From assembly GCA_947502975.1 (NCBI GenBank), contig CANNBV010000007.1, positions 124,001-188,000 of the forward strand: 64,000 nucleotides of DNA. Direction: 5' to 3'. The position numbers were made by a program, and so were the translations under genes. The first letter of the stretch is position 1, and each line of letters begins with the position of its first letter. This document shows, in pieces, positions 1 through 64,000 of the stretch. Under the pieces are notes generated by a model. That model had not been told where the DNA came from. It made no database searches and worked only from the letters and a program-made list of their open reading frames with translations. Source of the DNA: an uncultured Flavobacteriaceae bacterium. GTDB lineage: Bacteria > Bacteroidota > Bacteroidia > Flavobacteriales > Flavobacteriaceae.

Positions 1-333
1 TTGTTTTGACAAAATATTAGCTTTTTGAATAAAAATTTCTTCATTATGAGGTTCTAATTGATAGAGCTTATTTAAGAGGTTATTAGCATCATCAAGATTA
101 TTCTCAAAAACGAAAACTTCTACTTTAAAAAGTCTTAAGTTAATAGATGTAGGGTGTTGTTGCAGCCCAAGTTTTATTGCTTTTTTTGCTAAAGCTATTT
201 TCCCTTGGTTAAGGTAGTAATGAATGATGTTTTCAAACTCTTCAGAATCAAAAAACAAAACATGATTTGTTTTTAACATCGATTCAAACTTAGTAAGAGG
301 TAAATTGTTGTTGTCGCTTTGACTAAACTCCAT
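1..333 (-). CDS. Tetratricopeptide-repeat protein, N-terminal part (cut by window edge)
   Basis: An open frame of 111 codons starts at an ATG at 331-333 on the minus strand and runs off the left edge with no stop. The protein begins MEFSQSDNNN. It has repeating amphipathic helices typical of TPR units: an A-L-A-K-K-A-I-K-L-G helix followed by a D-D-A-N-N-L-L-N-K-L helix with an L-E-P-H turn about 34 residues later. It has no signal peptide, so it is probably cytoplasmic and mediates protein-protein contacts. It lies upstream of nothing on its own strand inside the window; the aminotransferase gene, on the same strand, ends 160 bp before its start. Function unknown beyond the repeats. Confidence 0.75.
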   Translation of the reverse strand, partial: MEFSQSDNNNLPLTKFESMLKTNHVLFFDSEEFENIIHYYLNQGKIALAKKAIKLGLQQHPTSINLRLFKVEVFVFENNLDDANNLLNKLYQLEPHNEEIFIQKANILSKQ

Positions 334-493
334 AAACACGTTTGTGTGTACTGTTCAACTGAGATAAAAATAATGTTCTCATATAGGTTTTCTCAAAGGT
401 TGTATCAAATGTTTTTAACAAAGTAATGAACAGTTCTTGGTATAATTATTTGTTTTATTACTCTAAATCTTAAAAATCAGATAGTTAATTGTA

Positions 494-1687
494 CTACTTT
501 GCGGCTATATCATCTAGAATCTTAGAGATAATAGAACATCCTTTAATGATTTCATCTTCTGAAATGGTTAGTGGAGGTGTGATTCTTACAGCTTTTGGCT
601 CAAATAATAACCAAAAAAGTATGAGACCTCTATTTTGACTTTCTAAAACTAGGGTATTCACAATTTCTGCAGATGGTAAGATTAATGCAAGCATCAACCC
701 CTTACCTCTAATTTCTTTTATTAGGGTGTGTTTTAGTAGTTTTCTGAATAGTTTTTCTTTTATAGTAGTTTGGGCAATCAAGTTACTTTGAGTTATTTCT
801 TTTAACGTCGCTAAAGCTGATGCTGCAATTAAGGGGTGACCACCAAAAGTTGTGATGTGTCCAAGTTTTGGGTTATCCATTAGTAAATCCATGAGCTCAT
901 TTGAAGCAGTGAATGCACCAATTGGTAATCCACCACCAAGTCCTTTTCCTGTGACTAGAATATCCGGAATACATTTATAATGCTCAAAACCAAAGAGTTT
1001 TCCTGTTCTTCCTATACCTGGTTGAATTTCATCTAAAATTAGTAATGTTCCAGTTTCGTTACATTTTTTTCGAACATTTTCTAAATAGTTATTTCTTGGC
1101 TCAATAAAGCCAGCACCACCTTGGATAGTTTCCAAAATAACGCAAGCTGTACGCGTCGTAATATGTTTTAGGTCTGCCTCATTATTAAATTCAATAAACC
1201 GAACATCAGGCAATAAAGGTCTAAACGCTTTTTTTCTATCTTCATAACCCATAACACTTAAAGATCCCATGGTATTGCCATGATAGGCGTTTTTTGCTGA
1301 AATAATTTCACTTCTTCCAGTTGCTCTTCTCGCTAGCTTTAATGCACCTTCAATGGCTTCTGTCCCAGAATTGGTTAGGTATGTTTTTTCTAAAGGTTCA
1401 GGTAAATTATCTGCTAATAGTTTTGCAAGTTCTACAGCTGGTTTTTGGATGTATTCACCATAAACCATTACATGAAGATATTTGTTTAACTGTGTTTGTA
1501 TGGCTTCATTGACTTTATGGTGATTATGCCCTAAAGGACAAGCAGAAACGCCAGCTACAAAATCAAGATAGATATTGTTGTTAGTATCATAAATATAGCA
1601 ACCATCAGCATGTGATATTTCCATTGCCAATGGGTGAGGAGTAGTTTGCGCTTGATGTTTAAAGAAGTTTTTTTTTAACTTTCTCAA
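494..1687 (-). CDS. Class III PLP-dependent aminotransferase
   Basis: A 397-residue fold-type I aminotransferase of the ornithine/acetylornithine/4-aminobutyrate group. The phosphate-binding N-S-G-T-E-A lies at 106-111, the cofactor-binding Asp is D219 in I-L-D-E-I-Q-P-G, and the Schiff-base Lys is K248 in V-T-G-K-G-L-G-G-G. Length and motif spacing are normal for the class. Its start codon overlaps the stop of the OstA-like gene by 4 bp, so the two are probably translationally coupled. The substrate cannot be read from the sequence; homologues are usually annotated only as aspartate aminotransferase family protein. No arginine- or lysine-biosynthesis genes lie nearby to suggest acetylornithine as the substrate. 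Confidence 0.9.
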   Translation of the reverse strand: MRKLKKNFFKHQAQTTPHPLAMEISHADGCYIYDTNNNIYLDFVAGVSACPLGHNHHKVNEAIQTQLNKYLHVMVYGEYIQKPAVELAKLLADNLPEPLEKTYLTNSGTEAIEGALKLARRATGRSEIISAKNAYHGNTMGSLSVMGYEDRKKAFRPLLPDVRFIEFNNEADLKHITTRTACVILETIQGGAGFIEPRNNYLENVRKKCNETGTLLILDEIQPGIGRTGKLFGFEHYKCIPDILVTGKGLGGGLPIGAFTASNELMDLLMDNPKLGHITTFGGHPLIAASALATLKEITQSNLIAQTTIKEKLFRKLLKHTLIKEIRGKGLMLALILPSAEIVNTLVLESQNRGLILFWLLFEPKAVRITPPLTISEDEIIKGCSIISKILDDIAAK

Positions 1688-3852
1688 GGTGATATTTTTA
1701 ATAATTTAGGATTCCATATAAGAAATTTATCTTCTCCATTTATGCTAGATATCGATGCTCTAATAGGATGATTATCATTTTCTTTTTTTGCAACAATACT
1801 AAATTCTTTCCATGAGTTGGATAACTGTATTTTTTTTAAACCATAAACAGTATAATCCCCATATTCTTCTTGTAGTACTAAATTCAACTCTCCTCTCCCT
1901 TTAAGCCATACAGACCATTTAAAAGTACCTTTTTTTTGATTTACCACTTGTAATACATAACTATATTGATTCTTTTTTATTTTTTTTCCAATTAAAGTGT
2001 AATTGAGATTTTTACCATCGGGTGCTTTTTCTTTTGTTTGTTCATAATCAACATTTGCCATAAACCATTCATCAGGGGAAAAGGTATTTTGATATTTTAA
2101 AAGGTTTTTAACCTCATTTAAATTGTTATTTGATTTTGAAGCGACTTTTCCTTTTTTCAAAGTTTTAGAAAGGTTTATTTTATCATTTATTGAGTCTTCA
2201 AAAAAATCCTCCTGAGGAATATAATCATCTAATCCTTTAATTATTGGTAATTCCAATGGTGGATCATCCTTAAATAAATCTTCAACACTATTTGGACGCT
2301 CATCTTCACGCCAATCAAAACCTTTTAGGATACGTTCGTTTTTTGGGTATTTTGATTCGGGATAAATATCACCATCTATTTGATTTATCTTTCGTACTTC
2401 TTCAATGGCACTATCTTGTATCAAAATATTGATTAACCCTGATTTCGATTTATCAATACCAACTAGTTCACCGTTTTCATTTCTGAAATAATAAATAGAT
2501 TGTGCATTTTTAATGATATCTACATGGTACAATTCGTTCTTATCATTAAATAAGCCAACAAGTTTTTTTCCATTGATTTGATTATAGCCATCACCAAGTG
2601 TATCCTTACTAATTAAAAATGCATGATTAAAAACTATAAGCGAATCTAACTTATCCTTTTCAGTATCAGATTGTAAATGAATAGTGTCTCCAGTCATTTG
2701 ATTTCCTAAATTCCATAAGATAGGTTTTCTAGCAGTAGAGAATGCAGCATCAGAACCTGGAGCATTTATATTGATAAGTTGTGTTAATCCGGTTTGATGG
2801 TTTACATGAATAGAATCTGATTTTCCACTTAAGTCAGATTTATAAAGTTTTACATTTCTAAACACTCTAGTAATGCGTTTTTCAGGTTTTCCAGTGACCA
2901 TAAGTGTATCACCATGAATGTAAATAGAATCTTTTTCTTGAACGGTTATAGCATATGCACGTTTTGTAATAAAAATGGAATCTTTTGCTTTAAATACTTC
3001 GGCATAATGCCCTTTTATAATACTATTGTTAAGTGTATCTGTAACTTTTATATTGTTTGTTGCCGAGGAGAAATTTCTATTTTGATCAAAATATAAGCTA
3101 TCACCAACAATTTCCTTGCCGTCATAATCGATTTTAGCATTTTTCATGGCGTAGCCAATTTTGGCTTTAGTATCGTAATAGCCCTTTTCACAGTAAGTAA
3201 CACTTTCTTCTGTAGTTATGGTTGAAGGTCCAAACAAGTATGCATAACCGGTATCAGAATAAAAATCAAAATAATTGGTAACAATTTCCGCTTCGGGATT
3301 GGTGAGCACTACATCTTCAACAAAACGATACTTCTTTTCTTGCATGTAGTAGCGTCCAATTTTACTTGTAATAGTGCCTGAAGAATCTTTTACGACTGTG
3401 CCATAGCTCCTATAAAAAGCCTGTTGACGCTCTCTATCAAAATAGAGTGTATCTGTACTTATAGTTGAGGTTGGGTCTGTTAAAACAACATCGCCGCTTG
3501 CAAATGCTAGTTTGTTTATACCATTATATTCAACATATTTAGAGACCATATTAATGGTATCTCCTTGAATCATTTTTACATTACCATAAGCCTCAATGAA
3601 ATTTTCATTACCATAATAATAGGCTTTATCACACCACATATCTGTACCACCATGGAAAATATGTACTTGTTCGGAATCATCACGAGTTAAAATTTTTGCG
3701 CCCGGATAATTTTGTTCGTCGAAAGTCAAGAAACCAGAATATTTAATTTCTATATTTTGTTGAGAATGTATGTGAAAAGCACTAAAGAGTGTGAATAAGC
3801 ACAATAGATATAGTGACGTGAATGTTTTCAAATTCCAAATAGTTTGTGGCAA
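1684..3852 (-). CDS. OstA-like (LptA/LptD N-terminal type) LPS-assembly protein with C-terminal extension
   Basis: A 722-residue exported protein. Residues about 12-30 form a hydrophobic signal peptide ending in H-S-Q-Q. From about residue 33 to 400 come the short beta repeats of the OstA/LptA family (e.g. A-Y-G-N-V-K-M-I-Q-G-D-T, L-A-F-A-S-G-D-V-V-L), which make the beta-jellyroll that carries lipopolysaccharide across the periplasm. A low-complexity acidic linker at about 530-610 leads to a C-terminal beta-rich region of about 110 residues (F-K-W-S-V-W-L-K-G-R-G-E-L) that looks like a carbohydrate-binding beta-sandwich and is not part of the core OstA fold. First gene of a two-gene unit with the aminotransferase (4-bp overlap). 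Confidence 0.82.
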   Translation of the reverse strand: MPQTIWNLKTFTSLYLLCLFTLFSAFHIHSQQNIEIKYSGFLTFDEQNYPGAKILTRDDSEQVHIFHGGTDMWCDKAYYYGNENFIEAYGNVKMIQGDTINMVSKYVEYNGINKLAFASGDVVLTDPTSTISTDTLYFDRERQQAFYRSYGTVVKDSSGTITSKIGRYYMQEKKYRFVEDVVLTNPEAEIVTNYFDFYSDTGYAYLFGPSTITTEESVTYCEKGYYDTKAKIGYAMKNAKIDYDGKEIVGDSLYFDQNRNFSSATNNIKVTDTLNNSIIKGHYAEVFKAKDSIFITKRAYAITVQEKDSIYIHGDTLMVTGKPEKRITRVFRNVKLYKSDLSGKSDSIHVNHQTGLTQLININAPGSDAAFSTARKPILWNLGNQMTGDTIHLQSDTEKDKLDSLIVFNHAFLISKDTLGDGYNQINGKKLVGLFNDKNELYHVDIIKNAQSIYYFRNENGELVGIDKSKSGLINILIQDSAIEEVRKINQIDGDIYPESKYPKNERILKGFDWREDERPNSVEDLFKDDPPLELPIIKGLDDYIPQEDFFEDSINDKINLSKTLKKGKVASKSNNNLNEVKNLLKYQNTFSPDEWFMANVDYEQTKEKAPDGKNLNYTLIGKKIKKNQYSYVLQVVNQKKGTFKWSVWLKGRGELNLVLQEEYGDYTVYGLKKIQLSNSWKEFSIVAKKENDNHPIRASISSINGEDKFLIWNPKLLKISP

Positions 3853-3958
3853 AAATAACGATTAAAATGATGTTTCTATTGTTAAAATAGTGATAAAGGT
3901 ATGGTTTTAATTTTGCAGATGATTGGTAGCTTGATGTAAGAACTTGATTTGGCAGGAA

Positions 3959-4052
3959 GGCGCGATAGGGATTGAACGGCATGTTTGAAATCCCCGACGA
4001 AGGAGGGATTGAGTAGTGAAAGCCCGACCCTGACTTTAGGAAGGGTAACGCC
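3959..4052 (+). repeat. Structured intergenic repeat, scaffold I, copy A
   Basis: One of seven copies in this window of a dispersed palindromic element. It shows box 1 (AGGGATTGAACGGCATG), a variable arm here formed by AATCCC/GGGATT, box 2 (GTGAAAGCCCGACC), a second small arm (CCCT/AGGG) and the closing GGTAACGCC. The 5' closing strand reads GCGCGATA where other copies have GCGTTA, so the outer stem is damaged. It lies between ostA-like and glnII, outside the glnII terminator. Short hypothetical ORFs across it are coding artefacts of the repeat. Confidence 0.75.
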
Positions 4053-4059
4053 ATAAAAC

Positions 4060-4094
4060 AAAAAACGCTTCAAAATAATTTTGAAGCGTTTTTT
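4060..4094. terminator. Intrinsic terminator of glnII
   Basis: A 12-bp perfect stem (AACGCTTCAAAA with its complement) has a 3-nt loop and is flanked by A-runs and T-runs on both sides. It can therefore end transcription in either direction. It sits 26 bp after the glnII stop codon. Confidence 0.85.
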
Positions 4095-4119
4095 CAGATT
4101 TAACTAATTTATTAAGAAT

Positions 4120-5142
4120 TTAAACCTTAGCAGATTTAACAGTTTTAATAATTCTACCAGCAATTTTGTATGGGTCTCCATTAGAAGCAGGTCTTCTGTC
4201 TTCTAACCAACCTTTCCATCCTTTTTCTACAGTAATAATTGGGATACGAATTGATGCACCACGGTCTGATACTCCATAAGAGAAATCTGTGATAGCAGCA
4301 GTTTCATGATCTCCAGTTAAACGTTGGTCGTTAAACTCACCGTAAACAGCGATGTGCTCTTTTACTACTGGGCGGAATGCTTCACAAATAGCTTCGTAAG
4401 TTTCTTTAGAACCACAAGTTCTTAAAGTAGTGTTAGAGAAGTTGGCGTGCATACCAGAACCATTCCAATCCATATCTTTACCTAGAGGTTTTGGATGATA
4501 TTCTATATAGTAACCGTATTTTTCAGTTAAACGGTCTAGTAAATATCTTGCAATCCAAATTTCGTCACCAGCTTTTTTAGCGCCTTTAGCAAACAATTGG
4601 AATTCCCATTGTCCAGAAGCAACTTCTTGGTTAATCCCTTCAAAGTTTAGTCCAGCATCAATACATAAATCTGCATGCTCTTCAACTAAATCTCTACCAT
4701 GAGTATTTTTTCCACCAACAGAACAGTAATACATTCCTTGTGGTGCAGGATAACCACCTACAGGGAAACCTAATGGTAATTGAGTTTTCGTATCCATAAT
4801 AAAATACTCTTGCTCAAAACCAAACCAGAAATCGTTATCATCGTCATCAATAGTAGCTCTTCCATTAGATTCATGAGGCGTTCCATCTGCATTTAAAACC
4901 TCTGTCATTACTAGATATCCATTAATTCTATCAGGATCTGGATAAATAGCTACAGGTTTTAATAAACAATCAGAAGAACCACCTTCTGCTTGTCTTGTAG
5001 ATGATCCATCAAAAGACCACATTCCTAATTCCTCTAATGTACCTTGAAAGTTTTCATGCTCTTCAACCTTAGTCTTACTTCTCAAGTTTTGAGTTGGGAA
5101 GTAACCATCTAACCAAAGGTATTCTAATTTAATTTTAGCCAT
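4120..5142 (-). CDS. glnII: Glutamine synthetase, type II (eukaryote-like)
   Basis: A 340-residue enzyme making glutamine from glutamate, ammonia and ATP in the cytoplasm. The length and motifs are those of the short GSII class: the N-terminal beta-grasp with W-S-F-D-G-S-S-T at 42-49, the Glu-rich metal site F-G-F-E-Q-E-Y at 107-113, Q-W-E-F-Q-L-F at 178-184, and N-G-S-G-M-H-A-N-F-S at 227-236. It is transcribed away from the type III glutamine synthetase, the two sharing a 272-bp spacer. A TATATTTG -7 element lies 40 bp before the start. No adenylylation-loop Tyr of the GSI type is expected in this class. Confidence 0.93.
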   Translation of the reverse strand: MAKIKLEYLWLDGYFPTQNLRSKTKVEEHENFQGTLEELGMWSFDGSSTRQAEGGSSDCLLKPVAIYPDPDRINGYLVMTEVLNADGTPHESNGRATIDDDDNDFWFGFEQEYFIMDTKTQLPLGFPVGGYPAPQGMYYCSVGGKNTHGRDLVEEHADLCIDAGLNFEGINQEVASGQWEFQLFAKGAKKAGDEIWIARYLLDRLTEKYGYYIEYHPKPLGKDMDWNGSGMHANFSNTTLRTCGSKETYEAICEAFRPVVKEHIAVYGEFNDQRLTGDHETAAITDFSYGVSDRGASIRIPIITVEKGWKGWLEDRRPASNGDPYKIAGRIIKTVKSAKV

Positions 5143-5182
5143 AATTATTGATTTATTGGTGTATTATTTTTATTAATCTGAA

Positions 5183-5190
5183 CAAATATA
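5183..5190 (-). promoter_or_regulatory. Bacteroidota-type -7 element of glnII
   Basis: The minus strand reads TATATTTG, a full match to TAnnTTTG, about 41 bp upstream of the glnII ATG. A TTC (not TTG) lies 20 bp further upstream in the -33 position, so the -33 box is imperfect. Confidence 0.5.
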
Positions 5191-5347
5191 ATTTTTTATT
5201 GAGATACTTTGAATTATTAGGGGTGGTTTTCATAAATCACAATGTTATTTTTATTTATACCCTATTTTTTTAAGGTTTATTTTAAAAAAAGTATAGTTTT
5301 TTATATAAATATTGAAATATTGATAACAGCAAAAAGAATATGCTTTA

Positions 5348-5380
5348 TTGGTTTTTGTTTATTCATATAGATTATTTTTG
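5348..5380 (+). promoter_or_regulatory. Promoter of glnN
   Basis: TTG at 5348-5350 and TATTTTTG at 5373-5380 are separated by 22 bp, within the usual 17-23 bp for the Bacteroidota primary sigma factor. Transcription would start near 5387, about 28 nt before the ATG. No sigma-54 type GG/GC pair was seen in this spacer although the gene is a nitrogen gene. Confidence 0.6.
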
Positions 5381-5414
5381 TACTTTAATATTATAAAACT
5401 AAACAAACTAAATA

Positions 5415-7601
5415 ATGGCAATTCTACGATTTCACGCGCTTAAGGAGGCTATAAGTTATAAACCAAATACGTTTATTGAAGAAGGTAAACGTTCGGAGTT
5501 ATTTGGTGTTAATGTATTCAATGAAAATACGATGCGCCAATACCTTACAAGAGACGCTTTTAAAGGGGTGGTGAGTGCTATAGAAGATGGTAAGAAAATT
5601 AATAGAAATGTTGCAGATCAGGTAGCATCTTCAATGAAGGATTGGGCGTTATCTAAAGGTGTAACGCACTATACACACTGGTTTCAACCTTTAACAGGGG
5701 CCACAGCTGAAAAACATGACGCCTTTTTTGAAACGTTAGAAAACGGAAATGCCATCGAAAAGTTTGGAGGTAGTCAGTTAGTACAGCAAGAACCTGATGC
5801 TTCTAGTTTCCCTAGTGGTGGTATTCGTAATACATTTGAAGCTAGAGGTTACACCGCTTGGGATCCTTCTTCTCCTGCATTTATATATGAAACTACACTA
5901 TGTATACCAACTATTTTTGTGGCTTATACTGGGGAAGCTTTAGATTTTAAAACACCCTTGTTGCGAGCATTACACGCCGTTGATGATGCAGCAACTGCAG
6001 TTTGTAAGTATTTTGATAAAAATGTAAACAAGGTGACGTCCTCAATGGGTTGGGAGCAAGAGTATTTTCTAGTTGATAAAAACCTTGTGGCATGCCGACC
6101 AGATATTACCTTAACAGGTAGAACATTGTTAGGCCATTCTTCTGCAAAAGGACAACAGTTGGACGATCATTATTTTGGATCTATTCCCAATAGGGCATTA
6201 AACTTTATGCGTGATTTAGAAAATCAATGTATGCTCTTGGGAATTCCTGCGAAAACACGACATAACGAAGTAGCTCCAAATCAATTTGAAATAGCGCCGA
6301 TTCACGAAGAAGCCAATTTAGCAGTAGATCATAACTCATTACTTATGGATGTTATGGGGCGCGTGGCGTCTCGCCATAATCTAAAAGTATTGTTGCACGA
6401 AAAACCATTTGCTAACATTAATGGTTCAGGAAAACACAATAATTGGTCCTTATCAACTAATACTGGAATTAACTTATTAAAACCAGGAAAAACACCAATG
6501 AGTAACCTTCAGTTTTTAACCTTCTTTATTAATACAATTAAGGCAGTATACGAAAATGAGGAGCTGCTAAGAGCATCAATAGCATCAGCGAGTAATGATC
6601 ATAGATTGGGTGCAAACGAGGCGCCGCCAGCAATAATTTCAGTATTTATTGGAGAGCAGCTTACTAAAGTGTTACAAGAATTAGAAGGTGTTACAAAAGG
6701 GAAGTTGTCACCCCAAGAAAAAACCGACTTAAAATTAAATGTAGTTGGAAAAATACCAGATGTACTTCTAGATAATACAGATAGGAATAGAACGTCTCCA
6801 TTTGCATTTACAGGTAATAAATTCGAGTTTAGAGCTGTAGGCTCTATGGAAAACTGTGGAAACCCAATGATGGTTTTAAATACCATTGTGGCTAAGCAAC
6901 TAAAGGAATTTAAAAAAGAAGTAGATGTGCTTGTTGATGGTAAAGATTTTAAGAAAGATGAAGCCATATTTAATGTATTGCGCGAATACATAAAAGCCTC
7001 AAAAGATATTTTATTTGAAGGCAATGGATATGGAGAAGCATGGGAAAAGGAAGCAAAATCTAGAGGCTTGAGTAACAACAAAACTACGCCAGAAGCATTA
7101 AAAGTAAAGCTACATAAAAGCACTATTAGCTTGTTTGATGAAATGAATGTAATGAGTAAAGTCGAATCAGAGGCGCGTTATGAAGTAGGTATGGAAGCCT
7201 ATATTAACCACATACAAATTGAGAGTCGTGTGCTAGGTGATATTGCGAGAAACCACATCGTACCAACTGCGGTTAAATATCAAAACATTCTTATAGAAAA
7301 TGTAAAAGGCTTAAAAGAAATTTATCAAAAAGAATATACAGATTTGGCTAAAGAGCAATTGAATCTTATCAAGGCTATTTCTGCGCACATCGATGGTATA
7401 AATAGTAATGTTACCAAAATGATTGATGAACGCAAAAATGCAAATCAATTAGAGGACGTTACAAATAAAGCTGAGGCCTATTGCGATAGTGTAAAACCAT
7501 TTTTAAGCGATATACGTTACCATTGCGATAAACTGGAATTGTTAGTGGATGACGAGCTTTGGCCTTTAACTAAATATAGAGAGTTACTGTTTATTAGATA
7601 A
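5415..7601 (+). CDS. glnN: Glutamine synthetase, type III
   Basis: A 728-residue dodecameric GSIII, the long class common in Bacteroidota. Recognisable blocks are the N-terminal H-Y-T-H-W-F-Q-P-L-T-G family signature, the metal site W-E-Q-E-Y-F-L near 213-219, H-N-E-V-A-P-N-Q-F-E-I-A-P, N-G-S-G-K-H-N-N-W-S in place of the N-G-S-G-x-H motif of GSI/II, and N-R-T-S-P-F-A-F-T-G-N-K-F-E-F-R for ATP binding. The reaction is the same as that of the neighbouring GSII, so the organism carries two non-homologous-length enzymes back to back. It has its own upstream promoter, and scaffold-I repeat copy B lies just after the stop. Confidence 0.95.
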   Translation: MAILRFHALKEAISYKPNTFIEEGKRSELFGVNVFNENTMRQYLTRDAFKGVVSAIEDGKKINRNVADQVASSMKDWALSKGVTHYTHWFQPLTGATAEKHDAFFETLENGNAIEKFGGSQLVQQEPDASSFPSGGIRNTFEARGYTAWDPSSPAFIYETTLCIPTIFVAYTGEALDFKTPLLRALHAVDDAATAVCKYFDKNVNKVTSSMGWEQEYFLVDKNLVACRPDITLTGRTLLGHSSAKGQQLDDHYFGSIPNRALNFMRDLENQCMLLGIPAKTRHNEVAPNQFEIAPIHEEANLAVDHNSLLMDVMGRVASRHNLKVLLHEKPFANINGSGKHNNWSLSTNTGINLLKPGKTPMSNLQFLTFFINTIKAVYENEELLRASIASASNDHRLGANEAPPAIISVFIGEQLTKVLQELEGVTKGKLSPQEKTDLKLNVVGKIPDVLLDNTDRNRTSPFAFTGNKFEFRAVGSMENCGNPMMVLNTIVAKQLKEFKKEVDVLVDGKDFKKDEAIFNVLREYIKASKDILFEGNGYGEAWEKEAKSRGLSNNKTTPEALKVKLHKSTISLFDEMNVMSKVESEARYEVGMEAYINHIQIESRVLGDIARNHIVPTAVKYQNILIENVKGLKEIYQKEYTDLAKEQLNLIKAISAHIDGINSNVTKMIDERKNANQLEDVTNKAEAYCDSVKPFLSDIRYHCDKLELLVDDELWPLTKYRELLFIR

Positions 7602-7610
7602 TTCTTGTTT

Positions 7611-7692
7611 GGGCGTTACCCTAAAGGGTCGGGCTTTCCACTATATCTTTTTCTCGTGCCTCAAAAAAGGATGCCGCTGCAATCCCTAACGC
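7611..7692 (-). repeat. Structured intergenic repeat, scaffold I, copy B
   Basis: Read on the minus strand it gives GCGTTAGGGATTG, the box-1 GCGGCATCC, a T-rich/A-rich hairpin arm, box 2 AGTGGAAAGCCCGACC, a compact ACCCT/AGGGT arm and closing TAACGCCC. The outer stem GCGTTA/TAACGC is perfect. Positions 7633-7677 match copy E (42372-42416) at 44 of 45 bases although copy E has the other scaffold. It starts 10 bp after glnN ends. Confidence 0.8.
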
Positions 7693-7728
7693 AGGTGTAT
7701 TTGTTGGCTTTTCGTTTTTTTATTCAGT

Positions 7729-8127
7729 TTATATCTCCGCTTTTATTTCAGTCAGTTTTTTGAATCGGTAGTATCCAAAAATTCCAATAATCATTAACAG
7801 AATTGCAGTAAAATTGATATCTAATGGTAATTCAGCCGAATTAATACTGAATTTAGTTTGAGACCGTAAAACATATCCATATCTAAAGTTATTAAAAACT
7901 AATTCCGTTCCCAATATTTGAATTCCGTAAAAAATTATAGTTCCAATGTATCCATAAATATTATTTTTAAACAACAGGATTAAAAGTCCAATAGAAATAA
8001 TTGTTCCTCCAATTATGTAGATATTGTTATTGGCTCCCATATCATATATAAAATAGCAGTAAATCATAAATAGAATATTGATAATACTGATAAAGGCAAT
8101 TGTAATTCCGTAAATATTTTTTTTCAT
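7729..8127 (-). CDS. Small integral membrane protein, unknown function
   Basis: 132 residues with four clear hydrophobic helices, at about 6-30, 37-52, 55-76 and 102-122, short charged loops, and a K-K-L-T-E-I-K tail. I do not recognise the family. It sits alone between repeat copy B and the divergent purM-like gene and has no operon partner. The use of ATT-CCG and GGT-ATT pairs differs slightly from neighbours, but this is too weak to claim transfer. Confidence 0.6.
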   Translation of the reverse strand: MKKNIYGITIAFISIINILFMIYCYFIYDMGANNNIYIIGGTIISIGLLILLFKNNIYGYIGTIIFYGIQILGTELVFNNFRYGYVLRSQTKFSINSAELPLDINFTAILLMIIGIFGYYRFKKLTEIKAEI

Positions 8128-8160
8128 ACAGTTTGGTAAATGAAGGTTAATGTAGAGACA

Positions 8161-8198
8161 TGGTTCCGTTTTAATAAACTAAAACGCATTTTGAACCA
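8161..8198. repeat. Nested inverted repeat in the purM upstream region
   Basis: Outer arms TGGTTC and GAACCA enclose inner arms CGTTTTA and TAAAACG around a 6-nt loop, with a 6-nt asymmetry on the right side. There is no T-tract, so it is not an obvious terminator. It may be an operator or mRNA leader structure for either divergent gene. Confidence 0.4.
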
Positions 8199-8354
8199 AG
8201 TTATCATTTTTTTCTAATAAAATAAAACTGTGCTACAGGAAGAAATCAAAAATCGAATTCGGTTAAAAAACCGTTAATAAAACCTACTTCATAATAACTT
8301 TAAAAGCTCATAATCTTTAAAATATTCCTTTTCTTTGTAGCATAAATCGGCATT

Positions 8355-9533
8355 ATGAGTCAAGAAGTTTCAAAACGTTATGCACAACGCGGTGTTTCTG
8401 CATCTAAAGAAGATGTACATAACGCTATTAAGAATATAGATAAAGGATTATTTCCAAAGGCATTTTGTAAAATTGTACCAGATTATTTAACCAATGATGA
8501 TGCCTATTGTTTGATTATGCATGCCGATGGCGCAGGTACAAAATCTTCGTTAGCATACATGTATTGGAAAGAAACTGGAGATGTTTCTGTTTGGAAAGGT
8601 ATAGCCCAAGATGCTTTAATAATGAATATTGACGATTTATTATGTGTAGGCGCTACAGATAACATCATGTTATCATCAACTATTGGTAGAAATAAAAACT
8701 TAATTCCTGGTGAAGTCCTTTCAGCTATAATTAATGGTACAGAAGAGTTGGTTGAAGATTTAAAATCGTTTGGAGTTACCATCCATTCTACAGGAGGGGA
8801 GACTGCTGATGTTGGTGATTTAGTGAGAACCATTATTGTAGATTCTACAGTTACTGCCAGAATGAAGCGTAGCGATGTTATAGATAACGCCAATATAAAA
8901 GCTGGTGATGTTATCGTTGGTTTGGAATCGTTCGGAAAAGCATCGTACGAGACAGATTATAATGGAGGTATGGGGAGTAATGGCTTAACATCAGCACGAC
9001 ATGATGTATTTCATAACTATTTAGCAGAAAAATATCCAGAAAGTTTTGATGCTGCTGTTCCTCAGGATTTAGTATATTCTGGAAATGTAAAATTGACTGA
9101 TGTTGTTGAGAATGCACCAATTGATGCTGGGAAATTAGTGTTGTCTCCCACACGTACTTATGCACCAATTATTAAGGCCATATTATCAAAATATAAAAGT
9201 GATGTAGTGCATGGAATGATACATTGCTCTGGAGGTGCACAAACTAAAATTCTTCATTTTGTAGATAAGTTGCATATTATAAAAGATAATATGTTTCCAA
9301 TTCCACCATTATTCAAACTTATACAAGAACAATCAAAAACCGATTGGAAAGAAATGTATCAAGTATTTAATTGTGGGCATCGTATGGAGCTGTATGTATC
9401 CCCAGAAATAGCAGAAGATTTGATTGAAATCTCTGAATCTTTTAATGTAAATGCAAAAATAATTGGTAGGGTAGAATCATCATCAAAAAAAGAACTCACA
9501 ATAAAAAGTGAGTTTGGAGAGTTTACATATTAA
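8355..9533 (+). CDS. purM: Phosphoribosylformylglycinamidine cyclo-ligase (AIR synthase family)
   Basis: A 392-residue ATP-dependent enzyme that closes the imidazole ring of AIR in purine synthesis. The PurM fold is marked by H-A-D-G-A-G-T-K-S near residues 56-64, N-I-D-D-L-L-C-V-G-A near 95-104, and G-G-E-T-A-D-V-G near 142-149. The product is about 45 residues longer than the E. coli enzyme and lacks its exact N-terminal substrate motif, as is usual for Bacteroidota proteins annotated only as AIR synthase related. It is a monocistronic gene; a degenerate -7 element (TTTCTTTG) lies just upstream. purC is present at 42.5 kb, so purine genes are scattered here. Confidence 0.85.
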   Translation: MSQEVSKRYAQRGVSASKEDVHNAIKNIDKGLFPKAFCKIVPDYLTNDDAYCLIMHADGAGTKSSLAYMYWKETGDVSVWKGIAQDALIMNIDDLLCVGATDNIMLSSTIGRNKNLIPGEVLSAIINGTEELVEDLKSFGVTIHSTGGETADVGDLVRTIIVDSTVTARMKRSDVIDNANIKAGDVIVGLESFGKASYETDYNGGMGSNGLTSARHDVFHNYLAEKYPESFDAAVPQDLVYSGNVKLTDVVENAPIDAGKLVLSPTRTYAPIIKAILSKYKSDVVHGMIHCSGGAQTKILHFVDKLHIIKDNMFPIPPLFKLIQEQSKTDWKEMYQVFNCGHRMELYVSPEIAEDLIEISESFNVNAKIIGRVESSSKKELTIKSEFGEFTY

Positions 9534-9616
9534 ATTTCTACATAAAATTATAAAAATGGAATAGTTTTTGTGATTAAGAGAAATTTAAAAACAACCTAAC
9601 TTAATCCAAATAATAA

Positions 9617-10663
9617 ATGAGCACTCCCAAAAGTTCGTTATTAAAAAAAATATTAGACCGCTTGTTAATTACGAAATTAGAACAGAAAACGCCTAATAGA
9701 GTTAAAAACTTATTATTAGCATTAATCTTTTTACTTATTTGTGTTGCTGCATTTGCACAGCCAGACTCTCTTTATTTAAAAGAAAAAAAAGTATACGATG
9801 GGCCGCAATGGAAACAAAAGCAAAAGGCAAGTATAGACTTAAGTCAAGTAAGTTTTACGAATTGGAATGCTGGTGGTACAAACTCAATTTCTGCCTTGTT
9901 AGGGTATCAATATACAGCCAATTACAAGGATAAGTTTTTCTTCTGGAATAATGGTGTTCGTGTTGGATATGGTGTTAACAAGCAAGAAAGTAGAGAGATA
10001 CGTAAAACAGATGATATTTTCGAAATTACGTCTAATCTAGGTTATCAGCCCACATCAGATTCTAAATGGTTTTATTCTGCACGTCTTAATTTTAAAACCC
10101 AAATAGCTAATGGTTATAAATATCCTGATACTGATAATCCAATTTCAAGATTGATGGCTCCTGGTTACCTGTTTTTTGGTGGAGGAATGGAATATGGTAA
10201 AAACATAGAGGAATTATCATTTTATGCGTCACCATTAACACTTAAGGCTACTTTTGTACTAGATCAAGACTTGGCTAATGCTGGTGCTTTTGGTGTAGAT
10301 CCAGCAATTTTAGATGAGAATGGCATTATAATACGGGAAGGAAGTAATATCCGTAGAGAGGTAGGCATACTTGTAACAAATAGTTATGCTATGGAGCTTG
10401 CTAAAAACATTAAAGCTACAAATTTACTTAGTGTGTATACCGACTATATCAATAACTTTGGAAATGTAGATGTAGATTGGAGAGTAAACTTCGACTTTAA
10501 AGTAAATAGCTTTGTACGTGCCACATTAGAATCTCATTTAAGATACGACGATGATGTTAAAACTCTGGAACCTTCAGCTACTACAGAAGGTGAGTTTGAT
10601 GAGGCTGGTGCCAAAATACAATGGAAGCAATTTTTAGGGATTGGATTTGCTGTAGACTTTTAA
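9617..10663 (+). CDS. DUF3078 outer-membrane beta-rich protein
   Basis: 348 residues. A hydrophobic segment at about 34-48 (L-L-L-A-L-I-F-L-L-I-C-V-A-A-F-A-Q) acts as a signal peptide after an unusually long basic N-terminus; an internal start is possible but no better Met is present. The mature part has the family hallmark W-K-Q-K-Q-K-A-S-I-D-L-S-Q-V-S-F-T-N-W followed by N-A-G-G-T-N-S and many alternating aromatic/polar strands ending in a terminal Phe (F-A-V-D-F), typical of an outer-membrane beta barrel. Function unknown. Eighty-three bases separate it from purM. Confidence 0.8.
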   Translation: MSTPKSSLLKKILDRLLITKLEQKTPNRVKNLLLALIFLLICVAAFAQPDSLYLKEKKVYDGPQWKQKQKASIDLSQVSFTNWNAGGTNSISALLGYQYTANYKDKFFFWNNGVRVGYGVNKQESREIRKTDDIFEITSNLGYQPTSDSKWFYSARLNFKTQIANGYKYPDTDNPISRLMAPGYLFFGGGMEYGKNIEELSFYASPLTLKATFVLDQDLANAGAFGVDPAILDENGIIIREGSNIRREVGILVTNSYAMELAKNIKATNLLSVYTDYINNFGNVDVDWRVNFDFKVNSFVRATLESHLRYDDDVKTLEPSATTEGEFDEAGAKIQWKQFLGIGFAVDF

Positions 10664-10670
10664 AAAATAT

Positions 10671-10698
10671 TACTAGGACAGTTTTAGCTGTCCTAGTA
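10671..10698. terminator. Hairpin after the DUF3078 gene
   Basis: Perfect 11-bp stem TACTAGGACAG/CTGTCCTAGTA with a 6-nt loop, 8 bp after the stop codon. It lacks a downstream T-tract, so it may be an RNA-stabilising 3' structure rather than a classic terminator. Confidence 0.6.
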
Positions 10699-11054
10699 AA
10701 TCAATAAAAATTAAACTTGACTAACTCTTGAATAAATTATTTTATTCGCTACGCTTATAAACTAATATTATTGTAGCCTCTTTTGAACATAATGTTGTTA
10801 AATTAAGCTTCAATACAATTCGAACTTACTTTTAAAAGCATAGTGTTATTATACTAACAAATATATCATCGAATTCTCTTGATAAAAATTGTGAGTTAAC
10901 AAGTGTAACAATACTATAATAAGTGGTAGATTTCACGAATAACTGTGAACCTTGCAGTGTTTTTTTTGTAAATCACTCAAGTTGATTTGTACTCTGATTT
11001 AATTTTAGTTTTGAAAATTTGTTAACTTTTTAATGTTGATAAATATGTAATTAA

Positions 11055-11083
11055 TTGATTTTTAGGTTTTTGATCTATTTTTG
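11055..11083 (+). promoter_or_regulatory. Promoter of nrdJ
   Basis: TTG at 11055-11057 and TATTTTTG at 11076-11083 with an 18-bp spacer fit the Bacteroidota consensus. The start site would be near 11090, giving a leader of about 95 nt. Confidence 0.55.
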
Positions 11084-11093
11084 TTGCCAACTT

Positions 11094-11109
11094 CATGATT
11101 TTTGTCATG
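11094..11109. promoter_or_regulatory. Dyad CATGAT-TTTT-GTCATG at the nrdJ start site
   Basis: An inverted repeat sits on or just after the predicted transcription start. A 14/16 match lies upstream of the SLC13 gene at 19659-19674. Position and symmetry suggest a shared dimeric regulator; which one is unknown. Confidence 0.4.
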
Positions 11110-11185
11110 TGTAAAATGAAATAATTTTTGTTGTTTTACGGTTTCTAAATTAATCCATCAATTTTTATAAAACCATAACACCGCA

Positions 11186-13738
11186 ATGAACGTAAAAACA
11201 TCTTCTGGACAAAAGACTTTCACTCAAGAAGAAGCATTTGAGGCCTCATTAGATTACTTCAAAAATGACGACTTAGCCGCTCGCGTTTGGATCAATAAAT
11301 ATGCATTAAAAGACTCAGAAGGCAATTTATTTGAAAAATCTCCTAACGATATGCATCGTCGTATTGCTAGAGAAATTGCTCGTGTTGAAAAAAAATATGC
11401 TAATCCACTTAAAGAAGCTGAAGTTTTTGATTTAATAAAAGACTTTAAGTACATAGTCCCACAGGGAAGCCCAATGGCTGGCATAGGGAACCCATATCAA
11501 ATAGCATCTCTATCTAACTGTTTTGTAATTGGTAATGATGGTGCTTCAGATTCTTATGGCGGTATCATGAAGATTGACCAAGAACAAGTGCAGTTAATGA
11601 AACGTCGTGGTGGTGTTGGTCACGATTTATCTCATATTCGCCCTAAAGGGTCTCAGGTTAAAAATTCAGCATTAACTTCAACAGGAATTGTGCCTTTTAT
11701 GGAACGCTATTCTAATTCAACTAGAGAGGTTGCACAAGATGGTAGGAGAGGAGCACTAATGTTATCAATTTCTGTTAATCATCCTGATGCAGAAGATTTT
11801 ATTGATGCGAAGTTAGAAGCAGGAAAGGTTACGGGAGCCAATGTTTCTGTGCGTATTGATGACAATTTCATGAAGGCTGTTAAATCAAATTCAGAATACA
11901 TTCAAAAATATCCAGTATTTAGTGAAACTCCTAAGTTTGCGCAAACCATCCAAGCTAACGGATTATGGAAAAAAATTGTTCATAACGCATGGAAATCTGC
12001 CGAACCTGGAATTTTATTCTGGGATACTATTGCCAATGAGTCTGTTCCAGATTGCTATGCAGATTTAGGTTATAAAACAGTGTCTACTAATCCTTGTGGC
12101 GAGATACCTTTATGCCCTTATGATTCTTGTAGGTTATTAGCTATCAATTTGTTTTCATATGTTGAAGGACCATTTACTGAAGCTGCAAGTTTTAATTTCG
12201 ACTTATTTAAACAACATGTGGCTTATGCACAGTGCATCATGGATGATATTATTGATTTAGAATTAGAAAAGATTGACGTAATTCTTAAAAAAATTGATGA
12301 AGATCCAGAGCAAGACGAGGTTAAATCTGTAGAGCGTAATTTGTGGTTAAATATTAAAAAGAAGGCATACGAAGGTAGAAGAACAGGAATTGGTATTACT
12401 GCTGAAGGTGATATGCTAGCCGCTCTAGGTTTAACATATGGAAGTGAAGAAGGTAATGCGTTTTCAGTTGAATTACATAAAACGATAGCTGTTGAGGCTT
12501 ATAGAGGTTCAGTGAAATTAGCTAAAGAACGTGGTGCATTTTCAATTTTTGATTCTGATAGAGAAAAGAATAATCCTTTTATTCTACGTTTAAAAGAAGC
12601 TGACAGTCAGTTATATTATGAAATGTTAGAGTATGGAAGAAGAAACATTGCTTTATTGACTATTGCCCCAACAGGAACCACAAGTTTAATGACACAAACC
12701 ACTTCAGGAATAGAGCCTGTATTTTTGCCAGTTTATAAGAGAAGGCGTAAAGTAAATCCGAACGACAAGGAAGTACGTGTAGACTTTGTTGATGAAGTTG
12801 GCGATTCTTGGGAAGAATATGTGGTATTCCATCATAAATTCAAACAATGGATGGAAGTAAAAGGAATTGATACTTCTAAAAATTTCTCTCAAGAAGAAAT
12901 AGACAATTTAATTAAGCAATCGCCATATTATGGCGCAACATCAAATGATGTAGATTGGCTGAGTAAAGTGAGTATGCAGGGTGCTATTCAAAAATGGGTA
13001 GACCATTCTATTAGTGTTACTATTAATTTACCAAATGATGTAAGTGAAGAGTTAGTTGGCGATTTATATGTAAAAGCTTGGGAAGTTGGCTGTAAAGGTG
13101 TAACTGTGTACCGTGATGGCTCTCGCTCTGGTGTATTGATTTCAAATGATGAAAAGAAAGAAGAAGGCGCAGAAAATCAACTTACAGTATTTCCTAATAA
13201 GCGCCCTCAAATTTTAGAAGCTGATGTTGTACGTTTTCAGAATAATAAAGAAAAATGGATTGCATTTATCGGTTTAGTTGATGACAAACCTTATGAAATC
13301 TTTACTGGTTTAGCTGATGATGAGGATGGCATTTTAATTCCGCGTTGGGTAAATCGTGGTTTAATTATTAAGAATAGAAACGATGATGGTTCATCGCGAT
13401 ACGATTTTCAATATAAAAACACTAGAGGTTATAAAACTACTATTGAAGGATTGTCGCATAAGTTTAATCCTGAATTTTGGAACTATGCAAAATTAATTTC
13501 CAGTACCTTAAGACATGGTATGCCTATTGATAAAATTGTAGATTTAATAAATAGTTTGCAGTTAGATAGTGTATCTATAAACTCTTGGAAGAATGGCGTT
13601 GGTAGAGCCTTAAAGCGTTATATAGAAGATGGCACAAAGGCTAAGGGGCAAACCTGTACCAATTGTGAATCTGAAAATTTAATTTATCAAGAAGGGTGTC
13701 TTACGTGTAAGGATTGTGGCTCTTCAAAGTGTGGATAA
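11186..13738 (+). CDS. nrdJ: Adenosylcobalamin-dependent (class II) ribonucleotide reductase
   Basis: An 850-residue class II enzyme reducing ribonucleotides to deoxyribonucleotides with a radical generated from B12. Visible features are L-S-N-C-F-V-I-G near 109-116 (one of the redox cysteines), the active-site loop N-P-C-G-E-I-P-L near 306-313, the phosphate-binding T-I-A-P-T-G-T-T-S near 491-499, and a C-terminal Cys-rich tail (C-T-N-C ... C-L-T-C-K-D-C ... K-C-G) that shuttles electrons. A region of about 100 residues before the tail matches the C-terminal domain seen in thermophile-type NrdJ. No radical-generating NrdB small subunit is encoded nearby, as expected for this class. Confidence 0.93.
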   Translation: MNVKTSSGQKTFTQEEAFEASLDYFKNDDLAARVWINKYALKDSEGNLFEKSPNDMHRRIAREIARVEKKYANPLKEAEVFDLIKDFKYIVPQGSPMAGIGNPYQIASLSNCFVIGNDGASDSYGGIMKIDQEQVQLMKRRGGVGHDLSHIRPKGSQVKNSALTSTGIVPFMERYSNSTREVAQDGRRGALMLSISVNHPDAEDFIDAKLEAGKVTGANVSVRIDDNFMKAVKSNSEYIQKYPVFSETPKFAQTIQANGLWKKIVHNAWKSAEPGILFWDTIANESVPDCYADLGYKTVSTNPCGEIPLCPYDSCRLLAINLFSYVEGPFTEAASFNFDLFKQHVAYAQCIMDDIIDLELEKIDVILKKIDEDPEQDEVKSVERNLWLNIKKKAYEGRRTGIGITAEGDMLAALGLTYGSEEGNAFSVELHKTIAVEAYRGSVKLAKERGAFSIFDSDREKNNPFILRLKEADSQLYYEMLEYGRRNIALLTIAPTGTTSLMTQTTSGIEPVFLPVYKRRRKVNPNDKEVRVDFVDEVGDSWEEYVVFHHKFKQWMEVKGIDTSKNFSQEEIDNLIKQSPYYGATSNDVDWLSKVSMQGAIQKWVDHSISVTINLPNDVSEELVGDLYVKAWEVGCKGVTVYRDGSRSGVLISNDEKKEEGAENQLTVFPNKRPQILEADVVRFQNNKEKWIAFIGLVDDKPYEIFTGLADDEDGILIPRWVNRGLIIKNRNDDGSSRYDFQYKNTRGYKTTIEGLSHKFNPEFWNYAKLISSTLRHGMPIDKIVDLINSLQLDSVSINSWKNGVGRALKRYIEDGTKAKGQTCTNCESENLIYQEGCLTCKDCGSSKCG

Positions 13739-13756
13739 ATAAGTGAAATTATATTT

Positions 13757-13850
13757 AAAGGTGTCTAAAGTTAAAATTGTTTATCTGAACTTGTTTCAGA
13801 TTCTGAAATACATTCAGAATGACAAAAAAACATGATTTTAGGCACTTTTT
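13757..13850 (+). terminator. nrdJ terminator split by a dispersed CTGAA repeat
   Basis: AAAGGTGTCTAAA at 13757-13769 pairs, using two G-U pairs, with TTTAGGCACTTTTT at 13837-13850, which ends in a T-run. The 67-nt loop is occupied by two small palindromes, CTGAACTTGTTTCAG and CTGAAATACATTCAG. It looks as if a dispersed repeat lies inside the terminator loop. Confidence 0.5.
13784..13823. repeat. Double-palindrome CTGAA..TTCAG repeat
   Basis: Two adjacent imperfect palindromes (CTGAA-N5-TTCAG and CTGAA-N5-TTCAG) followed by AATGAC. This short unit resembles a dispersed intergenic repeat I recall from other Flavobacteriaceae genomes; only one clear copy is present in this window. Confidence 0.55.
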
Positions 13851-14513
13851 TTATGCTATACTTCCGATACTCAAATAGTTGTAATCTTCTAATTCGCTAA
13901 GGTTTTTAATTAGTTTAGTACACCCGTTTTTCAAAAGATATATATGATCTGAAACATCAACAATATGGCGATACATATGATCGGTAATAATTATAATTTT
14001 TCGTTGTTTTTCTTCTGAAATAATAGTTTGGATAGCTTCTATATGAAGTGGTGCTAAATGTGAGAAAGGTTCGTCTAAAAAAACGATATTCTTATCACTC
14101 TTTAAGATAATAAAGGTTTCAATAAGCCTACGTTCACCTCCAGAAAGTTTGTTAAACCTCATGTCCTTTGAAACGTTCAAGCTTTCAAACGTATTTATAA
14201 AATCCATCCAATCTACTTTAAAGATTTTAAAAGCAGATTTTAATTTCATGTGATTTGGTGTGAAATTAAGTTGAGGTAAAATTGCAACATTTTTAGTAAT
14301 ATAAAGTGATTTTAAAACGGGCTTAGAGTTTATTCTTATTAACTTATATTTAGATTTTAAATTGCCAAATGCTATGTTGAGTAAACAACTTTTACCACAG
14401 CCATTACTTCCTAATATTCCCGTTACTTGTCCAGTTTCACCTTTTAAATAAACACCACTTAAAATACGTTTTTCTTTAAAGTAAAGCTCAACACTATCAA
14501 CTTCTAGAATCAT
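13851..14513 (-). CDS. ABC transporter ATP-binding protein
   Basis: 220 residues, a single nucleotide-binding domain. Walker A is G-S-N-G-C-G-K-S near 35-42, the Q-loop is in A-I-L-P-Q-L near 77, the signature is L-S-G-G-E-R-R near 123-129, Walker B is I-V-F-L-D-E-P near 142-148 and the switch His is in I-T-D-H near 177. It overlaps the upstream 95-residue membrane protein gene by 4 bp, so the two are co-translated and probably form one complex. The cargo is unknown: there is no substrate-binding protein or full-length permease beside it. The gene ends where the nrdJ terminator ends, so the two genes converge tail to tail. Confidence 0.88.
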   Translation of the reverse strand: MILEVDSVELYFKEKRILSGVYLKGETGQVTGILGSNGCGKSCLLNIAFGNLKSKYKLIRINSKPVLKSLYITKNVAILPQLNFTPNHMKLKSAFKIFKVDWMDFINTFESLNVSKDMRFNKLSGGERRLIETFIILKSDKNIVFLDEPFSHLAPLHIEAIQTIISEEKQRKIIIITDHMYRHIVDVSDHIYLLKNGCTKLIKNLSELEDYNYLSIGSIA

Positions 14514-14797
14514 ACAAATTCTTTAATAATTAAAATAAACGGTAAGCTTAAGATAACATCTATCAAAAAGAATAAAGCAAACAATTTAAGTGTTGAAACA
14601 CCTAAGTTTTTATAAAATATCAATTTATGTTTAGCTTGTGTTTCAGTAATGAAATACCATAAAAATACAACTAGAAAAACTTTTACTAGAAATAATGGTA
14701 TGACATCAAACCCCAAAAGTAAGAGTAAAAAATTAACGCCGTACGACCATAAAAAAAATGGTCTATAAAACAGAAAGATTGATGAAAACTGTTGCAT
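14510..14797 (-). CDS. Small membrane protein, partner of the ABC ATPase
   Basis: 95 residues with about three hydrophobic helices (roughly 13-32, 35-50 and 66-92) and basic loops. It is far shorter than a usual ABC permease (5-6 helices). The 4-bp overlap with the ATPase gene argues that it is its membrane partner, perhaps acting as an oligomer, or that the real permease is elsewhere. I do not recognise the family. Confidence 0.65.
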   Translation of the reverse strand: MQQFSSIFLFYRPFFLWSYGVNFLLLLLGFDVIPLFLVKVFLVVFLWYFITETQAKHKLIFYKNLGVSTLKLFALFFLIDVILSLPFILIIKEFV

Positions 14798-14886
14798 AGT
14801 AATATTACTAACGTTTAAACTTTTAGATTATTTTTATTTATGGAGATAAGGTTGCTTTACAACTGCTCAAAATTCATAAATTATCG

Positions 14887-14894
14887 TATTTTTG
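14887..14894 (+). promoter_or_regulatory. -7 element of the prfA operon
   Basis: TATTTTTG, a full match to TAnnTTTG, 22 bp before the prfA ATG. No TTG is seen at the right -33 distance. Confidence 0.45.
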
Positions 14895-14915
14895 GTCACC
14901 AATTGATATAAGAAG

Positions 14916-15992
14916 ATGTTAGATAAGTTACAGATAGTAAAGCAGCGTTTTGATGAGGTAAGCGATTTAATCATTCAACCAGATATTATTTCAGATCAGA
15001 AACGTTATGTGCAGCTAACTAGAGAGTATAAAGATTTACGAAGTTTGATGGATAAGCGTGAAGCTTACATTGAATTCACAAATAATTTAAATGAAGCCGA
15101 AGAAATAATTGCCGATGGTAGTGATCCAGAAATGGTAGAAATGGCCAAAATGCAGTATGATGAAGCTAAAGAAGGTATTCCAAAATTAGAAGAAGAAATT
15201 AAAGTATTGCTAATACCGAAAGATCCTGAAGATGCTAAAAACGCTGTAGTTGAATTACGTGCAGGAACTGGAGGAGATGAAGCGAGTATTTTCGCAGGTG
15301 ATTTGTTCAGAATGTACACTAAATATTGTGAAGGCAAAGGGTGGAGTGTAAGTACTGTAGATTTTAGTGAAGGTACTAATGGTGGTTTTAAGGAAATTCA
15401 ATTTGAAGTTTCTGGTGATGATGTATATGGTACGTTGAAGTTTGAAGCAGGTGTACACCGTGTACAACGTGTACCACAAACCGAAACTCAAGGTCGTGTG
15501 CATACCAGTGCAGCTACTGTAATGGTGTTTCCAGAGGCAGAAGAGTTTGATGTAGAGATTGATCCAAAAGATGTGCGAATTGATTATTTCTGCTCATCTG
15601 GTCCTGGAGGTCAGTCTGTAAATACGACCTATTCTGCAGTACGCTTAACACACGAGCCTACAGGCTTGGTAGCACAATGTCAAGATCAAAAATCACAGCA
15701 TAAAAACAAAGAAAAAGCCTTTAAGGTATTACGCTCGCGTTTATATGATTTAGAGTTGGCCAAGAAGCAAGAAGAAGATGCTGCAAAACGTGGCAGTATG
15801 GTGTCTTCAGGTGATAGAAGTGCTAAAATTAGAACGTATAATTATCCGCAAGGGCGTGTAACAGACCATAGAATAGGATTGACACTTTACGATTTACAGA
15901 ATATTGTAAATGGCGATATTCAAAAAATTATAGATGAATTACAATTGGCTGAAAATACTGAAAAGTTAAAGGCTAGTGATGAGACTATATAG
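14916..15992 (+). CDS. prfA: Peptide chain release factor 1
   Basis: A 358-residue class I release factor that reads UAA and UAG and triggers peptide release on the ribosome. The codon-recognition tripeptide P-x-T is present as P-Q-T in [10 protein letters not shown], and the catalytic G-G-Q is in [11 protein letters not shown] near residues 228-238. Length is normal. It starts a three-gene run with a signal-peptidase-like gene (21-bp gap) and pyrF (no gap). Confidence 0.97.
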
Positions 15993-16013
15993 TTCATCTT
16001 CGATGGAGCAAAA

Positions 16014-16691
16014 ATGAATATATATTTAAGAAATTCGCTAATTGGGATAGCTATATTGTTTGTAGTACTTAAAATTACAGGCGTATTTACTTATTATTAT
16101 TTACCATCCTCCTCAAATGAACCTAATTTGCCTATAAACTCATACATTTTTGGTTCTAACCTAATACAACCTAAAAGTTATGATTTTGCTTATTTCAAAT
16201 TCTCAGATAGTTTGAATGGGAGTGCAATTGTAAAAAGGCTAATAGCAATGCCTGGTGATAGGTTAGAATGTAAGAATGGAGAATACTTTGTTAATAATAA
16301 GAAGTTAGATAATCGAATTGATCTTCGCTTCTCTTATAAAGTAGATAAAAGCACATATGATAATATTTTATTTCCAAAATTTAAAGATAATGAGAGTTTT
16401 GAAGCATTTCAAATAACACAAGATAGCTATCTTGTTTTTTTAAATACTTCTTTCGTGAAAAATGATACTATTAATTATAAAAGATACGCTGTAGATAATG
16501 ATAAAGAAAAGTTATCTAAATCAATATTTGGACGAAATAAAAATTGGAGTTTGAGTAATTTTGGGCCAATAGTATTACCAAAAGGGAAGTATTTTTTTTC
16601 AGGCGATAGTAGAGATAATTCCTATGATTCTAGGCATAGGGGATTTGTAGATGAAAACCAAATAATTGGAACAGTATTATTCAAAATTTAA
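16014..16691 (+). CDS. Signal peptidase I-like protein (S26 family)
   Basis: 225 residues. One N-terminal membrane anchor (about 8-30) is followed by a periplasmic catalytic domain: the Ser nucleophile box as S-S-S-N-E-P-N-L-P, the Lys general base in V-K-R-L-I-A-M-P-G-D near 75-84, and box E as G-D-S-R-D-N-S-Y-D-S-R near 203-213. Compared with typical LepB, the Ser box lacks the Met after Ser (SNEP rather than SMEP/SMxP). The gene lies between prfA and pyrF and is probably co-transcribed. It may be a second, specialised peptidase rather than the housekeeping LepB, which is usually longer in Bacteroidota. Confidence 0.8.
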   Translation: MNIYLRNSLIGIAILFVVLKITGVFTYYYLPSSSNEPNLPINSYIFGSNLIQPKSYDFAYFKFSDSLNGSAIVKRLIAMPGDRLECKNGEYFVNNKKLDNRIDLRFSYKVDKSTYDNILFPKFKDNESFEAFQITQDSYLVFLNTSFVKNDTINYKRYAVDNDKEKLSKSIFGRNKNWSLSNFGPIVLPKGKYFFSGDSRDNSYDSRHRGFVDENQIIGTVLFKI

Positions 16692-17519
16692 ATGACAACA
16701 ACACAACTTATTTCAGAAATTAAAAAAAAGCAATCCTTTTTGTGTATTGGATTGGACGTGGATTTAAATAAAATTCCGCAACACCTTTTAAATGAAGATG
16801 ATCCAATCTTCGAATTTAACAAAGCTATTATTGACGCCACACATCATTTATGTGTTGCGTACAAACCTAATACTGCGTTTTATGAAGCTTATGGTATAAA
16901 AGGATGGAAAGCTTTAGAGAAAACGATTAATTATCTGAATGAAAAGCATCCTGAAATATTCACTATTGCTGATGCTAAGCGTGGTGATATTGGTAATACC
17001 AGTACTATGTATGCCAAAGCTTTTTTTGAAGATTTAGCGTTCGATTCGGTTACTGTGGCGCCTTACATGGGCAAAGATTCTGTAGAGCCTTTTTTAGCTT
17101 TTCAAAATAAACACACCATTCTACTTGCGTTAACCTCTAACCAAGGAGCGTTTGATTTTCAAACTAAAACTATTGAAGACAAAGAAGTTTACAAGCATGT
17201 TTTAGAAACTTCGAAGTCTTGGAAGAATTCTGAAAACTTGATGTATGTTGTAGGAGCCACTAAGGCTGAATATTTAGCAGATATACGCAACATTATTCCA
17301 GATAGCTTTTTATTAGTTCCAGGTGTAGGAGCCCAAGGCGGTAATCTTCAAGAGGTTTGTAAGTATGGAATGAATACCTCAGTTGGACTTTTGGTAAATT
17401 CTTCTAGAGGGATTATTTATGCATCGCAAGCTGAGAATTTTGCTGAAGCTGCAGCTGAAAAAGCTAATGAACTACAAAAAGCCATGGCTATAGAATTATC
17501 TAATTATTTTAATGATTGA
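16692..17519 (+). CDS. pyrF: Orotidine 5'-phosphate decarboxylase
   Basis: 275 residues, the longer type 2 OMP decarboxylase, which makes UMP in pyrimidine synthesis. The catalytic Lys-Asp array is seen as [12 protein letters not shown] near residues 96-107, and an early substrate Asp is in C-I-G-L-D-V-D near 19-25. The ATG follows the stop of the preceding gene with no spacer, which shows operon structure. A dispersed repeat and a bidirectional terminator follow. Confidence 0.95.
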
Positions 17520-17589
17520 TTTTCTTAATTCTTAAACTTTATAGAATAAAAAATTAGTTTACTCAATTGCTGTTGTAGGCAGATAGGAC

Positions 17590-17673
17590 CGCGTTAGGGA
17601 TTGTAGAGGAAAGCCCACAGCGAGGTACGAGCGAGGACTTGGAACGGAAAGCGCGACCCGTAGGGGAACGCCC
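17590..17673 (+). repeat. Structured intergenic repeat, scaffold I, copy C (degenerate)
   Basis: CGCGTTAGGGATTG at the 5' side, a divergent arm region, then CGGAAAGCGCGACCCG and GGGGAACGCCC at the 3' side. Box 2 has GCGCG where the consensus has GCCCG, and the closing strand reads GAACGC instead of TAACGC, so this looks like a decaying copy. Confidence 0.65.
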
Positions 17674-17705
17674 AAATAAAAATTAAATATAAAAGTGTAT
17701 ACAGT

Positions 17706-17736
17706 AAAAAGGGACTTGTGAGAAGCCCCTTTTTTA
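17706..17736. terminator. Bidirectional terminator between pyrF and the SLC13 gene
   Basis: AAAAAGGG/CCCTTTTT outer stem with inner CTT/AAG pairs and a 5-nt loop. A-run and T-run are on both sides, suiting both converging genes. Confidence 0.8.
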
Positions 17737-17746
17737 TTTGTTCTAT

Positions 17747-19588
17747 TTAAAAAGGCCAGATTATAGGTACAACTAGAAGCGATATAATGAAGAATACTAA
17801 TAATAGCGGTGCTCCTACTTTTAAGTAGTCCATAAATTTGTAACCACCTGCAGACATCACCATCGCATTTGTTGTGGTACCAACTGGTGTTAAAAATGCT
17901 GTTGATGCACTAATGGCTACTACTATCATAAATGGCTCTGGTGATATGTTTAGTGAACTTGCAGCTAGTATTGCTATTGGAGCCATAAGTACAGCGGTTG
18001 CTGAGTTGTTTATAACTTGACTAAATGTAGTGGTGAGTAAAAAAATACCACCTAACAGCATTACTGGTGAAACAGATCCTAGATAGGTTACTAAAGCATT
18101 GGCTACCATTTGAGCTGTTCCTGTTTTTTGAAGCGCGATACCCATGGGTATCATAGCTGCGATCATTACAACACTGGTCCAGCTGATGCCTTTATATGCT
18201 TTAGACATGGGTACACATCCTGTTAATAGTACAATACCAGCACAAATTAAAGCTGCCATTGCGCCTGGTACAACTTTAAATACAAGTAGTCCAATCATTA
18301 AAATTAAGGCGCCTAAAGCAATGTAAGATTTTGAGTTTAAGGTGTCTATATTTTTAGCCATACCTTCTGGACTGCCACAAATGACAAGATTGTCATGTTG
18401 CTTTTTTAAATCTTCAATATCTTTCCAAGACCCACGTAGCAAAAATGAATCGCCAACTTTCACTTTAATTTCTTTTTCAGTAAGAGGTTTGTTATTTCTA
18501 GAAGCAGCTAGCAATTGAATACCGTAGCGTTTAAAGTAATCACCTAACTTATATCTTCTACCTACTAACATAGAGTTTGGATTTACGATAACCTCAGTCA
18601 TCCCAACCTCTTGGTTTACGAGATTATGCTTTAACTCATCTGTTACTGGTTCTAAAGGAAGAAGCCCTAACCTAAACTTAATCATTAGTTTATTGATATC
18701 CTCGGTATCTCCCTTTACGGTAATAATATCATGGTATTTAAAAAACGTTTTATTGTCTGGGAATTCCACAAATTGAGGGACGCCTTTTAGAGGGTTTGGG
18801 TGTCTTCTTTTCAATCTTATAATAGATATGTTATAATCTTTTTCAAAATGCCATATACCTATTTTTGTTTCCAATAGAGGTGAAACTGAACGGACACGTA
18901 ATCTGTAATAATCACCATCTATTTTATAAGCTTCTATCCATTTATGGAATGTTGTCTCTATATCTACAGGCTTGTTATTGGTTTTATTTTTTGGAAGTAA
19001 ACGATAACCAATATACCTAAAGTAAAGTAAAGCTATTATTAATAATGGTAGTCCAATTAATCCAAATTCAAAAAATGAAAAACCTTCATGTCCAGCTTCA
19101 ACAAGTGCATTGCTAGAAATTATGTTTGGCGGAGTACCAGTTAAGGTCAATAGGCCTCCAGTATTAGAACCAAAGGCTACTGGCATTAGCATTTTAGATG
19201 GTAATGTACCAATACTCCATGCGGATGATATTGTTAATGGCATTAATGTAGCTACAGTCCCAGTATTACTTACAAAGCCAGATAACACACCAGAACCTAA
19301 GGAGACAATTACTAATAATTTTGGAACGCTTTTCCCTGCCCATTCCACAAACTTTTTACCAGCAAGTGCAGTCCATCCTGTTTGAGATAGCCCTTCACCA
19401 ATAATAAATAAGGCTGCAATCATTATAACTGTTGGGTTGCTGAAGCCACTAAGTGTTTCTTTAGCATCTAAAATACCAGTTAAGAACAGGCTAATCATCG
19501 AGAGAAGTGCAACAATATCTGGAGTAAATTTTCCCCACACGAACAATGCTATAGTTATAACTAATATCGCAAGCATTAAATAGATCAT
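17747..19588 (-). CDS. SLC13/DASS-type anion permease with central RCK-C (TrkA-C) domains
   Basis: A 613-residue inner-membrane transporter. About five helices in residues 1-190 and six in about 395-613 form the two-fold pseudo-symmetric SLC13/ArsB-like core, with the family loops F-V-S-N-T-G-T-V-A-T and F-S-Q-V-I-N-N-S-A-T-A-V around the substrate sites. Between them, about 205-375, are two TrkA-C type regulatory domains (e.g. G-I-W-H-F-E-K-D-Y-N-I-S-I-I-R-L; S-M-L-V-G-R-R-Y). Such proteins usually move sulfate or dicarboxylates with sodium; the substrate cannot be told here. Monocistronic, with a dyad 70 bp upstream shared with nrdJ. Confidence 0.88.
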   Translation of the reverse strand: MIYLMLAILVITIALFVWGKFTPDIVALLSMISLFLTGILDAKETLSGFSNPTVIMIAALFIIGEGLSQTGWTALAGKKFVEWAGKSVPKLLVIVSLGSGVLSGFVSNTGTVATLMPLTISSAWSIGTLPSKMLMPVAFGSNTGGLLTLTGTPPNIISSNALVEAGHEGFSFFEFGLIGLPLLIIALLYFRYIGYRLLPKNKTNNKPVDIETTFHKWIEAYKIDGDYYRLRVRSVSPLLETKIGIWHFEKDYNISIIRLKRRHPNPLKGVPQFVEFPDNKTFFKYHDIITVKGDTEDINKLMIKFRLGLLPLEPVTDELKHNLVNQEVGMTEVIVNPNSMLVGRRYKLGDYFKRYGIQLLAASRNNKPLTEKEIKVKVGDSFLLRGSWKDIEDLKKQHDNLVICGSPEGMAKNIDTLNSKSYIALGALILMIGLLVFKVVPGAMAALICAGIVLLTGCVPMSKAYKGISWTSVVMIAAMIPMGIALQKTGTAQMVANALVTYLGSVSPVMLLGGIFLLTTTFSQVINNSATAVLMAPIAILAASSLNISPEPFMIVVAISASTAFLTPVGTTTNAMVMSAGGYKFMDYLKVGAPLLLVFFIISLLVVPIIWPF

Positions 19589-19902
19589 AGTTTCTAATTT
19601 TAAAGGAGTGTTTTTTCTTTATGACACTGTAAAATTACCCTTGTATACCTATAATAATCATGACTATTGTCATGCTTTTTATCACAGGTTAATTTTTACA
19701 GAATTATCGTTTTTTTACCTTTAATTTGAAAAAAGAAAAAACGAAAACGCTATAGTACTAAAAGGTTGCTAAATAATGTTGTAATTTTATCTGAAAATTA
19801 AGATTGAGTTGTGAAAAAGATTAAAAAAAATCAAGAAATCATGTTAAAATCTCAATTTTTTAAGACAGATTTATTTCATGACTGAATTAACAATTAAATT
19901 AT
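19589..19902. other. 314-bp divergent spacer, SLC13 gene / bshB1
   Basis: An AT-rich spacer between two divergent genes. The only structure I can support is the 16-bp dyad at 19659-19674. No convincing TAnnTTTG element was found for either gene and no ORF is present. Confidence 0.5.
19659..19674. promoter_or_regulatory. Dyad CATGAC-TATT-GTCATG upstream of the SLC13 gene
   Basis: Perfect 6-bp arms around 4 nt, 71 bp before the SLC13 start. Near-identical to the dyad at the nrdJ promoter (11094-11109). Confidence 0.45.
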
Positions 19903-20622
19903 ATGAAGATTGATATTCTTGCCATAGGTGCACATCCAGATGATATTGAATTAGGTTGTGGCGCGACGGTAGCAAAAGAAGTAGCCAATGGTAAAAACGT
20001 GGGCATTATAGATTTAACAAAAGGTGAATTAGGTACTAGAGGCACTGCAGAAACTAGAAGAATAGAAGCTGAAAATGCAGCAGATATTCTAGGCGTAGCG
20101 TTTAGAACAAATATGGGTTTTGCAGATGGTTTTTTTGCTAATGATAAGTCGCATCAAATAGAGCTTATTAAGATGATTAGAAAATATAGGCCTGAAATTG
20201 TATTATGTAATGCAATTGATGATAGACATATTGATCATGGAAAAGGTAGTAAACTTGTAAGTGATGCCTGTTTTTTAAGTGGATTGATAAAAATAGAAAC
20301 GAAAGGAGATGATGGTAGCACTCAAATACCATGGCGCCCTAAATTTGTGTATCATTATATACAATGGAAGAATTTAGAACCAGACATCGTAGTAGATGTT
20401 TCTGGATTTGTAGATACTAAAATGAAAGCTGTATTAGCTTATGAAACACAGTTTTACAGTAAAAATAGTAAAGAACCAGAGACGCCTATATCTAGTAAAA
20501 ATTTTACTGATAGTGTATTGTATAGAGCGAGAGATTTAGGAAGATTAATTGGTGTTGAAGCGGGAGAAGGATTTAATGTGGAGCGTTATCCTGCTGTGGA
20601 TAGTTTATTTGACTTGAAGTAG
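19903..20622 (+). CDS. bshB1: Bacillithiol biosynthesis deacetylase BshB1
   Basis: A 239-residue zinc LmbE/PIG-L fold hydrolase that removes the acetyl group from GlcNAc-malate, the second step in bacillithiol synthesis. The zinc site is A-H-P-D-D near 13-17 plus H-I-D-H near 114-117; the T-K-G-E-L-G-T-R-G motif near 40-48 is typical of BshB1. Full length. bshA and bshC are not in the window. It is followed by a tRNA gene with its own promoter. Confidence 0.92.
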   Translation: MKIDILAIGAHPDDIELGCGATVAKEVANGKNVGIIDLTKGELGTRGTAETRRIEAENAADILGVAFRTNMGFADGFFANDKSHQIELIKMIRKYRPEIVLCNAIDDRHIDHGKGSKLVSDACFLSGLIKIETKGDDGSTQIPWRPKFVYHYIQWKNLEPDIVVDVSGFVDTKMKAVLAYETQFYSKNSKEPETPISSKNFTDSVLYRARDLGRLIGVEAGEGFNVERYPAVDSLFDLK

Positions 20623-20657
20623 TTACGTCTATCCTCTTAAAATATTAAAAAAAGTCT

Positions 20658-20688
20658 TTGTAGATAAGATTGAAAACATTTACATTTG
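20658..20688 (+). promoter_or_regulatory. Promoter of the tRNA-His gene
   Basis: TTG at 20658-20660 and TACATTTG at 20681-20688, 20 bp apart: a full consensus match. The start site would be near 20695, about 20 nt before the mature tRNA 5' end. Confidence 0.7.
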
Positions 20689-20715
20689 CACACGCATTGC
20701 AAAATGCAGTTACAC

Positions 20716-20790
20716 GGTGGTTGTAGCTCAGTTGGTTAGAGCATTGGTTTGTGGTACCAAGGGTCGCCGGTTCGAATCCGGTCTTCCACC
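20716..20790 (+). tRNA. tRNA-His (anticodon GTG)
   Basis: Cloverleaf with D-stem GCTC/GAGC, anticodon stem TTGGT/ACCAA around loop TTGTGGT (anticodon GTG), and T-arm GCCGG-TTCGAAT-CCGGT. The extra 5' G opposite C73 that identifies tRNA-His is encoded at 20716. CCA is not fully encoded. In the acceptor stem, positions 5:68 and 6:67 are both T opposite T, so the lower stem is weaker than usual. Confidence 0.93.
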
Positions 20791-20797
20791 CAAAAAT

Positions 20798-20830
20798 AAA
20801 AGCCTTTCAAGAAATTGAAAGGCTTTTTTT
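20798..20830. terminator. Terminator of the tRNA-His gene
   Basis: AGCCTTTCAA / TTGAAAGGCT, a 10-bp stem with a GAAA tetraloop, followed by a run of seven T. A-run on the other side also allows it to end the converging peptidase gene. Confidence 0.88.
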
Positions 20831-20847
20831 GTAACTATAAATCGGCT

Positions 20848-21855
20848 CTAATCTACTTTGATGCGTTCTTCTCGATTTGCCAATTCCCAAGCAGTATAAA
20901 AAATGAGACGCGTACGTGTTTCTAAAAACTCATAGTTGATTTTATCTGGTGTATCACTTGGTTTATGGTAATCATCATGAACTCCATTAAAGTAAAAAAT
21001 TACTGGAATATTATGTTTTGCAAAATTGTAATGGTCTGATCTATAATAAAAACGATTAGGATCATTTTCTGCATTAAAAGTATAGTCAAAATCTAAATTA
21101 ACCGTAGCTTTATTAATAGAATCCGAAATGGTATGCAGTTCTTTACTCAGTCTATCAGAACCAATTAAATACAGATAGTTTGACTTGCCTTCATGTTTTT
21201 TATCTACACGACCAATCATGTCTATATTTAAATTTGCTACTGTGTTTTTTAAAGGAAAAATGGGGTCTTCATCTGCATAATATTTAGATCCAAATAAACC
21301 AATTTCTTCAGCAGTTACATGTAAAAATAAAACTGTGCGTTTTGGACTATAGCCATCTTTTTCTGCGGTTTTAAAAGCCTGAGCTATTTCTAGAATAGCT
21401 GTTGTGCCTGAGCCATCATCGTCTGCACCATTATTTATTTCTCCACTGTTAGATATTCCAATATGGTCTAAGTGTGCCGAAATAATTATAATCTCATCAG
21501 GTTTCTCGGCACCTTTAATGTAAGCGATCACATTCTCGGAGGCATTACTAGCTCTTCCGTTAAAATATTCAACTGGAATTTCTTGAAAATAATCTCCTTC
21601 ATCTATTGGAGAAGGAATACTATTCGCTATGTAATGATCTTTAATGAAGTTTATTGCGCTTTTCTGTCCTTTTTCTCCAGTTTTTCTACCTTCGAATTCA
21701 TCAGAAGCATAGGTGAATAACATGTCCTTTAACTCATTAGCAGTAATAGTTTTTGCATAGGTTTCAGGATTAGCCGTTTTTTTTAAACTTTTTTGCGAGC
21801 TACTACACCCAATTGCTATTACAATAACTATGAGTAAAACACTTATATTTTTCAT
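20848..21855 (-). CDS. M28 family zinc aminopeptidase lipoprotein (copy 1)
   Basis: 335 residues with a lipoprotein signal ending I-A-I-G-C (Cys17). All co-catalytic zinc ligands of the M28 family are present: S-A-H-L-D-H, G-A-D-D-D-G-S-G, T-A-E-E-I-G, N-I-D-M-I-G-R and R-S-D-H-Y. It would release N-terminal amino acids or dipeptides from peptides at the cell envelope. It follows, on the same strand with a 20-bp gap, a close paralogue (21876-22925), so the pair arose by tandem duplication and forms an operon. Confidence 0.9.
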   Translation of the reverse strand: MKNISVLLIVIVIAIGCSSSQKSLKKTANPETYAKTITANELKDMLFTYASDEFEGRKTGEKGQKSAINFIKDHYIANSIPSPIDEGDYFQEIPVEYFNGRASNASENVIAYIKGAEKPDEIIIISAHLDHIGISNSGEINNGADDDGSGTTAILEIAQAFKTAEKDGYSPKRTVLFLHVTAEEIGLFGSKYYADEDPIFPLKNTVANLNIDMIGRVDKKHEGKSNYLYLIGSDRLSKELHTISDSINKATVNLDFDYTFNAENDPNRFYYRSDHYNFAKHNIPVIFYFNGVHDDYHKPSDTPDKINYEFLETRTRLIFYTAWELANREERIKVD

Positions 21856-21875
21856 ATGTAAAATTGATTTCTAAA

Positions 21876-22925
21876 TTAATCTAAAATCGGATTATTTTCA
21901 TCACTAACTAAACGTTTCTCTTGATTTACTAATTGCCATGCAGTGGCAAAAATTAATCGTGTACGCTTTTCTAATAGCTCATAATCTATCTTGTCAGGTG
22001 TATCAGTATGTTGATGATAATCATCATGTTCTCCATTAAAATAAAAAATTACTGGAATATCACGCTTTGCGAATTTATAGTGGTCTGACCTTGAATAATA
22101 TTGATTTCTGTCGGTTAATGCATTGTAAGTATAGTCTAAATCGATATCGACATATGTATCTCTTACCGCTTCAGAAATATAATGGAGTTCTTTACTTATT
22201 CTATCAGACCCGATAAGATAGATGTAATTTTTGTTCTCATTGTGTCTTTCATCTACACGCCCTATCATATCAATATTTAAATTTACAATAGTATTTTCCA
22301 AAGGAAATATAGGATTCTCTACATAAAATTTAGACCCTATTTGACCAACTTCCTCAGCTGTGAAATGTGTGAATAAAATACTTCTTTTTGGAGGGTGACC
22401 GTTTTCTGCTGCTACTTTGAAAGCTTCTGCAATTTCCATAATTGCCACTGTACCAGAACCGTCATCATCAGCACCGTAATATATCTTTCCATCTTTAATA
22501 CCCAAATGGTCAAGATGTGCAGACAAGACTAAAACCTCCTCTGGTTTTTCTGAGCCTTCAATATATGCTAGTACATTTTCTGAAGCACCAATACTTTTTG
22601 AAAGGTAAGAAGAAGAAATACCTTGGAAATAATTATCGCTTCCAAACGGAGAGGCAATACCTTGTTCAATGTAATAAGATTGTAAAAACTCAGCAGCTAG
22701 TTTCTGTCCTTGTTCTCCAACCTTTCTTCCTTGAAATTCTTTAGAAGCAAATTTATAAAGCAGTACACTCAACTCATTTGAAGTTATGGTTTGCGAATAG
22801 TGTTTTACAGCCGTAGTATCAACAATTGTAATACTGTCTTTAATATTTTGAATTTTAGCTGTGTATTTGGGAGTAGCGCAAGTGCCAACAAGTGTTAATA
22901 ATAGAAGGGTACTAAAAAATTTCAT
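21876..22925 (-). CDS. M28 family zinc aminopeptidase lipoprotein (copy 2)
   Basis: 349 residues, paralogue of the adjacent gene, with the same zinc ligands (S-A-H-L-D-H-L-G, G-A-D-D-D-G-S-G, T-A-E-E-V-G, N-I-D-M-I-G-R, S-R-S-D-H-Y). The signal peptide ends L-V-G-T-C; Thr before the Cys is unusual for a lipobox, so lipidation is likely but less certain than for copy 1. The N-terminal 40 residues differ most between the copies. First gene of the two-gene unit. Confidence 0.88.
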   Translation of the reverse strand: MKFFSTLLLLTLVGTCATPKYTAKIQNIKDSITIVDTTAVKHYSQTITSNELSVLLYKFASKEFQGRKVGEQGQKLAAEFLQSYYIEQGIASPFGSDNYFQGISSSYLSKSIGASENVLAYIEGSEKPEEVLVLSAHLDHLGIKDGKIYYGADDDGSGTVAIMEIAEAFKVAAENGHPPKRSILFTHFTAEEVGQIGSKFYVENPIFPLENTIVNLNIDMIGRVDERHNENKNYIYLIGSDRISKELHYISEAVRDTYVDIDLDYTYNALTDRNQYYSRSDHYKFAKRDIPVIFYFNGEHDDYHQHTDTPDKIDYELLEKRTRLIFATAWQLVNQEKRLVSDENNPILD

Positions 22926-23041
22926 GTGGTGTATTTAGCTGAAAACAACACGCCAATAAAAAGCTTTTTAGGGAGGAAAACTCTATATTCGTTTTGTTTT
23001 TAAAACGATGCAAATATAAGAAAAAGTGTAAGAAACTGCTG

Positions 23042-23383
23042 TTACTCTAAATCAATTTCTTCTAAATCTAAATCCTCTAATTCTTCTATGGCTTCTTCTT
23101 TTGAAGCCTCTTCTGTTTCAATTAAAGCCTCAGTGTTTCCAACTTCGGTTTCACTAAAAATAGCTTTGTAAGTGGTTAGCCCTAATGCCATAACTGTAAG
23201 AAGGAAAGAAAACTGAATCATCTTTTTTACGCTCCCTGTTTTCTTAGATAAATAAAATGCTATAATTCCAAAAATTAAAGCTGCTGCAGATGGAAAAATT
23301 GCCAAGTTTGAAGCAGGTAAAACGGATAGAATAATTGCTAAAATGGACGCAGCTACTGCAAGAATTGTAAATAATCGAATCAT
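23042..23383 (-). CDS. Small membrane protein with acidic C-terminal tail
   Basis: 113 residues: three hydrophobic helices (about 3-22, 27-45 and 55-73), then a very acidic tail rich in Glu and Asp that ends L-E-E-I-D-L-E. The family is not recognised by name, although a three-helix protein with an acidic tail next to a DUF3108 gene looks familiar from Flavobacteriaceae. It lies 13 bp after the DUF3108 gene on the same strand and is probably co-transcribed with it. Confidence 0.7.
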   Translation of the reverse strand: MIRLFTILAVAASILAIILSVLPASNLAIFPSAAALIFGIIAFYLSKKTGSVKKMIQFSFLLTVMALGLTTYKAIFSETEVGNTEALIETEEASKEEAIEELEDLDLEEIDLE

Positions 23384-23396
23384 GGTGATGTATATT

Positions 23397-24161
23397 TTAG
23401 TTTTTTAAACCAGTTGCAGATTTTATTTTAAGTTCTCCATTTCCTACAGGAATTTTAAACTTTCCATATACCATTATTTTATTGGCATCTGCTGTTAGCC
23501 AAACCATATTATTTTTATCACCTTTGATGACTTCTGATTCATTACTACTAACAGCAATTTTGTAGCACATTTTACTGCCAATTGCAGTATTTATAGATTC
23601 TTTGCCTAAGTAAATGATTTTAGCATTTATCTCTTTTCTATCAAAAATAACAGTAAATGATTTTTTTGTACCTACTTGCATAGATTCAAAATCAAAAAGT
23701 CTTATTTTATATAAAGTTGAAACTATATCTCTTGTTCCAGTATTTATTTTTACATCTTTTTTATCTACCCAATCTCTTTTAGTTTGTACACTTTTAACCG
23801 TATTCGTTTTGTGGCTAAATGTGTACTTTACATTTTTTGCATATCCACCTTCATTAATATCACGTTTATACAGATAAGGCGTTAATGTTTTAGGGTTTAC
23901 ATAGCTTTCGTATAAATCTCTTATTTTGAAAAAGTTATCCCATTTTTTATAGGATACTGCTTTACATTTTAAATGCAATAGCGTAGCTTTTGAGGTCTTA
24001 ATATTACTAGTTTCTAAAGTAACTTGAGCAATATCATTGAGTACACCAGACATATTATAAGATGCGGTATAAACTAGTTTTTCACCTGCTGCTATGACTG
24101 TGTTTTGCGATTGTGCTACAAATGCACCAAGAAAAACTAAAACTATAAGAAGCCGCTTCAT
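23397..24161 (-). CDS. DUF3108 periplasmic protein
   Basis: 254 residues from the ATG at 24161; this start is preferred over the one 39 bp upstream because it places the signal peptide (M-K-R-L-L-I-V-L-V-F-L-G-A-F-V-A-Q-S-Q) at the N-terminus. The mature protein begins A-G-E-K-L-V-Y-T-A-S-Y and alternates beta strands, the DUF3108 pattern. Function unknown; members are exported and often sit near envelope genes. Confidence 0.8.
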   Translation of the reverse strand: MKRLLIVLVFLGAFVAQSQNTVIAAGEKLVYTASYNMSGVLNDIAQVTLETSNIKTSKATLLHLKCKAVSYKKWDNFFKIRDLYESYVNPKTLTPYLYKRDINEGGYAKNVKYTFSHKTNTVKSVQTKRDWVDKKDVKINTGTRDIVSTLYKIRLFDFESMQVGTKKSFTVIFDRKEINAKIIYLGKESINTAIGSKMCYKIAVSSNESEVIKGDKNNMVWLTADANKIMVYGKFKIPVGNGELKIKSATGLKN

Positions 24162-24344
24162 GAATTTGGGTTTTAGTGTTATTAACGAGATGTTAAACAT
24201 TTATTGTGCCGAAAATACAATGTGTGCAGCTTTTATGCTAATTATTTTCAAAATTCATTACTGAATAAGAGTTTCAACTGATAAATGTCATAAGATTATA
24301 ACATTATGGAACTTATATTTATATACTGTTTAAATCCATTGGTT

Positions 24345-25190
24345 ATGAAGGCTGTTTTATTTCCTACCGACTTCTCTCAAAACTCAATAAATGCCATTGA
24401 ATATGCTGTAGCTTTATTACAGAATGAGCCTTGTAAGTTTTACTTATTGAACGTTCAAAAGGCATCATCATTTTTATCAGATGATATGGTGTCAGTTAGT
24501 ACTTCGGCTACAGTTTACAAAACTTTGGTAGCTGCTGCTAAAGCTTCCATTCAAAATATAATTTCAAATGTAAAATCTAATTACCCAAATAGTGAACATC
24601 AGTTTTTCTCAATAGTAGATTACGATAATTTTATTGATGCGGTGCAGCAGTCAGTTGAAAAACATGATATTAATTTAATTGTAATGGGGACTAAAGGCGC
24701 GTCAGGATTACAAAAAGTGTTATTTGGTAGTAATACCGTTCGTGTTATAAATCGCATTAATACACCAATTTTAGCGATACCTAATGGTTGTAAGTATCTA
24801 AAGCTTCATAAAATTGCATTTACTGCAAATCATATTACACGTTATAACAAAGAAACATTAGAAATATTAAGTAATATGTTGAGCAACTTCAATGCACAAC
24901 TCACTATTTTACATTTAGCTGGTTCCAATACTATAGCTCATAAACATGCCAATAATATGGTGTTTTTTGACGTGCATTTTGAAGAATCAAAACATGATTA
25001 TATCGATGTTGTAGATAAAGATATCGTCAGCACGATTAGCGCTTATATGAAAAATCAGAATTTCGATTTACTAACAATGGTAAAAAAGCCACACTCTTTT
25101 TTAGAACGACTATTACATACTTATACAGAAGAAAAAATTGCATATGCTTTTGATATGCCTTTTTTAGTGCTCACTAACCCAGAATTATAA
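24345..25190 (+). CDS. Universal stress protein (two tandem UspA domains)
   Basis: 281 residues from the ATG at 24345, where the usual N-terminus M-K-A-V-L-F-P-T-D-F-S begins; an upstream in-frame ATG at 24306 is less likely. The first UspA domain (1-145) keeps the ATP-binding G-x2-G-x9-G-(S/T) motif as G-T-K-G-A-S-G-L-Q-K-V-L-F-G-S-N-T. The second domain (about 150-281) lacks a clear copy of it. Cytoplasmic. Twelve bases separate it from a cytochrome c gene, so the two are likely co-transcribed. Confidence 0.88.
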   Translation: MKAVLFPTDFSQNSINAIEYAVALLQNEPCKFYLLNVQKASSFLSDDMVSVSTSATVYKTLVAAAKASIQNIISNVKSNYPNSEHQFFSIVDYDNFIDAVQQSVEKHDINLIVMGTKGASGLQKVLFGSNTVRVINRINTPILAIPNGCKYLKLHKIAFTANHITRYNKETLEILSNMLSNFNAQLTILHLAGSNTIAHKHANNMVFFDVHFEESKHDYIDVVDKDIVSTISAYMKNQNFDLLTMVKKPHSFLERLLHTYTEEKIAYAFDMPFLVLTNPEL

Positions 25191-25201
25191 ATCTAAATAT
25201 C

Positions 25202-25675
25202 ATGGATATGAAATGCCTTTTATTATGTTTAAGTATCCTACTGCTTGTAGGGTGCAACAAAACGAAAAAACAGAATTATGAATCTATTTCTGAACTAGAA
25301 ATGCCGCAAAACATACAAGAACATCCAGGTAAGAAACTTATGAAGGTATATTGTTATGTTTGCCATGATGCTTCAACGCCAGAAGATAAAAGAGTTGCAC
25401 CTCCTATGATAGCTGTAAAAAGACACTATCTTATGGAAAATAGTACTAAAACAGAATTCATTGCTGATATGCAGGATTGGATTAAAACACCCACAGAAGA
25501 AAAAGCAAAAATGTATGGCGCTATAGAAAGGTTTGGGGTGATGTCTAAAATGGCATACCCAGAATCGGTTATTGAAAAAATAGCAGATTATATGTACGAT
25601 AACGAATTAGAAAAACCTGAATGGTTTGAAGCTCATTACAATAAGCGAAGGTTTGACAATAATAGAAATAATTAA
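25202..25675 (+). CDS. Cytochrome c lipoprotein
   Basis: 157 residues: lipoprotein signal ending L-L-V-G-C (Cys18), then one c-type haem motif C-Y-V-C-H near residues 53-57, and Met residues (F-G-V-M-S-K-M-A-Y-P) at the right distance to be the distal ligand. A small monohaem electron carrier anchored in the periplasm. In an operon with a universal stress protein and convergent with the PFOR homologue, whose stop lies 23 bp away. Confidence 0.85.
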   Translation: MDMKCLLLCLSILLLVGCNKTKKQNYESISELEMPQNIQEHPGKKLMKVYCYVCHDASTPEDKRVAPPMIAVKRHYLMENSTKTEFIADMQDWIKTPTEEKAKMYGAIERFGVMSKMAYPESVIEKIADYMYDNELEKPEWFEAHYNKRRFDNNRNN

Positions 25676-25698
25676 GTTATGGTAAAAGTAATTTTCTT

Positions 25699-28600
25699 TT
25701 AATAAGTATTTGATAGAGTCCTATGTAGGTAAGATATATATCTGTTGTTGATAAACTTTTCAATTTGTAATATGCTTTTATCATAGCTAGATTTGTCTGC
25801 TTGAAATAATTTTACGAAGCGTTTTTCTAGTTTTAAATACTCTTGAATTTTAATTGAAGGAGCATTAGAATCCAGTTGTAAAGTATTCAACTTTTTTTCT
25901 GCTCGTCTTGGATCATTTCTATATAATAACCATTGTCCTGAGTCTACTGCGGTTTTATGATATTTACTAGGGTGTTTCGTATTAATTCCATGAGTATCGC
26001 TATGGCAGTATGCTATAATAATAGAAGGTCCTACAAAACTTTCTGCTTCATTAAAAGCTCGCAAAGTTTGCTCTTTATTTGCTCCAATAGCTACTGATGC
26101 TACATAAACATTATTATAAGTCATAGCTTGAAGTCCTAAGTCTTTCTTTTGTTTTTGTTTTCCATTGAATGCAAATTTTGCTTTTGCTCCAAAGGGTGTT
26201 GCCTTTGAAGCTTGCGCACCAGTATTATCATATCCTTCATTGTCTAAAACTAAAATATTTACATTTTCTCCAGATGCTATAACATGATCTAAACCACCAT
26301 ACCCAATATCATATGCCCAACCGTCTCCACCAACTATCCAAACACTTTTTTTAACTAAATGTTCCGATATGTTTAAAAGCTGTTTGGCTTTTGGAGAATT
26401 TATTCTCTTTAGTTTTTCATTTAATTGAGCTACATTTTTGCGTTGCAGATGTATTTTGGTTTCTGTGTCTTGTTTGATGTTTAAAATAGCTTCAACTAAA
26501 TCAGGATTTAATTCTTGTTTTAGTTTTTCTAAAAGAAATCGTGCTTGTTTTTCTTGTTGATTTATAGAAACTCTAAAGCCTAAACCAAACTCAGCGTTAT
26601 CTTCAAATAAGGAATTTGACCAAGCAGGGCCTTTCCCGTTTTCGTTTTTAGCCCAAGGTGTTGTGGGTAAAGCGCCTCCGAAAATTGAACTGGCTCCGGT
26701 TGCATTTGCTATTAATAGTCTGTCTCCGAATAATTGAGACATCAATTTTAGATAAGGCGCTTCTCCACAACCTTCAACACCACTTGAATATTTAAATAAA
26801 GGTTCTTGCAATTGTTGCTGGCTTACTTTTGAAACATCAATTTTGGTTCTATCAAATTCTGGAATAGTTTCAAAATGTTTCCAGTTTTTCTTCTCGGTTT
26901 TTTCATCCTCTTTAGGAATCAACGCTAATGCTTTTACAGAACACGCATCAACACAATTATTACATCCATTACATTGTTCTGGGTTAATCTGAATCGTGTA
27001 ATTCATTAAATCAAAATCTTTAGAAATGATGTGTTTAAAAGTTTTTGGAGCATCGTTTAGATAAACATCATCATAAACTTTAATTCTAAGTGCAGCTTGA
27101 GGGCAAGCCATACTGCAAGCACCACATTGTGTGCATAAATCTTTATCCCAATTTGGCAAATAAGCACTGTTTTTAATTGGGTTAAATTGTGATGTGTTTG
27201 TTGGGTATGTGCCATCAACAGGTAATAGACTAACTGGGGCATCATTCCCTTTGTTTGCTAGTAATTTACCTAAAAGACTTTCGTTAAACGTATTGTCAAA
27301 TGTTACAGACTCTTTTGTTTGTATGTTTTCAACAGAAGTATTTACTTTATATACAAATTCATTTAAATCTAAGGTTGTTTCATTATAAAATAAATCCTTT
27401 TTGATAGCTAAAAAGCAAGCGTGAAATTCAGAAATTTTTATGTCTTTTAAAATCTGATTTGCTTCTAATTCTTCAATGTTTATAACAAATACATTGATTT
27501 GTTTTTCATTGATTAGCTTTTGATTCTTAACCGATAGCGACTGCCAAAATGCTTTAGACGTTTGCGAAGTGTTAATTAAAAGTGTTCCCCTAAATTTTAA
27601 TTTGTGTAATGCGTTGTCGTTTAAAGTGAAGTTTACATTTTGACAGCCAATAAAATCAGCTTCTTCTATTAAATATGGTGCTTTAATTGGTGTGTTGCCA
27701 ATTCTTAAATGAGCCATATTATATGAGTTTGATTTTTTATAATCACATTGTGTATAGCCTTGAACGAAGGTGTTTTCTTTGTTACCTATAAGTTTCAAAG
27801 TATTTGAAAAACTATCATTTTCAGTTTTCTCTTGATAGAAAATAGCTTCGTACAAGTTGTTTTTTATTTTGATGGCTTCTGAAAAATCTAAGCTTAAATT
27901 TTTTACATCATCATTAATTCCAATTGTGAAATTGTTTTTAGGTTGTTCTTCTTTTAGGTTTTTGAATATGGCATAAACCATAGAAGGTGTAAATTCTTTT
28001 GAAGATAAACCATAACGTCCACCAATTACTTTTGGAAAACTTGCTATGTTTTTATTTTGAAAGGCTTCAGAAATAGATTGAAGCACATCTAAATACAACG
28101 GTTCTCCGCTTGCACCAGGCTCTTTGGTTCTGTCTAAAACGGCAACAGATTTTACTGATTTTGGTAATACTGATATAAGATGCTTTGTGCAAAAAGGCCT
28201 AAATAATCTAACCTTTATCAATCCGAATTTTTCTCCTCTTTTGTTAAAATGATGGATTGTAGACTCAATAGTTTCTGTAGAAGACGCCATTGCAACAATA
28301 AGGTGTTCTGCTTCTGGATGTCCAACATAATCAAACAATTTGTAGTGTCTACCAGTTAATTTTCCAAATTGATCCATGATATTTTGAACCATCTCGGGGC
28401 ATGTATCATAAAATGGATTAATAGCTTCTCTACTTTGAAAAAACACGTCTGAACCTTGAGATGTACCTCTTAAAACTGGTTTATTTGGATTGAGAGCCTT
28501 ATCTCTATGAGTTTTTATTTTATCTTGATTTATGATAGATCGAATTGCCCTATTTGGAATCAATTCTATTTTATTGATTTCGTGTGAGGTTCTAAAACCA

Positions 28601-29118
28601 TCAAAAAAATGTATAAATGGAATTGAAGACTCTAATGAAGCAGCTTGAGAAATTAAAGCAAAATCATGAGCTTCTTGCACAGATGCGCTTCCCAACATCG
28701 CATATCCAGATTGACGAACAGCCATGATATCACTATGGTCTCCAAAAATGGATAGCGCATGTGTTGCGATACTTCTTGTAGCGACATGAATCACATTTGG
28801 AGTGAGTTCTCCAGCTATTTTGTACATATTTGGTAGCATCAATAATATGCCTTGAGATGCTGTAAAAGTTGTTGATAAACTTCCAGTTTGTAAAGCACCG
28901 TGCATTGCGCCTGCAACTCCTGCTTCGCTTTGCATTTGAAAGACAGAAGTTGAGTTGCCAAATATATTTGGTTTCTCTTCTGCTCTCCATTGCTCAACTA
29001 ATTCACTCATTTCAGAGGCTGGGGTAATTGGGTAAATGGGAAATACCTCGTTAGTTTTATATGCAATTTGTGCAACGGCTTGGTTTGCATTCAAGATGCC
29101 ATGAGTGGAAGTTTTCAT
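25699..29118 (-). CDS. nifJ: Pyruvate:ferredoxin/flavodoxin oxidoreductase homologue lacking the proximal cluster ligands
   Basis: 1139 residues with the full PFOR domain order. The substrate-binding residues of the family are kept: Thr32 (Y-P-I-T-P), Glu65 (Q-S-E-A-G) and Arg115 (A-T-R-S). The two ferredoxin-like clusters are intact (C-T-Q-C-G-A-C-S-M-A-C-P near 665 and C-N-G-C-N-N-C-V-D-A-C near 718), as is the TPP motif G-G-D-G-W-A-Y-D-I-G-Y. The proximal [4Fe-4S] site is not: of the four Cys numbered 812, 815, 840 and 1071 in the Desulfovibrio africanus enzyme, only the second remains (Val781, Cys784, Ala809, Ser1040, a constant offset of 31). The enzyme may therefore not pass electrons normally. 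It follows osmC and the OsmC terminator. Confidence 0.88.
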   Translation of the reverse strand: MKTSTHGILNANQAVAQIAYKTNEVFPIYPITPASEMSELVEQWRAEEKPNIFGNSTSVFQMQSEAGVAGAMHGALQTGSLSTTFTASQGILLMLPNMYKIAGELTPNVIHVATRSIATHALSIFGDHSDIMAVRQSGYAMLGSASVQEAHDFALISQAASLESSIPFIHFFDGFRTSHEINKIELIPNRAIRSIINQDKIKTHRDKALNPNKPVLRGTSQGSDVFFQSREAINPFYDTCPEMVQNIMDQFGKLTGRHYKLFDYVGHPEAEHLIVAMASSTETIESTIHHFNKRGEKFGLIKVRLFRPFCTKHLISVLPKSVKSVAVLDRTKEPGASGEPLYLDVLQSISEAFQNKNIASFPKVIGGRYGLSSKEFTPSMVYAIFKNLKEEQPKNNFTIGINDDVKNLSLDFSEAIKIKNNLYEAIFYQEKTENDSFSNTLKLIGNKENTFVQGYTQCDYKKSNSYNMAHLRIGNTPIKAPYLIEEADFIGCQNVNFTLNDNALHKLKFRGTLLINTSQTSKAFWQSLSVKNQKLINEKQINVFVINIEELEANQILKDIKISEFHACFLAIKKDLFYNETTLDLNEFVYKVNTSVENIQTKESVTFDNTFNESLLGKLLANKGNDAPVSLLPVDGTYPTNTSQFNPIKNSAYLPNWDKDLCTQCGACSMACPQAALRIKVYDDVYLNDAPKTFKHIISKDFDLMNYTIQINPEQCNGCNNCVDACSVKALALIPKEDEKTEKKNWKHFETIPEFDRTKIDVSKVSQQQLQEPLFKYSSGVEGCGEAPYLKLMSQLFGDRLLIANATGASSIFGGALPTTPWAKNENGKGPAWSNSLFEDNAEFGLGFRVSINQQEKQARFLLEKLKQELNPDLVEAILNIKQDTETKIHLQRKNVAQLNEKLKRINSPKAKQLLNISEHLVKKSVWIVGGDGWAYDIGYGGLDHVIASGENVNILVLDNEGYDNTGAQASKATPFGAKAKFAFNGKQKQKKDLGLQAMTYNNVYVASVAIGANKEQTLRAFNEAESFVGPSIIIAYCHSDTHGINTKHPSKYHKTAVDSGQWLLYRNDPRRAEKKLNTLQLDSNAPSIKIQEYLKLEKRFVKLFQADKSSYDKSILQIEKFINNRYISYLHRTLSNTY

Positions 29119-29151
29119 GTTTTGGTGGTGTGTGGAGTGAAGTTTTGAAAT

Positions 29152-29191
29152 AAAAAATGACTACTCCTAAATTTTAGAGTAGCCATTTTTT
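29152..29191 (-). terminator. Terminator or attenuator between osmC and nifJ
   Basis: On the minus strand AAAATGGCTACTC pairs with GAGTAGTCATTTT with one G-U pair (mismatched on the plus strand), followed by a T-run. It lies 10 bp after osmC and 34 bp before nifJ. As I see no separate promoter for nifJ, it may act as partial read-through control. Confidence 0.75.
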
Positions 29192-29200
29192 AGAGAAGTA

Positions 29201-29755
29201 CTACTCTTTTACAATTTCTATTGAAATAGGAGTAGGGTTGCTAATCATGTCAAATACAGGAGAGAACTTGGCAAAGTTTTCTAATTGTTCTGCAGTTGCA
29301 TCAGATTTTACTTTTAGTTTGAATTTGATACCATCAAACCCCATACGTACTTCGGGATCTAATCCTAAGAAGCCGTGTAAATCTGCATTACCTTGAATAC
29401 TAGATTCTGCACCTTCAATATCAACACCGTTAGCGGCAGCATGATACACCATGGCTCCAGTTAAGCATGAGCTAAGTGCGTGCAATAAAACTTCTGGTGG
29501 CGTAGCAGCTTCATCTGCTCCTAATAATACTTGTGGGTGGCTACACTCCATTGTGAAGGTGTCTTCACGAGTAGTGTCTTCTTGACCAGCTCCATAAAAG
29601 CTTTTGATACTAGACACACAATGCCCGCCGTCAATCCAATTATTTTTAGCTCTAAATTCAAATTTTGCTAATTCTGGTTGCTCTTGAATGTGGTTGATAG
29701 TTTCAACTAATTGATCTACGTTTACTCCGTTTTTTACATTTGCTGTTGTAATCAT
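29201..29755 (-). CDS. OsmC family protein (thiol peroxidase fold)
   Basis: 184 residues of the OsmC/Ohr fold. The two redox cysteines are placed as in the YhfA-like OsmC group: one in F-T-M-E-C-S-H and one in L-S-S-C-L-T-G in the central helix. It would reduce organic hydroperoxides or related species in the cytoplasm. It is preceded by a good sigma-54 promoter and three spaced dyads, downstream of a sigma-54 activator gene on the same strand. Confidence 0.88.
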   Translation of the reverse strand: MITTANVKNGVNVDQLVETINHIQEQPELAKFEFRAKNNWIDGGHCVSSIKSFYGAGQEDTTREDTFTMECSHPQVLLGADEAATPPEVLLHALSSCLTGAMVYHAAANGVDIEGAESSIQGNADLHGFLGLDPEVRMGFDGIKFKLKVKSDATAEQLENFAKFSPVFDMISNPTPISIEIVKE

Positions 29756-29803
29756 TTTTTTCTAATTTTTAAATTGTTAAACATTATTGTTTGGTTTGTA
29801 TTA

Positions 29804-29819
29804 TGCTAATGCTATGCCA
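29804..29819 (-). promoter_or_regulatory. Sigma-54 promoter of osmC
   Basis: The minus strand reads TGGCATAGCATTAGCA. Against TGGCAYRNNNNTTGCW there is a single mismatch (A for T at position 13). The key GG (-24) and GC (-12) are 10 bp apart, as required. Transcription would start near 29793, about 38 nt before the osmC ATG. Genes in this window otherwise show TAnnTTTG promoters. Confidence 0.7.
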
Positions 29820-29875
29820 AATGGGTTAAATATTTAAAAATCAAATAATTACATGTATTTAAGGTTCAAATATAT

Positions 29876-29934
29876 ATTACGATAATTCGAGTATTAACGA
29901 AATATCGTAATTAAATTCATGAAATGTCGTAAGT
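29876..29934 (-). promoter_or_regulatory. Three 22-bp-spaced enhancer-like dyads upstream of osmC
   Basis: Sites centred near 29882, 29904 and 29926. The first, ATTACGATAATTCG, is the inverted form of the second, CGAAATATCGTAAT, with one base changed; the third, TGAAATGTCGTAAG, is a direct copy of the second at 11 of 14. Each is an imperfect ACGA-N4-TCGT dyad. They lie about 90, 111 and 133 bp upstream of the predicted sigma-54 start, where activator-binding sites are usual. Confidence 0.65.
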
Positions 29935-29935
29935 T

Positions 29936-31768
29936 TTAAATAGGACGCTCTATTTTAAGCGCTTTCATTCTTGAAGCTAAGGTAGTAGGAGGTAAGTCTA
30001 ATAAAGAAGCTGCACCATTGACGCCAGATATTTTCCATTTAGTGTGCCTTAAGGCTTTCAGGATATTTTCTTTTTCTAAAATCACTAATTCTTTTGAAGT
30101 TAATATTTTTTCTTGAGTTGTTTCTTTTCGAGTTTTATTAGTATCCGAATTATCAGGAATTATGGTTCGTAAATCTATAGTTCCATTTTGAGACACAATA
30201 ACTGCTCGTTCAATTAAATTTTGAAGTTCTCGTACATTTCCAGGCCATTCATAGTTACTTAGCAAAACTTTGTCGTTATCTGTTAATGCAACAATTTGTT
30301 TGTTCAATTTTTTAGAAAATTGTTGTATCATTTCCTCAGCAATTAAACAGATATCATTCTCACGCTCTCGTAAAGCAGGAACACTAATAGGAAATACATT
30401 TAGTCTATAATACAAATCTTCTCTAAATTTTCCTTCTTTTGAAAACTCAAAAAGATTTCTGTGAGTGGCGGCTATAATTCTAACATCTACTTTAATGGTT
30501 TCAGAACTTCCAACAGGATCAAATTCACCTTCTTGAATGATACGAAGCAATTTAGGTTGCAGTTCTAGAGGCATTTCTCCAATTTCATCTAAAAAGATAG
30601 TGCCTTTATCCGCTAATAGAAAACGTCCTTTTCTATCAGTTGTGGCACCTGTAAAAGCGCCTTTTTTATGTCCAAATAATTCACTTTCAATAAGGTTAGC
30701 AGGAATCGCTCCACAATTAATTCTAATTAGAGGTTTGTCATTTCTATTACTCTCTTTATGAATAGCTCTGGCAACTAATTCTTTACCAGTTCCAGTTTCA
30801 CCGTGAATCAAAACCGTAGCATCTGTTTTTGCCACTTGGTGTATAAGGTTTATGGCAGCTTTCATTTTTTTATTTTCAGCAATAATGCCATAACTACTGG
30901 TTAATTCATTAATCTCTTCTTCTAGATATTCTGTTTGTTTGGTCAATAAATTTATTTTGTCTTCAGCAATCAAACGTTCTTCAATATTTCTTAAAATGAG
31001 CGTATACATCGGATTGGTATCAGAACCATATTTACTAATTGTGCCTTCATTTAAGGTTTCCGTAGCATTAGAACCTACAACTTTTACAATAGTGGGTAAA
31101 TATTTGTTTACAGCTTCTTTATTGTCTTCAGATTTTACAATATGTTCTATGGTCTTTGCACTTTCATCATCAAAGAAAAACAGCACATTACGCTGTAGCA
31201 CATCATCATTTTCTAATAGTTTATTTGCAGATGGGTTGGTAAGTACAACTCTAAAATCATTACTAAACATAATAATTGCGTCCATTGCACCATTAATAAG
31301 GCCGCTGAGTTTACTATTGGCATTTTCAATTTCAATTTTAGAAGAAGCTAATCGCTCTTGAATAGTATCTAGTTCTCTATGGCGTTTTATCATTACCGAT
31401 AAAATACCCTGCGCAAATCCGCTATCATGCTGCAGTAAATCTAAAAAGTCATCTCGTTCAATCTTTAAGACTTTAGTTTTTTCTGTAGCGGTTACAGAAG
31501 CGGAACGCGTTTCATTATCAATTAAAGCATATTCACCAAAGCAATCACCAACAAATAAACTATCGTAAATATGTTTTTTATCGTGTACTTTTACAGCGCC
31601 TTCAATAATGGCATACATAGAATTTCCAATGGTGTTTTTCTCAAAAATAACTTCATTTTTAAAAAAAGATTCTTCTTGAATATTATCACATAAATGTTGT
31701 AGTGATGTGTTTGAAACTTCAGAGAAAAAAGGAATATCAGCTAAAAATTGAATAAGATCTTCAGTCAC
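29936..31768 (-). CDS. Sigma-54 activator with N-terminal cyclic-nucleotide-binding and PAS domains
   Basis: 610 residues. Residues 1-125 are a CRP-type cNMP-binding domain with the phosphate-binding cassette F-G-E-Y-A-L ... R-S-A-S (Glu79 and Arg88 match the cAMP ribose and phosphate contacts). About 150-215 is PAS-like, about 268-292 a coiled coil. The AAA+ domain has Walker A G-E-T-G-T-G-K-E at 323-330 and the sigma-54 contact loop G-A-F-T-G-A at 370-375. A Fis-type helix-turn-helix ([14 protein letters not shown]) closes the protein. It probably activates osmC just downstream. It stands head to head with an adenylate cyclase gene. Confidence 0.92.
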
Positions 31769-31784
31769 GATGTCTATATGAATT

Positions 31785-31800
31785 TGGCAATTATCAAGCT
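31785..31800 (+). promoter_or_regulatory. Weak sigma-54-like element upstream of the cyclase gene
   Basis: TGGCAATTATCAAGCT keeps GG and GC at the exact 10-bp spacing but differs from consensus at four other scored positions. It points toward the cyclase gene, 78 bp before its first ATG. Could be chance. Confidence 0.3.
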
Positions 31801-31877
31801 AAATATATTAATTATTTTGTGTAGAATACTGTTTAAATGTAGCGATTAAAGATATTTATTTAATTTAGTAGCTCCTA

Positions 31878-33938
31878 ATGCTATTATCAAAAATGCCAAC
31901 CAACCGCCAATTAGCAGCAATAATGTTTACTGATATCGAGGGCTATACCTCGTTGATGCAACGTGATGAAAAAGAAGCTGTAAAAATTAGAGAGCGTCAT
32001 CGCAATACATTTGAGATGACAACTGAAGCCTACAATGGTAAAATCATTCAATACTTTGGTGACGGTACTTTAAGTATTTTTAAAAGTACAGTTGAAGCTG
32101 TAGATTGTGCTATAGAACTACAACAGGCATTTCTTCAAGAACCTAAAATCCCAGTTCGTATAGGGATTCACGTTGGAGATATTTTGCAATCTAAAGACGA
32201 TATTATTGGAGATGCAGTTAATGTTGCTTCGAGAATAGAATCTTGTGCAATTTCTGGGAGTGTTTTAATTTCAGATAAAGTTCATGACCAAATAAGAAGT
32301 CATCAGCATATTAAAACCAAGTTTTTAGATGCTTATGAACTCAAGAACGTAGATGATGCAATGCCTCTTTTTGCAATCGCAAATGAGGGGTTAGCTATTC
32401 CAAAAAAAGAGGAAGTACGAGGAAAACTTAAACAGCCAACGAACAAAGCAAAAGTTCCATTTTACAAAAAGAAAAGAAACATATTTGGTCTAGCGGCTAT
32501 AGTTGCTTTATTGGTTTTAGTTTTAAATATTAAATCAGTAAAATTTAACACAGATACTAATACTACAAAAGATTTATCTATAGCAGTTTTACCATTTGAC
32601 AATTTAAGTACAGATAAAGATTCGGAATTTTTTAGAGATGGTATTACTGAAGATATATTGACACAACTCTCTAAACTAAAAGAATTAAGAGTTATTTCTA
32701 GAACATCTGTAATGCAATACAAAGGCACAGAAAAAACGATTCCAGAAATAGCAGAAGAGCTTGGTGTATCATATATTCTTGAAGGTAGCATACGAAAATA
32801 TGGAGATGATATAAGGATAACAGCACAGTTAATTGATGCGTCTAAGGACGAACATTTATGGGCAGAAAACTACGATAAAACACTAACCAATATTTTTAGT
32901 TTACAAACAGAGGTGTCTGAAGAAATTGTAGATGCGCTACAAATTAATTTGTCTTTTGAAGAACAACAAAAACTCGCAGTAGTATCAACACAAAATATTG
33001 ATGCCTATAAATTGTTTTTAGAAGGTAGAAGTGAAGCCGATAAGCGAAACAAAGAAAGTTTAGCGAAAAGTATATTGTTGTACAAAGAAGCGATTGCATT
33101 AGACCCAAATTACGCTGAAGCCTTTGCAGAAATTGCTAATTCTATATACCTCGAAACGTATTATTCTAGAAGAAACCCAAAAGAAGCTTCAGAATTAGCA
33201 AGAGAATATTTAGAAAAAGCTGAAGCCATCAATGATAAAATATCTAGAATTTATTCAGTGAAAGGTCTCATAAATAATATAGAAGGGAACCTTGAAGTGG
33301 CAGATGTAGCGTTTAAAAAAGCTATAGAATTATCACCAAACGATTTAACAGCAAGACATCAGTATTCTACGTTTTTTATGTATACAAATCAATACGAAAA
33401 ACAACTAGAGCAAGCAGAAATTGCGTATAGATTGGATCCTTTATCGTTCCCTACCGCAAACAGTTATTTTAGAGCCTTACTAGCTAATAACGAATTTGAA
33501 AGAGCAGAAACAATGCTCAACAAAATTCAAAAGCAACATAAAAATAGTAATCAGTTTGTAATCAACAGATCTTATTTTAAGTTATACTTAGCCCAACATC
33601 ATTATGATAAAGCGATACCTTATTTAAAAGATATCGTTAAAAAGCAAAACGTGTTTAACCGCTTTTTGGGTTACAGCTACGTAAAAACAGGCGATACGTT
33701 ATCAGCATATAGAATTTTAGATTCCATTAGAATCAATGCGCATCCCAGAGAAAAGAGTCATCAGCTAGCAGTTGTATTTGCGGCACTCCAGCAAACCGAT
33801 AGTGTTTTATTTCATTTAGACACTATCAGAAATAAACAAACCCGAACCTTTCGTAGGGAGCAACACGACTTTTTTAGTTATTTAAAAGACAACCCAGACT
33901 TTAAAAAAATACTGCAAGATCACGGTATTTCAGATTAG
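31878..33938 (+). CDS. Class III adenylate cyclase with TM, TolB-like and TPR regions
   Basis: 686 residues (an alternative ATG 15 bp downstream also fits). The cyclase domain (about 10-175) is complete: metal Asp19 and Asp62 (F-T-D-I; F-G-D-G), adenine-selecting Lys55 and Asp108, and transition-state Asn115 and Arg119 (V-N-V-A-S-R). A Lys/Asp pair points to ATP rather than GTP. A membrane helix at about 203-218 is followed by a TolB-like N-terminal domain (I-A-V-L-P-F-D-N-L-S) and at least four TPR units to the end. The cyclase would be cytoplasmic and the TPR part periplasmic. Divergent from a sigma-54 activator with a cNMP pocket. Confidence 0.9.
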   Translation: MLLSKMPTNRQLAAIMFTDIEGYTSLMQRDEKEAVKIRERHRNTFEMTTEAYNGKIIQYFGDGTLSIFKSTVEAVDCAIELQQAFLQEPKIPVRIGIHVGDILQSKDDIIGDAVNVASRIESCAISGSVLISDKVHDQIRSHQHIKTKFLDAYELKNVDDAMPLFAIANEGLAIPKKEEVRGKLKQPTNKAKVPFYKKKRNIFGLAAIVALLVLVLNIKSVKFNTDTNTTKDLSIAVLPFDNLSTDKDSEFFRDGITEDILTQLSKLKELRVISRTSVMQYKGTEKTIPEIAEELGVSYILEGSIRKYGDDIRITAQLIDASKDEHLWAENYDKTLTNIFSLQTEVSEEIVDALQINLSFEEQQKLAVVSTQNIDAYKLFLEGRSEADKRNKESLAKSILLYKEAIALDPNYAEAFAEIANSIYLETYYSRRNPKEASELAREYLEKAEAINDKISRIYSVKGLINNIEGNLEVADVAFKKAIELSPNDLTARHQYSTFFMYTNQYEKQLEQAEIAYRLDPLSFPTANSYFRALLANNEFERAETMLNKIQKQHKNSNQFVINRSYFKLYLAQHHYDKAIPYLKDIVKKQNVFNRFLGYSYVKTGDTLSAYRILDSIRINAHPREKSHQLAVVFAALQQTDSVLFHLDTIRNKQTRTFRREQHDFFSYLKDNPDFKKILQDHGISD

Positions 33939-34007
33939 TATAATTAATCTGTAACATTTTTAATTTTCCTGCGTCATATAAGTATCAATCAAAAAGTTAC
34001 AATCATC

Positions 34008-34349
34008 ATGAAACGACAAGATACTCAATTACTAGTAGTAACCCATTTAACGCAGCTTATATCGTTGGTTACAGGTTTTGGTAGTCTAATTGTGCCACTA
34101 ATATTATGGGCTACCCAAAAAGAAAAAGTGCATCAAATGGATGAGCATGGTAAAAACATCATAAACTTCCAATTAAGTTTAATAGTATATTGTTTATTAT
34201 GCATTCCACTAATATTATTATTCGGTTTAGGCCTAGTAGGTTTAATCATATTAGGACTTATATCTATAATATTCCCAATTATAAATGCTATTAGAGCTAA
34301 TAACGGGGAAACTCCAAAATACCCTTTATCTCTTAATTTTATTAGTTAG
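34008..34349 (+). CDS. DUF4870 small membrane protein
   Basis: 113 residues with two to three hydrophobic helices (about 12-35, 52-90), and the family features L-T-Q-L-I-S-L-V-T-G-F-G and N-I-I-N-F-Q-L-S. Function unknown. It lies 69 bp after the cyclase gene on the same strand and has its own strong terminator. Confidence 0.85.
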   Translation: MKRQDTQLLVVTHLTQLISLVTGFGSLIVPLILWATQKEKVHQMDEHGKNIINFQLSLIVYCLLCIPLILLFGLGLVGLIILGLISIIFPIINAIRANNGETPKYPLSLNFIS

Positions 34350-34373
34350 TTAAATTAAAACATGAGATAAACT

Positions 34374-34402
34374 AAACGCTCACTTTACGGTGAGCGTTTT
34401 TT
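34374..34402 (+). terminator. Terminator of the DUF4870 gene
   Basis: AAACGCTCAC/GTGAGCGTTT, a 10-bp stem with a 6-nt loop followed by six T, 25 bp after the stop codon. Confidence 0.88.
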
Positions 34403-34553
34403 AGTGAAACTCAATTTTAAGAAGTCTGCAAGACGAACTTAAAATTGTAAGTTGAATTAATCCCAATTTTTAGCGGGATTAAAAGCTTACCTTAATCCCT
34501 CCAAAGGAGGGAAACACTCAAAACGGTAACATGAGTTTTTAAAAGTATTATTT

Positions 34554-34677
34554 GGGCGTTACCCCGCTTGTTCGCTGAGGTGGTTGCTGAGTTTATCGAA
34601 GTGCTCTCGAAGCGCGGTCGGGCTTTCACTAGTCGCTCTCTGCGAGGAGCTCCAACATGCCGTTCAATCCCTAACGC
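34554..34677 (-). repeat. Structured intergenic repeat, scaffold I, copy D (enlarged)
   Basis: On the minus strand: GCGTTAGGGATTGAACGGCATG, an arm around GGAGCTCC, AGTGAAAGCCCGACC, then an enlarged second arm CCGC...GCGGGG carrying a TTCGATAAACTCAG segment, and TAACGCCC. The outer stem is perfect. Positions 34631-34657 are identical over 27 bp to copy F (48669-48695), which has the other scaffold. Confidence 0.8.
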
Positions 34678-34740
34678 GGGGGGTGTTTGCCAGCCTAAGA
34701 TTTTAAGATAAAAGTAGTTTTGTTTTTGGATAGGTTTTCG

Positions 34741-34818
34741 CTACCGCTAAGCTGAGCTTATTGGTGGTTCTTACAAAGAAACAGTTTTCATGTGCCACTG
34801 GCTGTAAGCTAGCGGTAG
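34741..34818. repeat. 78-bp inverted repeat with perfect 9-bp ends
   Basis: CTACCGCTA at 34741-34749 and TAGCGGTAG at 34810-34818, with a second pairing GCTTA/TAAGC just inside. It is unrelated in sequence to the seven-copy repeat family and is found once in this window. Confidence 0.5.
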
Positions 34819-34834
34819 TGTAAGGAGCTGGTTT

Positions 34835-36010
34835 TTATTTTATTATTCTCGTTATATTACTTCTCCATTGATTGATATTAAACTTATCAATAATTCTCCT
34901 GTCTTTGCCTATTACATAACAAATTCTTGAACAATATTCTTGTCTATAATTATTATAAAAATCTTTATTAAATTCTTCTTCTGAATCTATATGAATTCCA
35001 ATATTAGATTTTTCTATATTAGAATCTACATGTAAAATGTTAATTGTACTACCTAATAATTTTTCCATTTCATAAAATGCCTCTGTTGATTTTTTGTCCC
35101 CACCACATCCACAAGAATTTGCAATTATTGTAAGCTTACTATCTAGAATAGAACTACTAATTGTATCTCCAGAAATTGTAATTGCATTAAAATCGGGAGC
35201 GATCATTCCCTTTTGAGTTCCAATTTTAGTTTTAAAGTTTTCATCTTTCACCAATGTTATTAAGTCACCATTATTAGAAATATTGTCAAAACGATAATAT
35301 TTACCGTTGAGGTTTAGTACTTCTCCAAATTTTATTAAATCACTATAAGTTATAGAATCTGTTTTGATGCCGAATTTGGATAATAATGCAATTTCTGGTT
35401 GAAAGCCATAAGTAAAGCTCATAAGATTTTTAGGTTCAATAATCCCAACCTCATAGTTTTCATTATCAATACTAAATTTCCCAATTAGGTATTCTCTTTT
35501 CCCAAACAATATTCTTCCATTGAAATTCCCTATACATAGCCAAGACGAATCTTTTACAATTTTTTGACCATTAGAGATTAAATATTCACACTTTACTATT
35601 TCAGGTGGAGCAGTCCAAATAATTTTTTCACATTTTCTGATAGTATCATCAGTTAAGTCTTTATTATTGTTTTCATCTACAATAAAAACTTGACTTCCGT
35701 TTTTATTAGCTAATAATAGTTCTATGTTATAATCATTTTTCTCTTTAAAATCAACTTTGAGTTGAAATCGTTTAATGGCTTTCATCTTTTTGGGATATAA
35801 AATCGGACTTGAAAAGTTGTCAGAAGTGTCTTTAAAATTTAAACTACCATATCCTAAATCAAATAAACCGGTTCCTCTTATTTTTTTTGTTTTTATGAAG
35901 ATGGTATCATTTAAAGACGAAAAATGATTTTCAATACTTCTATTTTTTTGACAAGAATCAGTCATAAAAATTAATGCGCAGAAAAATAAAGATTTAATAA
36001 AGTTTTTCAT
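34835..36010 (-). CDS. Exported thioredoxin-fold (redoxin-like) protein
   Basis: 391 residues. The signal peptide ends M-T-D-S-C, a loose lipobox, so it may be a lipoprotein. The first 260 residues are beta-rich and not recognised. From about 265 (K-G-M-I-A-P-D-F-N-A-I) the pattern is that of AhpC/TlpA-like redoxins, but the active-site region reads N-S-C-G-C-G-G instead of a standard C-x-x-C, and a second Cys pair (E-Y-C-S-R-I-C) lies about 65 residues later. A periplasmic thiol role is plausible but not certain. It stands alone beside the repeat-rich region. Confidence 0.6.
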   Translation of the reverse strand: MKNFIKSLFFCALIFMTDSCQKNRSIENHFSSLNDTIFIKTKKIRGTGLFDLGYGSLNFKDTSDNFSSPILYPKKMKAIKRFQLKVDFKEKNDYNIELLLANKNGSQVFIVDENNNKDLTDDTIRKCEKIIWTAPPEIVKCEYLISNGQKIVKDSSWLCIGNFNGRILFGKREYLIGKFSIDNENYEVGIIEPKNLMSFTYGFQPEIALLSKFGIKTDSITYSDLIKFGEVLNLNGKYYRFDNISNNGDLITLVKDENFKTKIGTQKGMIAPDFNAITISGDTISSSILDSKLTIIANSCGCGGDKKSTEAFYEMEKLLGSTINILHVDSNIEKSNIGIHIDSEEEFNKDFYNNYRQEYCSRICYVIGKDRRIIDKFNINQWRSNITRIIK

Positions 36011-36152
36011 TTAGTAAATTTAGCTTCTATAGTTGTCTCAAATTAATACCAACCTGTAGCGGAGATGTATCGTTTTAGCACATCAACAAGTTCAATATAG
36101 AAGACTTATATGTGATGCTGAACGAATTTATACTTTTTTCTACAAAGTCAAA

Positions 36153-36191
36153 ACCAAAAAAGCAGCAACCTTAAAAATCAAGATTACTGCT
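36153..36191 (-). terminator. Terminator of dnaN
   Basis: On the minus strand AGCAGTAATCTT pairs over 12 positions (two G-U) with AAGGTTGCTGCT across a 7-nt loop, then six T. It lies 40 bp after the dnaN stop. Confidence 0.8.
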
Positions 36192-36231
36192 TCTTCAATG
36201 TATTGAGATTCATGCTTTCGCAGGAATGGTT

Positions 36232-37350
36232 TTAACTATTCAGCATCACAGGCATCACCAACATCGTAATTTGCTCACCATCATCTAAGCCATCCACTGG
36301 TGTTAAAATACCAGCACGGTTTGGCATACTCATTTCTAGTTGTACATCGCTAGAGCTTAAGTTGTTTAACATCTCAGTTAAAAAACGAGAGTTAAAGCCT
36401 ATTTGCATATCGTCACCTTGGTAATCACAAGTTAAACGCTCTTCAGCTTTGTTGCTGTAATCTATATCTTCAGCAGAAATATTCAATTCAGCACCAGCAA
36501 TTTTCAAACGTATTTGGTGTGTCGTTTTGTTTGAGAAAATACTAACACGACGCACAGAGTTTAAAAACTGGTTTCTATCAATGGATAGCTTATTAGGGTT
36601 TTCCTTTGGAATTACCGCTTCATAATTAGGATACTTGCCATCAATTAAACGACAAATCAATTCAGAATTATCAAACGTAAATTTAGCGTTAGAATCGTTA
36701 TATTCAATAGTAACTTCATCTTCACTTCCAGCTAAAATTCCTTTTAATAAATTCAAAGGTTTTTTAGGCATAATGAACTCTGCAACCTGACTTGCATTAA
36801 CATCTTCTCTAGTATATTTTACTAATTTATGAGCATCAGTAGCTACAAATGTTAATCCTTCCGTAGAAAACTGAAAAAATACACCACTCATCACAGGACG
36901 TAAATCGTCATTTCCAGCTGCAAAAATGGTTTTACTAATAGCATTTGCTAAAATATCACCAAGAATTACAGTTTTACTCGGATCTTCTAATGCAACAGCT
37001 TTTGGAAACTCTTCACCATTTGCATAAGCCAACGCATATTTACCATGATTTGAGCTAATTTCTACCGTGTTATTATCTTCAACAACAAAAGTTAAAGGTT
37101 GCTCGGGAAATGTTTTTAAAGTATCTAGCAATAAGCGCGCAGGAATGGCAACACTACCTTCACTATCACTTTCTACATCTAGAGTAGAAGACATGGTAGT
37201 TTCTAAATCACTAGCGGAAACAGTAAGTTTTGTATGGTCTAATTCAAACAGAAAATTGTCTAAAATAGGTAGAGTGTTCGAACTATTGATAACACCACCT
37301 AAAACCTGTAATTGCTTTAAAAGATAGGTACTTGATACTATAAATTTCAT
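36232..37350 (-). CDS. dnaN: DNA polymerase III sliding clamp (beta subunit)
   Basis: 372 residues, three repeated clamp domains of about 120 residues, ring dimer around DNA. Recognisable family stretches are F-L-F-E-L-D near 28-37, T-D-A-H-K-L-V-K-Y near 180-188 and the C-terminal M-P-V-M-L. Full length. dnaA and recF are not next to it, so this is not an origin-type dnaA-dnaN cluster. It follows the gldFG gene on the same strand, 177 bp apart. Confidence 0.96.
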   Translation of the reverse strand: MKFIVSSTYLLKQLQVLGGVINSSNTLPILDNFLFELDHTKLTVSASDLETTMSSTLDVESDSEGSVAIPARLLLDTLKTFPEQPLTFVVEDNNTVEISSNHGKYALAYANGEEFPKAVALEDPSKTVILGDILANAISKTIFAAGNDDLRPVMSGVFFQFSTEGLTFVATDAHKLVKYTREDVNASQVAEFIMPKKPLNLLKGILAGSEDEVTIEYNDSNAKFTFDNSELICRLIDGKYPNYEAVIPKENPNKLSIDRNQFLNSVRRVSIFSNKTTHQIRLKIAGAELNISAEDIDYSNKAEERLTCDYQGDDMQIGFNSRFLTEMLNNLSSSDVQLEMSMPNRAGILTPVDGLDDGEQITMLVMPVMLNS

Positions 37351-37527
37351 TCGTTAATATTTATTTTTTTAGAAGTCTCATGTAACATTTACTGGATATA
37401 GATATGCTGCTTTGGCAAATTATAATTATGTAAATGTTTTGTCTATGAAATGTCGTTATTGTTTAGAAAATCGTTACCTACAAATATATTCCAAACCAGT
37501 GTTTTATCGAAACAAACTTATTAACAG

Positions 37528-39912
37528 TTAGCTAGCGTATTTTTTTCTTCTCAGGTAGTTGAAAGCAAAACCAAAAATAGCCAGTAAAGCTATTGGTAAT
37601 CCTATGTTTAGCAGTTGCCAAAGTGTTTTTTCTTGAGCTATTTTTTCTTGATTTAAAAATGTAACTTCAATTTCTTTACTACGAATGTTTATAAGTCCGT
37701 CATCGTCTAAAAGATAATTCACAGCATTTAGTAAAAATTCTTTGTTACCGTATAATTTTCCAGTCCATCTATCGAAGCCCAATTCTTGTGGTCTGTTACG
37801 TACCACGTCGTTTTTAATGACATCACCATCGGCTATTAGTATCATTTTGGTGGATGTACTTTTATCTCTGGAATTCGCTGCGTTAAAAGGTTTTACACGA
37901 TTGGCAAAAGCAGATTTAAATTCACCTTCTAGCAAAACAGCCAGTGTTTGCTTTTCATTTTTAAACGTTTTTGGATCTATAGGTTTTGTAACCAAATCTA
38001 GACTTATTTCGCGTGGTGTACCTTCTAATCTAGAAATAGGGGCAGTTTCTAAAAGAATGGTTTTATGAATATCATTTTTAAGCGTATCAATAGCATTTGC
38101 AAAATCTAAGCGCACCAAATTAATATTATTGGTAATAGGGTGGTTTTGTTCTGAAGCAGCCAAAGGCGAATAAGGCCAGTTTAAGTGTTGAAACTGAGAA
38201 TCGCTACCATCTCCCATGGCCAATGTAATTGGGGCAGAGTAGGGCGTAGCTACCATTGTTGGGTCTATGCGCACACCGTAATTAAAGAAAAAGTCGGTGA
38301 GATTTAAATCTCTACTTACCGCATAGTTTTTACCAGCGTCGTTATACAAGCTGTCTTTTTCCATGATAACTGCATCTATTAGCCATAAGCTTTTACCGCC
38401 TTGCATATTGTATTGGTCTAAGACAAACTTTTCATTTTCGGAAAAAGCCTCGGTAGGTTTGGCCGAAATTATCAAATCAAAACTGTTTAAGTCTTGTAGT
38501 GTTTTTTGAGGATTATTCACAACGCTATCTAGTGTAAAAGGTGCGATATAATAATATTCTCCAAGTTTTTTGGCAAAGTCTGCAATGTATTTATCTTCAA
38601 GCTGGGCGTTTCCTTTTAAAACAGCAATTTTCTTTGCTTTAGGGGTCACTAACTTTTTAAAACCGTCAGCAAAAGCATATTCTAAATGTTGTACCGAGTT
38701 GCTCACCAATTCTTGTTGCGATGCGCCTATTTTGGTTTTAACTAACGGAATTATTACTGTTTGTTCATTATAACTTGCCAAAGCCCAAGGAAAAATAACC
38801 TCTTGCGTAGCTTTTCCATTTTCTTTAACCTCCAACTGCATTGGCGTTAAACCACGTTGCGTTAATACCTGAATGGTTTGCTGACGTGTGGCTTCGTCTT
38901 CAAGCGGATTTATAAAATCAAAAACGATATTGTTGTTTTCGTTTGAAAACTCTTCAAGAAGCTGACGTGTCTCTGTTTGCAGACGTCTAAATTCAGAAGG
39001 AAAATCTTCACCTTTCAAAAATACATCAACTACCAAAGGTGAATTAGCAGTATTTACAATTTCTTTAGCAGAATCACTTAAGGTATAGCGCTGATCTTTG
39101 GTTAGATCAAAACGTTTATACCCATAATTTGAGATAACGTTTAAAATAAGTAATCCAAGGAAAATACCAGCAAGTTTAGTGATATGTTTCTGCTCTATTT
39201 TTCCAGTTTTGATACCTAATTGTGTCAATACAATAAATAATATAATAACACTTAAAAAGTATATAATATCTCGAGTATCAATCACACCACGGCTCATACT
39301 TTTGTAGTGATAATTCATGCCGAATTGTTCTACAATTGTACTTGAGGTAAACTCTGTAATGCCTTCAAAACCAATATAAAAGATAAAGCATGTAAATACA
39401 GAAAGGATAAACGCAACAATTTGATTATTGGATAATGTAGAGCAAAATATACCAATAGCGGTGTAAGCTCCTGCTAGAAAAATTAAGCCTAAATATGAAC
39501 CAAAAACACTGCCTAAATCTAAATTACCAACGGGGTTTCCTAATTGATATACGGTATAAACATATAGAAGCGTTGGTAGTAGTGCAATTAGAATTAATAC
39601 TAATGCTCCCAAATATTTACCTAAAACAATATTGAGATGCGATATGGGTTTAGTGAGTAATAATTCTAAAGTACCTTGTTTTTTTTCATCTGAAAAACTC
39701 CGCATGGTCACAGCAGGAATTAAAAACAGTAATATCCATGGTGCTAATAAAAAGAAGGCAGTTAAATCTGCAAAACCGTAATCAAGAATATTAAATTCAT
39801 CTTTAAACACCCAGAGAAACAAGCCATTCAATACTAAAAATATAGCAACAACCAAATAGCCGATAGGTGATGCAAAAAATGTGTTTATTTCTTTTTTAAG
39901 TATAGCTAACAT
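37528..39912 (-). CDS. gldFG: Fused GldF-GldG gliding-motility ABC transporter component
   Basis: 794 residues in one frame. Residues 1 to about 240 are the ABC-2 permease GldF (six helices; L-L-T-K-P-I-S-H, G-A-Y-T-A-I-G-I-F). From about 243 the GldG part begins with its own membrane helix and the hallmark K-R-F-D-L-T-K-D-Q-R-Y-T-L-S, continues as a large periplasmic domain, and ends with a C-terminal helix and R-R-K-K. In Flavobacterium johnsoniae these are two proteins of about 241 and 560 residues that work with the ATPase GldA in gliding and secretion-related functions. No stop or frameshift lies at the junction. The GldA gene is not in the window. Confidence 0.9.
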   Translation of the reverse strand: MLAILKKEINTFFASPIGYLVVAIFLVLNGLFLWVFKDEFNILDYGFADLTAFFLLAPWILLFLIPAVTMRSFSDEKKQGTLELLLTKPISHLNIVLGKYLGALVLILIALLPTLLYVYTVYQLGNPVGNLDLGSVFGSYLGLIFLAGAYTAIGIFCSTLSNNQIVAFILSVFTCFIFYIGFEGITEFTSSTIVEQFGMNYHYKSMSRGVIDTRDIIYFLSVIILFIVLTQLGIKTGKIEQKHITKLAGIFLGLLILNVISNYGYKRFDLTKDQRYTLSDSAKEIVNTANSPLVVDVFLKGEDFPSEFRRLQTETRQLLEEFSNENNNIVFDFINPLEDEATRQQTIQVLTQRGLTPMQLEVKENGKATQEVIFPWALASYNEQTVIIPLVKTKIGASQQELVSNSVQHLEYAFADGFKKLVTPKAKKIAVLKGNAQLEDKYIADFAKKLGEYYYIAPFTLDSVVNNPQKTLQDLNSFDLIISAKPTEAFSENEKFVLDQYNMQGGKSLWLIDAVIMEKDSLYNDAGKNYAVSRDLNLTDFFFNYGVRIDPTMVATPYSAPITLAMGDGSDSQFQHLNWPYSPLAASEQNHPITNNINLVRLDFANAIDTLKNDIHKTILLETAPISRLEGTPREISLDLVTKPIDPKTFKNEKQTLAVLLEGEFKSAFANRVKPFNAANSRDKSTSTKMILIADGDVIKNDVVRNRPQELGFDRWTGKLYGNKEFLLNAVNYLLDDDGLINIRSKEIEVTFLNQEKIAQEKTLWQLLNIGLPIALLAIFGFAFNYLRRKKYAS

Positions 39913-39971
39913 TAAATTTTGGTTACTGGTTATTCAAAAATCTTAAATCGTTATTCGTTAATCTTCATTGA

Positions 39972-40268
39972 TTACTCTAGACTTTCTAATTTATCAACAC
40001 TCCAAGCTTCGGGTTTTGCATTAAAAAGCACTTTTGTTTTACTCCAAACGCTATTAAATAACTCGGAATGTCTATAGTTTTCTAAATCAGCTTCAGACTT
40101 CCAATAACTGTATGTAAAAAATATGTTGCTATGGTTTTTATCTCTATACAGTTCTAAAAATTCACAGCCATTGAAGCCTCTAATATAAGTTTTATTCTCT
40201 TCAAAAATATTCAGGAATTTTTCAATAGAATGTGCTTCAAAGCTCATTTTTACAATTCGTACCAGCAT
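39972..40268 (-). CDS. Antibiotic biosynthesis monooxygenase-like (ABM domain) protein
   Basis: 98 residues, a single dimeric ferredoxin-like ABM fold: a beta strand M-L-V-R-I-V-K-M-S, a helix with F-L-N-I-F-E-E-N-K, then F-E-L-Y-R-type strand (C-E-F-L-E-L-Y-R-D) and the F-F-T-Y-S-Y-W-K-S-E-A-D-L-E-N-Y-R family stretch. The role of such proteins varies from quinol oxidation to none known. It is 12 bp after the SAM-adenosyltransferase homologue on the same strand. Confidence 0.8.
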   Translation of the reverse strand: MLVRIVKMSFEAHSIEKFLNIFEENKTYIRGFNGCEFLELYRDKNHSNIFFTYSYWKSEADLENYRHSELFNSVWSKTKVLFNAKPEAWSVDKLESLE

Positions 40269-40280
40269 AGAACTCTTTTT

Positions 40281-41153
40281 TTAGAACATATCTTCTTTTT
40301 GTGGCACAACAGGAACTGTTATAAAATCTATTCCAATAGTATCTCTAATGCTCAATCCCATTAATGTAGCTGCACTACCGTGTTTTTTAGAATCACTTTT
40401 ATACATGGCAATCTCTAAAAAACCACCAGAATTAAAAACGACTAAACCTTTGCCTTCGTCTTGACGTTTTTCCTTCGGAATGTCAAAATTCACAAAGTCG
40501 CTATACTTTTTATATATAGTTTTGAACTTGTATTGTCTTGCAGTAATTTCAAATTTTCGTCCTTTCTGAATGGTTTCAAAAAACTGTTGCCGTACATTAG
40601 TTACTACATTGCCATAGGCATCAATATAGATAACACGACCAATAATTTTAGATTTATCCTCATTAACATAAGGTTTTAAATTATTGATTGGCTTAATAGT
40701 GGTAATAGGTTTTCCAATGACTTCTAAAGTACCGCCACGCGCAATATGGCAAGCCACTTTCACAAAAACATCAAGAACAGGAAAACTGGTTTGTATTTTA
40801 TCATGTATGTTGATTTCCACCATTTTTTCTGGTGCAATTTCTGAACAAATCATACTCATGATACCATTATTAGCACAAATAAAATAATGATCATCTAACT
40901 TCATCGCTATATGCTTATTTTCTTCATTCAATTCAGAATCTATACCAATGATATGAATGGTGCCATCTGGAAAACTACTGTAAGCATTTTGAATAATGTA
41001 AGCAGCCTCTGGAATATTAAAAGGGGATACCTTGTGTGAGATATCAACAATATTCACATCAGGAAGTTCACTGTAAATAGCGCCTTTAGTTGCGCCAGTA
41101 AAGTGATCTTTCTCACCAAAATCGGTTGTTAATGTAATGATTGCCATTGGCAA
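40281..41153 (-). CDS. SAM-hydroxide adenosyltransferase/chlorinase/fluorinase family protein (DUF62)
   Basis: 290 residues (or 288 from the second Met, 41147). The fold is marked by T-L-T-T-D-F-G near 7-13, N-I-V-D-I-S-H near 34-40, F-I-C-A-N-N-G near 88-94 and D-A-Y-G-N-V-V-T-N near 176-184. Ordinary members split SAM into adenosine and methionine using an Asp-Arg-His triad. Here Asp remains (I-G-I-D) but the Arg seven residues later is Asn and the His of the F-H-G-R-D motif is Pro (F-P-V-L-D). Activity may differ. Divergent from phoH. Confidence 0.87.
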   Translation of the reverse strand: MPMAIITLTTDFGEKDHFTGATKGAIYSELPDVNIVDISHKVSPFNIPEAAYIIQNAYSSFPDGTIHIIGIDSELNEENKHIAMKLDDHYFICANNGIMSMICSEIAPEKMVEINIHDKIQTSFPVLDVFVKVACHIARGGTLEVIGKPITTIKPINNLKPYVNEDKSKIIGRVIYIDAYGNVVTNVRQQFFETIQKGRKFEITARQYKFKTIYKKYSDFVNFDIPKEKRQDEGKGLVVFNSGGFLEIAMYKSDSKKHGSAATLMGLSIRDTIGIDFITVPVVPQKEDMF

Positions 41154-41396
41154 AATTGTTGATATGTTTTTAATGTTAACTCCTCTAAATTTATGTATTT
41201 TTGATTTGAGAGAAAGTGATTAACAAACCTACGTAAATTTTCCTTTTTTTGTTTCATGTTTAATCGGAAAAAAGCAGGTTAATAAAGACAAATTCATTCA
41301 ATTAATATATTCTGAATAAATCATACCTATCATTTTGCCTCAATACATAGTATTTAAATTAATGTTTTAACCAAAATCTATATTAAATAAACGCTT

Positions 41397-42350
41397 TTGA
41401 ACGAAATTATTATTGAACTTGAAGAAATAACTCCAAAAGAATTTTTTGGAGCTCAAAACGCTAATATTGAACTTCTTAAAAAATACTTTCCAAAATTAAA
41501 AATAGTAGCACGAGGTAATAAAATCAAAGCTTTTGGTGACGAAGAATTGCTAGAAGAATTTGATAGACGTCTCACGATGCTACTCAAACATTTTGCGAAG
41601 TACAACAAACTAGACGAAAACGCCATTGAACGTGTGTTAACTAGCCAAAGTAGTGATGATTATACAACATCTAAGGCAAGTGGAGAAACTATTGTACATG
41701 GTGTAGGCGGAAAACTTATAAAAGCGCAGACGGCAAATCAACGTAGGTTGGTGGAGAGTATGCACAAAAATGATATGGTATTTGCTATTGGGCCTGCGGG
41801 AACTGGTAAAACCTATACAGGTGTTGCTCTGGCTGTTCAAGCACTTAAAAATAAAGAGGTTAAACGAATTATTTTAACACGTCCTGCAGTAGAAGCAGGA
41901 GAAAACCTTGGGTTTTTACCAGGAGATTTACAAGAGAAACTAGATCCGTACATGCAGCCATTGTATGATGCTCTACGTGATATGATTGCACCAGAAAAGT
42001 TAGCAAATTATATAGAAAAGGGCACCATACAGATTGCGCCATTAGCCTTTATGCGTGGACGTACATTAGATAATGCTTTTGTGATTTTAGATGAAGCGCA
42101 AAACACCACACATGCACAAATGAAGATGTTTTTAACGCGTATGGGTAAACATGCAAAGTTTCTACTAACAGGAGATCCTGGGCAAATAGACTTGCCACGC
42201 CGAACCATTTCTGGGCTTAAAGAAGCATTGTTAATTTTAAAAAATGTAGATGGTGTGGGTATTATATTTTTAGACGATAAAGATGTAATACGTCATAAAT
42301 TAGTTAAGAAAGTTATAGAGGCTTACAAGAGTATAGAAAATAGAGATTAA
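41397..42350 (+). CDS. PhoH family ATPase
   Basis: 317 residues. N-terminal KH-like part, then a P-loop ATPase with G-P-A-G-T-G-K-T-Y near 138-146 and V-I-L-D-E-A-Q-N near 229-236, and a G-D-P-G-Q-I-D motif near 258-264 typical of PhoH. It is a cytoplasmic protein thought to act in RNA metabolism or stress. The best start is the TTG at 41397, giving the usual N-terminus M-N-E-I-I-I-E-L; no ATG lies in frame nearby. Followed by repeat copy E. Confidence 0.92.
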   Translation: MNEIIIELEEITPKEFFGAQNANIELLKKYFPKLKIVARGNKIKAFGDEELLEEFDRRLTMLLKHFAKYNKLDENAIERVLTSQSSDDYTTSKASGETIVHGVGGKLIKAQTANQRRLVESMHKNDMVFAIGPAGTGKTYTGVALAVQALKNKEVKRIILTRPAVEAGENLGFLPGDLQEKLDPYMQPLYDALRDMIAPEKLANYIEKGTIQIAPLAFMRGRTLDNAFVILDEAQNTTHAQMKMFLTRMGKHAKFLLTGDPGQIDLPRRTISGLKEALLILKNVDGVGIIFLDDKDVIRHKLVKKVIEAYKSIENRD

Positions 42351-42353
42351 TAT

Positions 42354-42430
42354 TTTTAGAAGCTATTTCCCGCTTTCCGCTATATCTTTTTCTCGTGCCT
42401 CAAAAAAGGATGCCGCATCAATCGGGGCTA
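42354..42430 (-). repeat. Structured intergenic repeat, scaffold II, copy E
   Basis: On the minus strand: CTAGCCCCGATTGATGCGGC, then the same hairpin arm as copy B, then AGCGGAAAGCGGGAAATAGC. The closing stem here is CTA/TAG plus CCCG/CGGG and there is no second arm. It begins right after phoH. Confidence 0.8.
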
Positions 42431-42462
42431 GAGAGCAGAACATTAAATAATATTATTGCAAA

Positions 42463-42490
42463 CCTTTGCGTCTTCGCGTCTTTGCGAGAC
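42463..42490 (+). repeat. CTTTGCGTC-type dispersed repeat
   Basis: CTTTGCGTC-TTCGCGTC-TTTGCGAGAC: three short, nearly identical GCGTC-like units in a row. It resembles a short intergenic repeat I recall from many Bacteroidota genomes. Single copy here, 22 bp before purC. Confidence 0.55.
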
Positions 42491-42511
42491 ACACAAAGAA
42501 GTATATAAATA

Positions 42512-43459
42512 ATGAGTAACACAATAATCGATACCAATTTCAATTTTCCAAATCAAAAATCGGTTTACAAAGGAAAAGTAAGAGAGGTATATAACATCAA
42601 CGATGCACAATTAGTCATGGTTGCAACCGATCGTCTCTCAGCATTCGATGTGGTGATGCCAAAAGGTATTCCATATAAAGGACAAATACTAAATCAAATT
42701 GCAACAAAAATGATGGCTGCAACTGAGGATTTAGTGCCTAATTGGCTAACTGCAACACCCGATCCTAACGTCGCTGTGGGACATCTATGTGAACCTTTTA
42801 AAGTAGAAATGGTAATTCGTGGGTATATGTCTGGTCACGCTGCACGAGAATACAAAGCAGGAAAACGTATGCTATGTGGTGTGCCAATGCCAGAAGGGAT
42901 GAAAGAGAATGATGCGTTTCCTGAGCCAATTATTACACCAGCGACAAAAGCGGAAATGGGAGATCATGATGAAGATATTTCCAGAGAAGATATCTTAAAA
43001 CGTGGTATCGTTTCAGAAGAAGATTATATAGTTTTAGAGGATTACACGCGTAAATTATTTCAAAGAGGGTCTGAAATTGCAGCTTCAAGAGGTTTAATTT
43101 TAGTAGATACTAAATACGAATTCGGAAAAACTAAAGACGGACAAATCGTTTTAATAGACGAAATTCACACCCCAGATTCTTCACGTTATTTCTATGCAGA
43201 AGGTTATGAAGAACGTCAAGAAAAAGGAGAATCGCAAAAGCAATTGAGTAAAGAGTTTGTGCGCCAATGGCTCATCTCAAATAACTTTCAAGGCTTAGAG
43301 GGACAAACTGTACCTTACATGAGCGATGCATATATCGAAACTGTTTCGGAACGCTATATAGAACTTTACGAAAATATAACAGGAGAAACTTTTGTAAAAG
43401 CAGATGTTAGTAATATTCAGGAGCGTATTGAAGCTAATGTTTTGGAGTATTTGAAATAG
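42512..43459 (+). CDS. purC: Phosphoribosylaminoimidazole-succinocarboxamide synthase (SAICAR synthase)
   Basis: 315 residues, the ATP-dependent ligase joining aspartate to CAIR in purine synthesis. Features: K-G-K-V-R-E-V-Y near 21-28, A-T-D-R-L-S-A-F-D near 37-45, R-G-Y-M-S-G-H-A near 109-116 and [11 protein letters not shown] near 212-222. The length is that of the longer, eukaryote-like form rather than the 237-residue E. coli enzyme. Likely its own promoter downstream of repeat copy E. Confidence 0.95.
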
Positions 43460-43473
43460 TGAAGTCTCGACTT

Positions 43474-44460
43474 CTAATACACACCTCTAATACTATTATG
43501 GATTTCTTTTTGATATAATGCTTCTAAAGCTTTATATGTTTCTTTAGGTAATCTCTTTAAATCAGATACTTGAGTATTCCCAATAACTTGTTCTGGAGAA
43601 CTTGCTCCCGGAATTATAGTACTCACAGCTTTGTGATCTAAAATCCAACGTAACGCTAGTTGTACCATAGTCATTTCGTTAGGTAAAATATCTTTTGAGA
43701 TGCTATCAACAATATCCACACCCTTTTCAAATGGTATACCAGCAAAAGTTTCACCTACATTAAACATTTCCCCATTCTTATTATAATTTCTATGATCGTC
43801 TTTAGAAAACGTTGTTTCTTTTGAGAATTTTCCCGATAGTAAGCCACTAGCCAAAGGTAGTCTAACAATGATACCTACGCCTTTGTCTTCAGCTCTTGGT
43901 AATAATTCTTCTATTAGCTTTTGTCTGAAAATATTAAAAATAACTTGTAATGACAATAAGCCTTCTTGCTTCATACAAAACAAGCCTTCTTCAATAGTCT
44001 CTACACTTGCACCAAAATGAGAAATTAGTCCTTCACTCTTTAAATCTCTTAACCAATCAAAAATATCACCTTGTTGTAAGATATCTAGAGGAACACAATG
44101 CAATTGCAGTAAGTCTAAAGATGATATTCCTAATCTTTCAAGGGACTCCTCAACAGATTGCCTTAATTTATCTTTGGTGTATTTATCAGGAAATACATTA
44201 CTATTTCTCCCAAATTTGGTCGCAACTTTTATTGAGCCATTGTGATGCTTTAAAAAATCACCAATTAAAGTCTCACTTTTTCCATTGCCATATACATCTG
44301 CAGTATCAAAAAAAGTAACACCATTTTTCACGGCTTCGGTTAGAATCTCAAAACTTTGCTCATTATTCAAGGATTTCCCCCAATCTGCACCTAATTGCCA
44401 GCATCCTAAACCTATTTCACTTACTTTAAAACCTGTTTGACCTAATTGTCTATATTGCAT
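43474..44460 (-). CDS. Aldo/keto reductase
   Basis: 328 residues, NADPH-dependent (beta/alpha)8 barrel. The catalytic tetrad fits: Asp and Tyr in F-F-D-T-A-D-V-Y near 51-58, Lys in K-V-A-T-K-F-G near 79-85 and His in L-L-Q-L-H-C near 116-121. The closing motif I-P-G-A-S-S-P-E-Q-V binds the cofactor phosphate. It lies 32 bp after the membrane regulator gene and may be expressed with it. Substrate unknown; the location beside sugar genes makes a sugar substrate plausible. Confidence 0.9.
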   Translation of the reverse strand: MQYRQLGQTGFKVSEIGLGCWQLGADWGKSLNNEQSFEILTEAVKNGVTFFDTADVYGNGKSETLIGDFLKHHNGSIKVATKFGRNSNVFPDKYTKDKLRQSVEESLERLGISSLDLLQLHCVPLDILQQGDIFDWLRDLKSEGLISHFGASVETIEEGLFCMKQEGLLSLQVIFNIFRQKLIEELLPRAEDKGVGIIVRLPLASGLLSGKFSKETTFSKDDHRNYNKNGEMFNVGETFAGIPFEKGVDIVDSISKDILPNEMTMVQLALRWILDHKAVSTIIPGASSPEQVIGNTQVSDLKRLPKETYKALEALYQKEIHNSIRGVY

Positions 44461-44492
44461 TTTTATATATTTAGTAATCTTAATAAGATTAA

Positions 44493-45704
44493 TTATTTAT
44501 TATCATCAAAGAATATTTGTTTAATATTCATTCCAGTGCGTTCCTTACCACTAACATAAAAAAGTGTAATAAACTCGTCAGATTGTTTTAAATGATCCTC
44601 ATTGAATTTTCTAATAGAATCATTATTAGTGAAAAATTCAACAGCAGCAGTAGCTCCAAATCCATGATTAGAAAAAAACATAAGATTAGACGTATTATTA
44701 TCTCCTTTAAGTTTTGCTACTAAAACATGTTCGAAACTATGACCATCAGAATTTAACTGTATTATAGTGTCAATTCCTTTTAAAGAGTTCTTGTAGGCTA
44801 TATTTCTATCTTCATTGTAAATAACATCCTTATTATTAAAAAATTCAATTCCAGAAACGGAATCTGTTTTTTGTTTTGATATCAATTTTACGTACTTCGA
44901 TTTCAAATTAAAAAAATCTACAAAAGCATTTTCATGGCGCAAAGGTCCTAAATAAATAGAGTTTTGATCTTTTAAATCTAATGGCGATAGATTGTGAAAT
45001 TTATCAATATTAAATCTGTTATTATGTTTTTCAAAATAGCGAGACAAGTTGTTTACCGAGTACGAACTCAAAAAATTAACATATAGATTTCTGCCAGGTG
45101 CGTACTGTTTTATAAGGTCAGGATGATTTTCGATTTTTTTATAAAACTCAGTAGAAGAATTGATTTCATAATCTCTGTGCCATCCCATCTTATTAAATAG
45201 TGTGGGGCCATAATATCCAAAAATATCATATAAATATAGTTTGGTTTCGTTGTCACTTTTAAATATTGAATTCCAAACGGGATCCTTGTAAGTCTGTTTT
45301 TTTAAAATAAAAAACGCAGCGATAAGGGTAAGTACCCCTAAAATTACCAACTGTATTTTTTTCTTGTTAGTTAAATTGTGTTTTTCTTTTCTTTTGAAGG
45401 TAACACCATATTGTCCGCGATAGATTTCTAAATAAATAGGATTGTTTGTACCTTCAGTTTCAAAATGCTTTTTTAATTTCTTTCTTAAATGGTAGACATT
45501 TACTCTTACGGTTGCTTCACTTTTTTCAGGCTCGTATTGAGATCCAAAAAGCTCCATAGCAATATCAGTAGTATTTAAGTTTTTCTCTTCTAAAGAAGAC
45601 ATTACTAAATATTTAAGCAATATGTTACTTGTGGTAGATTTTGAAAACGTTTTACTTGTTAAAATCGTTTCTAAAGCTTGCTTTTTTTCCTCTTTAGTTA
45701 TCAT
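44493..45704 (-). CDS. Membrane-anchored winged-helix transcription regulator (ToxR/CadC-like layout)
   Basis: 403 residues. The N-terminal 105 residues resemble an OmpR-type winged helix (E-A-T-V-R-V-N-V-Y-H-L-R-K-K-L near 63-77, then Y-R-G-Q-Y-G-V near 95-101). A single membrane helix at about 117-134 follows, then about 265 residues outside the cytoplasm that I do not recognise. This order, DNA-binding domain inside and sensor outside, is that of one-component membrane regulators. It is divergent from the DUF1080 gene, and an inverted repeat ACTTTTAAC/GTTAAAAGT lies between them. Confidence 0.8.
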   Translation of the reverse strand: MITKEEKKQALETILTSKTFSKSTTSNILLKYLVMSSLEEKNLNTTDIAMELFGSQYEPEKSEATVRVNVYHLRKKLKKHFETEGTNNPIYLEIYRGQYGVTFKRKEKHNLTNKKKIQLVILGVLTLIAAFFILKKQTYKDPVWNSIFKSDNETKLYLYDIFGYYGPTLFNKMGWHRDYEINSSTEFYKKIENHPDLIKQYAPGRNLYVNFLSSYSVNNLSRYFEKHNNRFNIDKFHNLSPLDLKDQNSIYLGPLRHENAFVDFFNLKSKYVKLISKQKTDSVSGIEFFNNKDVIYNEDRNIAYKNSLKGIDTIIQLNSDGHSFEHVLVAKLKGDNNTSNLMFFSNHGFGATAAVEFFTNNDSIRKFNEDHLKQSDEFITLFYVSGKERTGMNIKQIFFDDNK

Positions 45705-45769
45705 ACTTTATTTTCTTTGGTAAATTAAGTGAAAATTATAAACATAAGCTAATGTTGACTTTATAAGCT

Positions 45770-45810
45770 ACTTTTAACCATTAAAACAACCGTTAAACTA
45801 AGTTAAAAGT
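45770..45810. promoter_or_regulatory. Inverted repeat in the regulator/DUF1080 spacer
   Basis: ACTTTTAAC (45770-45778) and GTTAAAAGT (45802-45810) are perfect 9-bp arms 23 bp apart, with a further CCGTTAAAC between them. It ends 23 bp before the -7 element of the DUF1080 gene, an activator-like position. Confidence 0.45.
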
Positions 45811-45832
45811 TTAAATACCACTTAGATTGAAC

Positions 45833-45840
45833 TATATTTG
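45833..45840 (+). promoter_or_regulatory. -7 element of the DUF1080 gene
   Basis: TATATTTG, full TAnnTTTG match, 39 bp before the ATG at 45879. There is no good TTG at -33, which fits a promoter that needs an activator. Confidence 0.5.
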
Positions 45841-45878
45841 AGAGACAACAAACTAAATTTTAAAAATTGAAATTAATT

Positions 45879-47255
45879 ATGAAGAAAAGTATTTTTTACA
45901 TACTTGCATTTTTTGTGTTTACCGGAGCTGTTTGTTCACAAGAAAAAACAATTGAACTATTTAATGGAAAAACTTTAAAGGGCTGGAAAGTACTGAATGG
46001 AACAGCTGAATATGAAGTAGTAGATAAAACTATAGTTGGGACATCTAAAACAGGGACTCCAAATACATTTTTGGCTACCAAGAAGGAATACACCAATTTT
46101 ATTTTAGAATATGAAATATTTTTGGGTAGCGGATTGAATTCTGGTGTACAAATAAGAAGTAACAGTACAAAGGATTACAAAGATGGTCGTGTTCACGGTT
46201 TGCAGGTTGAAGCAGATGATTCACCCAGAGGTTGGTTTGGAGGTCTGTATGATGAAGCTAGGAAAGGGTGGAGGTATCCTTTAGAATACAATCCAGATTC
46301 AAGAACAGCATACAAGAAACAAGTTTGGAATAAGGTAAAAGTAATTGCTTCAGGAAATCACATTGCAACTTGGGTAAATGGTATTAATTGTACAAATCTT
46401 TATGAAGAAGATGTGGAAACTGGCTTTATAGCTTTGCAAGTGCATAGCATTGGTAATAATAAAGAAAAAGCTGGTAAAACGATTAAGTGGAGAAACATTA
46501 CCCTAACAGAAATTTCAGATAACTATTCTTTTGAAACGACAGCACCAGTAGTTAGTTATCAATTAAATACCTTGACTGAAGAAGAAAAATCGCAAGGATG
46601 GTCCCTATTGTGGGATGGAAAAACAACAAATGGATGGAGAGGTGCCAAACGAGACGACTTTCCTGACAAAGGTTGGAGTATTGGTAACGGAATTTTAACG
46701 GTACATGCCTCAGGAGGAGGGGAGTCAGAACATGGTGGCGATATTGTAACTTCCAAATCATACAAGAATTTTGTTCTTGATGTAGATTTTAAGTTTACAG
46801 AAGGTGCAAACAGCGGTATTAAGTATTTTGTCGATACAAATCTTAATAAAGGTAAAGGGTCAGCCATAGGATGCGAGTTTCAGATTCTAGATGACAAAAA
46901 ACATCCAGATGCTAAAAAAGGAGTTAATGGAAATAGAACAGTTGGTTCGTTGTATGATTTGATTACTGCAAATGCTCAAGAGTATATTCCTTCATTATAT
47001 ACCAAAAAATATGTGAACAAAAACGGATGGAATCGTGCAAGAATCATAGTAAATGGTAATAAAGTAGAGCATATATTAAATGGCTGTACCATTGTTAAGT
47101 ATGATAGAGGTAGTCAAATGTGGAAAGCTTTAGTGGCATACAGTAAATATAGAGATTGGCCAAATTTTGGAGAAGCAGAAGAGGGTTTAATCTTATTGCA
47201 AGATCATGGCGATGAAGTACATTTCAAGAATATTAAAATTAAAGAACTTAATTAG
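45879..47255 (+). CDS. Exported protein with two DUF1080 (3-keto-disaccharide hydrolase) domains
   Basis: 458 residues from the ATG at 45879, chosen over an upstream TTG because it gives a clean signal peptide ([15 protein letters not shown]). Two concanavalin-like jellyrolls, about 20-205 and 230-458, each begin with the DUF1080 pattern [10 protein letters not shown] or [10 protein letters not shown] and contain N-S-G-(V/I)-(Q/K). Such domains are linked to cleavage of 3-keto-sugars. The next gene, 27 bp on, encodes a Gfo/Idh/MocA oxidoreductase that could make such 3-keto-sugars, so the two probably act in sequence in the periplasm. Confidence 0.88.
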
Positions 47256-47282
47256 AAAACTAACTACACTAAATTGATATAA

Positions 47283-48617
47283 ATGACAACAAGAAGAAAT
47301 TTTATAAAGAATACCGCAATGGGTGCTGCAGGAGTAACACTGTTAAGTAGTTCCAGTGCCTATGCCAATATCTTGGGAGCTAATGATAGTGTTAATTTTG
47401 CAATTCTAGGATGTGGAGGCAGAGCACATGGATTAGTAAAAGCAGTAGCTGCATCTAAGCAAGGAAAAGTAGTAGCTATTTGTGATGTAGACGCTAACAG
47501 ATTAGATAAGTTTAAAATATTTTGTAAAAAAGAAATAAATACATCCCCAAAAACTGAAAGTGATTTTAGAAAACTTTTGGCAGATAAGGATATAGATGCC
47601 ATTATAGTGGCAACACCAGAACATTGGCATGCACCTATGGCTATAATGGGAATGCAAGCAGGGAAACATGTATATGTAGAAAAACCATGTAGTCACAATC
47701 CACATGAAAATGAATTATTGGTGCAAGTCCAGAAGAAATATAACAAAGTATGCCAAATGGGAAACCAACAGCGTTCTTCTAGAACTTCTGCTATAGCTGT
47801 AAATGATATAAAAGATGGTATTATAGGTGACGTATACGCTGCAAAAGCTGTTTATGCGAATGCAAGAAAGTCGATTGGAGTTGGTAAAGTAGTTCCTGTA
47901 CCAGACACCTTAGATTGGGATTTATGGCAAGGACCGGCTCCTAGAGAAGTCTACAGAGATAATGTACACCCTTATAATTGGCATTGGTTTAGAACTTGGG
48001 GTACTGGAGAAATTCATAATAACGGCACACATGAAATTGATATTTGTCGTTGGGCACTAGGCGTTGATTATCCAACAAGAGTAGTATCAACAGGAGGTAG
48101 ACTACATTATACAAATGACGATTGGGAGTGGTTTGATACACAAATGGTAAATTATGAATTTGATGGAGGCAAGCTACTAACTTGGGATGGAAGAAGTTGT
48201 AATGCATTTAAGTCTATTGGAGGTAGAGGTGCTGTAATATATGGAACCAAAGGTAGTATTCATCTAGATAGAGCAAAATATGAATTATTTAATTTGGGTG
48301 GTAAAACCATTAAAACTCAATTTGAAAACGAGAAGAAAGAAACTAAAGCCAATAAAACTTCCGATACTGTTGGTTTTGATGGGTTAACTGTAACTCATAT
48401 GCAAAATTTTATAAACGCTATCGTAAAAGGTGAAACTTTAAACGCTCCAATAGCTGAAGCAGCAATTTCAACACAATTATGTCATTTAGGCAATATTGCT
48501 CAAGATTTAAAAGAAAGCCTTAATGTAGACGCCAACACAGGTCGTGTGTTACACAATAAAGGTGCAGATATGCTTTGGAAACGTACTTATGAAAAAGGTT
48601 GGGAGCCAACCTTATAA
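47283..48617 (+). CDS. Gfo/Idh/MocA family oxidoreductase with Tat-like signal
   Basis: 444 residues. The start T-T-R-R-N-F-I-K is a twin-arginine signal followed by a hydrophobic Ala-rich stretch. Then a Rossmann domain (I-L-G-C-G-G-R-A) for NAD(P), and the family's E-K-P motif as Y-V-E-K-P-C-S near residues 135-141, with the usual His in H-N-N-G-T-H-E-I-D near 247-255. It would oxidise or reduce a sugar hydroxyl while folded before export. Co-transcribed with the DUF1080 gene. Confidence 0.92.
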   Translation: MTTRRNFIKNTAMGAAGVTLLSSSSAYANILGANDSVNFAILGCGGRAHGLVKAVAASKQGKVVAICDVDANRLDKFKIFCKKEINTSPKTESDFRKLLADKDIDAIIVATPEHWHAPMAIMGMQAGKHVYVEKPCSHNPHENELLVQVQKKYNKVCQMGNQQRSSRTSAIAVNDIKDGIIGDVYAAKAVYANARKSIGVGKVVPVPDTLDWDLWQGPAPREVYRDNVHPYNWHWFRTWGTGEIHNNGTHEIDICRWALGVDYPTRVVSTGGRLHYTNDDWEWFDTQMVNYEFDGGKLLTWDGRSCNAFKSIGGRGAVIYGTKGSIHLDRAKYELFNLGGKTIKTQFENEKKETKANKTSDTVGFDGLTVTHMQNFINAIVKGETLNAPIAEAAISTQLCHLGNIAQDLKESLNVDANTGRVLHNKGADMLWKRTYEKGWEPTL

Positions 48618-48640
48618 GGCGGATAGATTTATAATTAATT

Positions 48641-48714
48641 TTTTTAGAAGCTATTTCCCGCTTTCGGCAGTCGCTCTCTGCGAGGAGCTCCAACAAATGC
48701 CTCAATCGGGGCTA
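48641..48714 (-). repeat. Structured intergenic repeat, scaffold II, copy F
   Basis: On the minus strand: CTAGCCCCGATTGAGGCATT, the arm shared with copy D (27 bp identical), then GCCGAAAGCGGGAAATAGC. The first 20 bp of the plus strand after the T-run match copy E. It lies between two converging genes. Confidence 0.8.
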
Positions 48715-48731
48715 GGGGTTTAGGCTACATT

Positions 48732-51149
48732 TTACAACTTAGAAAAACCAACAATAAGTTCACCTTTGTTGGTTTTTCCTAATAGTTTACCAGCGAAATT
48801 TTTATCAGTAAATCCATGCCCAGAACCATCAAAAATTAATACGATATTACTCCCCTTTTTTTTAGTTTTTAGGAGAGTACAGCCTTTACCATAATTAACA
48901 ACTTCTGATGCGCCATATTTTAAAGTAGAAAAATCAATATCCTTTTGCGCATCAAAACCATTTTCAGAATACATTAAAATTTTGATTTTTTTTGTCTTGG
49001 ATGTTATAAAGGTTTTATTCAAAAGTTTAACGCGTTTATGCTTCAAAAGCGGTACGATAATGTTTTTAGAATTATGATTATCATTTGAATAGTCATCGCG
49101 CTTCGGAACATCCAAAGCAGCCAAAGACAGGTGGGTTGCTCTGCCATATGCATCTTGTAGTATATGCGGACGTTCTAACTTGTACCAATGCGTTTTTGTA
49201 CCATCCTCATACTGCGTAATATAAGGATCATAAGCTATACCAGGATCAAATTTCCAATGTATGCCATCAGGCGAACGTAAATATATAGCACGTTTATCAA
49301 GAAATGCATTGATAATGCAATGATATTGAACCTCGTCTTTCCACATTACAGGATCTTCATAGTTACTTTTTCTGTAGCGTTCTGGGATACTTTTGTTTTT
49401 TTGTATAACATCAGTTAGTACTTTATAAGGGCCTAAAAGCCCCTTAGTGCTTTTAATCATTCTACCAAATTTGGATACAAATAACATGCTACCATCTTCA
49501 AGTTGAACACCAGATAAATTGCGCTGTACTTGATATTCTCTATTATCATTAAGTTTTTCAGCGTTGTACTCTATTTTCATTACCCCTTCTTTTTGCCAAG
49601 GACCGCTCATAGAATTTGAAGTAAACAGTATAGGTTCCCAGTCAATCAAAGAATACAACAAGTACCTTCCATCATTTAATTGTGTAACATCTGCATTATG
49701 CCCTTTACTATTTGAAAAGTCATATACCTTATCATTTTTAACTTTATAAGGCCCAGTAGGTGTTTCAGACATTGTGTGGACTACAGTAGAATTTGGCCAT
49801 TCCCAATGGCCTTTTAACCCATCTTCAGGCCAACGTACAACAAGCATGTGATATTTACCATCTTTACCTTGAATTGGCCGTCCTCCCCAATAGGACCATT
49901 TTGGATGTTCAATACCATTATTGGTATCTCTTGGTATTACACTTTTGTCACCCCATGTATCAGTTGTCATGCTTTTGTATATAGGTATCGGTGCAATTAA
50001 ATCCCGAAAAGAAGCACCGTAAACGGTTTTTACTTTGGCATTAACAAATTCAGAAGCGTTACTTTTATTACCACTAAAATCATGCGTATACACTATATAC
50101 GTATGTTCAATCTCTTTATCAGGCAATAAGTCTTCATAAGAATTTGACTTAATATTATTTGCGATTTCTATCCTATTTTTTTCCTCAGAATTGAAACGAT
50201 GTAGAGAGTAGTGGGAAATATCATTTTCTATATTTTTCTTCCATGTAATTTTTATTTCGGTATCAAAATTTATAGTTGAAACTTCAATCGGTGCACTTGG
50301 TGGAATTGTATCTTTTTTTACTGTTGAAATAATATTTGATGACGCTGATTCTTTTTTATTGGCACGAGTAACTAAATATTTATACCTAACTCCATTAATA
50401 ATTGTGGTATCTAAGAACTGAGTGTTTTTTGACTTTCCAACTTTAGTGAATCCTTGTTTTTTGTTAGACGATCTGTAAATATTAAAAATAATGTTTTCAT
50501 CTATGTCATCGTCCCACGATAACATAATACCATCATCAGAAATGTTACTTTTTAAATTAACAGGCCCAGCATTTATATCTGTAAGGACAGAAATATTTAC
50601 ATAGTGTAAATAGACTTTGACATCTTGTTCTGAATAAAATTTTACCCTAATAAATGGTAATCCTGACTTTGCATCTTCGTTGGTGATTACATAAAAGCCT
50701 TTAAAATGTTCTACAGTTTTATCTTGGCCAATAAGCTTTACGTTTTTAGCAAGTATGCGCTCATAGTCACCAAATACCAAGCTAAAAGACATTGTACTTT
50801 TACTATTATACTCTAAATCTGCACCAAAGCTCCATTTTAAGGTGTCTCCAATCTTCGGTTGTTGGTATTCTGAATTTGTATTTAATATTTTAGACTCTGC
50901 AATTCCAATAGTATTACTGCTAAAAAGCGAGCCATAATGTAGTCCCATAGGTTCATTACCTACAATACTTTTTGTGGTCCAGAATGGTGATTGACTAGCA
51001 TTTCGCCAATAATCCCAAACTGTAGAGAAGTCGCCATCATTAACATTTTTATGTGGAGGGTTTTCACCAATTAAAACAATTTGTGAATGAATTTTAGTGA
51101 AACTAAAAATAAACCCGATAATGAAAATGAAAGATACACTCTGCTTCAT
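48732..51149 (-). CDS. Exported glycoside-hydrolase-like protein with FN3 modules
   Basis: 805 residues. Signal peptide to about residue 22 (F-T-K-I-H-S-Q). Residues about 23-190 look like a carbohydrate-binding beta-sandwich (W-D-Y-W-R-N-A-S-Q-S-P-F-W). Two fibronectin type III-like modules follow at about 195-375 (I-M-L-S-W-D-D-D; E-I-K-W-type I-K-I-T-W-K-K-N). The last 420 residues have the repeating blades of a five-bladed propeller like GH43/GH117-type enzymes (Y-W-G-G-R-P-I-Q-G-K-D-G; N-Y-E-D-P-V-M-W). The substrate and exact family are not certain. It faces the DUF1080/Gfo genes tail to tail and has a 20-bp perfect palindrome upstream. Confidence 0.75.
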   Translation of the reverse strand: MKQSVSFIFIIGFIFSFTKIHSQIVLIGENPPHKNVNDGDFSTVWDYWRNASQSPFWTTKSIVGNEPMGLHYGSLFSSNTIGIAESKILNTNSEYQQPKIGDTLKWSFGADLEYNSKSTMSFSLVFGDYERILAKNVKLIGQDKTVEHFKGFYVITNEDAKSGLPFIRVKFYSEQDVKVYLHYVNISVLTDINAGPVNLKSNISDDGIMLSWDDDIDENIIFNIYRSSNKKQGFTKVGKSKNTQFLDTTIINGVRYKYLVTRANKKESASSNIISTVKKDTIPPSAPIEVSTINFDTEIKITWKKNIENDISHYSLHRFNSEEKNRIEIANNIKSNSYEDLLPDKEIEHTYIVYTHDFSGNKSNASEFVNAKVKTVYGASFRDLIAPIPIYKSMTTDTWGDKSVIPRDTNNGIEHPKWSYWGGRPIQGKDGKYHMLVVRWPEDGLKGHWEWPNSTVVHTMSETPTGPYKVKNDKVYDFSNSKGHNADVTQLNDGRYLLYSLIDWEPILFTSNSMSGPWQKEGVMKIEYNAEKLNDNREYQVQRNLSGVQLEDGSMLFVSKFGRMIKSTKGLLGPYKVLTDVIQKNKSIPERYRKSNYEDPVMWKDEVQYHCIINAFLDKRAIYLRSPDGIHWKFDPGIAYDPYITQYEDGTKTHWYKLERPHILQDAYGRATHLSLAALDVPKRDDYSNDNHNSKNIIVPLLKHKRVKLLNKTFITSKTKKIKILMYSENGFDAQKDIDFSTLKYGASEVVNYGKGCTLLKTKKKGSNIVLIFDGSGHGFTDKNFAGKLLGKTNKGELIVGFSKL

Positions 51150-51174
51150 AGTGATAATTAAATGTAGAGACTAA

Positions 51175-51194
51175 ATATACCAATATTGGTATAT
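51175..51194. promoter_or_regulatory. Perfect 20-bp palindrome upstream of the hydrolase-like gene
   Basis: ATATACCAATATTGGTATAT is fully self-complementary and lies 26 bp before the ATG of the gene at 48732-51149. Its length and place fit an operator for a dimeric repressor such as a LacI or GntR type. No other copy was seen in the window. Confidence 0.55.
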
Positions 51195-51318
51195 AGTTAA
51201 AGGTGACAAATGATTTAAATTTAGTTTTAGCAATTATATATTAGTGTTAGTCAAAACAAAATTATTTTCAATGAAAACACAAAAACTATACGATCTTGAG
51301 TTTTTAAAAAAAGTAGTA

Positions 51319-51684
51319 TTACTTTTTTCGAGATTTACTGGCCTTGGCTAATGGATTGAATGCTAAACATAAATCAATCCAATAGCTTAAATCGTTGTCA
51401 GTATCGAAACCTTCTGGTGTTACAAAAATATACCCTCGCATAGGGCGACCTGTAAAATCCATAGGAAGACATTCAGGCTTCTCAAGTTCTTTTTCATATG
51501 TATCTAAACCTATGCGTGCCATAAGTAAACTATCTCCATATTTTTTATCAATATGAATACCACAAAGCATTTTGTTATCTACTTTAAAACATAAGCCTCC
51601 CATCATTTTCAGCTCAGAAAAATTGATGTGCTTTTCTTTTAAGTTTCGTCTTATTCGGTCTGCTAAATACTCGTCATAAGCCAT
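51319..51684 (-). CDS. TfoX/Sxy N-terminal domain protein
   Basis: 121 residues matching only the N-terminal half of competence regulator TfoX: M-M-G-G-L-C-F-K-V near 27-35, L-L-M-A-R-I-G near 53-59 and M-R-G-Y-I-F-V near 81-87. Stand-alone members of this size are common and are not known to control competence. A basic tail (K-A-S-K-S-R-K-K) ends the protein. Monocistronic. Confidence 0.85.
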   Translation of the reverse strand: MAYDEYLADRIRRNLKEKHINFSELKMMGGLCFKVDNKMLCGIHIDKKYGDSLLMARIGLDTYEKELEKPECLPMDFTGRPMRGYIFVTPEGFDTDNDLSYWIDLCLAFNPLAKASKSRKK

Positions 51685-51768
51685 ATGTTTCTTATTTATG
51701 ATAGCTGGTTTTTCAAATATATTGAAAATTGATGTTATATTGTGTCCTCAACTAAACACCAAACATAA

Positions 51769-52026
51769 ATGCCTAATAAAAAAAATGCTTCGGCATATTG
51801 GAAAGAAAACATCAGATACTTATTTCTTCTTTTACTCATATGGTTTCTAGTGTCCTTTGGAGCCGGAGTTTTATTTAAAGATGCTTTAAACACAATTAAA
51901 ATAGGAGGCTTTAAACTGGGGTTTTGGTTTGCGCAACAAGGCTCTATGTATGTATTTGTAATATTAATTTTTGTGTACGTACGGTTAATGAATAAACTTG
52001 ATAAAAAGTATGGTTATGATGTTTAG
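51769..52026 (+). CDS. DUF4212 small subunit of a sodium:solute symporter
   Basis: 85 residues, two membrane helices (about 15-38 and 53-73) with the family signature W-F-L-V-S-F-G-A-G-V-L-F and F-W-F-A-Q-Q-G-S. These small proteins are found just before VC_2705-type symporters, as here, where the symporter gene overlaps its end. Probably an accessory membrane subunit. Confidence 0.9.
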   Translation: MPNKKNASAYWKENIRYLFLLLLIWFLVSFGAGVLFKDALNTIKIGGFKLGFWFAQQGSMYVFVILIFVYVRLMNKLDKKYGYDV

Positions 52027-53797
52027 TTTATTAATTAAAGAGGGTATAGGCGTTCAAAATTGGACATACATTTTAGTAGGTGTTACATTTGCTATTTACA
52101 TAGGTATCGCTATATGGTCTAGAGCAAGTTCTACAAAAGAATTTTATGTTGCAGGAGGAGGTGTTTCGCCTCTGGCAAATGGAATGGCTACAGCCGCAGA
52201 TTGGATGAGTGCAGCGTCTTTTATTTCTATGGCTGGTATTATTTCTTTTGCAGGATACGATGGCGCGGTTTATTTAATGGGTTGGACTGGTGGTTATGTG
52301 TTATTAGCACTACTGTTAGCTCCTTATTTAAGAAAATTTGGAAAGTTTACCGTACCAGATTTTATAGGTGATAGATATTATTCTAAAACTGCACGTTTTG
52401 TTGCAGTTTTATGTGCACTTTTAGTGTCCTTTACTTATGTAGCAGGACAAATGCGTGGTGTTGGCATTGTATTTTCTAGATTTTTAGAAGTTGATATAAA
52501 TACAGGTGTTATTATAGGAATGCTTATCGTTTTATTTTATGCCGTTTTAGGAGGCATGAAAGGTATTACATATACACAAGTTGCACAATATTGCGTGTTG
52601 ATTTTTGCGTTTATGGTACCTGCAATTTTTATTTCGATTCAAATGACAGGAAACCCGATACCACAATTAGGATTTGGTGATACCTTGTCGGATGGATCTG
52701 GAACATATTTACTAGATAAATTAGACGGGTTAAGTACAGAATTAGGTTTTGATAAATATACCGAAGGCTCAAAGTCTACCATAGATATTTTTGCTATAAC
52801 ACTCGCTTTGATGGTAGGAACAGCTGGACTACCACACGTTATTGTTCGATTTTTTACAGTGAAACGTGTTAAGGATGCGCGTAAATCGGCTGGAATTGCT
52901 TTGTTACTTATCGTTATTTTATATGCAACTGCACCAGCTGTTGCTGCTTTTGCTAGAACTAATTTAATTGAAACGGTTTCTAATCAGCCTTATAGGAATG
53001 TACCTGAATGGTTTAGTAAATGGGAGGAAACTAAGTTGATAAGCTTTACAGATAAGAACAATGATGGATTAATTCAATATGTAAAGGGTGATGCTTATTT
53101 AAAAGGCGAAGATGGAAAATTTGATTTTGAGCGTCCTAACCTCAGTACAACTAACGAACTTTATGTTGACAGAGATATTATGGTATTGGCAAATCCAGAA
53201 ATTGCAACATTACCAGATTGGGTAATTGCATTGGTTGCTGCAGGAGGATTAGCTGCTGCATTATCTACAGCAGCTGGTTTACTGTTGGTGATTTCATCTT
53301 CTGTATCTCATGATTTGATTAAAAAAATTATTAAGCCTTCAATTTCTGAAAAAGGAGAATTAGTAGCAGCACGCTTATCGGCTGTTGGTGCAGTTTGTGT
53401 TGCAGGCTATTTTGGTATTAATCCACCAGGATTTGTAGCAGCTGTAGTGGCCTTGGCTTTTGGATTAGCTGCGGCATCATTTTTTCCTGCTATTATTTTA
53501 GGGATTTTTTATAAACGGATGAATAAAGAAGGTGCCATTGCAGGTATGGTGGTAGGTATTACGGCAATGTTACTTTATATGATGAAATACAAGTTAGGAT
53601 GGTTTGATGAAACGCTTCCTGATAAAAGTGAATGGTGGTTTGGTATTTCACCTGAAGGTTTTGGAACGGTTGCTATGGTTTTGAATTTTGTAGTATCTGT
53701 GGTGATTATGAAGTTTACGCCAGCACCACCAGAGAATGTTCAGGAAATTGTTGAAAATATAAGAATACCAAGCGGGGCAGGAGAAGCTACGCACTAG
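52016..53797 (+). CDS. Sodium:solute symporter (SSS family, acetate/monocarboxylate type)
   Basis: About 593 residues. In-frame ATGs lie at 51998, 52010, 52016 and 52019; 52016 is chosen because it gives a short overlap with the DUF4212 gene. About 13 helices with the SSS core G-G-V-S-P-L-A-N-G-M-A-T-A-A-D-W and T-A-G-L-P-H-V-I-V-R-F. An external loop at about 325-385 carries D-K-N-N-D-G-L-I-Q, a calcium-loop-like stretch that I believe is normal in this subfamily. The next gene is acs, so the substrate is probably acetate or a similar short acid. Confidence 0.9.
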   Translation: MMFSLLIKEGIGVQNWTYILVGVTFAIYIGIAIWSRASSTKEFYVAGGGVSPLANGMATAADWMSAASFISMAGIISFAGYDGAVYLMGWTGGYVLLALLLAPYLRKFGKFTVPDFIGDRYYSKTARFVAVLCALLVSFTYVAGQMRGVGIVFSRFLEVDINTGVIIGMLIVLFYAVLGGMKGITYTQVAQYCVLIFAFMVPAIFISIQMTGNPIPQLGFGDTLSDGSGTYLLDKLDGLSTELGFDKYTEGSKSTIDIFAITLALMVGTAGLPHVIVRFFTVKRVKDARKSAGIALLLIVILYATAPAVAAFARTNLIETVSNQPYRNVPEWFSKWEETKLISFTDKNNDGLIQYVKGDAYLKGEDGKFDFERPNLSTTNELYVDRDIMVLANPEIATLPDWVIALVAAGGLAAALSTAAGLLLVISSSVSHDLIKKIIKPSISEKGELVAARLSAVGAVCVAGYFGINPPGFVAAVVALAFGLAAASFFPAIILGIFYKRMNKEGAIAGMVVGITAMLLYMMKYKLGWFDETLPDKSEWWFGISPEGFGTVAMVLNFVVSVVIMKFTPAPPENVQEIVENIRIPSGAGEATH

Positions 53798-53825
53798 TTT
53801 TATAAACTGACTTTGGCAGGCACGT

Positions 53826-53919
53826 GCGTTAGGGATTGTAGCGGCAGCTTTTGGCGAGGCGTGCATCGAGCCAAAACTATTAGCGGAAAGCCCGACCACG
53901 CCATAGCGTGGTAACGCCC
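53826..53919 (+). repeat. Structured intergenic repeat, scaffold I, copy G
   Basis: GCGTTAGGGATTGTAGCGGC, arm AGCTTTTGG/CCAAAACT, AGCGGAAAGCCCGACC, arm CCACGC/GCGTGG, and TAACGCCC. It is the most regular copy: outer stem, inner GGG/CCC stem and both arms all pair. Its arms are unlike those of the other copies. It lies between the symporter gene and acs. Confidence 0.82.
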
Positions 53920-53995
53920 AAATTGAAATTCAAAAAAAATTACAGAGCATGCCATAATTTATTAATTTAGGCAACTCAATAAATTTACAGACTAC

Positions 53996-55903
53996 ATGAG
54001 TAATTATCACATAAAACATTTAGAGGAGTACTATCAAGTTTATAGAAAATCGGTTAGGGAACCTGAGAATTTCTGGGAAGAGGTTGCAGAGGAACATTTT
54101 TTATGGTACAAAAAGTGGGATAATGTGCTAAGTTGGGATTTTAAGAAACCTGAGGTGAAGTGGTTTGAAGGTGCGAAATTGAATATTACGGTGAATTGTA
54201 TTGACCGACATTTAACCACAAATGCTGATAAAACGGCTATTTTATTTGAGCCGAATAATCCAGAGGAAGCTGCGGAACATATTACTTATAAACAGTTGCA
54301 TAAGCGTGTTTGTCAGTTTGCAAATGTATTGAAGGATAAAGGTGTTGCAAAAGGAGATCGCGTTTGTATTTATTTACCGATGATTCCTGAGTTGGCTATT
54401 GCTACATTGGCATGTGCACGTATTGGTGCTGTGCATTCGGTAGTATTTGCTGGGTTTTCTGCTACAGCTTTGGCTACAAGAATTAATGACAGCGATTGTA
54501 AAATGGTAATTACAAGTGATGGATCTTATCGTGGTGCTAAAACGATTGATTTAAAAGGTATTGTAGATGAGGCTTTAAATGAGTGTCCTTGCGTGGATTC
54601 TGTTTTAGTAGTGAAGCGCATTAATTCTGATATTAATATGAAAGCAGGGCGTGATGAGTGGGTACAACCTTTACTTGAGAATGCTTCAAAAGATTGTAAT
54701 CCAGAGGTTATGGATGCAGAAGATCCTTTGTTTATTTTATATACATCTGGTTCTACAGGAATGCCAAAAGGTATGGTGCATACTACAGCTGGTTATATGG
54801 TGTATACGGCATATACGTTTAAAAATGTATTTCAGTATAAAGAAGGTGATGTGTATTGGTGTACTGCAGATATTGGTTGGATAACAGGACATAGTTATAT
54901 TGTTTATGGGCCTTTAGCAAATGGAGCTACAACGGTAATGTTTGAAGGCGTGCCTAGTTATCCAGATTTTGGGCGTTTCTGGGATATTGTAGAAAAGCAT
55001 AAAGTAAATCAGTTTTATACTGCACCGACAGCTATTAGAGCATTAGCTAAAGAAGGTTTAGAAGTTGTAGAAAAATATAATTTGTCTTCCTTGAAAGTTT
55101 TAGGTTCGGTTGGAGAACCCATAAATGAAGAAGCGTGGCATTGGTACAATGATAATATTGGTAAAAAACAAAGCCCCATTGTGGATACATGGTGGCAAAC
55201 CGAAACAGGCGGTATTATGATAACGCCAATACCATTTGCAACTCCAACAAAACCTACATATGCTACATTGCCATTTCCAGGCATTCAACCTGCGCTGATG
55301 GATGAGGAAGGGCAGGAGTTAACCAAAAACCAAGTGACAGGACGTTTGTGCATAAAATTCCCATGGCCAAGTATGGCTCGTACTATTTGGGGTAATCACC
55401 AACGTTACAAGGACACCTATTTTTCTGCTTTTGAAAATAAGTATTTTACAGGTGATGGTGCTTTGCGTGATGAGGTTGGCTATTATAGAATTACTGGTCG
55501 TGTAGACGACGTTATTATAGTTTCCGGACATAATTTAGGAACTGCACCTATTGAAGACGCCGTAAACGAACATCCAGCTGTAGCTGAAAGCGCTATTGTT
55601 GGGTTTCCTCACGATATTAAGGGCAATGCATTGTATGGCTATGTGATCTTAAAAGATGTTGGTGAAGGGCGTGTTCATGATAACTTGCGTAAAGAAATAA
55701 ATCAAATTATTACAGAACATATAGGACCTATTGCAAAACTTGATAAAATTCAATTTACTAAAGGCTTACCAAAAACACGTTCTGGAAAAATTATGAGACG
55801 TATTTTAAGAAAAATTGCTAGTAATGATACGAGTAATTTAGGTGATACAAGTACATTGTTGAATCCTGAGGTTGTTCAGGATATCATGGATAATGTGTTG
55901 TAA
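53996..55903 (+). CDS. acs: Acetyl-CoA synthetase
   Basis: 635 residues, activating acetate to acetyl-CoA through acetyl-AMP. Motifs of the adenylate-forming family: A3 Y-T-S-G-S-T-G-M-P-K-G near 248-258, W-W-Q-T-E-T-G near 397-403, A8 T-G-R-V-D-D-V near 500-506, and the acetylation-site Lys in P-K-T-R-S-G-K-I-M-R-R near 596-606. Full length. It follows the acetate-type symporter, giving an uptake and activation pair separated by a dispersed repeat. Confidence 0.97.
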   Translation: MSNYHIKHLEEYYQVYRKSVREPENFWEEVAEEHFLWYKKWDNVLSWDFKKPEVKWFEGAKLNITVNCIDRHLTTNADKTAILFEPNNPEEAAEHITYKQLHKRVCQFANVLKDKGVAKGDRVCIYLPMIPELAIATLACARIGAVHSVVFAGFSATALATRINDSDCKMVITSDGSYRGAKTIDLKGIVDEALNECPCVDSVLVVKRINSDINMKAGRDEWVQPLLENASKDCNPEVMDAEDPLFILYTSGSTGMPKGMVHTTAGYMVYTAYTFKNVFQYKEGDVYWCTADIGWITGHSYIVYGPLANGATTVMFEGVPSYPDFGRFWDIVEKHKVNQFYTAPTAIRALAKEGLEVVEKYNLSSLKVLGSVGEPINEEAWHWYNDNIGKKQSPIVDTWWQTETGGIMITPIPFATPTKPTYATLPFPGIQPALMDEEGQELTKNQVTGRLCIKFPWPSMARTIWGNHQRYKDTYFSAFENKYFTGDGALRDEVGYYRITGRVDDVIIVSGHNLGTAPIEDAVNEHPAVAESAIVGFPHDIKGNALYGYVILKDVGEGRVHDNLRKEINQIITEHIGPIAKLDKIQFTKGLPKTRSGKIMRRILRKIASNDTSNLGDTSTLLNPEVVQDIMDNVL

Positions 55904-55976
55904 ACTATTTTTGTAAATAACCCACTAGTTACCTAATTCCAGAACATTTGTAATCATCATAGTGTTTGGTTTGTAA

Positions 55977-55984
55977 TACTTTTG
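55977..55984 (+). promoter_or_regulatory. -7 element of the GH16 gene
   Basis: TACTTTTG, full TAnnTTTG match 20 bp before the first ATG. No TTG at proper -33 distance; a TTTG occurs 26 bp upstream. Confidence 0.4.
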
Positions 55985-56003
55985 TATAAACCTTAAAAAT
56001 GTT

Positions 56004-57197
56004 ATGATGGTAAGAAGAATTGCTAATAATAAACATATAGTATTTCTATTAACTTTGTGCTTAAGCTTGGCTTTAATTGGCTGTAGCAATGACAATGATG
56101 AAACTGAACAAGATCCCAAAGAAGAAGTTGATATCATTGATCCCTCTATTTCTTGTCCTTCTGATATCAATGAAACGATTGATGTCTTTTCTAGTGGAAA
56201 AGTAATTACTTATACAGCTCCTGAAGGAACTGATAATTTACCTGGAGTTACTACAACACGAATTGAGGGTTTAGAATCTGGAGCTACTTTTCCAGTAGGT
56301 ACAACTACTATTACTTTTGAAGCAAAAGATGCTGCAGGTAATACAGCAACCTGTAGTTTTGATATTACAGTTACAAAAGATGCGCCTTCTGATACTATGC
56401 CGTTTTTTGTGGATGTAAACCCTACACCAGATGGCAAAACATGGAGTAAGGTTGAAAATTTATCTGATGAATTTGATGGTAATACTTTAGATGAATCTAA
56501 ATGGCTAAATACAGATCCGGGTAGATGGATTGGTAGGGCACCTGGAATTTTTAAGAAAAATACAGTGAGTGTTACCGATGGCAATTTAAAATTAACTGCA
56601 TATAAATTAGATACCCCAGAAACAGTTAATGGCAATATATATACGCATGCAGGCTCTTATATTGGTTCTAAAACTGCTGCTCAAGTAGGAACATATGCAG
56701 AATGTAGAATGAAAGCTAACAAAACATTTATGTCTTCTACATTTTGGTTAATTAATCACAGAAATGAACAAACAGGTTGTGATGTAAGAGTTACTGAATT
56801 AGATATTCAAGAATGTGTAGGACAAATAACTACCACAGCAAATTGGGCGCAAACATTTGATGAAACTATACACTCAAATACACATAGCAGACAAGCAGCT
56901 TGTAATGAAACGCCCACTGGTTCTGAAGGAAATAACACAGGATTAGGAGGTAAGGCTTGGGCCGATTATCATATTTATGCAGCTTGGTGGAAAAGTGCCA
57001 CCGAAATAGAGTTTTACTTAGATGGAAAAAAAGTTTACAGCGTAACACCAAAAGCAAATTTTGATATAGAAATGTATATGCGTATGGTTGTAGAAACTTA
57101 CGATTGGAATCCTGCTCCTTCAGATGGAGGTATGACTGGAACTGAAGCCGAAAGAACTACCTCATATGATTGGGTGAGGACATGGGAACTAAAATAA
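56004..57197 (+). CDS. GH16 beta-agarase/porphyranase-like surface lipoprotein with HYR domain
   Basis: 397 residues. Lipoprotein signal ending A-L-I-G-C (Cys27), followed by S-N-D-N-D-E, the acidic stretch that in Bacteroidota directs lipoproteins to the cell surface. Residues about 45-125 are an HYR (immunoglobulin-like) domain. The GH16 jellyroll from about 148 has W-I-G-R-A-P-G-I-F typical of agarase-type enzymes and the catalytic motif E-L-D-I-Q-E (Glu265 nucleophile, Asp267, Glu270 acid/base). The likely substrate is a red-algal galactan, but laminarin or carrageenan cannot be excluded. It stands alone, not in a SusC/SusD locus. Confidence 0.88.
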   Translation: MMVRRIANNKHIVFLLTLCLSLALIGCSNDNDETEQDPKEEVDIIDPSISCPSDINETIDVFSSGKVITYTAPEGTDNLPGVTTTRIEGLESGATFPVGTTTITFEAKDAAGNTATCSFDITVTKDAPSDTMPFFVDVNPTPDGKTWSKVENLSDEFDGNTLDESKWLNTDPGRWIGRAPGIFKKNTVSVTDGNLKLTAYKLDTPETVNGNIYTHAGSYIGSKTAAQVGTYAECRMKANKTFMSSTFWLINHRNEQTGCDVRVTELDIQECVGQITTTANWAQTFDETIHSNTHSRQAACNETPTGSEGNNTGLGGKAWADYHIYAAWWKSATEIEFYLDGKKVYSVTPKANFDIEMYMRMVVETYDWNPAPSDGGMTGTEAERTTSYDWVRTWELK

Positions 57198-57215
57198 AAT
57201 TAAAATCAAGATAAT

Positions 57216-57248
57216 AAAAACCCTATAAGAATCATTCATAGGGTTTTT
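57216..57248. terminator. Bidirectional terminator between GH16 and FAH-family genes
   Basis: AAAAACCCTAT/ATAGGGTTTTT, an 11-bp perfect stem with an 11-nt loop between two converging genes. Confidence 0.85.
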
Positions 57249-57260
57249 ATCTATATAATA

Positions 57261-57875
57261 TTAAATCATCTTAAAATCTAAAAGCAATTCTCCTTCAATA
57301 GAAGCTTGTAAATGATCGCCTTTGTGAATTAGCCCTGTTCCCGAAGCAGGAGTTCCTGTAAAGAATAAATCGCCTTCGTTTAAGGTCATAAATTTTGAGA
57401 CATAAGAGATAATTTCAGCAAAATTGTAAATCATCATAGAAGTATTACCTACTTGTTTTTGCTCTCCGTTTATTTTTAAATCGAAATTAATAGTATTTAA
57501 ATCTGAAAATTCAGAAATTGGTTTAAAGTTTGAAATTGGAGAGGCGCCATCAAATCCTTTAGCCAATGCCCAAGGCCATTTCAGCTCACGATTTGCTTTG
57601 AGAACGTCTGTTGCTGTATAATCTATTCCTACAGCAATACCACTAATATGAGATGCAACATCGGCTTCAGAAATGTTTTTGCCTGCAGTTCCTATTTTAG
57701 CAACAAGCTCAACTTCATAAACAATTTCATTTGTAATTTCTGGATAAGGAACATCGTCATTTCCTGTAACTATAGTACTATCTGCCTTTAAAAAAATGAG
57801 TTGCTGTCCATTTTTTAATGCTGCTACTTCAGATAAATCGTTAACATAATTTTTACCAATACCTATGACTTTCAT
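57261..57875 (-). CDS. Fumarylacetoacetate hydrolase family protein
   Basis: 204 residues from the ATG at 57875; a longer frame adds 23 unlikely residues. The FAH fold is marked by M-K-V-I-G-I-G-K-N-Y at the start, the metal ligands in E-I-V-Y-E-V-E-L near 64-71 and I-G-I-D-Y-T-A-T-D near 98-106, and F-F-T-G-T-P-A-S-G-T-G near 170-180. Small members of this family hydrolyse acylpyruvates or decarboxylate oxaloacetate. The substrate is not evident from the neighbours. Confidence 0.9.
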   Translation of the reverse strand: MKVIGIGKNYVNDLSEVAALKNGQQLIFLKADSTIVTGNDDVPYPEITNEIVYEVELVAKIGTAGKNISEADVASHISGIAVGIDYTATDVLKANRELKWPWALAKGFDGASPISNFKPISEFSDLNTINFDLKINGEQKQVGNTSMMIYNFAEIISYVSKFMTLNEGDLFFTGTPASGTGLIHKGDHLQASIEGELLLDFKMI

Positions 57876-58000
57876 TTTTAATTTTGTTTTGTAAAGTTGC
57901 TGTGAAAGTATAAAATTATTGAAGAAGATTAAAGACAAAAACATTCAATTTTAATCACTCATTAATTTTGCGTTAATTTGAAAAAGATAATTGATATTTT

Positions 58001-58519
58001 ATGATTAGAAGTGATTTAACATCAAAAGAATACAATCCGTATTTCCAAATTTATTTAAATAAGTTATCAGATGATTTACATTTAGATGATGGATTTCAAA
58101 AAGGAAAAGAGGCCGTTGTTGAGTTCTTCTCGTCATTACCGAATGATACCTATGATTATGCATACGCAGAAGGAAAGTGGACTGTAAAAGAGGTTTTTCA
58201 ACATTTAATAGATACTGAGCGTGTATTTATATATCGTTGTTTTAGAATCGCTAGAAGAGATACTACCTCATTAGCTGGATTCGATCAAGATGACTTTATA
58301 AAGACATGTAATGCTAATTCAAAATCCATAGAAGTATTACTTGAGGAATTTACAGCTGTAAGGCATAGTTTTATGGTATTGCTAAAAACGTTAAGTCAGG
58401 ATGATTTAAAATTTATAGGAACAGCTAGTGGTTTTCCAGTGTCAGCTAGAGCTATCGCTTTTATTAATTTAGGGCATTATCTCTGGCATATAGATATCAT
58501 AAAAGAGCGATACTTGTAA
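58001..58519 (+). CDS. DinB/YfiT family four-helix metal protein
   Basis: 172 residues of the DinB superfamily. The three-histidine metal site is seen as His in E-V-F-Q-H-L near 67-72 (following W-T-V-K-E), and H-Y-L-W-H near 159-163. Often thiol-dependent transferases; in organisms with bacillithiol some members use that thiol, which fits the bshB1 gene in this window, but this is only suggestive. Its stop is 1 bp from that of the converging MFS gene. Confidence 0.85.
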   Translation: MIRSDLTSKEYNPYFQIYLNKLSDDLHLDDGFQKGKEAVVEFFSSLPNDTYDYAYAEGKWTVKEVFQHLIDTERVFIYRCFRIARRDTTSLAGFDQDDFIKTCNANSKSIEVLLEEFTAVRHSFMVLLKTLSQDDLKFIGTASGFPVSARAIAFINLGHYLWHIDIIKERYL

Positions 58520-58520
58520 A

Positions 58521-59726
58521 TTAAACTGTCACCGCATTCATTTTTTTTCTCATAATTAGAAAAACGGAAACAGATAATAATCCAAATATTGAGAAGCCAA
58601 TGAAGAGTGGTAATACTGAGGTAGAGACAAAACTCCCAATAAAATTTGCAATTGGCACTGCTAAAACTGTACTAACAAATCCATTAATTGCCGCACCGAT
58701 ACCTGCAATATGACCTAAGGGTTGCATAGCTATAGCACGAAGGTTTCCAAATAGAAAACCTACAGCAAAAAACTGTAATGCAAAAAAACTTAGTAAAACA
58801 TAAATACTTGGGTTATTACCTGAGTAAAATAAAACCACATATAGTACAGATACTACAGAATATGCAATAGCTGCAATATATGCCATACGCCACATGCCAT
58901 ATTTTTCAACCAGTCTACTATTAAGATAAGTGGCTAAACCCACAGATATTGCTAAACTTGCAAAAATATATGGGAATAATTCTGCTAAATCATATTGCAC
59001 CTGAAAAATTTGCTGTGATGTACTTAAATATACCATAAAAGAACCAGTAATAAACCCAGATACGAATGTAAATGCTACTGCTTCTTTATATTTTACAAAT
59101 TCTTTAACTCCATCGATAAAAAGGTGGGAAGAGAATTTTATCCGTTTTTCTTTTGGGAGCGTTTCTGGTTGACGTAACCAAAACCAAACCATAATTATGA
59201 CTCCAAATAATAGATTAAAATAAAAAACAGATTCCCAATTGAAACTATTAATGAGCCATTGCCCGAGTGTTGGTGCAACTACTGGGACTAAGATGAAAAA
59301 CATTACAATTATGGACATTACTTTCGCCATGTAATCTCCACTAAATAGATCTCTAATCATCGATAATGCAATGCTTCGTGGAGATGATAAGCCAACACCT
59401 TGTAATACACGGCCAATAACCATCACTTCAAAATTTTTAGTTGTAACGCAGATTATACTAGCAATAATGAATAATACAAAACCAATATAAACAATAGGTT
59501 TTCTCCCAAAACTATCAGACAAGGGGCCAAACAGCAATTGTCCGAAACCGATACCTAAAAATATCATTGTTATTAATAGCTGATTATCGCTAGTGTTAAT
59601 CACTCCTAAATGATTTCCAATTTCTGGAAGCGCTGGTAATAGCGCATCAATTGATAAAGCTACGATAGACATTAAAGACGCCATTAAGGCAATAAACTCA
59701 AACTTAAAGTGCTGTTCTTTTTGCAT
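58521..59726 (-). CDS. Bcr/CflA-type multidrug efflux MFS transporter
   Basis: 401 residues with 12 membrane helices. The MFS motif A appears as G-P-L-S-D-S-F-G-R-K-P near 66-76, and the drug:H+ antiporter features A-L-P-E-I near helix 1 and R-V-L-Q-G-V-G near 106-112 are present. It would export drugs or metabolites across the inner membrane. Monocistronic. Confidence 0.92.
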   Translation of the reverse strand: MQKEQHFKFEFIALMASLMSIVALSIDALLPALPEIGNHLGVINTSDNQLLITMIFLGIGFGQLLFGPLSDSFGRKPIVYIGFVLFIIASIICVTTKNFEVMVIGRVLQGVGLSSPRSIALSMIRDLFSGDYMAKVMSIIVMFFILVPVVAPTLGQWLINSFNWESVFYFNLLFGVIIMVWFWLRQPETLPKEKRIKFSSHLFIDGVKEFVKYKEAVAFTFVSGFITGSFMVYLSTSQQIFQVQYDLAELFPYIFASLAISVGLATYLNSRLVEKYGMWRMAYIAAIAYSVVSVLYVVLFYSGNNPSIYVLLSFFALQFFAVGFLFGNLRAIAMQPLGHIAGIGAAINGFVSTVLAVPIANFIGSFVSTSVLPLFIGFSIFGLLSVSVFLIMRKKMNAVTV

Positions 59727-59854
59727 GGAACAAAAGTATTGTATTTTATAAGTAATTAAATGTATTCATCATTTTATAACACAATGTTATCATTGCTAAA
59801 TTTGATTGCAATTCGATTTTGTTTTACGCTTTTATCTGTTTTTGAGGATTTTAC

Positions 59855-59862
59855 TATTTTTG
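59855..59862 (+). promoter_or_regulatory. -7 element of the TPR-LuxR gene
   Basis: TATTTTTG, full TAnnTTTG match, 33 bp before the TTG start. No TTG at -33. Confidence 0.45.
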
Positions 59863-59894
59863 TAGTATTAGCAAATTAACAATACCCTATAGAT

Positions 59895-61517
59895 TTGGTG
59901 TCAACTAAAACCAATTACTCTCTTAAAACAATTGGGACGTGCTTGATTTTTTTACTCTCTTATATAACTTGTAGAGGACAAGAACAAGTAAATTATTATA
60001 ACCTTTTAGATTCTGCATCTGTTTATATTGATATAGATGCTAAAAAGACATGGAAGCTTTTGGATAGCATTCCAAAGCCTCTTTATAAGCATATAGATGG
60101 TAGAATTTCTGAGTATTATGCAATAAAAGCACTATTGCATGATGAGTACAATCAGTATTCTAAATTTCATCAATCAAATATTCTTGCATTAAAATATGCC
60201 ATACTAGAAAAAAACTATTGTGTCGCTGGACAGGCTAGTTTAGACTTACATACAGATAAATATCTGATAGCTGGTGATACCATAGACACTAAATATTTAG
60301 ACCAAGCAATACTCTATTTCGAAAAGTGTAAGGATGATAAATTTGCGGTTTTACAGATTGAGCAAATGCAGGCATATTATCTGTCTTTAGGTGAGAAATT
60401 GGAAGAAAGCAATACGATTTTATTAAATAAACTAGACTACTATTCTAGTATAAAAAATGAAGAAGGGTATTATTACATGTTTGCAAACTACCTGCTAGCA
60501 TCTAATTATTTACAATTAAAACAGCTAGATAAGGCTCGCACATATTTTAATGAGTTAAAAAGCTTAAAAGATAATAATACAATTTTACCCTATAATCATA
60601 AGTCTTTTATAGCTTCAATGGATTTATTTATAGCAGAATTCTATTTTGAGAAGTCTCAGATAGATTCCACACTACATTATCTGCAAAATGCATCTAAAAA
60701 TTCAAAACTTATGGCAGGAGATGTACTTAAAGATTATTATAAACTATCTGCAAATATTTATAAACAAACCAATAATATTGAAACATCTAAGGTGTTTATA
60801 GATTCTTTAGTTTCATTTCAAGACAATCTTTATTTTAATAATGTTGATGCAAGTTTTGATATCAATAATAGCTTACTAAAAACCGAATCAGAGTTAGGTG
60901 ATCAAAAAAAGCAAAAAGTGTTATTTAAAAGTGTTATGTTTTGCTTAATAGGGCTACTGTTTTTAATAACCTTGTTATACTTTCTATTTTACAGAAGGTA
61001 TAAATTTGAACTTAAAACTGTAGAAAGTAAAGCTGTCGATGTATATTATTTAAAATCGAATAATGAACAACTAGCTGTTAAAGTTCATGGTTTAGAAGAA
61101 TATATAAAAAACTTAAAACAAGAAGTAAAAGATATAGCATCAGTAAAGTGCTTAAACCATCAAAAGTTAAAGATTAAAGAACTTTACACAAACTTACATA
61201 TCAACTCGTCAACAATTTTAGATAAAGGAGAAAGTCATTTAGAATTAATAAATGATTTAAATATTGATTTTTTTAAAAAGATAAGTGTGCTATATCCACA
61301 ATTAAATAAGTCTGAAGTTATTATTTGTTACTATGTGCTTATTGGATTTACAAATAAAGAGATTGCTGTATTTTTAAACACCTCAATTAGATCAGTAGAA
61401 AGTAAGCGTTATAGAATATCTAAAAAAATAAATTTTGACAAAAAACAGATTACACTTTCTCAACACTTACAAAAAACATTTAAACAAACATTACATCATG
61501 CAATGATTATTAACTAA
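59895..61517 (+). CDS. Membrane-spanning TPR sensor with LuxR-type DNA-binding domain
   Basis: 540 residues. There is no ATG start: TTG at 59895 or GTG at 59898 must be used, and both lead into the signal peptide (I-G-T-C-L-I-F-L-L-S-Y-I). Residues about 30-330 are TPR-like helices outside the cytoplasm. One membrane helix at about 345-366 is followed by a coiled coil and a C-terminal helix-turn-helix of the LuxR/GerE type (L-N-K-S-E-V-I-I-C-Y-Y; F-T-N-K-E-I-A-V-F-L-N-T-S). This topology suits a one-component regulator that reads periplasmic signals. Target unknown. Confidence 0.85.
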   Translation: MVSTKTNYSLKTIGTCLIFLLSYITCRGQEQVNYYNLLDSASVYIDIDAKKTWKLLDSIPKPLYKHIDGRISEYYAIKALLHDEYNQYSKFHQSNILALKYAILEKNYCVAGQASLDLHTDKYLIAGDTIDTKYLDQAILYFEKCKDDKFAVLQIEQMQAYYLSLGEKLEESNTILLNKLDYYSSIKNEEGYYYMFANYLLASNYLQLKQLDKARTYFNELKSLKDNNTILPYNHKSFIASMDLFIAEFYFEKSQIDSTLHYLQNASKNSKLMAGDVLKDYYKLSANIYKQTNNIETSKVFIDSLVSFQDNLYFNNVDASFDINNSLLKTESELGDQKKQKVLFKSVMFCLIGLLFLITLLYFLFYRRYKFELKTVESKAVDVYYLKSNNEQLAVKVHGLEEYIKNLKQEVKDIASVKCLNHQKLKIKELYTNLHINSSTILDKGESHLELINDLNIDFFKKISVLYPQLNKSEVIICYYVLIGFTNKEIAVFLNTSIRSVESKRYRISKKINFDKKQITLSQHLQKTFKQTLHHAMIIN

Positions 61518-61779
61518 AAGTATTTAGTTTTTTGTTTGCGTACATAATGCGTAGTGGAAAATTACAATAATTACTTAAGTTTTTTAATATTTGTGTATTG
61601 CTATTATCAATTTAACTAATTGAATGTAATAGTTCTATTATTTCTATTAGGGATATTAAATATAATTAATACCAAGGGTTGGTTGGCTATTAATTGTTTT
61701 AATAAATTTTAAGGTAGACTATTATAATTGATTTAAACGATTCTTATTTAGAAAAAGTTTAAAAGTTACAGTTGAAATG

Positions 61780-61807
61780 AAGGAGCCTATTTTGGGCTCC
61801 TTTTTTG
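61780..61807 (+). terminator. Strong terminator pointing right, far from any plus-strand gene
   Basis: AGGAGCC/GGCTCCT stem followed by six T. The nearest plus-strand stop codon is 262 bp upstream, so it ends either a long 3' UTR or an unlisted small RNA. Confidence 0.7.
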
Positions 61808-61809
61808 TT

Positions 61810-63360
61810 TTAGAGAGGAATGTTGCCGTGTTTCCTTTTAGGCGCAATAACTTTTTTATTTTCTAAGCTAGCAAATGCTTTTAAAAGTTTACGACGTGTA
61901 TTTTTCGGTAAAATTACTTCATCTATAAAACCGCGTTTAGCTGCTCGGTAAGGATTTGCAAATTTTGAGGCATATTCAGCCTCTTTTTCGGCTAGCTTTT
62001 CCTTTGGATTTTCTGCAGACACTATTTCACGTCTAAATATTATTTCGCTGGCACCTTTAGCTCCCATAACTGCTATTTCTGCTCCTGGCCAAGCAAAATT
62101 AAAGTCCGCACCAATATGTTTTGAATTCATTACATCATAAGCCCCACCATAGGCTTTTCTTGTAATTAAAGTTACTCTTGGTACAGTAGCTTCGCTTAGT
62201 GCATATAATAGTTTTGCTCCATGTACAATGATACCGTTCCATTCTTGGTCGGTTCCAGGTAAAAATCCAGGAACATCTACTAAAACTAATAGGGGAATAT
62301 TGAAACAATCACAAAAGCGAACAAAACGTGCTGCTTTTTTAGAGCTATTTACATCCAACACACCAGCAAAAGCCATAGGTTGATTTGCAACAACACCTAT
62401 ACTTCTCCCACCTAATCGCGCAAAACCTACAATTATATTCTCTGCAAAATCTTTATGAACTTCATAGAAGGAATCTGTATCTATAATACCAGAAATAACC
62501 GCATGCATATCATAAGGCTTATTCGGATTGTCTGGTACTATATCTGAAAGTACTTCTTTTACTTCATCTTGTATGGTATAATCTAATAATTTCGGTGTTT
62601 CAGTATTATTCTGAGGTAAATAATTCATTAATTTTTTGATATCTTCTAGACATTCTACATCATTTGTTGCTGTTTTATGAGCTACACCAGATTTAGATGC
62701 ATGCGTTTGAGCGCCCCCAAGTTCTTCGCTAGTAACTTCTTCATTAGTAACTGTTTTTACAACATTTGGTCCTGTAACAAACATATAACTTGTCTGTTCT
62801 ACCATAATGATAAAGTCGGTCATAGCAGGCGAGTAAACCGCACCGCCAGCACAAGGTCCCATAACTGCAGAAATTTGAGGAATTACACCAGAAGCTTGTA
62901 CATTTCTAAAAAAAATATCTGCATAACCTCCAAGCGAACGTACACCTTCTTGAATACGTGCACCACCAGAATCGTTTAGCCCGATAATTGGTGCGCCAAC
63001 TTTTACAGCCATATCCATTATTTTACAAATTTTTTCAGCATGTGTTTCAGATAGAGAACCTCCAAAAACTGTAAAATCTTGTGCATATACATAAATGAGT
63101 CGGCCATTAATTGTTCCGTAACCTGTAATTACACCATCACCATAAATTATTTGATCTTCCATCCCAAAATCGGTAGATCTATGAGTCACCAAAGCACCGA
63201 TTTCTTCAAAAGAGCCTTCATCTAACAAATAATCAACACGTTCTCTTGCTGTTAATTTTTTATTAGCGTGTTGTTTGTCAATACGTTTCTGCCCGCCTCC
63301 TAATTTAGAAAGTGCTATACGTTCATTAAGGGTATTTATCTTTTCTTGTTTTGAATTCAT
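61810..63360 (-). CDS. pccB: Acyl-CoA carboxylase carboxyltransferase (beta) subunit
   Basis: 516 residues carrying both halves of the biotin-dependent carboxyltransferase fold. Oxyanion-type glycine pairs are in G-G-S-L-S-E-T-H near 100-107, G-G-A-R-I-Q-E-G near 132-139 and G-P-C-A-G-G-A near 168-174 for the N-half, and R-K-A-Y-G-G-A-Y near 402-409 for the C-half. The family uses propionyl-, acetyl- or methylcrotonyl-CoA; the N-D-S-G-G-A motif suits propionyl-CoA. It is next to the biotin carboxylase gene (5 bp), so they form one enzyme. Confidence 0.93.
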
Positions 63361-63365
63361 ACTGT

Positions 63366-64000
63366 TTAGTTGATGGGTAGACGTAGGTTTTTTTGATCTT
63401 TTAGGTATTGTTTAACAGCTACGAAAGCTGCTATTTGTGCTTCAGCTTCTATATTTTGTTGTAAAATTTCTGGAGCATAATAGTTTTTTACAAAATGTGT
63501 GTCAAAATTTCCAGTAGTGAATGCTTCATGATCGCAAACATATTTTCCGAAAGCTAATGTTGTTTCTACACCTTCAACTTTGTAATTATCTATAGCCATT
63601 TTCATGAGTGTAATAGCTTCTTGGCGAGTTTTGCCATAGGTTATTAATTTAGAAAGCATAGGGTCATAATAAATAGGAATTTCCATACCTTCTTCATAAC
63701 CATTATCTACTCGAATACCTTTGCCATTAGGAAGTTGATAAACATCTAAATGACCAACACTTGGTAGAAAATCATTTAATGGGTCTTCTGCATACACTCT
63801 AAGTTCTAACGCATGACCACTAATCTTTAAGTCTTCTTGTTTAATATCTAATTCTTCACCACGTGCTACTTTAATTTGAAGTTCTACCAAGTCAACACCA
63901 GATATAATTTCAGTAACGGGATGTTCAACTTGTAAACGCGTATTCATTTCCAAAAAATAAAAGTTGAGGTCAGCATCTAATAAAAATTCCACTGTCCCGG
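63366..64000 (-). CDS. Acyl-CoA carboxylase biotin carboxylase subunit, C-terminal part (cut by window edge)
   Basis: An open frame of 211 codons continues off the right edge; the apparent start at 63992 is only a GTG inside the gene (G-T-V-E-F-L-L-D, the usual mid-protein stretch of biotin carboxylases). Visible are the ATP-grasp end [14 protein letters not shown] and the conserved [11 protein letters not shown]. The protein ends without a biotin-attachment E-A-M-K-M motif, so the carrier domain must be a separate protein. Co-transcribed upstream of pccB with a 5-bp gap. Confidence 0.93.

Follow-up and report, generated by a model that had tools for sequence, protein, structure and literature searches.

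Flavo-1 elements as a probable dispersed, non-autonomous REP/MITE-like repeat family of Flavobacteriaceae

The window analyzed here, a stretch of 64,000 nucleotides from an uncultured Flavobacteriaceae bacterium (contig CANNBV010000007.1, positions 124,001–188,000), contains seven copies of a structured element. The initial annotation had described these copies as belonging to two scaffold types, and inspection of the letters of the window showed all seven to be real, with the coordinates and stems proposed. Two scaffold I copies, at 7608..7698 (− strand; locus L032) and 53820..53922 (+ strand), scored 95.5 and 75.4 bits, respectively, with R1, a covariance model whose seed of 73 copies includes both, so that they match by construction. 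In the first of them the outer stem, core, arm 1, and arm 2 are all present. The other scaffold I copies were found at 3956..4056 (+ strand; 32.8 bits, E 3e-6), where the outer stem GCGATA/TAACGC has one mismatch, at 17585..17676 (+ strand; 43.5 bits, E 5e-9), where arm 1 is divergent and the right side reads CGC, and at 34551..34683 (− strand; 32.5 bits, E 4e-6), where arm 2 is long. Scaffold II is represented by the copies at 42354..42437 (− strand; 47.3 bits) and 48641..48717 (− strand). R1 recovered six of the seven copies with E values from 2e-22 to 4e-6, the next match in the window having an E value of only 0.21; the copy at 48641-48714 was absent from the 16 window matches of R1 at E up to 10. 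The inner 48 nt of this copy (48660-48707), which form a sequence-conserved arm, were found to recur in 16 of 40 genomes, its own among them, with an identity of 80-100% (among the matches listed), and the copy was therefore counted as supported.

Scaffold II is the Rfam family RF01705 (“Flavo-1”), which has been filed as a probable RNA since 2010. The copy at 42354..42437, which is Flavo-1 proper, matched the full model at 42362-42433 (62.8 bits), and a scaffold I copy also exceeded the gathering score of 42 bits (46.1 bits at 7623-7700). Thus, the family is already described, although the earlier remark that it has no described function still stands. The gathering score was reached by these two of the seven window copies; two more scored below it, at 53820..53922 (35.3 bits) and 48641..48717 (25.4 bits). 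The remaining three were without an RF01705 match listed at E ≤ 1 in the window search, one of them (17585..17676) scoring 21.9 bits in the genome search. In the genome as a whole, 67 RF01705 matches were found, 35 of them above the cut-off. The elements share the core pairing, the A-G mismatch, the two symmetric 3 × 3 loops, and the apical stem of the Rfam consensus. They differ in that the 76-position Rfam model does not contain the outer stem and side arm of scaffold I (a three-way junction); the Rfam alignment places this outer stem into an insertion and unpaired ends. Besides, the Rfam type is that of an sRNA gene, whereas the elements in this study behaved as a dispersed repeat. For F. 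psychrophilum, part of a published study reports no strand preference and many Flavo-1 matches outside transcribed regions (PMC9723704).

The element is about 75–190 nt long and is predicted to form a long irregular hairpin closed by an outer stem. Its core contains symmetric internal loops that are conserved and G- and A-rich, whereas the apical arm 1 and, in scaffold I only, the side arm 2 are variable. The consensus was a branched fold of 23 pairs with no constant tag at its foot. Double changes were detected in 19 of the 23 pairs, and the 106 double-changed cells compared to 17.1 ± 3.9 in shuffled alignments (0/500 as high) and to 5 to 16 when the partners were slid by 1–3 columns. These numbers bear out the proposal that both sides of the stems changed together and that pairing is under selection. 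All five pairs of the closing outer stem showed double changes, with 96.7% of cells paired. Conservation in scaffold I was shown to start sharply at GCGTTA and to continue to the 3′ box GCCCAAA; the element ends were sharp, and no longer IS was found to surround the copies.

The pairs also showed a polarity. Among 138 unique copies, the two-base stem contained eight G.T compared to one A.C at pair 22/77 and nine T.G compared to no C.A at pair 23/76, in total 17 versus 1 (binomial p 1.4e-4). The same stem showed 7 versus 0 in the 56 copies lying antisense to both neighbors. Independent events behind this polarity were few, and part of it may come from one strand being biased toward C-to-T changes. 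In alignment A1, the 23 pairs together gave 27 G.U and 6 A.C cells, a single arm pair accounting for 14 of the 27. Using DNA energies, the sense strand folded better than the antisense strand in 58 of 73 copies (p 5e-9); using RNA energies, it did so in 41 of 73 (p 0.08). The covariation and the G.T polarity show that selection acts on how one of the two strands folds, so that a protein most likely recognizes the single-stranded form of this sense strand, as ssDNA or RNA. A cruciform in double-stranded DNA is disfavored by the polarity.

All seven window copies were located in spacers, in agreement with their first description as intergenic. That they lie mostly just after a stop codon was confirmed for four of the seven (42354, 7611, 48641, and 53826; 4–29 nt after the upstream stop) but not for the other three, for which the distance to the closest 3′ end of a gene is 68 (3959), 71 (17590), and 158 nt (34554). 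The flanking genes of the window copies were convergent in four cases, co-directional in three, and divergent in none, as determined by a simple ORF finder and not from annotation. By the same kind of prediction, 22 of 176 pattern-found copies from four sets overlapped a candidate ORF of at least 90 aa, and 11 of the 176 lay at a locus edge. The fuzzy-pattern finder recovers four of the seven window copies and few Tenacibaculum copies, and consequently its Aureivirga site, gene-context, and neighbor-cluster tables undercount. In Aureivirga sp. CE67, convergent spacers were over-represented (p 0.017) and divergent spacers under-represented (p 0.034). No spacer preference was detected in 80 mixed contig loci (convergent p 0.13, in the other direction; divergent p 0.51), and depletion of divergent spacers in the own genome gave p 0.14. 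Neighboring proteins were spread over many small clusters, and reading the 15 largest by eye brought out no transposase-like family. Of 86 unique copies between tandem genes, 56 had the folding strand antisense to both neighbors, with the G.T polarity retained, and 30 had it in the same sense. For this reason a 3′ RNA structure of the neighboring gene, which had been suggested as one possibility, is not supported; a cis-regulatory RNA of the adjacent gene was likewise rejected, given this orientation and the heterogeneous neighbors.

With R1, the host genome yielded at least 103 copies and eleven congeners at least 8 to at least 69, all copy numbers being floors because 150 candidates were scored per genome. 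At least 122 copies were found in T. finnmarkense compared to at least 54 in T. piscium (E ≤ 1e-7), and at least 80 in Aureivirga sp. CE67 compared to at least 30 in A. marina (E ≤ 0.01); counts of 54 to 122 (floors) were seen in genomes of 2.6–2.8 Mb. Four orthologous spacers occupied in CE67 and empty in A. marina measured 331, 281, 234, and 185 nt versus 35, 40, 56, and 30 nt, and three occupied in T. finnmarkense and empty in T. piscium, with copies in Tenacibaculum placed by Rfam coordinates, measured 255, 245, and 376 nt versus 22, −4, and 80 nt. These comparisons in the two genera showed no clean base-precise insertion: the occupied spacers differ in other sequence too and are too diverged for element ends and target duplications to be placed, so that some of the differences may be deletions. 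Comparison of congeneric species shows spread and turnover of Flavo-1.

Further features were observed around the copies. Two of the three occupied Tenacibaculum spacers also contain part of another repeat. In CE67, a 3.15-kb stretch with three genes lies between two near-identical direct copies; it is absent from A. marina, where no copy was left. With this stretch set apart as an exception worth noting, an autonomous transposon bounded by two copies was rejected among copy pairs at most 4.5 kb apart: the pairs in loci L064-L066, read by eye, enclose differing metabolic and other cellular genes and share no gene, the remaining pairs being judged by ORF lengths. Breakpoints at the element ends were also rejected; several alignments do break off at the GCGTTA end, where, however, gene similarity runs out as well. 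As candidates for phage carriage, three matching stretches were found in the IMG/VR collection.

Flavo-1 resembles known mobile repeats in part. Like REP/REPIN elements with a RAYT (TnpA-REP), it occurs as many short folded copies, mostly intergenic, with a one-strand fold and a copy number that varies between relatives. REP/REPINs are simple hairpins with a 5′ GTAG/GGAG tag, whereas Flavo-1 has no such tagged hairpin and its fold is far more complex. The outer boxes of integron attC sites read 5′ RYYYAAC … GTTRRRY 3′; by inspection, the Flavo-1 outer stem reads 5′ GTTA … TAAC 3′ whichever strand is taken and is free to vary, and an attC site was rejected. Like MITEs, Flavo-1 is non-autonomous, short, and dispersed mostly between genes, but its ends are a covarying stem and not inverted repeats conserved in sequence.

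A classical MITE, i.e., a remnant whose terminal inverted repeats are recognized by a cut-and-paste DDE transposase and whose fold is a by-product of these repeats, would agree with these shared traits and with a closing stem at the ends, and copies in Tenacibaculum are adjoined by another family that is MITE-like and has inverted ends (GAGCCTGTTTAAA). It is nevertheless improbable: a closing stem that varies in sequence yet stays paired is the opposite of a recognized terminal repeat, conservation resides in the core and the mismatched loops within it, a polarity of 17 versus 1 is unexpected under double-stranded recognition, and target duplications were not seen, though in spacers too diverged to resolve them. 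It is also conceivable that the elements are merely old, with inherited positions, species differences due to losses, and no recent movement. Several sites are indeed common to congeners, some across genera, and only a few occupied/empty sites were seen, in spacers that do not align. Among pattern-caught copies in the fetched stretches, the nearest copy was from the same species in 13 of 23 cases for T. piscium and 20 of 37 for T. finnmarkense, i.e., only about half the time and a weak clustering, compared to 31 of 39 for CE67 and 13 of 16 for A. marina. The differing copy numbers of congeners (floors of 122 versus 54 and of 80 versus 30), the clustering of arm types by species in Aureivirga, and the 26 T. 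piscium copies, mostly visibly alike when compared by eye, make this explanation extremely unlikely.

Movement by a Y1-type transposase, as put forward in the initial annotation, would make Flavo-1 a REP/REPIN moved by a resident Y1 (HuH) enzyme of the RAYT/IS200 kind on the lagging-strand template. The one-strand fold, the high copy number, and the mostly intergenic location fit such movement, and part of one source reports “atypical secondary structures” for Bacteroidetes RAYTs of subclass 2.6, besides mentioning a GT[AG]G tag for REP/RAYT systems (PMC6006769). In CE67, which has at least 80 copies, the distance from the single Y1 gene found to one of them is about 1.7 kb, just outside its locus. 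In contrast, 10 of 30 genomes gave no Y1_Tnp (PF01797) match at E ≤ 0.001, including G003, G043, G046, and G041 with at least 64, 54, 42, and 30 copies, respectively, and the element was absent from all 30 Y1 loci, which extend about 1.5 kb to each side and represent part of all Y1 matches. This also distinguishes Flavo-1 from REP/REPINs with a RAYT. The sole R1 match in these loci (13 bits, E 0.66) was in L001, whose flanks carry palindromes of their own that differ from Flavo-1, GTAG-bearing on one side. Element strand tracked GC skew in two Aureivirga genomes (13/5 versus 8/26, p 0.001), but contig loci with 4-kb flanks gave p 0.14 and the own genome showed no strand bias (7+/10− on contig C1 and 11+/11− on C2). 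As GC skew tracks the coding strand in the own genome, a replication-strand bias is not claimed. These searches show, as an absence of matches, that many hosts do not have a resident Y1/RAYT transposase as the putative mobilizing protein; this largely refuted mode of movement is very improbable. A functional structured RNA acting in place, as an ncRNA or an RNA-protein binding site from the sense strand, is the reading of the discovery paper, part of which describes Flavo-1 as a probable RNA that is not cis-regulatory (Weinberg et al., 2010; PMC2864571). The G.T (G-U) polarity and the symmetric G- and A-rich loops fit RNA, and so does the thiC-thiE spacer, where seven genomes, belonging to at least four genera, carry the element. 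The arms of these seven copies differ while pairing is intact (double changes in 5 of 23 pairs). We regard an RNA of this kind as unlikely, since tandem-gene orientation is opposed more often than not, the copy numbers and the presence/absence in congeners are unlike a gene, and the strands are barely separated by RNA energies.

Taken together, Flavo-1 in the wide sense is probably a dispersed, non-autonomous REP/MITE-like repeat family of Flavobacteriaceae. The REP-like dispersed element first proposed is upheld by the copy-number differences, the occupied and empty spacers, and the covarying fold. Copying or movement would have placed it mostly between genes and in either orientation, and its folded sense strand is most likely recognized by a protein acting in trans. 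The renewed pairing at thiC-thiE indicates that the structure is also preserved where a copy resides, so that resident copies at spacers shared by several genera are under selection or repeatedly converted by other copies; such renewal is unexpected for a purely selfish, decaying repeat. A tentative extension is that Flavo-1 forms a long-lived REPIN-like mobile population, spread in trans via the single folded strand by an enzyme other than Y1 (HuH) and partly kept by the host for a role in place. It would then represent a class of structured mobile repeat with an as yet undiscovered partner. Congeneric pairs (CE67 and A. marina, T. finnmarkense and T. piscium) make both movement and its agent directly testable. 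If Flavo-1 is mobile, an enzyme handling a branched single-strand fold awaits discovery, and many Rfam “RNA genes” per genus would be repeats, which genome comparisons of Flavobacteriaceae, including the fish pathogens, should treat as such.

All seven copies of the folded repeat claimed by the initial annotation were present in the sequence, and the observation of folded repeats was right and strong. The family was found to be already known as Flavo-1 (Rfam RF01705). The scaffold II copy at 42362–42433 (Flavo-1 proper, without arm 2) matched the Rfam model with 62.8 bits and the scaffold I copy at 7623–7700 (with outer stem and arm 2) with 46.1 bits, and the copies at 53811–53901 (35.3 bits) and 48650–48717 (25.4 bits) fell below the cut-off of 42 bits. 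The remaining three showed no Rfam match at E ≤ 1 in the window search, one of them reaching 21.9 bits in the genome search. Across the host genome (4.55 Mb in 36 contigs, the window being positions 124001–188000 of contig C7), the Rfam model gave 67 matches at E ≤ 1, 35 of them exceeding the cut-off. At 20717–20832, a hairpin, AT-rich and with a T run, comes after the sole tRNA gene of the window (His), and a weak, chance-level match to an unrelated Rfam family was seen there.

The available text of Weinberg et al. 2010 (PMC2864571) describes Flavo-1 as a probable RNA of Bacteroidetes that is not cis-regulatory. That no function had been described was confirmed as far as the accessible part of a 2022 review (PMC9029176) goes, where Flavo-1 is listed without one. 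In the portions available of a Flavobacterium psychrophilum transcriptome study (PMC9723704), several 5′ regions coincide with Flavo-1 matches, which lie seemingly in sense or antisense alike and in many cases outside transcribed regions. Our literature search, covering few subscription journals and including PMC12306157, found no description of Flavo-1 as mobile in the text accessible.

An alignment of 73 copies (A1) was made, mostly from other genera by an exact-pattern scan of genome contigs, together with own-genome and Aureivirga copies; from 106 candidates, 27 of more than 112 nt and L087, L094, L104, L117, L126 and L208 (near-duplicates or uncertain ends) were excluded. The outer stem (5′ GCGTTA/TAACGC 3′) is followed by an inner stem of GGG, an A-G mismatch and TT/AA, and then by a 3 × 3 loop (GNA/GGA); distal to this loop lie a two-base stem, a second 3 × 3 loop and an apical arm 1 based on a T-run/A-run, after which come GACC, side arm 2 and the 3′ box GCCCAAA. 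RNAalifold predicted 23 pairs, 19 of them with double changes. Paired cells made up 98.2% compared to 90.2% in shuffled alignments, and the compensatory changes proposed for the stem were borne out by 106 double-changed cells compared to 17.1; on none of five measures did any of 500 shuffles reach the observed value, and control structures slid along the alignment gave 5 to 16 double-changed cells. Since parts of the core were fixed by the scan pattern, it is the outer stem, two-base stem and arm bases that give free evidence of covariation. Outer stem variants include GGCTTA/GAAGCT, GCATTA/AATGC, GCGCTA/TAGCGC, GCGCAA/TTGCGC and GAGTTA/AACTTC. Conservation of scaffold I extends from an abrupt start at GCGTTA, preceded in the own genome by a weaker CCC, to GCCCAAA; that of scaffold II spans CCTAGCCCC to about TAGCTTCAAA (Tenacibaculum only). 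Because of these sharp limits, the copies do not look like fragments of a longer insertion sequence. Four own-genome copies (L013, L022, L027, and L030) measure 140–152 nt by Rfam match, and within their arm 1 is an apparent second palindromic repeat (like GGATTCCTGCC...GGAATG), that is, repeats within repeats.

The two-base stem was polar. Among 138 unique copies, its intermediates were G.T in 8 compared to A.C in 1, and T.G in 9 compared to C.A in 0 (binomial p 1.4e-4, optimistic as the copies are related), which makes the strand reading GGGATTG...GAAAGCCC the folding strand. Where the sense strand runs antisense to the genes on both sides (56 copies), the polarity was 7 to 0. Over all 23 A1 pairs, G.U occupied 27 cells, 14 of them at a single arm pair, and A.C six. 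A C-to-T mutation bias on the folding strand could contribute to the polarity. The sense strand was more stable than the antisense strand in 58 of 73 copies with DNA energies and in 41 with RNA energies, so both RNA and single-stranded DNA are possible as the folded form.

Unique copies between tandem genes were opposed to these in 56 cases and in the same orientation in 30 (p 0.007). In Aureivirga sp. CE67, convergent spacers were over-represented (10/29, background 26/175, p 0.017) and divergent ones under-represented (1/29, background 36/175, p 0.034); neither bias was found in 80 mixed contig loci (convergent 6/71 vs 48/295, divergent 12/71 vs 61/295), and divergent spacers in the own genome numbered 1/29 compared to 8/46 (p 0.14). 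Overlap with an ORF of at least 90 aa, predicted only, was seen for 22 of 176 copies. Local GC skew and element strand agreed in Aureivirga (summed 13/5 vs 8/26, p 0.001), with weak agreement for the contig loci (p 0.14); in the own genome GC skew follows the coding strand and element strands are mixed. We do not claim a replication bias of the element strand.

The contig scan yielded at least 117 stretches, 80 of which were taken as loci. By title, nearly all of those listed belong to Flavobacteriaceae or to Flavobacteriales/Bacteroidetes MAGs, the outlying titles naming a Crocinitomix MAG, a Pedobacter and Glaciecola amylolytica. In the record with the last label (L162, CP034120.1), the copy adjoins RHS-type genes of Bacteroidota-like look, which leaves either a mislabelled record or a transfer. 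All copy numbers are lower bounds, with 150 candidates per genome scored. The covariance model built from the 73 copies (R1) detected at least 103, 69, 67, 64, 50, 47, 40, 39, 29, 18, 9, and 8 copies in 12 genomes of the own genus (E ≤ 1e-6). With the Flavo-1 model, at least 54 were found in T. piscium, 122 in T. finnmarkense and 42 in Algibacter luteus (E ≤ 1e-7), and at least 80 in CE67 and 30 in A. marina (E ≤ 0.01); no copies were found in two of the 14 genomes of the search set including T. piscium. Copies no more than 800 nt from a contig start were seen four times in A. marina (G041 C3, C20, C25, C26) and eight times in T. finnmarkense (G099 C6, C13, C14, C24, C33, C46, C48, C53), as if adjoining an assembly-breaking repeat.

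Congeners differed in occupied sites. The 34 pattern-found copies in the CE67 stretches covered were judged where an A. marina counterpart was compared and alignable. Four spacers occupied in CE67 (331, 281, 234, and 185 nt) were empty in A. marina (35, 40, 56, and 30 nt), five sites with both flanks and two with one flank were common, and two further CE67 copies bound a 3.15-kb extra stretch; none of the compared Aureivirga sites held a copy in A. marina alone. T. finnmarkense copies at C15 205727, 314949, and 307946 corresponded to T. piscium spacers of 22, -4, and 80 nt, and at least six sites were common. The occupied spacers differ in more than the element, including part of another repeat in two of the three Tenacibaculum ones, which obscures insertion ends and target duplication. 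The most similar copy came from the same species for 31/39 copies in CE67, 13/16 in A. marina, 13/23 in T. piscium and 20/37 in T. finnmarkense; within-species clustering is thus clear in Aureivirga and weak in Tenacibaculum.

The 3.15-kb stretch (L241 5340–8490; CE67 C15) carries genes for proteins of 306, 157 and 346 aa, the last AraC-like, between two near-identical direct Flavo-1 copies and is absent from A. marina, where no copy remains; it is a possible composite insertion. Near Flavo-1 copies in Tenacibaculum lies a second dispersed repeat, which has the inverted ends GAGCCTGTTTAAA...TTTAAACAGGCTC and shows differences between T. piscium and T. finnmarkense (L348, L350 and L417, as well as L395–L414 in T. 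finnmarkense C15). One or more other short repeats that match A. marina many times adjoin a Flavo-1 copy in CE67 C1 (L233 10795–10862 and 10628–10744).

One site has long been kept. With the search used, thiC was detected in 12 of 60 family genomes; the element lay antisense behind it in four and was not found there in eight, where thiE follows within about 125 nt. The site in genome G072, given as of one family with the host genome, reads like that of CE67, and on this ground the host was assigned to Flavobacteriaceae. Counting L117 (A. marina), L129 (labelled Polaribacter) and L153 (labelled Cellulophaga), the thiC-thiE element occurs in seven genomes of at least four genera. Its outer stem is GAGTT/AACTT (with a G.U pair) in six, a form seen at no other A1 site, and GGGTT/AACCC in the seventh; the sequences of arms 1 and 2 vary, with pairing largely kept. 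In this alignment, which was fitted to the model and leans towards its structure, double changes occurred in 5 of 23 pairs (9/500 shuffles as high) and double-changed cells numbered 9 compared to 3.3 (0/500), the number of pair types not being above shuffles (439/500). That the arms differ yet pair argues that resident copies are either selected for folding or renewed by conversion from other copies.

The initial annotation had suggested a REP-like element moved by a Y1-type transposase (Y1_Tnp, PF01797). The dispersed element was supported, given the range of at least 103 to 8 copies per genome and the turnover between congeners, but the Y1 mover was not. No PF01797 match at E ≤ 0.001 was found in 10 of 30 genomes, several of them drafts in which a Y1 gene may have been missed; their copies, by mixed models and cut-offs, number 64 (G003, own genus), 18 (G011), 3 (G013), 0 (G020), 2 (G023), 30 (A. 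marina), 54 (T. piscium), 3 (G045), 42 (Algibacter luteus) and 10 (G047). None of 30 Y1 loci (about 1.5 kb either side; part of all Y1 matches) carried the element, the sole R1 match being of 13 bits (E 0.66). In CE67 a single Y1 gene was found (C46:126945), with a copy some 1.7 kb away (C46:128837), a nearness that may be chance given 80 copies in 4.8 Mb. A Y1 transposase appears not to be needed for Flavo-1. Proteins adjoining copies form small clusters, the 15 largest of which, by eye, are orthologous cellular genes and include no transposase-like family.

The own genome has two RAYT-like genes (187 and 190 aa; motifs YIHQNP and YIHNNP) resembling subclass 2.6 of Quentin et al. 2018 (PMC6006769), for which the accessible text reports flanks with ‘atypical secondary structures’. 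The 187-aa gene (L001 1261–2030) is flanked by palindromes particular to it, CACACGAAAGGATTCGTGCGGTAGC and a near copy, one side carrying GTAG and neither side Flavo-1; gene and palindromes are a separate REP-like system.

Added here to the known sequence family are the extended scaffold, the strand polarity, the congener turnover and the case against a resident Y1 transposase. In the most likely reading, which we hold with moderate confidence, Flavo-1 is a dispersed element, non-autonomous and recognised in the form of a single folded strand, with a putative partner.
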